This document shows, piece after piece, positions 1 through 34,495 of a stretch of 34,495 bases of DNA. Within the stretch, counting starts at the first letter, position 1. Every line of letters begins with the position of its first letter. The DNA comes from Neisseriaceae bacterium (lineage in GTDB: Bacteria; Pseudomonadota; Gammaproteobacteria; Burkholderiales; Chromobacteriaceae): assembly GCA_027484385.1 (NCBI GenBank), contig JAIXTB010000307.1, forward strand, positions 1 through 34,495. The letters are read 5' to 3'. Both the position numbers and the translations under genes were made by a program. The notes under the pieces are model-generated. The model was not told where the DNA came from, made no database searches, and saw nothing but the letters and a program-made list of their open reading frames with translations.

Positions 1-1
1 C

Positions 2-532
2 GACAAGAAAGCGCTGTTCGGCGGCTTTTTCCTCATCGGCCTCAGCGGCTTCGGCGGCGTGCTGCCGCAGGCGCAGCACCAGCTGGTACAACGCCGGCGC
101 TGGCTGAACGACGCCGAGTTTGCCGAGCTGCTGGCGCTGGGCCAGGTACTGCCCGGCCCCAATATCGTCAATATGGCGGTGGCCATCGGCAGCCGCTTTC
201 ACGGCGTGGCCGGCGCACTGCTGGCGGTGGCCGGCTTGCTGCTGGCGCCGCTGGTGCTCATCCTGCTGCTGGCGACGCTGTACCAGCATTATCAGCAGGC
301 CAGCTGGCTACAGCAGCTGCTGGCCGGGCTGGCACCGGCCGGCATCGGCTTGTTGCTGGGCATGGTGCTGAAGCTGGCGTCACGGCTGCCCCGCCGCCGG
401 CTGCCGTGGCTATTGGCCCTGCTCACCTTTATTGCCGTAGCAGGCGTGCACCTGCCGCTGTGGCTCGTGCTGCTGGTGCTGGCACCGCTGGGCATAGGCC
501 TGGCATGGCACTACCCACAAGGAGGGCTGTGA
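2..532 (+). CDS. chrA: Chromate transporter (CHR family), 5' truncated by window edge
   Basis: Frame open from base 2 (DKKALFGGFFLIGLSGFGGVLPQAQ...); LGQVLPGPNIVNMAVAIG motif and hydrophobic helices typical of CHR domains. Confidence 0.85.
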   Translation, partial: DKKALFGGFFLIGLSGFGGVLPQAQHQLVQRRRWLNDAEFAELLALGQVLPGPNIVNMAVAIGSRFHGVAGALLAVAGLLLAPLVLILLLATLYQHYQQASWLQQLLAGLAPAGIGLLLGMVLKLASRLPRRRLPWLLALLTFIAVAGVHLPLWLVLLVLAPLGIGLAWHYPQGGL

Positions 533-533
533 C

Positions 534-1049
534 ATGCTGCTGTTTCTGTTTCTGATGTTTGTACAGTTTTCCCTGCTGGCGGTGGGCGGCGCCAACGCCA
601 TCGTGCCGGAGCTGCACCGTGTGGTAGTCACCGAGCTGCACTGGATGAGCGGCCAGGAGTTTGCCGCGCTGTTTGCGCTGGCTCAGGCTGCGCCGGGGCC
701 GAATGTACTAATAGTGAGCCTGGTAGGCTGGAAGGTAGCGGGCGTGCCCGGCGCCATTGTCAGCCTGATCGGCATCTGCCTGCCGTCGTCGCTGCTCAGC
801 TTCTGGGTGGCGCGCTGGTGGCAGCAGGCGCGCGGCAGCCAGCTGACTACCACCATCAACAAAGGGCTGGCGCCGCTGACCGTGGGGCTCATTGCGGCAG
901 GTGTGGCCATGATGGCCGCCAGCCATCCGCCAACCCTGGCTGGCGGCCTGCTGCTGGCTAGCTGCGCACTATTGAGCTGGCGCACACGGCTGAACCCGCT
1001 GTGGCTGCTGGCAGCAGGCGCTGCCGCCGGGCTGGGCGGGCTAGTGTAA
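534..1049 (+). CDS. chrA: Chromate transporter (CHR family), second half-size subunit
   Basis: FVQFSLLAVGGANAIVPELHR and ALAQAAPGPNVLIVSLVGW motifs; immediately follows the first CHR gene. Confidence 0.85.
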   Translation: MLLFLFLMFVQFSLLAVGGANAIVPELHRVVVTELHWMSGQEFAALFALAQAAPGPNVLIVSLVGWKVAGVPGAIVSLIGICLPSSLLSFWVARWWQQARGSQLTTTINKGLAPLTVGLIAAGVAMMAASHPPTLAGGLLLASCALLSWRTRLNPLWLLAAGAAAGLGGLV

Positions 1050-1063
1050 GCCAGCTACCGATA

Positions 1064-1081
1064 GCCCGCCTGAAGGCGGGC
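1064..1081. other. Perfect hairpin GCCCGCC-TGAA-GGCGGGC
   Basis: 7-bp stem, 4-nt loop, 14 nt after the chrA stop; no T-tract. Confidence 0.5.
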
Positions 1082-1147
1082 AACAACGCCACATTGCGAT
1101 AAAACTTGCTATAGAATTGCCGGCCTTTTCCCGCTGTTGTTGCTTGC

Positions 1148-1927
1148 ATGAAAAAGCCGCTTGTCCTGCTACCCCTGCTTGTTGCCCTGCTTTACGCTGC
1201 TGTCGAACACTACCAGGCCCCGGCCACCCCTGCTGCGGCCAACCCTGGCCCAGGCGGGCCGCAAGTAGCCACCCGTTTTGCCGACTGCCCGCAGCTGTTC
1301 TACCGCAACACCCCGCCAGCCATCCCCGCCGCACAGCAGCACGCCAGCACGCGCGAGCTGTGCTTCGACGATTTTGCCATTCTGTACGACGGCGACCGGC
1401 GCACCCCTGTATTTGCCGCCGAAAAACTGTCTGCCCGCAGCCTGGCCGACGCCGACGAAAAGCGCACCGACCGTTTCTACGAAGAAGCCCGCCTGCGCAG
1501 TAGCGAGCGCGCCACGCTGGCCGACTACCGCGGCAGCGGCTATGACCGTGGCCACATGGCCGCCGCCGCACAGCGCACCACGCCCGAGGCCATGGCGCAA
1601 AGCTTTAGCCTGGCCAATATGGTGCCGCAAGTGCCGGAAAATAACCGTGGCGTATGGGCCCGCGCGGTAGAGGCCGCCACGCGCAAATACGTGCAGCGCG
1701 CCAGCGGCGATGTGTACGTGTTTACCGGCCCCTATTTCGACATGCAGCAAACCCCGCGCTACGCGGGCAAGGTGCGCGTGCCCGACGCCTTGTACAAGCT
1801 GGTGTACGACCCCACCACCGGCAAGTCCTGGGTGTACTGGACGGCCAATGCCGACGTGGCCAAGCCGCAGATGCTCACCTACGCCGAGCTGCAAAGCCGC
1901 ACCGGCATAAGCTTTCTGCCGCAGTAA
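1148..1927 (+). CDS. Secreted DNA/RNA non-specific endonuclease (NUC1 family)
   Basis: N-terminal hydrophobic signal-like segment; GSGYDRGHMAAAA (DRGH active-site motif) and NMVPQVPENNRGVW. Confidence 0.85.
   Translation: MKKPLVLLPLLVALLYAAVEHYQAPATPAAANPGPGGPQVATRFADCPQLFYRNTPPAIPAAQQHASTRELCFDDFAILYDGDRRTPVFAAEKLSARSLADADEKRTDRFYEEARLRSSERATLADYRGSGYDRGHMAAAAQRTTPEAMAQSFSLANMVPQVPENNRGVWARAVEAATRKYVQRASGDVYVFTGPYFDMQQTPRYAGKVRVPDALYKLVYDPTTGKSWVYWTANADVAKPQMLTYAELQSRTGISFLPQ
1234..1244 (-). repeat. GGTTGGCCGCA dispersed motif
   Basis: Exact 11-mer, inside nuclease CDS. Confidence 0.9.
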
Positions 1928-1949
1928 GCACCACACAGCCAGCGGGCAA

Positions 1950-1960
1950 GGTTGGCCGCA
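1950..1960 (+). repeat. GGTTGGCCGCA dispersed motif
   Basis: Exact 11-mer, intergenic. Confidence 0.9.
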
Positions 1961-2050
1961 TTGGCACTTTTGTTCATGCTTTGTGTTGGACAAAATCCGG
2001 GCGCATTACTATGATCAGGGCAGTAATGAACCCTGCCCTGGCCCGCCATC

Positions 2051-2512
2051 ATGACCTCCGATACTGCCCCCGCACCTCTGCCCGCCCCGGCCGCCTGGCT
2101 GGGCTACGGTGGTGCCTTGCCCTTTATTACCCTGGCTGCCTTGTGCTGGCTAGCCGCTAGCCACGCCGGCTTCTGGTTCGGCCTGCTGCTGGCCTACGGT
2201 GCCGTGATTTTGTCGTTTGTCGGCGCGCTGCACTGGGGCTTTGCCATGACGCTGCCGGGGCTGGACACCGCACGCCGCAGCCGCATGATGGCCTGGAGCG
2301 TGGTACCAGCGCTGCTGGCCTGGCCTGCGGTGCTGCTACCGGCCGCCCCCGGCGTAGCCACCCTGCTGCTGGGCTATCTGCTGCATTACCTGCAAGACCA
2401 GCGCCTGTGCCGCCATGCCGACCTGCCCAGCTGGTACCTGCCGCTGCGCCGCCACCTTAGCCTGGCCGCCGGCACAAGTCTGCTGGCCGGCATGCTGGCA
2501 CTGCAGGGCTAA
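2051..2512 (+). CDS. DUF3429-like membrane protein
   Basis: Hydrophobic protein with GYGGALPF...VGALHWGFAM pattern. Confidence 0.6.
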   Translation: MTSDTAPAPLPAPAAWLGYGGALPFITLAALCWLAASHAGFWFGLLLAYGAVILSFVGALHWGFAMTLPGLDTARRSRMMAWSVVPALLAWPAVLLPAAPGVATLLLGYLLHYLQDQRLCRHADLPSWYLPLRRHLSLAAGTSLLAGMLALQG

Positions 2513-2515
2513 GCC

Positions 2516-2878
2516 ATGAGCCGCTACTTCAACAAACTGGCCGGTTTCCAGCGCAGCCCCGCCGGGCTGGAAAGCCGCCTGCTGGCGCTGGCGCCGCGCT
2601 GCCTGGTTTACGGCACGCTGCTGCTGGGTAGCCCTATCTGCCTGTGGCGGCTGCAGGTCTGGTTGTGGCCCGGCAGCTTTAGCGCACAACAGGCGAGCAT
2701 GGTGGATATTCTGGCCATCAGCTGGCTGATTCTGCTGTGGACGGTGGTGTTTACCGTGGCGCTGGGCGCGTGGATCGTGCGCATCATGAAAGGCCCAGCC
2801 TACGTGGCCGATGCCTACCCGCTGGCCGACCACCCGCGCCCCGGCAGCCAACCCGCCCTGCCGCCACACCATGACTGA
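2516..2878 (+). CDS. Hypothetical membrane protein
   Basis: Compact ORF with two predicted TM segments, tightly packed between neighbours. Confidence 0.55.
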   Translation: MSRYFNKLAGFQRSPAGLESRLLALAPRCLVYGTLLLGSPICLWRLQVWLWPGSFSAQQASMVDILAISWLILLWTVVFTVALGAWIVRIMKGPAYVADAYPLADHPRPGSQPALPPHHD

Positions 2879-4208
2879 CAACACCAAATCCCGCGCCGTA
2901 CCCGTGGGCCGCCTGTCGCGGCTGGCGCGCCTGGGCACCCTGGCTAGCGGCATTGCCGGTGGCATGGTGGCCGAAGGCGCACGCCGGCTCGCCAGCGGCC
3001 AACGCCCGCAATGGCAAGACCTGCTGCTGACCCCGGCCAACGCCACCCGCTTTGCCCACCAGCTGTCGCAGATGCGCGGCGCCGCCATGAAAATGGGACA
3101 GCTGCTGTCGATGGACGCCGGCGACCTGCTGCCGCCTACCCTGCGCGACATCCTGGCCACGCTGCGCGAAGACGCACACACCATGCCGCTCAGCCAACTG
3201 GCGGACGTACTGGAGCAGGAATGGGGTGAAGACTGGCAAACACGTTTCAAACGCTTTTCTTTTCAGCCGGTGGCGGCGGCGTCTATCGGCCAGGTGCACC
3301 GTGCCGAGCTGGCCAGCGGCCAGACGCTAGCGATCAAGGTGCAGTATCCCGGCGTGGCACGCAGCATTGACAGCGATGTAGACAATGTCGCCAGCCTGCT
3401 GCGCCTGAGCGGCCTGCTGCCGCCGGGCTTCGAGCTGGCCACGCTGCTGGCCGAAGCCAAGCGCCAGCTGCACCAGGAAGCCGACTACCAGCAGGAAGCG
3501 GCCAACCTGCAGCACTACCGCCAGCTGCTGGCCGGCCACGCCGACCTGCTGCTGCCGCAAGCCGTGCCCGAGCTGTGCACGCCGCGCATCCTGGCCATGG
3601 ACTTTATCGACAGCGTGCCCATTACCACGCTGCAGCAGGCGCCGCAGGCCGAGCGCGACCGCGTAGCCACCCTGCTGTTCGATTTATTGCTGCGCGAAAT
3701 CTTCGACTTTGCCTGCCTGCAAAGCGACCCGAACTTTGCCAACTACCGCTACCAGCCAGATAGCGGCCGGCTGGTGCTGCTGGACTTTGGCGCCACGCGC
3801 CGGCTGGCGGCCGACACCGTGCAGCACTACCGCCGCCTGCTGTTGGCCGCACAGCAGCAAGACCGGCAGGCGCTGGGCGAGGCGGCTACCGCGCTGGGCT
3901 ATTTCCCGCAGCAGGTCTCGGCGCGGCATTACGATGAAGTGATGGCTATCTTTCTGCTGGCGTGCGAGCCGCTACGCCACGCCGGCGCCTACGACTTTGG
4001 CAACAGTACGCTGGCCGCGCGCATGCGCGATGCCGGCTGGGCCATGCGCCACGAGCGCGACGCCTGGCACACCCCGCCGGTGGATGCACTGTTCCTGCAC
4101 CGCAAGGTAGCCGGGCTATCCCTGTTGGCCGCGCGCCTGCAGGGACGGGTGGACATCGCGAGCCTGTTTGCCCGCTACCACAGCAGTCCGGCGGCGATCA
4201 CGTCATAG
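2871..4208 (+). CDS. ABC1/UbiB/AarF-family atypical kinase
   Basis: KMGQLLSMD (KxGQ), AAASIGQVHRAEL, AIKVQYPGV, LDFGATRRL; ATG at 2871 chosen. Confidence 0.88.
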   Translation: MTDNTKSRAVPVGRLSRLARLGTLASGIAGGMVAEGARRLASGQRPQWQDLLLTPANATRFAHQLSQMRGAAMKMGQLLSMDAGDLLPPTLRDILATLREDAHTMPLSQLADVLEQEWGEDWQTRFKRFSFQPVAAASIGQVHRAELASGQTLAIKVQYPGVARSIDSDVDNVASLLRLSGLLPPGFELATLLAEAKRQLHQEADYQQEAANLQHYRQLLAGHADLLLPQAVPELCTPRILAMDFIDSVPITTLQQAPQAERDRVATLLFDLLLREIFDFACLQSDPNFANYRYQPDSGRLVLLDFGATRRLAADTVQHYRRLLLAAQQQDRQALGEAATALGYFPQQVSARHYDEVMAIFLLACEPLRHAGAYDFGNSTLAARMRDAGWAMRHERDAWHTPPVDALFLHRKVAGLSLLAARLQGRVDIASLFARYHSSPAAITS

Positions 4209-5597
4209 TTTGCGCAGGTATTTGAAGCGGATATCGATAAACTTCTGCCGCCAGCTGCGCAGGTCTTCCAGGCTCATGTGGTAGGGCTTGATGACACAGC
4301 CGTCCTGGTGGGCACGTACGGGCACCTGCCACAAGTTGTCGATATCCAGTCCACCAATGAATAAATTGTCACGCACGCTTTGCTCGAATACGGGGGTGCC
4401 GGGGAAGGGTATCAGGGTGCCTACCCAGTTACGGTCCAGCTGCAGGTCGTCGATCATGTCCATGGTTTCCTGCAAGGTTTCATTGGTGTCCTCAGGGAAA
4501 CCCATGATCCAGTTGCCGGCCAGGCTGACTCGGTGCTTTTTCAGGTCTTCTACCACTTTGTAGATGGTGTCGCGTTTCAGGCCCTTCTTGATCACGGTGT
4601 TGCGGATATAGTCCGAGCCATGCTCTGGCGCCAACAGTGCCGAAGTCATGCCCGCCGCCACCATGGCGTCGATCACATCGGTACGCAGGCTGTTCATGCC
4701 CAACCCACCGGCGGTAGTGAACTGGATATCCAGGCCGCGGCGCAGAATCTCGTTGCAGATACCCAGGATGTGCTTGTTGTCTACCGTGAGGTTGTCGTCC
4801 ATGAAGGTAAAGAAACGTTGGCCGCGCTCGGTGGCCAAGTACTCCAGCTCGTCGACAAATTTTTCCGGTGTGCGCCGCCGCAGCTTGCGCCCCTGCACCA
4901 AGTACATATCACAGAAGGTGCATTTAAACGGGCAACCGCGCTCGGAAATCACCGGCACCACATTTTTGATAACGTGGTTCTTGAAGTTGGAGTAATGGCC
5001 CAGGTCCATTTCGAACTCGGTAAAGTCCACCATATCCCAAGCCTGCATCGGCAGCTCTTCGTAATCGATCCACTCGCGATCGCGGTTGATACGCACTTTG
5101 CCTTGCTCATCGCGGAAGGCAAACGACTTGATATCGTTCAGGTTGCCCAGCTCGCCGCTGGCAATGCGGTCGGCCATAGCCACCATCTGCGGCTCGCCTT
5201 CGCCCAAGGCGATGTAGTCGAACTCCGGGCAGTTGATGAGGATTTCCTGCGGGTAGGTAGTGGCGTGAATGCCGCCGGTCATAATCTTGAGCCCCGGCGC
5301 TACCGCCTTGATCTCGCGCGCATAGTGCCAAGCGGTTTTCATGAAACCGGAAAACAGAAAGGAAATGGCCACCAGGCCAGGCTGCTCGGTACGGATGGCG
5401 TGCGTGATTTTGTCCAGGCAATACTGGTTGGGCTCGGCCTGCTCGTGCACACGCCGGTTGTTCAGGTCTAGCAATACCGGTGTGTGGCCGGCCTTGCGCA
5501 GCACCGCTGCCAGCGACAGCAAAGCCGCAGAAGGCAGGAAATCTGTGCGGTTGGGCTGGGGCTCATCCAGATAGGGGGCAATCAGCAGTACTTTCAC
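4203..5597 (-). CDS. B12-binding-domain radical SAM protein
   Basis: N-terminal cobalamin-binding-like domain; CPFKCTFC (CxxxCxxC) radical SAM motif. Confidence 0.88.
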   Translation of the reverse strand: MKVLLIAPYLDEPQPNRTDFLPSAALLSLAAVLRKAGHTPVLLDLNNRRVHEQAEPNQYCLDKITHAIRTEQPGLVAISFLFSGFMKTAWHYAREIKAVAPGLKIMTGGIHATTYPQEILINCPEFDYIALGEGEPQMVAMADRIASGELGNLNDIKSFAFRDEQGKVRINRDREWIDYEELPMQAWDMVDFTEFEMDLGHYSNFKNHVIKNVVPVISERGCPFKCTFCDMYLVQGRKLRRRTPEKFVDELEYLATERGQRFFTFMDDNLTVDNKHILGICNEILRRGLDIQFTTAGGLGMNSLRTDVIDAMVAAGMTSALLAPEHGSDYIRNTVIKKGLKRDTIYKVVEDLKKHRVSLAGNWIMGFPEDTNETLQETMDMIDDLQLDRNWVGTLIPFPGTPVFEQSVRDNLFIGGLDIDNLWQVPVRAHQDGCVIKPYHMSLEDLRSWRQKFIDIRFKYLRKL

Positions 5598-5800
5598 CTT
5601 GGCATTCTCCGTGTGTCTTTTATCGTGTTGTGCAACAGGCTTTCAGCTATAGCCCTTCTTGTGGTGGGTGTATAAAACCACAACATGGTCACGGTTTAAA
5701 GCAATAACTAAAAAATGCACACAGATAAAACGCAGGAAAACACACAAGAACCATAAAACAGCGCGCAGGCCGCAGGCCTAAGCGGGCAAGCCTGCGCCGT

Positions 5801-6292
5801 TTACACAGGCAACCGAGGCACGTCGGCCAGGCCGTACTGGCGGGCTAGTGCCTCAACCACCAGCTCGTGGTCGGCGCGCTGCGCCAGGCCAGACACCCCT
5901 ACCGAACCGATGCACCCTACGCCAGCCACGCGCAGCGGGAAGCTGCCACCATGGCTGGCGTAATCGCGCTCTGGCAGCGCGCTGCGCTCGGCCAGGGTTT
6001 TGCCTTTTAGCTGGCAGGCCAGCCCCACCGCGTAGGAGCTTTGCTGGAAATGCTGCACCACATTGTGTTTGCGCCGCAGCCAGTCGTCGTTGGCGGGCGT
6101 GGCGCCGGGCAACATGCTGAAAAACAGGCGCTGCTGGTTTACCGTAATGGCAATGGCCACCGGGGCTTGCTGCGCCAGCGCCAAGGCCCGCAGCGCCGAG
6201 CCCAGCTGCCAGGCGTCGTTTTCATCGAAATGCGGCAGTACCAGCATGGCTTCCTGGCGGGCGACCAGCGCCAATTCGTCTTGTAGCAACAT
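5801..6292 (-). CDS. UPF0303 / heme-degrading-domain family protein
   Basis: HFDENDAWQLGSALRALA...SHGGSFPLRVAGVGCIGSVGVSGL pattern; internal ATG at 6292 preferred. Confidence 0.7.
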   Translation of the reverse strand: MLLQDELALVARQEAMLVLPHFDENDAWQLGSALRALALAQQAPVAIAITVNQQRLFFSMLPGATPANDDWLRRKHNVVQHFQQSSYAVGLACQLKGKTLAERSALPERDYASHGGSFPLRVAGVGCIGSVGVSGLAQRADHELVVEALARQYGLADVPRLPV

Positions 6293-6373
6293 GGGGTGTC
6301 CTTGAAAGCAGTGTGAGCCAGTATGTGGCAGCACGTGGTCAGGGGCATGGCGGCCGGGCAGCGACGGTAGCGC

Positions 6374-7180
6374 TCAGGCCGGTACCGCCAGTATCACGCT
6401 GGATGCCTTGAACAGGGCACTGGCCGGCTGCCCCACCGCCAGCGCCAGCGTATCGCAGCTATCGTTCGTCACTACGGCGGCTACGCTGACACCGCCGGGC
6501 AGTGCCACCACCACCTCGGTATTCACCGCCCCCGGCTGGATGCGCGCTATCTCGCCGTGCAGCTGGTTGCGCGCCGAAAAGCGCGCGCTGCCGGCGTCGC
6601 TTACCAGCATGATGGACGACGCTTTCACCAGCGCCAGTGCCTGCGCACCCGGCTGCAAACCCAGGCCCAGCACGCTGTCGTGGGTCACCGTCGCCACGAT
6701 GCGCTGGCCGGCAGGGGTCAGCAGGGTCACTTCGTCGTTCACGGCGCCTGGTTTGACCGCCTCGACGGTACCGGCAAACTGGTTGCGGGCGCTGGTGCGC
6801 ATGGCCATCTTCCTTATCAGTACATAGTCGTCGGCCAGCGCGGGGGCCTGGCTGGCGAGGCTGTGGACAAAGCGCTGGTGCTCGGCCTGCAGGGTATGAA
6901 AGTTGTGCAAAAGCTGCTCGCCACGCGCGGTAAGCTGCGTGCCACCACCGCCCTTGCCACCGGCCAGCCGCGCCACCAGCGGCTCGCCAGCCAGGTTATT
7001 CATGGTGTCGATGGCGTCCCAGGCGGCTTTGTAGCTCATGCCTGCTGCCTTGGCTGCCCCGGTAATGGACCCGCAGGCAGCAATGTGCGCCAAGAGGGCC
7101 ATGCGGTCGGCGCCGCCCAGTGGCTGGCCGTCTATGGTCATCCACAGGCTGCCCTGCAGCTGGATGGTTTTATCTGTCAT
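6374..7180 (-). CDS. modE: Molybdate-responsive regulator ModE (HTH plus two TOBE/Mop domains)
   Basis: ITGAAKAAGMSYKAAWDAIDTMNN HTH; two repeats SARNQF/LxGxV..ITPGAVN; downstream of modABC. Confidence 0.9.
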   Translation of the reverse strand: MTDKTIQLQGSLWMTIDGQPLGGADRMALLAHIAACGSITGAAKAAGMSYKAAWDAIDTMNNLAGEPLVARLAGGKGGGGTQLTARGEQLLHNFHTLQAEHQRFVHSLASQAPALADDYVLIRKMAMRTSARNQFAGTVEAVKPGAVNDEVTLLTPAGQRIVATVTHDSVLGLGLQPGAQALALVKASSIMLVSDAGSARFSARNQLHGEIARIQPGAVNTEVVVALPGGVSVAAVVTNDSCDTLALAVGQPASALFKASSVILAVPA

Positions 7181-7877
7181 GGCGGGACGTTGCCTCGGTA
7201 AAGGTGGCCAGGTTGGCCGCATGGGCCTGGCCGTCGCGCAGCTCGAATACCTGCTGGCCAAACAGGGACACGTCTTGTTCGTCGTGGGTAATCAGCAGCA
7301 GCGGTATCTGCACCTGTGCCAGCAGGGCCAGCAGCGCCTGGCGCATGTCGTGGCGCAGCGCCGGGTCCAGCGCCGCAAAGGGTTCGTCCAGCAGCAAAGC
7401 GCGCGGTTTGGCCACCAGCGCCCGCGCCAGGGCCACACGCTGGCGCTGGCCGCCGGACAGCTCGCCCGGCCGCTGCTGTGCCATGGCCGCCAGGCCAAAG
7501 CTATGCAGCCAGTGCTCTACTTCGTCGTGCTGTGCGCTGGTACGCGGGTTCAGCCAGCCGCGCACCAGGCCAAAGGCCACGTTTTGCCGCACGGTCAGGT
7601 GGGGAAACAGCGCGTAATCCTGAAACAGATAGCCCAGCTGCCGCGCCTGCGGCGTCAGGTTGACCCCGCCGGGCTGCGAAAACAGCAGCCGCCCGCCCAG
7701 GCGGATATGGCCGCTGTCTGGCGTCATCAGCCCGGCAATGGCCTTGAGGGTCAGGCTTTTGCCGGCACCGGACTGGCCAAACAGCACGGTGTGCTGGCTG
7801 GCCGATTGCAGCTGTACGTTCAGCTGAAAGCTGCGCTTGCCGGTATGCAGGGTTTTCTGGATGGCAATATCAAGCAT
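7170..7877 (-). CDS. modC: Molybdate ABC transporter ATP-binding protein
   Basis: Walker A GQSGAGKS, signature LSGGQRQRVALARAL, Walker B LLLDEPFAALD; follows modB. Confidence 0.92.
   Translation of the reverse strand: MLDIAIQKTLHTGKRSFQLNVQLQSASQHTVLFGQSGAGKSLTLKAIAGLMTPDSGHIRLGGRLLFSQPGGVNLTPQARQLGYLFQDYALFPHLTVRQNVAFGLVRGWLNPRTSAQHDEVEHWLHSFGLAAMAQQRPGELSGGQRQRVALARALVAKPRALLLDEPFAALDPALRHDMRQALLALLAQVQIPLLLITHDEQDVSLFGQQVFELRDGQAHAANLATFTEATSRHDR
7211..7221 (+). repeat. GGTTGGCCGCA dispersed motif
   Basis: Exact 11-mer, inside modC. Confidence 0.9.
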
Positions 7878-7885
7878 GCGGCCCC

Positions 7886-8569
7886 CTAGCGCTGCGCGAC
7901 CCGGCCGGGGGCCAGGTAGCCTGCGGCCAACAGTACGGTGATGCACACGGCCGAGATCACGGCCACCAGCAGGTTGGCCACATCGTCTTGCCCGGCCTGC
8001 ACCGCTTCGTACACGGCTATCGACAGGGTCTGGGTTTTGCCCGGAATGCTGCCAGCCACCATCAGCGTGGCGCCAAACTCGCCTAGCGCACGGGCAAAGG
8101 CCAGCAGGATACCGGCCAGAATACCGCGCCAGGCCAGCGGCAGGGTAATGCGGAAAAACACTGCCAGACGGCTGATGCCCAGCACCTGCGCCGCCTGCTC
8201 CTGCTGGCCGTCTACCGCCTCGAACGCCGCCCGCGCCGGCTTGAACACCAGTGGAAACGCCACCACCGCCGCGGCGATGACCGCGCCCTGCCAGCTAAAA
8301 ATCAGGTTAATGCCCCACTGCGCCTGCAGCCAGCCGCCCAGCGCGCCCTGCCTGCCCAGTAACACCAGCAGGTAATAGCCCAGCACGGTAGGCGGCAGCA
8401 CCATGGGCAGCGTCAGCAGCGTGTCCAGCACATCGCGCCCGGGAAAGCGCCCGCGTGCCAGCACAAAGCCGGTCGCCACGCCCGCGAGCCCCGCCAGCAA
8501 GGTGGCCAGACCGGCTACTTTCAGCGACAGCGCCAGGGCGCCCCATACGGTATCCATACCCGGCATCAC
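7886..8569 (-). CDS. modB: Molybdate ABC transporter permease
   Basis: TLPMVLPPTVLGYYLL and RALGEFGATLMVAG (ModB EAA loop). Confidence 0.93.
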   Translation of the reverse strand: MMPGMDTVWGALALSLKVAGLATLLAGLAGVATGFVLARGRFPGRDVLDTLLTLPMVLPPTVLGYYLLVLLGRQGALGGWLQAQWGINLIFSWQGAVIAAAVVAFPLVFKPARAAFEAVDGQQEQAAQVLGISRLAVFFRITLPLAWRGILAGILLAFARALGEFGATLMVAGSIPGKTQTLSIAVYEAVQAGQDDVANLLVAVISAVCITVLLAAGYLAPGRVAQR

Positions 8570-9322
8570 TCAGGGTTTCTGAAAGCCATAGCGGGCCAGA
8601 ATGGCCTGCCCGGCGGGTGACAACACATAGTCGATAAAGCTTTTGGCCTCGCGCGGGTTGGCCGCAGCGGTGGTGCTAGCAATGGGGTAGCGGATGGCCT
8701 CACCCAGCGGCACGGTAAACGCTACTTTTACCTTGTCGGCCATCTGCCGGGCATCGGTGGCGTACACAAAACCGGCATCCACCTCGCCCCGCGCTACGTA
8801 GTCCAGCGACTGGCGCACGTTCAGCGTGTTCACCGCCTTGGCACTCAGCGCCGGCCACAGCCTGGCCACCTCCAACGCACTCTGGGCATAGCGCCCTACC
8901 GGCACGCTGGCCGGGTTGCCTATCGCCAGCTTGCCGTAAGCAGGCCGGGCCAGCTCGGCCAGGCTTTTCGGGGCCAGTTTGCTAGCGGCCGGCACCACCA
9001 GCACCAGGGTATTGCCCGCAAAATCGCGGCGGCTGGCCGGCTGGATCAGGCCCTGTTTTGCAGCCTGGTCCAGGGTTTCCTGGTCGGCCGAGGCCAGCAC
9101 ATCCACCGGCGCCCCTTTGGCCAGCTGCTGCAGTAGCGCGCCAGAGGCGGCAAAGTTCAGCAGCACCTTGCTGCCGGGGTGCTGCGCCTCGAAGCCCTGC
9201 GCCACGTCTTTAAAAGCATTACTCAGGCTGGCGGCGGCCGATACCGTTATCTCGCCGGCCAGCGCCATACTGCAGGCCAGGCTCAGGCCCATGCTGGCCA
9301 CCAGGGTGTGAATGCGCGTCAT
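8570..9322 (-). CDS. modA: Molybdate ABC transporter substrate-binding protein
   Basis: Signal peptide; ITVSAAASLSNAFKDVAQGFE...LNFAASGALLQQL; ATG at 9322. Confidence 0.93.
   Translation of the reverse strand: MTRIHTLVASMGLSLACSMALAGEITVSAAASLSNAFKDVAQGFEAQHPGSKVLLNFAASGALLQQLAKGAPVDVLASADQETLDQAAKQGLIQPASRRDFAGNTLVLVVPAASKLAPKSLAELARPAYGKLAIGNPASVPVGRYAQSALEVARLWPALSAKAVNTLNVRQSLDYVARGEVDAGFVYATDARQMADKVKVAFTVPLGEAIRYPIASTTAAANPREAKSFIDYVLSPAGQAILARYGFQKP
8656..8666 (+). repeat. GGTTGGCCGCA dispersed motif
   Basis: Exact 11-mer, inside modA. Confidence 0.9.
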
Positions 9323-9352
9323 GTTGCCTTGCTCCGCGTAGGGAAATCGACG

Positions 9353-9376
9353 CGCTATATAAGCACGTATATAGCG
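9353..9376. promoter_or_regulatory. ModE operator upstream of modA: CGCTATATA-N6-TATATAGCG
   Basis: Perfect 9-bp inverted repeat with 6-nt spacer, 31 bp upstream of modA start, matches known ModE box architecture. Confidence 0.88.
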
Positions 9377-9411
9377 GCAGGCGCAATACGGCAGCATGCG
9401 GCCAACTAGCG

Positions 9412-10206
9412 CTAGGCCTGCGGCCAGATCTGGGCAATATCCGCCACGCACTGCTCGAATAGCGGCTTGCCAAACAGGTAGCCCTGTACCAGATGCACGC
9501 CTATCTCTTGCAGGCAGGCCAGCTCCTCGCGCGTTTCCACACCCTCGGCAATCACGCGGATACCCAGCTCGTCGCACATGCGCACCACGCAGGCCACAAT
9601 CACGCGGCTGGCTTTCTTCTGCTCGATGCCCCGCACCAGCGCCATATCCAGCTTGACGATATCCGGCTGAAAACTGGCCAGCAGGTTCAGCCCGGCGTAG
9701 CCCGCGCCAAAGTCGTCAATCGCCGTCATGAAGCCAATGCGCTGGTAGGCGCTAAACACCTTGGCCAGCCAGCTGCCGTCGTCGATGCGCTCGCTCTCTA
9801 CCGTCTCGAAAATGATCTGGTCTACCGGAAAGCCAAACTGGCGCGCCGCCTGCAGCGTGGTACGTATGCACACCTCGGGGCGGTAAATGGCATTGGGCAG
9901 AAAGTTGATGGACAGCCTGCTGCGCATACCCAGCCGCGCCGCCACCTCGATGGCTTTCACACGGCAAGCCTGGTCAAAACGGTAGCGGTTGGTGTCGTTC
10001 ACCTGCGCCAGTACACTGAACGCCCCTTCGCCCGCCGGGCCACGCACCAGCGCCTCGTGCGCAAAAATGCTACCCGCGCGCAGGTCGATAATGGGCTGGA
10101 AAGCGTAGCTAAAAGAAAAACCCAAGGGCTCGCCATCGCGGCAGTCACCGCAAGGGGGCAAGGCGGCGGTGGAGTCGGTATCAGGGCTGATAGGGATAAG
10201 GTTCAT
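9412..10206 (-). CDS. EAL-domain cyclic-di-GMP phosphodiesterase
   Basis: FQPIIDL..HEALVRG, DDFGAGYAGLNLL, DIVKLDM motifs. Confidence 0.88.
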   Translation of the reverse strand: MNLIPISPDTDSTAALPPCGDCRDGEPLGFSFSYAFQPIIDLRAGSIFAHEALVRGPAGEGAFSVLAQVNDTNRYRFDQACRVKAIEVAARLGMRSRLSINFLPNAIYRPEVCIRTTLQAARQFGFPVDQIIFETVESERIDDGSWLAKVFSAYQRIGFMTAIDDFGAGYAGLNLLASFQPDIVKLDMALVRGIEQKKASRVIVACVVRMCDELGIRVIAEGVETREELACLQEIGVHLVQGYLFGKPLFEQCVADIAQIWPQA

Positions 10207-10392
10207 GTGCGTACGGCATCATAATGCGTGAAGGAAGATTTATTGCCAGTATAGGGCAGCTTGCAGGTAATACCGTGGCATTGTCTGTCGTTCCTGCCTA
10301 TGAACGTCGACAATACCCCCACTCTGGCAACGCTTGGCGGTTGTTTTCCAGGTTTATTAAAAATCATGTTCCGGCACTCACCCAAACACCAC

Positions 10393-10408
10393 TAGACTGA
10401 CCAGTCTA
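10393..10408. promoter_or_regulatory. NemR-type operator TAGACTGACCAGTCTA
   Basis: 7-bp perfect inverted repeat with 2-nt centre, 12 bp upstream of nemR-like gene; resembles the E. coli NemR box TAGACC-N4-GGTCTA. Confidence 0.75.
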
Positions 10409-10419
10409 TTTGCACTATC

Positions 10420-11037
10420 ATGCAGCGCATGGCACGAGAACGACTGCACACCGACACCCGCGAACACATCCTGGCTACTGGCGAGGCGCTGATCCATGGC
10501 CGCAGCTTTACGGCGATGGGCCTGACCGAGCTCTTGAACGAAGCCGGGGTGCCGAAGGGGTCGTTTTATCATTACTTCAAGTCGAAAGAAGACTTTGGCG
10601 TCGCCATGCTGACCCGCTACTTTGCGGTGTACCGCGAGCGTGTTGGCCTGCTGCTGGCCGATGACAGCATGGGTGATGGCCGTGCCCGGCTGCTGGCTTA
10701 CTTTCGGCAATGGCTGGATAACCACGCCCGCTGCGAAGCGCACAGCTGCTTGGCGGTCAAGCTGGCGGCCGAGGTGTCCGACCTGTCCGAGCCGATGCGC
10801 CTGGCACTGCATGAGGGCATGGACGCTATCGTGCACAGGTTGGCCGCATGCATCCGCGCTGGCCAGGCCGATGGCAGCATCAAGCCGCAGCTGCCACCGG
10901 ACGAAACCGCCTACGCGCTGTACAGCCTGTGGCTGGGCGCGGCGCTGATGCAGAAAACCCAGCACAGCCTGCTGCCGCTGCAGGCAGCCATGACGCATAC
11001 CGAAGGCCAGCTGGCGCCCTGCCGCCCGGCAGCCTGA
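10420..11037 (+). CDS. nemR: TetR/AcrR-family regulator, NemR-like
   Basis: TetR HTH (GLTELLNEAGVPKGSFYHYFKSKEDFG); SCLAVKLAAEVSDLSEPMR; adjacent to nemA. Alternative start 10429. Confidence 0.78.
   Translation: MQRMARERLHTDTREHILATGEALIHGRSFTAMGLTELLNEAGVPKGSFYHYFKSKEDFGVAMLTRYFAVYRERVGLLLADDSMGDGRARLLAYFRQWLDNHARCEAHSCLAVKLAAEVSDLSEPMRLALHEGMDAIVHRLAACIRAGQADGSIKPQLPPDETAYALYSLWLGAALMQKTQHSLLPLQAAMTHTEGQLAPCRPAA
10838..10848 (+). repeat. GGTTGGCCGCA dispersed motif
   Basis: Exact 11-mer, inside nemR. Confidence 0.9.
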
Positions 11038-11048
11038 TACGACACACA

Positions 11049-11077
11049 CCGTTTGCCCATGGGCAGGCGGTTTTTTT
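11049..11077 (+). terminator. Rho-independent terminator after nemR-like gene
   Basis: CCGTTTGCCC-AT-GGGCAGGCGG (10-bp stem with two G-U pairs) followed by TTTTTTT. Confidence 0.8.
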
Positions 11078-11088
11078 GAAGCACAATC

Positions 11089-11103
11089 TAGACGACTGGT
11101 CTA
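11089..11103. promoter_or_regulatory. Second candidate NemR-like operator TAGAC-GACTG-GTCTA
   Basis: Same TAGAC/GTCTA half-sites as 10393-10408 but 5-nt rather than 6-nt spacing; 24 bp upstream of nitroreductase start. Confidence 0.5.
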
Positions 11104-11127
11104 ATAATTTATTCTTCGGAGCTTGTG

Positions 11128-11868
11128 ATGAACCACGCACTCGAACAGATGCAACAACACCGCAGTATCCGCAGCTACCAGGACAAAGCCGTACCGGCCG
11201 AGGTGCTGGACGCGGTGCTGCGCGCCGCCTGGCACGGCCCTACCTCCATCAACGGCCAGCAGGTGTCGCTGGTGGTGGTACAGGATGCCGCCCGCCGTGC
11301 GCGCATTGCCGAGATCGCCGGCGGCCAACCCTGGATCGCCCAGGCGCCGGTATTCGTTGCGGTGGTGGCCGACTTCTACAAAACCCGCCTGGGCGTGGCT
11401 GCCGCCGGTAGCGAACAAGTAATCCACGACAGCGTGGAAGGCTTTGCCGTGGCCGCCGTGGACGCCGGCATTACCATGGGCAATCTGATGACCGCAGCCC
11501 GCGCCGCCGGCTTGGGCGTGGTGCCGATTGGCGGTATTCGCCGCGACCCGGCTGCCATGATCGAGCTGCTGGGCCTGCCCGAGCTCACCTTCCCGCTGGC
11601 CGGTGTGGTACTGGGCTACAGCGCCGACGATAGCGCCGTGAAGCCGCGCCTGCCGCTGGCTACGTTTGCCCATAGCGAGCGCTACGATGCCGCCGCCCTG
11701 CCCGGCCACATCGCCGCCTACGACCAGACCCTGCAGCAACACTGGCAAAACCTGGGCCGCGCCGACGGCGAGCCTTGGAGCCAGAGCATTGCCCGTTATT
11801 ACCAGCAAGTGTATTTCCCGCAAGTGGCCCCGGTAGCACGCGCCCAGGGCTTTGGATTCGACCGCTAA
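11128..11868 (+). CDS. Nitroreductase-family NAD(P)H oxidoreductase (NfsA-like)
   Basis: HRSIRSYQDKAVPAEVLDAVLRAAWHGPTSINGQQ flavin nitroreductase N-terminus; GLGVVPIGGIRR. Confidence 0.85.
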   Translation: MNHALEQMQQHRSIRSYQDKAVPAEVLDAVLRAAWHGPTSINGQQVSLVVVQDAARRARIAEIAGGQPWIAQAPVFVAVVADFYKTRLGVAAAGSEQVIHDSVEGFAVAAVDAGITMGNLMTAARAAGLGVVPIGGIRRDPAAMIELLGLPELTFPLAGVVLGYSADDSAVKPRLPLATFAHSERYDAAALPGHIAAYDQTLQQHWQNLGRADGEPWSQSIARYYQQVYFPQVAPVARAQGFGFDR

Positions 11869-11889
11869 ACTGCAAGCAAAGGACACCTC

Positions 11890-12990
11890 ATGCAAGCCGA
11901 TAAACTGCTGACCCCCGTGCGCCTGGGCGCCGTGACCCTGAACAACCGTGTGCTGATGGCACCGCTGACCCGCCTGCGTAATACCGAGCCGGGCGACGTG
12001 CCCACCGAGCTGGCCATCGAGTACTACCGCCAGCGCGCCGGTGCCGGCCTGATCATTAACGAAGGCACCCACATCTCCCCTACCGCCAAAGGCTACGCTG
12101 GCGCGCCGGGTATCTACAGCGAGGACCAGATCCAGATGTGGCAGCGCGTGAACGACGCCGTGCACGCCGAAGGCGGCAAGATCGCCATCCAGCTATGGCA
12201 CACCGGCCGCATCTCGCACACCAGCCTGCAGCCGGGCGGCGAAGCCCCGGTGGCACCGTCTGCCATTGCGGCCGACAGCAATACCAATATCCGTGACGAA
12301 AACGGCCAACTGGTGCGCGCCCCGGTATCCACGCCGCGTGCGCTGGAAACCGCTGAAATCGCCGACCTGATCGAAGACTACCGCCGCGCCACCGACAACG
12401 CGCGCCGCGCCGGCTTCGACCTGGTGGAAATTCACGGTGCCCACGGCTATCTGCTGGACCAGTTCCTGTCGCCGGTGGCCAACCAGCGTACCGACCAGTA
12501 CGGCGGCAGCGTGGAAAACCGCGCGCGCATCGTGCTGGAAGTGCTGGATGCGGTAATCGCCGAATGGGACGCCGACCACGTGGGCATCCGCCTGTCGCCG
12601 CTGGGCGTGTTCAACGGCCTGTCGGAAACCGACCAACAGGAGATGGCGCTGTACCTGATTGGCGAAATCGCCAAGCGCGGTATCGCCTTCCTGCACCTGT
12701 CCGAGCCGGACTGGGCCGGCGGCCCGGCCTGGAGCGACGACTTCCGCCAGCGCGTGCGTGCCGTCTACCCTGGCAGCATCGTGGCGGCCGGTGGCTACAC
12801 GCTGGAAAAAGCCGAAAAGCTGATCGGCGCCGGCCTGATCGATGCCGTGGCCTTTGGCCGTAGCTTCATCGCCAACCCGGACCTGCCGGCCCGCCTGGCA
12901 GCCGGTGCCGCGCTGAACCCGCCGCGCCCGGAAACCTTCTACGGCGGTGGTGCCGAGGGCTACACCGACTACCCGGTACTGGGCCAGTAA
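11890..12990 (+). CDS. nemA: Old-yellow-enzyme-family alkene reductase / N-ethylmaleimide reductase
   Basis: [67 protein letters not shown]. Confidence 0.92.
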
Positions 12991-13041
12991 GCCCACGGCC
13001 CGGCGCGGGTTTGCCCGTATCGGGCACATCACGACGATATT

Positions 13042-13067
13042 GCCTGCGGCCAACGTTGGCCGCAGGC
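13042..13067. repeat. 26-bp perfect palindrome made of two head-to-head GTTGGCCGCA motifs
   Basis: GCCTGCGGCCAACGTTGGCCGCAGGC is its own reverse complement; intergenic, 16 bp upstream of the DJ-1-like gene. Confidence 0.95.
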
Positions 13068-13083
13068 CACCACGAGATACACC

Positions 13084-13767
13084 ATGAAAAATGTACTGTT
13101 TGTGCTGACCAGCCACGACCAGCTGGGTGATACCGGCCACAAAACCGGCTTTTGGGTAGAAGAATTCGCCGCGCCTTACTACGTGCTGGCCGACGCCGGC
13201 ATCAACGTGACCCTAGCCTCGCCACTGGGCGGCCAGCCACCCATCGACCCGAAAAGCGCTGACCCGGCGTTTGCCACCCCCGCTACCCAGCGCTTTGACG
13301 CAGACAGCGCGCTGCAAGCCCGCCTGGCCGCTACCCTGCCGCTGGCCAGCGTGGATGCGGCCAACTACGACGCCGTGTTCTACCCCGGTGGCCACGGCCC
13401 GCTGTGGGACCTGGTCGACAATGCCGACTCGCTACGCCTGATCGCCGACACCGTGGCCGCCGGCAAGCCGCTGGGTGCCGTATGCCACGCCAGCGCCGCG
13501 CTGGTGAACGCGCTAGCCGCCGATGGCACGCCACTGGTGGCCGGTAAACAGGTGACCGGTTTCAGCAATACCGAAGAAGACGCGGTACAGCTCACCGCCA
13601 TCGTGCCGCTACTGGTAGAGGACGCCCTGCAAGCCAAAGGCGGCCTGTATAGCAAAGGCCCGGACTGGGCACCGTTTGTACTGGAAGACGGCCTGCTGAT
13701 TACCGGCCAGAACCCGGCTTCGTCCGAAGGCGTAGCGCACGCACTGCTGGCACGCCTGCAAGGCTAA
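13084..13767 (+). CDS. DJ-1/PfpI (Hsp31-like) type-1 glutamine amidotransferase domain protein
   Basis: SHDQLGDTGHKTGFWVEEFAAPYYVL; YPGGHGPLWDL; GAVCHASAAL nucleophile elbow. Confidence 0.87.
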   Translation: MKNVLFVLTSHDQLGDTGHKTGFWVEEFAAPYYVLADAGINVTLASPLGGQPPIDPKSADPAFATPATQRFDADSALQARLAATLPLASVDAANYDAVFYPGGHGPLWDLVDNADSLRLIADTVAAGKPLGAVCHASAALVNALAADGTPLVAGKQVTGFSNTEEDAVQLTAIVPLLVEDALQAKGGLYSKGPDWAPFVLEDGLLITGQNPASSEGVAHALLARLQG

Positions 13768-13793
13768 GCTGGCAATCGCTGGCTGAAAAGCAG

Positions 13794-13819
13794 ACAGGGT
13801 TGGCCGCGGCCAACCCTGT
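13794..13819 (+). terminator. Terminator-like 26-bp perfect palindrome containing two overlapping GGTTGGCCGC motifs
   Basis: ACAGGGTTGGCCGCGGCCAACCCTGT followed by TTTGT, 26 bp after the DJ-1-like gene stop. Confidence 0.8.
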
Positions 13820-13939
13820 TTTGTCTGGCGCCGGCACTGCCTTGCCGCCGTAGCAAGGGGGAATCTGCCACGCCGCTTGCCGCGGCCACCAGCCAGCAGG
13901 GCATGCCGGTACGGCAAGCGTGTTTGCCTGGCCGGTTAC

Positions 13940-15097
13940 TCAGGCTGACGCTTGCTGCGCGTCCGCTGGCAACACGGTTTGCAGCTCGGTGATGGCCTCG
14001 GTCAAGGCATTCTGGAAGTGTTCTTCGGCCAGGCGGCCGGTGGCCAGCTCGTCAAAACCATCACGAATCATGGTGACAATGTCGCGCTCCTGGCGCTGCG
14101 TCAGCCCCATGGACAGCAGCGCGGCCTCTACCCTGTCCAGCACGCTGTTCAGGTGCAAGGTGGCGTCGGCCCGGCTCTGGCGCTGCAGCCGGTCGATATC
14201 GCCCAGTACGCGCCCCAGCTGCGCCACGGTGTCGCTGATGGCACTGCCCTGGCGGCGCGATTGCTGCTCGTATTGCAGGGCATGCAAACGCACCTCGGCC
14301 GACTCGACCAGCACGGCCAGGTGGTCGCGCAGGCGGCCGCAGCGTGCCTCGTCGTGCAAAGGCATATTACTGACAATCAGGTGCAGGCACGGATAGCTGA
14401 TAGACAGGCGGTTCTTGAACTGCACAATGCGCTCCATACCGGCCATATGGTGCAGCACCGAAATCTCCAGCGGCGATACCTGGCCGTGGCTTTTCAGCGC
14501 CAGCGGGGCGGCATCGGTGGGTAGCAGCTGGACCACGCCTTCCACATCGAAAGCCTGCAATGCATCCAGCACAGCCTGCGCCAGTGCCGGGTAATCTGCG
14601 CAGTGGTTAAAGTGCTTGAGAGCATCGATCAGCATGCCGGTTTCACTCATGCTGCTCATGGCCACCATGGCGGTACTGGTGGCGTAACCGGCCTGCTGGC
14701 GCAGCTGCTGGCGCTCGGCCACGTTGTGCAGCACCCGTTCCACTTTGGCCAGCAACACCTGGGGCTCGACAGGTTTATTGACGAAATCTTCCCCCCCCAC
14801 CTCGTAACCACGCACGTGTTCGTCTACCCCATCGAGTGCGGACAGGAACATCACCGGCACATCGGCCAGCGCCGGGTCCGCCTTGATGGTTTCGCACAGG
14901 GTAAAGCCATCCATGGCCGGCATGCGGACATCGGCCAGCAGCAGCGCGGGGGGCTGCTGCCGCATCATGGCCAGCGCGGTTTCCGGGTGGTTGGCAATAC
15001 GCACCGGGTAATGCTGGCCCAGGGTTTCTTCCATAAAACCCAGCATGAATTCATCGTCATCCACCATCAGGATGGGATGCGTGTGGTCTATCGTCAT
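13940..15097 (-). CDS. Response regulator with N-terminal receiver and uncharacterised C-terminal region
   Basis: ILMVDDDEFMLGF, LLLADVRMPAMDG, FLSAL, NKPVEPQVLLAKV; no recognised DNA-binding, GGDEF, EAL or HD-GYP output. Confidence 0.82.
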   Translation of the reverse strand: MTIDHTHPILMVDDDEFMLGFMEETLGQHYPVRIANHPETALAMMRQQPPALLLADVRMPAMDGFTLCETIKADPALADVPVMFLSALDGVDEHVRGYEVGGEDFVNKPVEPQVLLAKVERVLHNVAERQQLRQQAGYATSTAMVAMSSMSETGMLIDALKHFNHCADYPALAQAVLDALQAFDVEGVVQLLPTDAAPLALKSHGQVSPLEISVLHHMAGMERIVQFKNRLSISYPCLHLIVSNMPLHDEARCGRLRDHLAVLVESAEVRLHALQYEQQSRRQGSAISDTVAQLGRVLGDIDRLQRQSRADATLHLNSVLDRVEAALLSMGLTQRQERDIVTMIRDGFDELATGRLAEEHFQNALTEAITELQTVLPADAQQASA

Positions 15098-15379
15098 GTC
15101 GTTCTCCTGTTGCCCTGACAGTATAAGCGAACAGCATCACGTTGTATGGTTCACTATTTATAAATAGCACTAACATTTATTAGCCTAACTTATCAAGTGG
15201 CATAATGAAGTACGCCGTGCTCCCCACGCTACGATAAGCAGCGCCAACACCCACCCTTTTGGCATAACGTGCCATGCGCTTGACAGCTGTTGCCTGCCAC
15301 CTAGAATCGGCCAAAGCGAAATAGCCTGCTTCCCCACCGGGCCTGCGTACCGCACTGGCCATCGACCCTCGGAGTGCCC

Positions 15380-16882
15380 ATGCAAGACCTGTTCATCCTG
15401 GCGCTGGACCAAGGCACCACCAGCTCGCGTGCCATCTTGTTCAACCGTAGCGGCGACATGGTGGCCAGCGCGCAGAAGACGTTCCGCCAGCACTACCCGC
15501 AGCCGGGCTGGGTAGAGCACGACCCGATGGAAATCTGGGCCGGCCAGGTAGGCGTAGCGGCCGAAGCACTGGCGCGCGCCGGGGTAACGGGCAGCCAGAT
15601 CGCTGCGCTGGGCATTACCAACCAGCGCGAAACCACCGTCGTGTGGGACCGCGACACCGGCCAGCCGGTGTACAACGCCATCGTATGGCAAGACCGCCGC
15701 ACCGCCGGCTTCTGCGACGAGATACGCGCGCGCGGCCTGGCGGACACCATCCGCAACAAGACCGGCCTGCTGGTAGACGCCTATTTTTCGGCCACCAAAA
15801 TCCGCTGGATTCTGGACAACGTACCGGGTGCGCGCGAACGCGCCCTGGCCGGCAAACTGGCGTTCGGTACCATCGATAGCTGGTTGATCTGGCAACTGAC
15901 CCATGGCGCGGTGCACGTCACCGACGTGTCCAACGCCTCGCGCACCATGCTGTACAACATCCACACCCTGCAGTGGGACGACGAGCTGCTGGCCATGCTG
16001 GGCATACCGGCCAGCCTGCTGCCACAGGTAAAAAGCTCCAGCGAGGTATACGGCCATACCCACGCTGCGCACCTGGGCGCTGCTATCCCCATCGCCGGTG
16101 TGGCCGGCGACCAGCAGGCCGCGCTGTTCGGCCAGCAATGCACCCTGCCTGGCATGGTGAAAAACACCTACGGTACCGGCTGCTTCATGATGATGAACAC
16201 CGGCAACAAGCCGGTACCGTCGCATAACAAGCTGCTGACCACCATCGCCTGGCAGGTAGGCGAGCAGGTGCAGTATGCGCTGGAAGGCAGCATCTTTATG
16301 GGTGGCTCGGTGGTGAAATGGCTGCGTGACGGCCTGGGCATCATCAAGCAATCCAGCGATGTGGGCCCGCTGGCAGCCACGGTAACGGATAGCGACGGCG
16401 TGTATCTGGTACCGGCCTTTGCCGGCCTGGGCGCACCGCACTGGCATGCCCAGGCACGCGGCACGCTATCCGGCATGACGCAAGGCACCAGCGCCGCGCA
16501 CATCGCCCGTGCCGCGCTGGACAGCATTGCCTTCCAGACCATGGACGTACTCGGGGCGATGCAGGCCGACGCGGGCATCACCATCGCCGAGCTGCGCGTG
16601 GATGGCGGCGCCAGCGTCAACAACATGCTGATGCAGTTCCAGAGCGATATTCTGGGCACTGCCGTCGCGCGGCCCAAAATCACCGAGACCACGGCACTGG
16701 GCGCGGCCTACCTGGCTGGCCTGGCCGTGCGCTACTGGCAAAGCACCGACGATATCCAGGGTCAATGGCAGCTGGATACACGCTTTACCCCGCAACAAAG
16801 CGCCGACACGGTAGCCCGCTACGTGGCTGGCTGGCACCGCGCTACCCGCGCCGCCATTGCCTGGGCCGACGACCAGGGCTAA
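15380..16882 (+). CDS. glpK: Glycerol kinase
   Basis: [64 protein letters not shown]. Confidence 0.96.
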
Positions 16883-17078
16883 ATGCCTGCGGTACAAACG
16901 GCGCCGCCCTAGAGGGCATGCCGGGTAAACGTGCTGGCCACCCCATGCCCCAGCACAACAAAACGTCACACCTGGCACAGACACGCCATGTGTGTTCCGG
17001 GTGCTACCGCAAGACCTGCCCCGCCTATCTTCAGCATGCCCGCCTTGGGGGTAGCCAACGCAGCGCAAAGGACAGACA

Positions 17079-18578
17079 GTGGAACAGTACGATTTGCTGG
17101 TCATCGGTGGCGGTATCAACGGTGCGGGCATTGCCCGCGATGCAGCAGGGCGCGGCCTGCGCGTACTGCTGTGCGAAAAGGACGACCTGGCCGCGCATAC
17201 CTCGTCGGCCAGCACCAAGCTGATCCACGGCGGCCTGCGCTATCTGGAGTATTACGCGTTCGGCCTGGTACGCAAGGCGCTACAGGAGCGCGAAGTACTG
17301 CTGGACGCGGCCCCGCACATCATGTGGCCGCTGCGCTTCGTAATGCCGCACGACGCCGGGCAGCGCCCGGCATGGCTGATCCGCTGCGGCCTGTTCCTGT
17401 ACGACCACCTGGCACGACGCCGCCGCCTGGCAGGCAGCCAGCGCATCCGCCTTGACCGCCACCCGGCAGGCCGCCCGCTGCAAGCCCGCTACCCGCAGGG
17501 CTTTGTCTATTCCGACGGCTGGGTCAACGACGCCCGCCTGGTAGTACTGAACGCCATCGACGCCACCGAGCGCGGTGCCACCATCCTCACCCGCACCGCC
17601 TGCATCGCCGCCCGCCGCCAGGGTAACGGCTGGCAAGCCACCCTGCAGGGCGCAGGCGGTCAGCAAACCACCGTCAGCGCCCGTGCGGTAGTCAACGCCG
17701 CCGGCCCGTGGGTACAGCAGCTGCTTGGCGGCGTGATCCAGGCCCCGGCCCGCCACGCCATCCGCCTGGTAAAAGGCAGCCACATCATCGTGAAGCGCCT
17801 GTTCGATCACCCTGATGCCTACCTTTTCCAGAACCCGGACCAGCGCATCATTTTTGCCATCCCCTACGAGCAGAACTTCACCCTGATTGGCACCACCGAC
17901 GTGGAATACCACGGCGACGCCGCTCAGGTAGCCATCGATAGCGACGAAGTGGCCTACCTGTGCCAGATGAGCAACCGCTACTTCACCCAGCAGATCAGCC
18001 CGGCCGACGTGGTAGCCACCTACTCTGGCGTGCGCCCGCTGCTGGATGACGACGCGGCCAACGCCAGCGGCGTCACCCGCGACTACGCGCTGGCGCTGGA
18101 CACCGACGGCGCACCGCTGCTGTCGGTATTCGGCGGCAAAATCACCACCTACCGCAAGCTGGCCGAACAAGTGGTAGACCAGCTGGCGCCGCTACTGGGC
18201 AACACGCGGCCAACGTGGACGGCTGGCGCGCACCTGCCAGGCGGCCAGCTGCCCGGCGGCGACTTCGACGCCTTCGTGGCAACACTGCAAGCCGACAAGC
18301 CCTGGCTACCCGCCGCGCTGGCGCTACGCCTGGCCCGCGCCTACGGCAGCCGCGTACACACCGTGCTGGGCAACGCCACCACGCTAGCAGGCCTGGGGGC
18401 GGAGATTCAGCCCGGCCTGTATGAAGCCGAGCTGCGCTACCTGGTAGAAAAAGAATGGGCCACCTGCGCCGACGACATCCTGTGGCGGCGCAGCAAGCTG
18501 CGCCTGCACCTGCCAGCGGGGGCGGATGCGGCGGTGGAGGCCTGGCTGGCCCGTAACAACGGGCAGCCTAGGTACTAA
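17079..18578 (+). CDS. glpD: Glycerol-3-phosphate dehydrogenase
   Basis: GTG start; YDLLVIGGGINGAGIARDAAGRGL, SSASTKLIHGGLRYLE, VFGGKITTYRKLAE. Confidence 0.95.
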   Translation: MEQYDLLVIGGGINGAGIARDAAGRGLRVLLCEKDDLAAHTSSASTKLIHGGLRYLEYYAFGLVRKALQEREVLLDAAPHIMWPLRFVMPHDAGQRPAWLIRCGLFLYDHLARRRRLAGSQRIRLDRHPAGRPLQARYPQGFVYSDGWVNDARLVVLNAIDATERGATILTRTACIAARRQGNGWQATLQGAGGQQTTVSARAVVNAAGPWVQQLLGGVIQAPARHAIRLVKGSHIIVKRLFDHPDAYLFQNPDQRIIFAIPYEQNFTLIGTTDVEYHGDAAQVAIDSDEVAYLCQMSNRYFTQQISPADVVATYSGVRPLLDDDAANASGVTRDYALALDTDGAPLLSVFGGKITTYRKLAEQVVDQLAPLLGNTRPTWTAGAHLPGGQLPGGDFDAFVATLQADKPWLPAALALRLARAYGSRVHTVLGNATTLAGLGAEIQPGLYEAELRYLVEKEWATCADDILWRRSKLRLHLPAGADAAVEAWLARNNGQPRY

Positions 18579-18598
18579 CAGAAGACTTGGCCACAACC

Positions 18599-19228
18599 TC
18601 AGCGCGATGGCTGCAATGCCATGCGCACCGCCAATGCGGCCAGCACACCGCCCATCAGATAACGCTGTAGCGCCAGCCAGTGCGGACGGCGGGCAAAACC
18701 GGTGGCTATCCTGGCAGCAAACAGCACAATCAGCAGGTTTACCGTAAAACTGATCGCGATCTGGGCCAGCCCCAGCTGCAGGCTCTGCCGGAACACACTC
18801 CCCGCGCCCGGTACCACGAACTGCGGCAGGATAGAAAAATAAAACACGGCAATCTTGGGGTTCAGCACATTGGTAAGGAAGCCCATCATGAAGAGTCGGA
18901 CGGGTGAGTCGGCCACTAGCTCGCGGGTAGCGAACGGCGACCGACCACCAGGCTGCCATGCCTGCCAGGCCAGCCACATCAGATAGACCGCACCGCCCCA
19001 TTTCAGCGCTGCGTAGGCAAAGGGCACTGCCAGAAACAGCGCTGTCAGCCCCAAAGCCGCCGCCAGCATGTGCAGTAAAAATCCTGCCACCACGCCCAGT
19101 AGCGATATCAGACCGGCACCACGCCCCTGGCACACGCTACGCGATAGCAGGTAAACCATATTCGGCCCCGGTGTCAGCACCATCAATAGTGCGGCACCCG
19201 CAAACATGGCCCATTGGCTTGTATTCAT
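18599..19228 (-). CDS. LysE/RhtB-family amino-acid exporter
   Basis: LTPGPNMVYLLSRSVCQGRGAGL; convergent with glpD. Confidence 0.88.
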   Translation of the reverse strand: MNTSQWAMFAGAALLMVLTPGPNMVYLLSRSVCQGRGAGLISLLGVVAGFLLHMLAAALGLTALFLAVPFAYAALKWGGAVYLMWLAWQAWQPGGRSPFATRELVADSPVRLFMMGFLTNVLNPKIAVFYFSILPQFVVPGAGSVFRQSLQLGLAQIAISFTVNLLIVLFAARIATGFARRPHWLALQRYLMGGVLAALAVRMALQPSR

Positions 19229-19475
19229 CGGCTTTCCCTTTTGGTGATGGCGCGTCACAGGCGGCACCATTACCACCATGTCATAATGATTATCCTAAAT
19301 ACGGTAGAGAAGAGGCAAGCCGCCGTTGCACATGTAACCTTGTCCAGTACCACCTGCATTTTCACGCCACCGGCTAATCACTAAACAATACATTAAGGCT
19401 GTACCACCTGCGCCGGGTGCTACCCAAAGCTGGCATGCCGAAAAGGGCATAAGCTAGCCCTCGCCTTCGATACAA

Positions 19476-19486
19476 GGTTGGCCGCA
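19476..19486 (+). repeat. GGTTGGCCGCA dispersed motif
   Basis: Exact 11-mer, intergenic. Confidence 0.9.
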
Positions 19487-19593
19487 GTCGTGGCGCACGC
19501 GCGCGCCCCCGTGGCATACCCTGCCCTATCGCACCGTGGGCAGCCGCAGGGCTTTTGCGCATAATGACCCGTCCACTTCGCGGCGCACTCATC

Positions 19594-20511
19594 ATGGCTA
19601 CCCCCTCCCGCATCGTCTTCATCCTGCATGGCCGGCACCGCCCGCAAGGCCTGCCCGAGCACCTGCTGGCGCCGCTGCGTGCCGATTTCGACGTAGATGT
19701 ACTGATGACCAGCAGCGCCGACAGCGCCACCCGCTACGCGCGCGAAGCGGCGCTATCCGGTGCGCGCTGGGTGGTGGCCGTGGGTGGCGACGGCACCGTG
19801 CACGAGGTGGTGAACGGCCTGATGAGCGTGCCAGAGGCCGCCCGCCGCGATGTCGCCCTGGCGGTGCTGCCCACCGGCACCGGCAACGACTTTGTGCGCA
19901 GCCTGGGCAGCGGCGACAGCCTGGCCGGCTTGATCGGGCTGATGGCGGCCGGGCAGGTACACGCGCTGGACCTGATTCGCGTGACGCTGGCAGATGGCAG
20001 CGTGCGCTGGTGCAACAATATCGGCAGCATCGGCATTACCAGCGATATCGTGCGCCGCGTTAAAGCCATGCCGGCACGGCTGCCGGCCAGCCTGGCGTTT
20101 TACAGCGCCGTCACTACCGCGCTGTTGCGCTGGCAGCCGCAACCCATGCGGCTGACGCTGGATGGCGAGCTTATCGAGGGGCGCTTTACCTGCGTGTCGG
20201 CGGCCAACGGGCGCTTTTTCGGTAGCGGGCTGGGCATTGCCCCCGAGGCACAGCTGGACGACGGCCTGATGGAAGTGGTGCTGATCGATAATGCCGGCAG
20301 CCTGGACTTTATCCGCCTGCTACCGCAGCTACGCCAGGCACAGCGGCTGGCCGACCCGCGTGTGCGCTACCTGCGCGGTCGCGTGCTGCAGGTAGCGGGC
20401 GAGCCGGCACGCTGCCCGCTGGAGCTGGACGGCGAGCTGGCAGGCCACGCCCCGGTGCGCTTCGAGCTGGTACCGGGGGCACTGCGCTGCCTGCGCCGCC
20501 TGCCGGGCTGA
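19594..20511 (+). CDS. YegS/BmrU-family lipid kinase (diacylglycerol kinase catalytic domain)
   Basis: VAVGGDGTVHEVVNGLM, LPTGTGNDFVRSLG, NNIGSIGI. Confidence 0.87.
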   Translation: MATPSRIVFILHGRHRPQGLPEHLLAPLRADFDVDVLMTSSADSATRYAREAALSGARWVVAVGGDGTVHEVVNGLMSVPEAARRDVALAVLPTGTGNDFVRSLGSGDSLAGLIGLMAAGQVHALDLIRVTLADGSVRWCNNIGSIGITSDIVRRVKAMPARLPASLAFYSAVTTALLRWQPQPMRLTLDGELIEGRFTCVSAANGRFFGSGLGIAPEAQLDDGLMEVVLIDNAGSLDFIRLLPQLRQAQRLADPRVRYLRGRVLQVAGEPARCPLELDGELAGHAPVRFELVPGALRCLRRLPG

Positions 20512-20622
20512 CAACGCCACGCCCGACACCAGCTAGGGTATAATGGCCGGTTTTTCGCGCCGGGTGAGACCGATCCCGTGTGCGTCTATGCTGAATAACC
20601 TCGACTGTTTTTCGACGGAACC

Positions 20623-21318
20623 ATGACCAAGACACCTAAAGCCCTTGTCGTTCTTTCTGGCGGCCAGGACTCCACTACCTGCCTGTACTGGGCCCTGCGC
20701 GAATTCGGTGCGGCCAACGTAGAAGCCGTGACCTTCGACTACGGCCAGCGCCACCGCGTGGAGCTGGACTGCGCGCGCAAGATTGCCCAGCTGGCCGGCG
20801 TGCGCCAGACCGTGCTGCCTATCGACACCTTTGCCGCCATCGGCGGTAACGCGCTGACCGACGACAGCATCGCGCCGGAAGAAGGCACCCGTGACGACGC
20901 CGACACCGCGCTGCCTAATACCTTCGTGCCTGGCCGCAACCTGGTGTTCCTCAGCTTTGCTGCCGCGCTGGCCTACACCCGCGGCATCGAGCACGTGGTG
21001 ACCGGTGTGGCGCAAACCGACTACTCCGGCTACCCGGACTGCCGCGAAAACACCCTGAAGGCACTGGAGCTGGCGCTGCGCCTGGGCATGGATAGCCGCG
21101 TGACCCTGCACACACCGCTGATGTTCATGAGCAAGGCCGACACCGTGCGCCTGGCGCAGGACGTGGGCGCCATGGACGCCATGGCCTGGAGCCACACCTG
21201 CTACAACGGTGAAGTCCCCCCCTGCGGCCGCTGCGCCTCGTGCGAGCTGCGCGCCAAAGGCTTTGCCGAGGCCGGCGTGGCCGACCCGCTGGTCGTACGT
21301 ACCGGAGGTGCCGCATGA
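20623..21318 (+). CDS. queC: 7-cyano-7-deazaguanine synthase
   Basis: [18 protein letters not shown] (PP-loop), C-terminal [22 protein letters not shown]. Confidence 0.95.
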
Positions 21319-22325
21319 ACGCCCGCCACCATCTGCTAGGCGCCGGTTTTGAAGCAGCGCGCAGCCTGCCGGGCGTGGGCGAACACGGCCACAGCTTTCG
21401 CGTGCAGCTGCGCACCGCCGCGCTGCCGGACACCCTGCCCGCGCTGCAAGGCGCCCTGCAACAGGCGGTAGCGCCGTTTCACTACGGCAATATCAGCCAG
21501 CACCTGGCCGATGCTAGCGACCTGTCGCTGGCCCGCCACCTGCTGGCCGCCTGCGGCCAACCCGGCAGCCTGCACCTGGCCAGCGCGCCGGACCGTGGCG
21601 TGCTGCTGGGCGAGGATGGCCGCGAGTACGTGTACTTCGATACCCGCTTTGAAGCCGCGCACCAGCTGCCGCACGTACCGCCCGGCCACAAATGCGGCCG
21701 CCTGCACGGCCACGGCTTTGGCGTACGCATCGTTGCCGACGCGCGCCATGCCTCGCTGAACGACATCCTGCTGCAAGCCTGGCCACCGCTGTTTGCCCAG
21801 CTGAACCACCGCTACCTCAACAACATCCCCGGCCTGGACAACCCCACCAGCGAGGTGATGGCCGCCTGGCTGTACCAGCAGCTGCAGCCACGCCTGCCCG
21901 GCCTGGCCTGGGTGGAAGTACGCGAAACGCACACCGCCGGCAGCCAGTTTGATGGCCACACCTACCGCATCTGGAAAGAACAGCACTTTGAAAGCGCGGT
22001 GCCGTTTGACGCCGCCGGCAACTACACCGGCCACAGCTACCTGATCCGCTTGATGCTGCAAGGCAGCGTAGACCGCGTGATGGGCTGGGTGCTGGACTTT
22101 GGCGACGTCAAAGACCGCTTCAAGCCCATCTACCGCCAGCTGGACCACAACCCGCTGGACAAGCTCAGCGGCATCCGCGCAGCCGACGCCGGCAGCGTGG
22201 CCGAATGGGTGCACGGCGAGCTCAAGCCGCTGGTACCGGAGCTATCGCGCATTGACCTGATGGAAACCCCGGAACAAGGCGTCTCGCTGACCTTCCGTGG
22301 CGACATGCAGTGGCCGTTGCTGTAA
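21315..22325 (+). CDS. queD: 6-carboxytetrahydropterin synthase-family protein with three QueD/PTPS-like modules (336 aa)
   Basis: Canonical [24 protein letters not shown] and [23 protein letters not shown] in the middle; degenerate modules before and after; ATGA overlap with queC. Confidence 0.85.
21552..21562 (-). repeat. GGTTGGCCGCA dispersed motif
   Basis: Exact 11-mer, inside queD. Confidence 0.9.
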
Positions 22326-22335
22326 GGGGGTAAAT

Positions 22336-22977
22336 ATGGCGAACTACACCGTAAAAGAGATCTTCTACACCCTGCAGGGCGAAGGCCGCCAGGCAGGCCG
22401 CGCAGCGGTATTCTGCCGCTTTAGCGGCTGTAACCTGTGGAGCGGGCGCGAAGAAGACCGCAGCAAGGCCATCTGCCAGTTCTGCGATACCGATTTTGTC
22501 GGCACCGGCCCCGACGGCGGCAAGTTTGCCACCGCCGCCGAGCTGGCCGCGCGCATTGCCGCCACCTGGCCGGCCGCTGCCACCGGCGGCCAACCTTATG
22601 TGGTGTTTACCGGCGGTGAGCCGCTGCTGCAGCTGGACGAGCCGCTGATCGACGCCCTGCACGCGCTGGGTTTCGAGGTCGCAGTGGAAACCAACGGCAG
22701 CCTGCCGGCGCCGCGCGGCATAGACTGGATCTGCGTCAGCCCCAAAGCCGGCGCCGACTGGGTACAGCGCAGCGGCCACGAGCTGAAGCTGGTCTACCCG
22801 CAGCCCACCCTGCTGCCAGGCGAGCTACCCGCCGATCTGCAGTTTGACCACCTGTACCTGCAGCCGATGGACAGCCCGCTGCAGCGCCAGAATACGCAGG
22901 AAGCCATTGCCTGGTGCATGGCCCACCCGGCCTGGCGGCTGTCGGTGCAAACGCACAAGGTGGTGAACATCCGTTAA
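22336..22977 (+). CDS. queE: 7-carboxy-7-deazaguanine synthase
   Basis: VKEIFYTLQGEGRQAGRAAVFCRFSGCNLWSGREEDR..CQFCDTDF, FTGGEPLLQLD, ETNGS. Confidence 0.94.
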   Translation: MANYTVKEIFYTLQGEGRQAGRAAVFCRFSGCNLWSGREEDRSKAICQFCDTDFVGTGPDGGKFATAAELAARIAATWPAAATGGQPYVVFTGGEPLLQLDEPLIDALHALGFEVAVETNGSLPAPRGIDWICVSPKAGADWVQRSGHELKLVYPQPTLLPGELPADLQFDHLYLQPMDSPLQRQNTQEAIAWCMAHPAWRLSVQTHKVVNIR

Positions 22978-22993
22978 GCCCGTGTCTGGCCAT

Positions 22994-23004
22994 TGCGGCC
23001 AACC
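22994..23004 (-). repeat. GGTTGGCCGCA dispersed motif
   Basis: Exact 11-mer, intergenic after queE. Confidence 0.9.
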
Positions 23005-23016
23005 TTGCCTGACACC

Positions 23017-23050
23017 AACCCTGCCTGCTACACAGACAGGGTTTTGTTTT
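23017..23050 (+). terminator. Rho-independent terminator after queE
   Basis: AACCCTGcCTG-CTACA-CAGaCAGGGTT followed by TTGTTTT. Confidence 0.75.
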
Positions 23051-23199
23051 GCCCATCCCTGCCGTTACACAAGCCACACAAAAAGACACTCGAAAATTTT
23101 TTTGCGGCAGTGTGTAATGAACTGCAATGTGGGCCGACTAAAGCTGGTAACGCGATACAACACGCGTTCCAAACCCACTTTCTACACAGGAGAATCACC

Positions 23200-23457
23200 A
23201 TGTCCGCTACCTCCAAAACCCTGCTGGTTTCTGCACTGTCCGCTGCCATCGCCATGGCTGCCGTGAGCGCCCCGGCCGCCGCTGCCGACAAGGAAAAATG
23301 CTACGGCATCGCCATGGCTGGCAAAAACGACTGTGCCGCCAATGGCCACAGCTGCGCCGGCCAGTCCAAGATGGACAAAGACGGTACCGAGTGGAAATAC
23401 GTGGCCAAAGGCAGCTGCACCAAGATGAACGGCACGCTGGAACCAATGAAGAAGTAA
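23200..23457 (+). CDS. bufA: DUF2282 family small exported protein, bufferin-type RiPP precursor (BufA1-like)
   Basis: Sec-like signal ending AAA, then ADKEKCYGIAMAGKNDCAANGHSCAGQSKMDKDGTEWKYVAKGSCTKMNG (four Cys); AGGAG RBS; followed by DUF692 and DUF2063 genes. Confidence 0.88.
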   Translation: MSATSKTLLVSALSAAIAMAAVSAPAAAADKEKCYGIAMAGKNDCAANGHSCAGQSKMDKDGTEWKYVAKGSCTKMNGTLEPMKK

Positions 23458-23479
23458 GCCTGCTGCGGCTTGCTGCATG

Positions 23480-23497
23480 ACGGGGCTGCGGCCCCGT
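23480..23497 (+). terminator. GC-rich hairpin (possible attenuator) between bufA and bufB
   Basis: ACGGGGC-TGCG-GCCCCGT followed by TTCTGTTTCTG. Confidence 0.55.
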
Positions 23498-23523
23498 TTC
23501 TGTTTCTGCCCGGGTACCCTGCC

Positions 23524-24372
23524 ATGACTGCCACCCTTCCCGCCTGCGCCGGTATCGGCCTGCGCCACCCGCACTACCGCCAGGTACTGGCCCAGCAGCC
23601 ACCGCTTGGCTGGATAGAGCTGCACAGCGAAAACTTCTTTGACGGCGGCCAGCCGCTGGCCATGCTGCAACAGTTGGCCGCACGCTACCCGCTGTCGCTG
23701 CACGGCGTGGGCCTGGGCCTGGGCGCCGCTGCCCGCCCTGACGCCACCCACCTGGCCGCGCTACGGCGCTTGCTGGATGCCGTACCGGCGGTGGCGGTAT
23801 CCGAGCACCTGTCGTTCAACCACGACGCCAGCCAGCGCTTTGCCAACGACCTGCTGCCCATCCCCTACACCCGCGCCATGCTGGAGGTGGTAGCGGCCAA
23901 CGTGGCCGAGGCACAAGACGCCCTGGGCCGCCCGCTGTTGATAGAAAACCTGTCCAGCTACCTGGCCTACCCCGGCAACGACATGCACGAAGGCGAATTC
24001 CTGGCCGGGCTGGTAGAACGCACCGGCTGCGGCATTCTGCTGGACGTGAACAACCTGTACGTGAACCAGCAAAACCTGGGCACCGACGTGGACGCCTTTC
24101 TGGCCGCGCTGCCGCCGGATGCCATTGGCGAAATCCACCTGGCCGGCTACACCGAGCGCAGCTTTGACGACGGCAGCCGCCTGCTGGTGGATACCCACAG
24201 CCGCCCGGTTTACCCGGCGGTGTGGCAGCTGTACCGCCAGATCATCGCGCGCTTTGGCGTGCGGCCAACCTTGATCGAGTGGGATATCGATATCCCGCCG
24301 CTGGACACGCTGCTGGCCGAAGCGGCCACCGCGCAGGCCATCCTCGATCAGTACACGGAGGCTGCGCCATGA
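23524..24372 (+). CDS. bufB: DUF692 multinuclear non-heme iron oxidase (MNIO), BufB-like
   Basis: GIGLRHPHYRQVL..WIELHSENFF, SLHGVGLGLG, LLIENLSSYL, LLDVNNLYVN, EIHLAGY. Confidence 0.9.
   Translation: MTATLPACAGIGLRHPHYRQVLAQQPPLGWIELHSENFFDGGQPLAMLQQLAARYPLSLHGVGLGLGAAARPDATHLAALRRLLDAVPAVAVSEHLSFNHDASQRFANDLLPIPYTRAMLEVVAANVAEAQDALGRPLLIENLSSYLAYPGNDMHEGEFLAGLVERTGCGILLDVNNLYVNQQNLGTDVDAFLAALPPDAIGEIHLAGYTERSFDDGSRLLVDTHSRPVYPAVWQLYRQIIARFGVRPTLIEWDIDIPPLDTLLAEAATAQAILDQYTEAAP
24260..24270 (-). repeat. GGTTGGCCGCA dispersed motif
   Basis: Exact 11-mer, inside bufB. Confidence 0.9.
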
Positions 24373-25118
24373 ACGAAACCGCCTGGCAACACGCCCTGCT
24401 GGATGCCATCACCACGCCGCAGTGGCAGCCGGACCCGCGCTTTGACGCTGCTGCGCTGGCGGTGTACCGCAACAACTACCGCGTGGGGCTGATGGAGATG
24501 CTGGCGCTGGTGTACCCGATCTGCCGCCAGCTGCTGGGAGACGAGTTTTTCGATGCGCTCAGCCGCGAATACGTCAAGGCCACACCGTCGGCCAGCGGCA
24601 ACCTGCACCGCTACGGTGAGGGTTTTGCCGGCTTTGTCGCCGCCTTCGAACACACCGCGCACATCGGCTACCTGCCCGACGTGGCACAGCTGGAGTGGGC
24701 ACTGCACCGTGGCTACTACGCTGCCGACGCCACGCCGCTGGCCATCGACACCCTGGCGGCCATCCCGCAGCAGCAGTGGGGTGAGCTGCGCTTTCGCTGC
24801 CACCCGGCCTGCCAGGTACTGGACAGCGCGTGGCCACTGGCCAGCATTCACGCCCACCACCAGCCCGCCACCGCCGGCTGCGCGGTAGACCTGCACCAGG
24901 CACAGCCGCTGCTGCTATGGCGCGACGGCGACGGCATCATGCAGCTGCAGCAGCTGCCCCCCGGCCAGCCTGCCTTCTGCCTGGCGCTGCTTAGCGGCGC
25001 CACACTGGATGCAGCCAGCGCCGCAGGGTTGGCCGCATCGCCTGCGTTCGACCTGCAAGCCGCCCTGCTGCTGGTACTGCAGCACGGCGTGCTGTCTGCC
25101 ATCAAGGAGCCATCATGA
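24369..25118 (+). CDS. bufC: DUF2063 putative DNA-binding-like / MNIO partner protein, BufC-like
   Basis: AALAVYRNNYRVGLMEMLALVYPICRQLLGDEFF; ATGA overlap with bufB. Confidence 0.87.
   Translation: MNETAWQHALLDAITTPQWQPDPRFDAAALAVYRNNYRVGLMEMLALVYPICRQLLGDEFFDALSREYVKATPSASGNLHRYGEGFAGFVAAFEHTAHIGYLPDVAQLEWALHRGYYAADATPLAIDTLAAIPQQQWGELRFRCHPACQVLDSAWPLASIHAHHQPATAGCAVDLHQAQPLLLWRDGDGIMQLQQLPPGQPAFCLALLSGATLDAASAAGLAASPAFDLQAALLLVLQHGVLSAIKEPS
25027..25037 (+). repeat. GGTTGGCCGCA dispersed motif
   Basis: Exact 11-mer, inside bufC. Confidence 0.9.
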
Positions 25119-25567
25119 ACGCTATCACCACCCTGCTGCGCCGCAGCCAGCCTGTCACCCTCTGGCTGGACACCTGGCTGTTACCGCTGAGCCTGCTGGC
25201 GCTGCGCCTGTACCTGGCGCGGGTGTTCTTTCTGGCAGGTTTGACCAAAATCGAAGACTGGGACACCACGCTGTTCCTGTTTGCCGAGGAATACCGCGTG
25301 CCGCTGCTGTCGCCCGCCGTGGCCGCCGTATTGGGCACGGCCGGCGAGCTGCTGCTGCCGCCCCTGCTGCTACTGGGCCTGGCCGGGCGCTTTGCCGCGC
25401 TGGGCTTGTTTGTGCTGAACATCATGGCGGTGGTGAGCTACTGGCACGCGCTGGCAGGCAGCGCGCTGGAATTCCACCTGCAATGGGGGCTGATGTTGCT
25501 GCTACTGCTGGCCGCCGGCCCCGGCAAGCTGGCGGTGGACGGGCTGATCAAACGCCGGTTTGGCTGA
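25115..25567 (+). CDS. DoxX-family membrane protein
   Basis: LRLYLARVFFLAGLTKIEDW; ATGA overlap with bufC. Confidence 0.85.
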   Translation: MNAITTLLRRSQPVTLWLDTWLLPLSLLALRLYLARVFFLAGLTKIEDWDTTLFLFAEEYRVPLLSPAVAAVLGTAGELLLPPLLLLGLAGRFAALGLFVLNIMAVVSYWHALAGSALEFHLQWGLMLLLLLAAGPGKLAVDGLIKRRFG

Positions 25568-25616
25568 GGGCATGGCATAATCGCAGGCAGTCTTTCATTA
25601 CCCTGCTACCCACACC

Positions 25617-26462
25617 ATGAGCGTTCGCCCTACCCTGGTTTTGCAAGCCCCCCATCTGGACACCGCCCGCATCACCGAGCTGGCCATTCTGGCCGGCACC
25701 GAGCCGGTGGCACCTGTTGACGGTGTCGCCCGCCTGGCTGCGGCCAACCCCGAGCGCCGCGAGCTGGTACTGGCCCGCGCCAGTGGCCTGGGCGTGGACG
25801 CCAACTACGTGGACAGCCAGCGCCGCTTTGCCGATTTCGGCCTGGTCGTGTCCGACATGGACTCCACGCTGATCACCATCGAGTGCATCGACGAGATCGC
25901 CGACATGCAGGGCCTGAAGCCGCAGGTGGCCGCCATTACCGCCCGCTCCATGCGCGGCGAGCTGGATTTTGCGCAGTCGCTGCGCGAGCGCGTGGCGCTG
26001 CTGGCCGGGCTGCCGGAAAGCGCGCTGGCCCGCGTATACGAAGAACGCCTGCAATTGATGGCCGGTGCGCGCGAGCTGCTGGCGGCCTGCCGCGAACATG
26101 GCATCAAGTTCATGCTGGTGTCCGGTGGCTTTACCTACTTTACCGAGCGCCTCAAGGCCGAGCTGGGCCTGGACTACACCTACGCCAACCAGCTGGAAAT
26201 CATCGATGGCAAGCTCACCGGCCGCGTGGTGGGCGATATTGTCGATGCGGAAGCCAAGCGCCGCCTGCTGATAGAAAAACGCAGCGAGCTGGGCCTGGCG
26301 CCGGAACAGGTGATCGCCATGGGCGATGGTGCCAACGACCTCCTGATGCTGGCCGAAGCCGGCGTAGGCGTGGCCACCCACGCCAAACCGGTGGTGAAAG
26401 CCCAGGCGCAATACAGCCTGAGCGAGAGCGGGCTGGACGGCATCCGCAAGCTGTTCCTGTAA
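25617..26462 (+). CDS. serB: Phosphoserine phosphatase
   Basis: VSDMDSTLITIECIDEIAD, LVSGGFTYF, GDGANDLLMLAEAGVGVA. Confidence 0.95.
   Translation: MSVRPTLVLQAPHLDTARITELAILAGTEPVAPVDGVARLAAANPERRELVLARASGLGVDANYVDSQRRFADFGLVVSDMDSTLITIECIDEIADMQGLKPQVAAITARSMRGELDFAQSLRERVALLAGLPESALARVYEERLQLMAGARELLAACREHGIKFMLVSGGFTYFTERLKAELGLDYTYANQLEIIDGKLTGRVVGDIVDAEAKRRLLIEKRSELGLAPEQVIAMGDGANDLLMLAEAGVGVATHAKPVVKAQAQYSLSESGLDGIRKLFL
25739..25749 (-). repeat. GGTTGGCCGCA dispersed motif
   Basis: Exact 11-mer, inside serB. Confidence 0.9.
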
Positions 26463-26465
26463 GCC

Positions 26466-26978
26466 ATGTCTGCCCCCCTGCTGCTACCGCTGGACACTGT
26501 CAGCTTTGATGCCGAGCTGCCGCTGGCCTATCAGCCACAGGCCGATGCCCAAGCCATTGCCCAAGCCTTGCTGGGCACACGGCTGGCCTTGTCCATTCTG
26601 GCCAGCCCGGCAGACAGCACCGAACAAGCCGGCACCCTGCAGCGCCTGGAAGCCAAGCTGGACCTGGCGCTGGAGCTGGCGCTGCAGCAGCGCTACCCGC
26701 AGGCCGGCGCACTCACCCCCTGCCGCATCGGGCTGGAAAGCCTGTGCTGGCTGCACCCCGCACCGCTGGCCGTCGGCAGTAGCGGCATGGTCTTGCTACA
26801 GCCGCGTACGCCTTCGGCGCTGACCCTGCAGCTGCCGCTATGCATTGACCTATGCCAGGCAGCGGGCCAAGGCTACGCCATCCAGGCCAGCTGGGCAGAC
26901 AAGCTGGGCGACGCCCAGGCCGACTGGGAGCGCTGGGTGTTCCGCCGCCACCGCCAGGCCATAGGGCGCCGGGCATGA
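26466..26978 (+). CDS. Hypothetical protein, translationally coupled to the following GGDEF gene
   Basis: Stop overlaps the next ATG (ATGA at 26975); no family recognised with confidence. Confidence 0.6.
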   Translation: MSAPLLLPLDTVSFDAELPLAYQPQADAQAIAQALLGTRLALSILASPADSTEQAGTLQRLEAKLDLALELALQQRYPQAGALTPCRIGLESLCWLHPAPLAVGSSGMVLLQPRTPSALTLQLPLCIDLCQAAGQGYAIQASWADKLGDAQADWERWVFRRHRQAIGRRA

Positions 26979-28855
26979 CGCCATCCACCCTCCAACAAGC
27001 CGAGCAAAGTGCCCTGCGCATGAGCCGGCTGCTGCCGGTACTGTCGGCGCTGTTTTTATTGCTGCTGTGGTCGGTGGTCGTGGAAACGCTCGGCGAGCGT
27101 GCTACCTTTGCCCGTCAGCGCATCCATACCGAGCAACACAGCTGGCTAAACCAGGCGGTACGGGGTATCGACACCCGCCTGCAGGCGCTGCGCGAAGACA
27201 TGTTGCTGTACCGCGAGCCGGGCGACGGGCTGGCACGCCAGGCCAATGGCTTGTACCCGCTGGAAAGTGGCCGCCTGTGGCTGGTAGATGACACCGCGCA
27301 AAACCAGCTGCACGGCGAACCGCAAGCACTGGACAACACTGCGCAGGACAATGTGCGCCAGCTGCTGCAGCAGCCGCTGGTAGACGGCAAGCTGCTGATC
27401 ATCGATGCCAGTACCCCGCGCGACCCCGAGCGCCTGCAGATTGTGGTACCGCAATGTGACCAGGGCGGCTGCCACGCCGCGCTGACCGGCCATGTCCGTT
27501 TTAGCGAGCTGCTGGACAGCGACCTGCTGGCCGACGACCCGCATATCGTCCTGACCGACAGCAGTAATAATGCGCTGCTCAACCACGGCAACAGCCCGCA
27601 AAAGCTGGAAAGTTATCTGGAAAGCAAGCTGCTGCACACCAGCCAGGCCCAGGCCGAGCTGGCCACCGTTCCCCTGCAGCTCAGTGTGCACCTGCCCCCG
27701 GTGCGCTACGCCGAGCCCTTTGTGCTGTTTGCGCTCTACCTTATTGGTGCCGCCACCCTGATGAGCGGGGCACTGGTGGTGATACTGCTACGGGTTGGCC
27801 GCAGGCTGGCCTTCATCCTGCAGCGCAGCGAAGAAGTGAACCAGGCCACCCACCTGCTGACCCTCACCAACAACAGCCTGCGCGACCGCCTGCGCAAGCT
27901 CATCGAAGAACAGCGTGACCAGCAAACACTGATCGACACCGTGCAGGTCGGCGTACTGCTGATTGATGCCGAGCACAAGATCGTGATTACCGCCAACGAA
28001 GCGGCCAGCCGGCTGCTGGGCTACACCCGCCAGGCACTGTACCGCCGCACGCTGGAAAGCCTGTTTACCTCGCCCTTGCAATACACCCAGCTGCTGGCCC
28101 TGCTGCAAGAGCAGCAACAGCTGAGCGAGCGCGAAGTGGAGCTGAACACCCGCCACGGCGAGCGGCTATGGAGTGTGCTATCCATGCGTGCGCTGCTGTT
28201 TCGCGAGCGCAACGCCTATGTCCTGAGCTTTGTGGACATTACCGAGCGCCTGCTGCACGCCCAACGGCTGGAAGAAGAAAAGCAGGCTACCGAGCGCGCC
28301 CTGTCTCAGCTGCAGTCCACCCAGCACGAGCTGTACCAGCGCGCCACCTGCGACGACCTGACCGGTATCGCCAACCGCCGTCATTTACTGTCCGGTGCGG
28401 GCAAAGCGCTGGAACTGGCGCGGCTGGACAACCAGCCCTATAGCGTGGCGGTGCTGGATATCGACCATTTCAAATCCATCAACGACCAGTACGGCCACGC
28501 CAGCGGTGACATCGCCTTGCAGCGCATGACGCAGTTCATCACCGCCGCCCTGCCAGCCGAAGCGCTGTTTGGCCGTATGGGTGGCGAAGAATTTGCCATT
28601 ACCCTGCCAGGCTACGGCCTGAACGAAGCGCATGCACTGATAGACAACATCCGCCAGGGCCTGGCGGCACAAGCGATACAGATCGACAGCTACACGCTGC
28701 ACATCACCTTTTCGGCAGGCGTGGCCGAACGCAAACGCCACAGCAACCAGCTTTCCGAGCTGCTGAAAATCGCCGATCACGCCATGTACCAGGCCAAGCA
28801 CAACGGCCGCAACCGCGTGGAAAGCGCTTTTCAGGCACCCGACAGCGCGGGCTGA
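26975..28855 (+). CDS. Membrane-anchored PAS-GGDEF diguanylate cyclase
   Basis: Two TM segments; PAS-like region; DDLTGIANRRHLL, GRMGGEEFAITLPG. Confidence 0.9.
   Translation: MTPSTLQQAEQSALRMSRLLPVLSALFLLLLWSVVVETLGERATFARQRIHTEQHSWLNQAVRGIDTRLQALREDMLLYREPGDGLARQANGLYPLESGRLWLVDDTAQNQLHGEPQALDNTAQDNVRQLLQQPLVDGKLLIIDASTPRDPERLQIVVPQCDQGGCHAALTGHVRFSELLDSDLLADDPHIVLTDSSNNALLNHGNSPQKLESYLESKLLHTSQAQAELATVPLQLSVHLPPVRYAEPFVLFALYLIGAATLMSGALVVILLRVGRRLAFILQRSEEVNQATHLLTLTNNSLRDRLRKLIEEQRDQQTLIDTVQVGVLLIDAEHKIVITANEAASRLLGYTRQALYRRTLESLFTSPLQYTQLLALLQEQQQLSEREVELNTRHGERLWSVLSMRALLFRERNAYVLSFVDITERLLHAQRLEEEKQATERALSQLQSTQHELYQRATCDDLTGIANRRHLLSGAGKALELARLDNQPYSVAVLDIDHFKSINDQYGHASGDIALQRMTQFITAALPAEALFGRMGGEEFAITLPGYGLNEAHALIDNIRQGLAAQAIQIDSYTLHITFSAGVAERKRHSNQLSELLKIADHAMYQAKHNGRNRVESAFQAPDSAG
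27793..27803 (+). repeat. GGTTGGCCGCA dispersed motif
   Basis: Exact 11-mer, inside GGDEF gene. Confidence 0.9.
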
Positions 28856-28871
28856 AAGTTGGCCGCATGAA

Positions 28872-28897
28872 AAAAAGCCACCTTGCGGTGGCTTTTT
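28872..28897. terminator. Bidirectional terminator between converging GGDEF and mpl genes
   Basis: AAAAAGCCACC-TTGC-GGTGGCTTTTT. Confidence 0.9.
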
Positions 28898-28917
28898 GTT
28901 TTGGCGCTAAGCCTGAC

Positions 28918-30294
28918 CTAAGCCAGCGCGGCCAGCAGCTTGCCGTGGATACCGCCAAAGCCGCCATTGCTCATCACCAGCACCTGGTCGCCGGCGCGGG
29001 CTTCGGCCACGATGGCGGTCACCAGCGCGTCGATATCGTCAAAGCAGCGCGCCTTGTCGCCCAGCGGCGCCAGCGCCTCGTCCACGCGCCAGCCCAGGTT
29101 GGCCGCACCGTAGCAGAACACCACGTCGGCGTCCTGCAGCGAGCCCGGCAGCGCAGCCTTCATGGTGCCCAGCTTCATGGTATTGGAGCGCGGCTCCAGT
29201 ACCGCCAGAATACGCGTGCCGCGGCCAACCTTGTGGCGCAGGCCGGCTACCGTGGTGGTAATGGCAGTGGGGTGGTGGGCAAAGTCGTCGTACACGGTGA
29301 TATCGCGCACGGTGCCTTTTACTTCCATGCGGCGCTTCACGCTCTGGAAGCGCGACAGCGCGTCGATGGCCACCGCAGGCGTAACACCCACATGGCGGGC
29401 GGCGGCAATGGCGGCTACGGCGTTGAGGCGGTTGTGTTCGCCCGGCACACCCCACACCACGCGGCCTTGCAGCTGGCCATCGAGCAGCACATCGAAGCTG
29501 CCGTCAGCGTCGGCCGCACCGGCTTGCCAGCCGCTGTCGGTACCGAAGGTTTCTACCGGCGTCCAGCAGCCACGGTCCAGCACGCGCTGCAGGCTGGCTT
29601 CGCGGCCGTTGGCCACCACCAGGCCCTGGCCGGGCACGGTACGCACCAGGTGGTGGAACTGGGTTTCGATCGCCGCCAGGTCGGCAAAGATATCGGCGTG
29701 GTCGTATTCCAGGTTATTCAGCACAGCGGTGCGCGGGCGGTAGTGTACGAACTTGCTGCGCTTGTCGAAGAAGGCGGTATCGTATTCGTCGGCCTCGATC
29801 ACAAAGAACGGACTCTGGCTGGCCGCGTCTTGCGCCGGGGTACCCGGCAGGCGGGCAGAGATGCCAAAGTTTTCCGGTATGCCGCCAATCAGGAAGCCCG
29901 GCGCCAGGCCGGCGTCCTGCAGGATCCACGCCAGCATGGAGCTGGTGGTGGTCTTGCCGTGGGTACCGGCCACCGCCAGCACCCATTTGTCGTGCAACAC
30001 GTTTTCGGCCAGCCACTGCGGGCCGGAAATATACGGCAGGCCACGGTCGAGGATGGCTTCCATCAGCGGCTTGCCGCGTGTCACCACATTGCCCACCACA
30101 AACACATCGGCGCCGATATCGGCCTGCTCGGCACCAAAGCCTTGCATCAGCTCGATGCCCATGGCTTCCAGCTGGGTGCTCATCGGCGGGTAGACGTTGG
30201 CATCGCAGCCGGTCACCTTGTGGCCGGCGGCTTTGGCGATGGCGGCGATACCGCCCATGAAGGTGCCGCAAATACCGAGAATATGGATATGCAT
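28918..30294 (-). CDS. mpl: UDP-N-acetylmuramate:L-Ala-gamma-D-Glu-meso-DAP ligase
   Basis: MHIHILGICGTFMGGIAAIAKAAGHKVTGCDANVYPPMSTQLE; AVAGTHGKTTTSSM. Confidence 0.94.
   Translation of the reverse strand: MHIHILGICGTFMGGIAAIAKAAGHKVTGCDANVYPPMSTQLEAMGIELMQGFGAEQADIGADVFVVGNVVTRGKPLMEAILDRGLPYISGPQWLAENVLHDKWVLAVAGTHGKTTTSSMLAWILQDAGLAPGFLIGGIPENFGISARLPGTPAQDAASQSPFFVIEADEYDTAFFDKRSKFVHYRPRTAVLNNLEYDHADIFADLAAIETQFHHLVRTVPGQGLVVANGREASLQRVLDRGCWTPVETFGTDSGWQAGAADADGSFDVLLDGQLQGRVVWGVPGEHNRLNAVAAIAAARHVGVTPAVAIDALSRFQSVKRRMEVKGTVRDITVYDDFAHHPTAITTTVAGLRHKVGRGTRILAVLEPRSNTMKLGTMKAALPGSLQDADVVFCYGAANLGWRVDEALAPLGDKARCFDDIDALVTAIVAEARAGDQVLVMSNGGFGGIHGKLLAALA
29097..29107 (+). repeat. GGTTGGCCGCA dispersed motif
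   Basis: Exact 11-mer, inside mpl. Confidence 0.9.
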
Positions 30295-30337
30295 GATGTG
30301 CTGCAGACAGAAATCGGGAAAGGCAGAAGCATACCGC

Positions 30338-30372
30338 AAAGCCGCCGTGGCTTGGTGGCCACGGCGGCTTTT
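30338..30372. terminator. Terminator between nhaD-like gene and mpl
   Basis: AAAGCCGCCGTGGC-N6-GCCACGGCGGCTTTT. Confidence 0.85.
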
Positions 30373-30382
30373 ACGCGGTGTA

Positions 30383-31777
30383 TCAGAAGAACAGCCAGGT
30401 TTGCAGGACGAACAGCGGCAGCAGGAACACCATGGACCACGCCATGTAGCCAAAGAAGCTAGGCATCTTGATGCCACGCTGCTCGGCGATGGCTTTCACC
30501 ATGAAGTTCGGCGCATTACCGATATAGGTGTTGGCACCCATGAAGACTGCGCCCATGGAGATGGCCAGCAGGGTTTGCGACAGCGGGCCCATCAGCGTGG
30601 CGGCATCGCCGGAAGCCAGGTTGAAGAACACCAGGTAGGTCGGTGCATTGTCCAGGAAGCTGGACAGGATACCGGTCATCCAGAAATACATGGCATTCAG
30701 CGGGGCACCGTCCGGGCCAGTGACCACGCCCACCAGCGGTGCCAGCGCGCCAGCCTGGCCGGCCTGCAGCACGGCGATCACCGGGCCGATGGTGATGAAG
30801 ATACCGGCAAACAGCTTGGCCACTTCCAGAATCGGGTCCCAGTTGAACTCGTTACCGGCGCGGACCTGATGCGGGGTAATTTTCAGCGAGATGGCGGCAA
30901 TCAGCAGCAGCAGGCCATCGCGCACCAGGTTCTGCAGCGCCACCGGGGTGCCCATCACATCGAAGCTGATGCCCGGCTTCCAGAAGCCCGATAGCAACAC
31001 CGCAGCGATGATGGCCAGCAGCAGCGGGATATTGCGCAGGCCGTACAGCTTGATGGGCGCATCGGGGGTCTTGTCCTTCGGCTGCACGCCTTCCTTGCGG
31101 AAATAGTAGCTATCCACGGCGTAGAACACGGCCAGTAGCACCACCACCGACAGCAAGACTGGCAGCGCCATGGCCGATACCGTCCAGAAGAAATCCACGC
31201 CTTTCAGGAAGCCCAGAAACAGCGGCGGGTCGCCCAGCGGGGTCAGCCCGCCACCGATATTGGCCACCAGGAAGATAAAGAACACCACCACGTGCACATT
31301 ATGCTGGCGGTTATCGTTGGCCTTGATCAGCGGGCGGATCAGCAGCATGGCGGCCCCGGTGGTACCCATCAGCGACGCCAGCACGGTACCCAGTGCCAGC
31401 AGGCCGGTATTCAGCGCAGGCGAGCCGTGCAGATTACCCCACACCAGAATGCCGCCCGACACGGTATAGAGTGCAAACAGCAGCACCACGAAAGGAATGA
31501 ACTCGGCCAGCAGGGCATGCACCACCAGCGCCGCACTGGTACCGGCACCAAAGCTCAGGGTGAAGGGCAGCAGGAACAGCAGTGTCCAGGCGGCTGTGAT
31601 CTTGCCGAAATGGTGGTGCCAGAAACCGGGGGCAAAAATGGGAAACAGCGCAATGGACAACAAAATGCCGGCAAACGGCAGGCCCCAGGCCAGGGACAGG
31701 GTGGCGCCGTCCAGGCTAGCGGCCTGGGCAAGGCCGGGTAGCAAAGACAGCAGTAATGCGGTGGCAAAACGATTCAT
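30383..31777 (-). CDS. nhaD: NhaD-type sodium:proton antiporter
   Basis: Signal-like N-terminus; LASLMGTTGAAMLLIRPLIKAN, FIFLVANIGGGLTPLGDPPLFLGFLKGV, SSFLDNAPTYLVFF. Confidence 0.88.
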   Translation of the reverse strand: MNRFATALLLSLLPGLAQAASLDGATLSLAWGLPFAGILLSIALFPIFAPGFWHHHFGKITAAWTLLFLLPFTLSFGAGTSAALVVHALLAEFIPFVVLLFALYTVSGGILVWGNLHGSPALNTGLLALGTVLASLMGTTGAAMLLIRPLIKANDNRQHNVHVVVFFIFLVANIGGGLTPLGDPPLFLGFLKGVDFFWTVSAMALPVLLSVVVLLAVFYAVDSYYFRKEGVQPKDKTPDAPIKLYGLRNIPLLLAIIAAVLLSGFWKPGISFDVMGTPVALQNLVRDGLLLLIAAISLKITPHQVRAGNEFNWDPILEVAKLFAGIFITIGPVIAVLQAGQAGALAPLVGVVTGPDGAPLNAMYFWMTGILSSFLDNAPTYLVFFNLASGDAATLMGPLSQTLLAISMGAVFMGANTYIGNAPNFMVKAIAEQRGIKMPSFFGYMAWSMVFLLPLFVLQTWLFF

Positions 31778-31912
31778 CGGGGCTCCTTGTGCAGGCAGCA
31801 AGGGTGCTGCTCTTTTTGTAACAGAATGTTGTAGGACTGCAGTTTACCCGATTAATTCCAGAAGCCCTTTTCCACAAAAGCAAAAACCCGCGCTGCTCAT
31901 CGCGAAAGGCGT

Positions 31913-31942
31913 AAAAAAGCCCTTCAGCATGGCAGAAGGGCT
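31913..31942 (-). terminator. Rho-independent terminator downstream of gloA
   Basis: Minus strand AGCCCTTC-TGCCATGCT-GAAGGGCT-TTTTT. Confidence 0.85.
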
Positions 31943-31981
31943 GGCGATGACCGCAGCAAGCACGCCGCGGGCGGGTAGCGC

Positions 31982-32371
31982 TTAGCGCGTCCCTTTCTGG
32001 ATGAACTCGATCTTGTAGCCATCCGGGTCTTCCACAAAAGCAATCACGGTGGTGCCGTGCTTCATCGGGCCGGCTTCGCGTACCACCTTGCCGCCCTTGG
32101 CGCGTACGGCGTCACAGGCGGCGTAGGCGTCCGCCACTTCTACTGCCAGGTGGCCAAAGGCGTTGCCCAGCTCGTAGCTGTCGGTATCCCAGTTGTGGGT
32201 CAGCTCGATCACGCTGTGGCTGTCTTCGTCGCCGTAGCCGACAAAAGCCAGGGTAAAGCGGCCTTCCGGGTAGTCGTGGCGGCGCAGCAGGGTCATGCCC
32301 AGCACTTCGGTATAAAAGGCAATGGAACGGTCGAGCTGGCCGACACGGATCATGGTATGCAGCAGGCGCAT
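31982..32371 (-). CDS. gloA: Lactoylglutathione lyase (glyoxalase I)
   Basis: [58 protein letters not shown]. Confidence 0.95.
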
Positions 32372-32435
32372 GGGGTTCTCCGGCAAATAAGTCTGTGCAC
32401 AGCTGGCATCACGGCCAGCGTACAAAGGTGTCAAA

Positions 32436-32446
32436 GGTTGGCCGCA
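32436..32446 (+). repeat. GGTTGGCCGCA dispersed motif
   Basis: Exact 11-mer, intergenic between gloA and metallopeptidase gene. Confidence 0.9.
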
Positions 32447-32513
32447 TGGCGGCAAGAACGGGCAGATGGGGGCGCGGTGGCCAAGTTAAAGCCAGCCGGG
32501 CAGAACAGGCTGT

Positions 32514-33227
32514 TCAGCCGTAGCGGAACAGGCTGTCACCATGGGTTTTCAGCCACTGGCGTGCCGGCTGCCAGCCGGGGTACAGCCGCCCGACTTCGGC
32601 CCAGAATGCGGGTGAATGGTTCATGTGGCGCAGGTGCGCCAGCTCGTGGGCAATCACATAATCCAGCACCGCAGGCGGCGCCTGCACCAGGCGCCAGTTC
32701 AGCCGGATAATGCCCTGGCTGGTACAGCTGCCCCAGCGCGTGCGCGCCGACGATAGCGCCCAGCCGGACAGCGGCCGTGCCGCGTGCGCTTCCCATGCGG
32801 CCAACCTGCTGCAAAAGCCCTCGCGAGCCTGTTTTTGCAGCCAGGCCACCACCGCTGCGGCCAACCTGGCAGGCTGCTGCAGGCCGGGGCCGGCGATATG
32901 CAACCTATCGCCATCAATGCGCGCGCGGTGCCGCGTGCCCTCTTCCACCACCAGCTGCAGCGTATGCCCGGCCAGCATCACCGTGCCGCGGCTGGCTTCG
33001 CGCCGGTGTTCTTCGGCCTGGTGGCGCGCCAGATGCGCCATGATCCAGTCACGCTTGCTGGCCAGAATATCCTGCAGCGCGGCCAGCGATACCGCAGGCG
33101 GGGCAATCAGCTCTACCTCGCCATCGCGTATGCGTATGCCCACGCTCTGCCGTGCACGGCGCGTGAGCCGCACCGCCAGCGGGCCGTCAGGCAGGGTGAG
33201 GCTGAGCGGCGCGTGCTTTGCGTTCAT
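32514..33227 (-). CDS. YgjP-like (DUF45/M48-type) zinc metallopeptidase
   Basis: HELAHLRHMNHSPAFW (HExxH) and RTRWGSCTSQGIIRLNWRL. Confidence 0.88.
   Translation of the reverse strand: MNAKHAPLSLTLPDGPLAVRLTRRARQSVGIRIRDGEVELIAPPAVSLAALQDILASKRDWIMAHLARHQAEEHRREASRGTVMLAGHTLQLVVEEGTRHRARIDGDRLHIAGPGLQQPARLAAAVVAWLQKQAREGFCSRLAAWEAHAARPLSGWALSSARTRWGSCTSQGIIRLNWRLVQAPPAVLDYVIAHELAHLRHMNHSPAFWAEVGRLYPGWQPARQWLKTHGDSLFRYG
32796..32806 (-). repeat. GGTTGGCCGCA dispersed motif
   Basis: Exact 11-mer, inside YgjP-like gene. Confidence 0.9.
32856..32866 (-). repeat. GGTTGGCCGCA dispersed motif
   Basis: Exact 11-mer, inside YgjP-like gene, 60 bp from the previous copy. Confidence 0.9.
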
Positions 33228-33957
33228 CGGGGTGGGCAAACGGGCCGACGCCGCCGATCTCGCGCTGGCGCGCTTCGATCCAGGCTTCGGCAGCCTTCAT
33301 CATGGCTTCGGGGCCGGCGTAGTGGGCCGGGAACAGCGCCGGGCCGATCACCACGGTAATTTCACCAGGGTGCTTCAGGAAGGCATTGCGCGGCCAGAAC
33401 TCGCCGGCGTTGTGCGCGACGGGCACCATGGGCATATCAAATTGCACCGCCATGCGCGCGGCGCCCAGTTTGTACTTGCCAGCCAGGCCCGGGCGAATGC
33501 GCGTGCCTTCCGGGAAGACGCTGATCCAGAAACCGTGCTGTTTGCGGTTCAGGCCTTGTTCCAGCAGGCGGCGGTTGGCATTGGCGCGGTCGGAACGATT
33601 GATGGTGATGGGGTTGGTCAGCGCCAGGCCCCAGCCAAAAAACGGAATCATCAGCAGCTCGCGCTTGGCGACAAACACCTGCGACGGGAAGATTTCCTGC
33701 AGCGACAGGGTTTCCCAGCCGGACTGGTGCTTGGCGCAAATGATGGCCGGCTGATCAATAATGTTTTCCTGGCCAATAACGCGGTAGCGCAGGCCGACCA
33801 CATGCCACAACAGCCAGGTGAGCACGCGCGCCCAGCTTTCGCCCACCAGGTGGCGGCGGCGGCGTGGCAGCGGCGCACACAAAAACAGCACCGCACAGAA
33901 CAGCGGGGTGAGGATGGCCACCAGCAGCCAGTAGATCAGGTTACGAATCAGCAGCAT
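33187..33957 (-). CDS. plsC: 1-acyl-sn-glycerol-3-phosphate acyltransferase
   Basis: ICAKHQSGWETL (HxxxxD-type variant), VFPEGTRIRPG. Confidence 0.9.
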   Translation of the reverse strand: MLLIRNLIYWLLVAILTPLFCAVLFLCAPLPRRRRHLVGESWARVLTWLLWHVVGLRYRVIGQENIIDQPAIICAKHQSGWETLSLQEIFPSQVFVAKRELLMIPFFGWGLALTNPITINRSDRANANRRLLEQGLNRKQHGFWISVFPEGTRIRPGLAGKYKLGAARMAVQFDMPMVPVAHNAGEFWPRNAFLKHPGEITVVIGPALFPAHYAGPEAMMKAAEAWIEARQREIGGVGPFAHPDERKARAAQPHPA

Positions 33958-33962
33958 GGCAC

Positions 33963-34495
33963 TTAGTTGTCCAGGTTGATCAGGTAGTCTGCCGCGTCGA
34001 ACAGGTCGTCGAATACCTGCGTGCCGGCAGGCAGGCCGCCTTTTTCCAGCGTGCGCATACCCTTGCCAGTGCGCACCAGTAGCGGCAGGCCGCCGACGTC
34101 GGCCACGGCCTGCAAATCGCGCAGGCTGTCGCCGACCATGGGCAAGCCGTCGCCGCGCACATTAAAGCGTTCCATCACCTCGTGCACCATGCCGGGCTTG
34201 GGTTTGCGGCAGTCACACTGGTCGTCGGCGGTATGCGGGCAGAAGATCACCGCGTCGATACGGCCACCAGCCTGGTTCACCAGGCGGTGCATTTTTTCGT
34301 GCATGGCGTTCAGCGCGTGCATGTCGAACAGGCCACGGCCGATACCGCTCTGGTTGGTGGCCACCACCACGCGCCAGCCGGCCTGGGTCAGGTTGGCAAT
34401 GGCTTCCAGGCTGCGTGGCAGCGGCTGCCATTCCATGGTGTTCTTGACGAAGTCGTCGCGATCCTGGTTGATCACGCCGTCGCGGTCGAGGATGA
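33963..34495 (-). CDS. gmhB: D-glycero-beta-D-manno-heptose-1,7-bisphosphate 7-phosphatase (5' end outside window)
   Basis: Frame open to edge (ILDRDGVINQDRDDFVK); TNQSGIGRGLFD; CPHTADDQCDCRKPKPGM. Confidence 0.93.
   Translation of the reverse strand, partial: ILDRDGVINQDRDDFVKNTMEWQPLPRSLEAIANLTQAGWRVVVATNQSGIGRGLFDMHALNAMHEKMHRLVNQAGGRIDAVIFCPHTADDQCDCRKPKPGMVHEVMERFNVRGDGLPMVGDSLRDLQAVADVGGLPLLVRTGKGMRTLEKGGLPAGTQVFDDLFDAADYLINLDN

Follow-up and report, generated by a model that had tools for sequence, protein, structure and literature searches.

A candidate DNA uptake sequence with a CCG core in Vogesella and related words in sister genera of Chromobacteriaceae

An 11-bp word, GGTTGGCCGCA, recurs on both strands of a 34,495-nt stretch of DNA (the whole stretch analysed, here called the window) from a Vogesella genome (Chromobacteriaceae; 3.47 Mb), which raises the question of whether it is a DNA uptake sequence of an unrecognised type or a signal of another sort. 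To our knowledge, only two families have established uptake sequences. The window contains 16 exact copies of GGTTGGCCGCA, where dinucleotide shuffles gave a mean of 0.13 and a largest count of 2. Nine are on the plus strand (1950..1960, 7211..7221, 8656..8666, 10838..10848, 19476..19486, 25027..25037, 27793..27803, 29097..29107 and 32436..32446) and seven on the minus strand (1234..1244, 21552..21562, 22994..23004, 24260..24270, 25739..25749, 32796..32806 and 32856..32866); the copies starting at 1950, 19476, 22994 and 32436 are intergenic.

The 9-mer core GTTGGCCGC can be found 38 times in the window, against 3.1 expected under an order-4 Markov model, and among all 9- to 12-mers in the window, over-representation is strongest for GTTGGCCGC(A) and for words that shift or extend it. 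Besides the 16 exact words, our recount comprised nine copies of the 10-mer GTTGGCCGCA, six of GGTTGGCCGC, the form without the final A, and seven of the core alone; both totals claimed in an earlier note on this DNA (16 and 38) were thereby recovered at the places it listed. Single copies of the 10-mer lie at 3842..3851, 23673..23682 and 28858..28867 (plus strand; the last is intergenic) and at 7922..7931, 9397..9406 (intergenic), 13356..13365 and 20709..20718 (minus strand). Four single copies of GGTTGGCCGC are on the minus strand (3498..3507, 11321..11330, 22586..22595 and 29221..29230), while the core alone occurs at 4124..4132 and 4817..4825 on the plus strand and at 2995..3003, 18054..18062, 18206..18214, 20200..20208 and 23893..23901 on the minus strand. 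The other copies form two inverted pairs. Two 10-mers make up a perfect 20-bp palindrome, TGCGGCCAACGTTGGCCGCA, at 13045..13064 (fold z -5.9), which lies 54 bp past a gene end and has no T tract. Two copies lacking the final A overlap tail to tail in GGTTGGCCGCGGCCAACC at 13798..13815 (fold z -3.2); this terminator-like pair is followed by CTGTTTT and is located approximately 30 bp past a gene ending at 13767.

Copies also abound outside the window. The host genome carries GGTTGGCCGCA 1,194 times, divided almost evenly between the strands (613 + 581), whereas the reversed control word occurs twice. Each of the 13 Vogesella genomes contains 1,141-1,510 copies, compared with 1-22 in 48 genomes of other genera of Chromobacteriaceae, and the consensus around the word in Vogesella is AAGGTTGGCCGCA. 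When ranked against a Markov model, the 10-mer form was approximately 48-fold over expectation in 0.71 Mb from two Vogesella genomes, and its density in the genus is approximately 1 per 1.5 kb. The word is sharp, since its one-base neighbours are close to background save for a mild excess at the last base. Copies are present all round the chromosome, with even spacing (variance/mean 0.43-0.62), even orientation with respect to genes and no replichore polarity (61/49 and 80/84). They are enriched about 2-fold between genes, a minor correction to the earlier note, as is the coding share of the window, which a simple ORF caller puts at about 88%, not 91%. Inverted pairs number 26-66 per Vogesella genome and at most one in other genomes. 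They sit close to the ends of genes and probably double as transcription terminators; T tracts and strong hairpins accompany some of them. A sharp word on both strands, no replichore bias, even spacing, intergenic enrichment and inverted pairs are hallmarks of a DNA uptake sequence at the genome level.

Related genera, which the earlier note had proposed for comparison, carry related words with the same core and other last bases. The word is GGTTGGCCGAA in Pseudogulbenkiania, Paludibacterium denitrificans and some Crenobacter relatives, the ending is GAG in Crenobacter luteus, and one Aquitalea metagenome-assembled genome bears two words at once. The dialect family can be written as GGTTGGCCG followed by CA, AA or AG, with the endings GCA, GAA and GAG sorting by genus, and the aligned core is CCG in every Chromobacteriaceae word found. 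The k-mer comparison of family genomes, which covered part of the Chromobacterium and Aquitalea DNA, yielded no such word in Chromobacterium and the other Aquitalea, nor in C. intestini and the contigs of Crenobacter caeni other than C5. Strong k-mers on contig C5 of C. caeni were rejected as a word, being a CRISPR-like array, as was a Chromobacterium candidate, AGCTTGCCGT (genome G017), which is an internal protein repeat. The GAA word is that of, among others, P. ferrooxidans 2002.

The DUS of Neisseriaceae comprise eight dialects, related words that follow genus and all have a CTG core, and the survey that describes them reported no obvious DUS in the five Chromobacteriaceae genomes that it examined (Frye et al. 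2013, PMC3630211). Like DUS, the words described here are continuous, 10-12 bp long and present on both strands in hundreds to thousands of copies; they form inverted pairs that are terminator-like by position and T tract, and they exist as dialects that lie a few bases apart, follow genus and occur in genomes with a ComP-like pilin. Unlike DUS, they have CCG where all eight dialects have CTG, they belong to hosts of the family Chromobacteriaceae, and their density (approximately 1 per 1.5 kb for the 10-mer) is somewhat lower than the 1 per 0.4-1.1 kb given for DUS. The motif had been described as not DUS-like, which holds insofar as it is not one of the eight dialects but has to be qualified in one respect: at 9/12 positions, AGGTTGGCCGAA from the sister genera is identical to AG-mucDUS and AG-simDUS, a modest likeness (1.2% of shuffles do as well), and the family words share 8-9/12 bases with these two dialects in the same register. 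The USS of Pasteurellaceae (AAGTGCGGT, ACAAGCGGT) are comparable in abundance, in their presence on both strands and in their inverted pairs (PMC12616744). Sequence likeness to USS, however, does not go beyond GCGG on the minus strand (TGCGGCC), the core and the class of bacteria are different, and neither the 9-bp core with GCGGT nor the AT-rich downstream tracts that define USS were found; the flank profile around the Vogesella word contains no AT-rich or phased flanks.

A comP-like minor pilin, which the earlier note had suggested looking for, is encoded in the host genome at C190:11676-12089. Its best PDB match is ComP (2m3k, 5hz7, 2nba; PMC4906244), with an E of 1.4e-10, and orthologues, assigned by sequence only, are present in 13/13 Vogesella. 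An arginine aligned with R90 in the beta1-beta2 loop of ComP (residue numbering from the literature and our own count) is kept in all 13. The segment aligned with this DNA-binding loop reads approximately (R/K)NTDxG in nearly all word-bearing genomes, a likeness that is absent from all seven aligned non-bearing sequences. In this post hoc comparison, which ignores kinship, the loop segment agrees with the presence or absence of the word in all but one of 30 sequences. Paludibacterium has the word and a divergent loop, and the ComP-like pilin of Chromobacterium and Aquitalea comes without such a word. ComP is defined by a DD region that is held by two disulfides (four Cys) and contacts DNA in Neisseria (PMC4906244). 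By contrast, the 30 family pilin sequences share no conserved Cys pair besides the C-terminal one, the second disulfide of ComP is missing, and the Vogesella pilin has a short D region and about five extra residues ahead of the beta1 strand. The match to the Pfam ComP_DUS model was not taken to prove the case, since a different pilin in that genome scores more strongly than the ComP-like one.

We consider it very likely that GGTTGGCCGCA serves Vogesella as its DNA uptake sequence, read by a pilin of the ComP family and belonging to a CCG family of dialects. The earlier note had preferred to see in the motif a so far unrecognised kind of uptake sequence, a reading strengthened by the genome-wide count, the lack of replichore bias, the related words and the comP-like pilin; together they suggest that a DUS-like uptake system most likely exists in a family in which no such system had been recognised. 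Weighing against it are the missing second disulfide and DD region of the pilin, the ComP-like pilins in genera without the word, the divergent loop of Paludibacterium, the modest likeness to DUS and the ComEC result for the host lineage given below. In such a system, the cell's own DNA would be tagged about once per 1.5 kb (10-mer form), the tag would be bound at the cell surface by a ComP-family minor type IV pilin, and tagged fragments would preferentially be pulled in by natural transformation. Copies could then accumulate through the more frequent uptake and recombination of tagged than of untagged fragments.

An uptake sequence with an origin separate from that of DUS and with a different pilin or surface protein as its reader (e.g., a FimT- or PpdA-like pilin) would accommodate the CCG core in place of CTG and a ComP-like pilin without a DD region. 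Pilins of the FimT/PilV/PilW/PilX type are likewise present, and for Pasteurellaceae a minor pilin of the PpdA type has been predicted to act as receptor (PMC12616744). We nevertheless regard this alternative as unlikely, given the same-register likeness to DUS, the tracking of the word by the ComP-like loop and the ComP-DUS pairing known in the neighbouring Neisseriaceae (PMC3868556).

Abundance, shortness and even, chromosome-wide spacing would also suit genome maintenance, whether through a recombination or segregation site (Chi, KOPS, matS) or through a nucleoid protein site as the earlier note had also proposed. However, the lack of polarity and the presence all round the chromosome speak against KOPS-, Chi- and matS-like elements; the last bases change quickly from one sister genus to the next and the word is wholly absent from Chromobacterium and most Aquitalea, which would be odd for the site of a core maintenance protein, and inverted pairs near gene ends would be unexpected. 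We found no support for such a site and judge it very improbable. The usual recognition sites of restriction and methylation systems are shorter and commonly avoided, whereas a site that a DNA methyltransferase or restriction system recognises throughout the genus would here have to be a non-palindromic 10-11-bp word, 48-fold over-represented and constant in 13/13 species; the inverted pairs and terminator positions would also go unexplained, so that we give this possibility even less weight. Genic copies favour two reading frames (Leu-Ala-Ala or Ala-Ala-Asn), as might be expected from composition, codon usage or a mobile repeat (REP/MITE-like). This explanation is the least credible, as it is contradicted by the neighbour counts and by the flank profile, which contains no conserved flanks or flanking repeat. 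The earlier note had already argued against a composition effect, with which the scarcity of the reversed word (0-4 copies per Vogesella genome), the enrichment outside genes and the existence of family members of similar GC without the word agree.

Returning to a ComP-read uptake sequence, the CCG family probably shares its ancestry with the CTG-core DUS found in the sister family, Neisseriaceae. On balance, we lean slightly towards a second branch of DUS across Chromobacteriaceae, with a CCG core and a ComP without a DD region as its reader, in which tagging would predate the family split and would have been lost in Chromobacterium and most Aquitalea, and in which the last two or three bases would change with the beta1-beta2 loop of the receptor. 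With these observations, self-DNA tagging probably reaches at least six genera whose members are mostly environmental, with words that differ from the eight known dialects in a family where the reference survey reported none in the genomes examined. They also raise doubts as to whether the CTG core is universal and whether the receptor needs its DD region. The closely related dialects, including one genome with two, offer a test set for co-change of tag and receptor. Our literature search returned no paper naming both 'uptake sequence' and Vogesella; by their titles, papers naming 'uptake sequence' and Chromobacteriaceae are on Neisseria and Kingella taxonomy, and those containing the 11-mer as a string are on unrelated subjects.

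The host lineage may not transform at present, given that no ComEC channel domain was found in the draft assemblies of the host and of its nearest relative, G058. The comEC flanks from three other genomes (G057, G056 and G050) had no match in the approximately 10% of the host genome that was compared. Pilins of the type IV pilus are present in the host, and ComEC is encoded by 11 of the 13 Vogesella genomes.

The counts in the earlier note hold: the window carries 16 exact copies of the 11-mer GGTTGGCCGCA (9 plus, 7 minus; shuffled windows gave a mean of 0.13 and a maximum of 2) and 38 copies of its 9-mer core, all at the positions first reported, and GGTTGGCCGCA and its shifted forms top the ranking of 9- to 12-mers in the window under an order-4 Markov model. 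The word could have been peculiar to the window; instead, 613 + 581 copies are present in the host assembly (3.47 Mb, 334 contigs, 98.7% complete), which has 2 copies of the reversed control word. A glutamyl-tRNA synthetase search places the host in Vogesella (V. aquatica, V. urethralis, V. indigofera and others, 89-98% identity). In a survey of 61 family genomes from 10 genera, each of the 13 Vogesella genomes carried 1,141-1,510 copies of GGTTGGCCGCA and each of the remaining 48 just 1-22; among 291 genomes sampled from the order outside the family, none exceeded 19. GGTTGGCCGMR occurred 1,346-1,589 times in nine genomes of the Vogesella group, a set found via glutamyl-tRNA synthetase matches.

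The 10-mer form GTTGGCCGCA has 486 copies in 0.71 Mb of DNA drawn from two Vogesella genomes, where 10.1 would be expected; its one-base variants were near expectation, with a modest excess chiefly where the final position was C or G. The word does not belong to a longer repeat, since its flanks show a weak AAG preference on the 5' side and no further signal. Replichore bias, a check proposed at the outset, was assessed in samples at 200-kb intervals from one complete genome, where orientations of 61/49 at negative and 80/84 at positive GC skew indicate no polarity; orientation relative to genes is also about equal both ways. Enrichment between genes is 1.6-2.1-fold for the 10-mer and 2.3-fold for the 11-mer, and genic copies mostly translate to Leu-Ala-Ala or Ala-Ala-Asn. 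Counts per 5-kb window (normal-GC windows only) were more regular than random in three genomes (variance/mean 0.43, 0.51 and 0.62; P = 0.0004, 0.0004 and 0.054, respectively). One intragenic site at the gltX locus is common to 8 of 10 Vogesella, and the remaining sites there are present in some and absent in others. The word is scarce in low-GC stretches. Genome G059 has a low-GC region with few words at ~3.40-3.62 Mb (L149, L150), perhaps consisting of acquired islands.

Inverted pairs of the form TGCGGCCAAC-N2..16-GTTGGCCGCA number 26-66 per genome in every Vogesella and at most one per genome in the rest of the family. In the sampled DNA the majority are intergenic and lie no more than about 60 bp from a gene end, and a subset has a T tract and folds much more strongly than shuffles. 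The window holds a palindrome of this kind (13045-13064) and an overlapping inverted pair with TTTT (13798-13815). Such pairs are putative terminators, and in forming them the Vogesella word resembles DUS and USS, which also form inverted pairs (PMC12616744).

The suggested comparison with related genera, made by k-mer scans covering 80 kb per genus in the nine other genera of the family, recovered related words with a common core and a different ending: GGTTGGCCGAA in g6, g7, g9 and g10, and GGTTGGCCGAG(C) in g5. Whole-genome counts of GGTTGGCCGAR were 126-1,068 in these genera and 629 in a single member of the Aquitalea genus, the uncultured MAG G010, with the remaining genomes at background. 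The bearers are Pseudogulbenkiania subflava, P. ferrooxidans 2002 (689 copies of GGTTGGCCGMR; presumably the strain once named Lutiella nitroferrum 2002), Paludibacterium denitrificans, Crenobacter luteus, Crenobacter oryzisoli, strain JH1-16 and the Aquitalea MAG. The latter (L227; sampled loci L245-L248) has two uptake-like words, GTTGGCCGAA (~1,370, by difference) and GTTTGCCGAA (616), neither of which occurs in other Aquitalea members; a dialect switch is possible. Counts were at background in Chromobacterium, other Aquitalea, Craterilacuibacter, Paludibacterium purpuratum, a Laribacter MAG, Chitinibacteraceae relatives, Snodgrassella and Neisseria elongata, and GTTKGCCGAA did not exceed 112 copies in any of another 386 genomes from the order. 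A CRISPR-like array in Crenobacter caeni (G030/G371, contig C5; L114:16588-19951 and L115:11-3071) has at least 108 copies of the repeat GTTCACTGCCGGACAGGCAGCTCAGAAA at a 60-bp period; this repeat resembles that of type I-F CRISPR systems.

The best reading of the word is as a candidate uptake tag that would be DUS-like in its working. We do not class it as one of the DUS dialects, since both the CTG core and the receptor's two-disulfide DD region were sought and found lacking: where DUS have a conserved CTG, the Chromobacteriaceae words have CCG. AG-mucDUS and AG-simDUS match AGGTTGGCCGAA in the same register at 9 of 12 positions and the Vogesella word at 8; the 9/12 match is equalled by 1.2% of letter shuffles (strand and shifts allowed), and the likeness, drawn post hoc with the words already known and from dialect sequences only partly taken from print, is suggestive only. 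Frye et al. 2013 (PMC3630211) gives Laribacter, Lutiella nitroferrum 2002, Pseudogulbenkiania NH8B and two Chromobacterium as without obvious DUS.

Eleven of the 13 Vogesella genomes encode ComEC. Two models detected no ComEC channel domain in the draft assemblies of the host and of G058, its nearest relative, although the comP-like gene is intact. Either transformation was lost recently in this lineage, which kept the word, or the absence is an assembly gap in both drafts.

The comP-like minor pilin that the earlier note proposed seeking is encoded at C190:11676-12089 in the host; this 138-aa prepilin has ComP as its top PDB match (2m3k, E = 1.4e-10), and the PilE-like pilin of the fimT-pilV-pilW-pilX operon matches PilA and PilE, not ComP. 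ComP-like pilin matches occur in 61/61 family genomes, short and weak in g4 and parts of g3 and g8. Whereas ComP has a DD region with two disulfides, the Cys of the second is conserved in 0 of 30 aligned family pilins. The segment aligned with ComP IA-R90-GALDS is RNTD[ND]GY in 12 of 13 Vogesella, KNTDDGE or KNTDEGE (Pseudogulbenkiania, g6), INVDEGE, VNADEGE or KNTDEGE (g7, g5) and ANTDAGK in the two-word Aquitalea MAG; where the word is absent it is DNVEQAS, ENVEQAS, DNIDQAS or ENLASIT (Chromobacterium) or GNARADS (Aquitalea). Paludibacterium, which bears the word but has GNDKRDE, is the exception. NMR places DUS contacts in this beta1-beta2 loop of ComP and in the DD region (PMC4906244). The apparent correspondence between segment and word is a lead and not proof, because phylogeny was uncontrolled. 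The Vogesella pilins (L062-L074) form a single clade in the alignment (100/100), with subgroups only ~44-54% identical to the host's protein and the word unchanged genus-wide.
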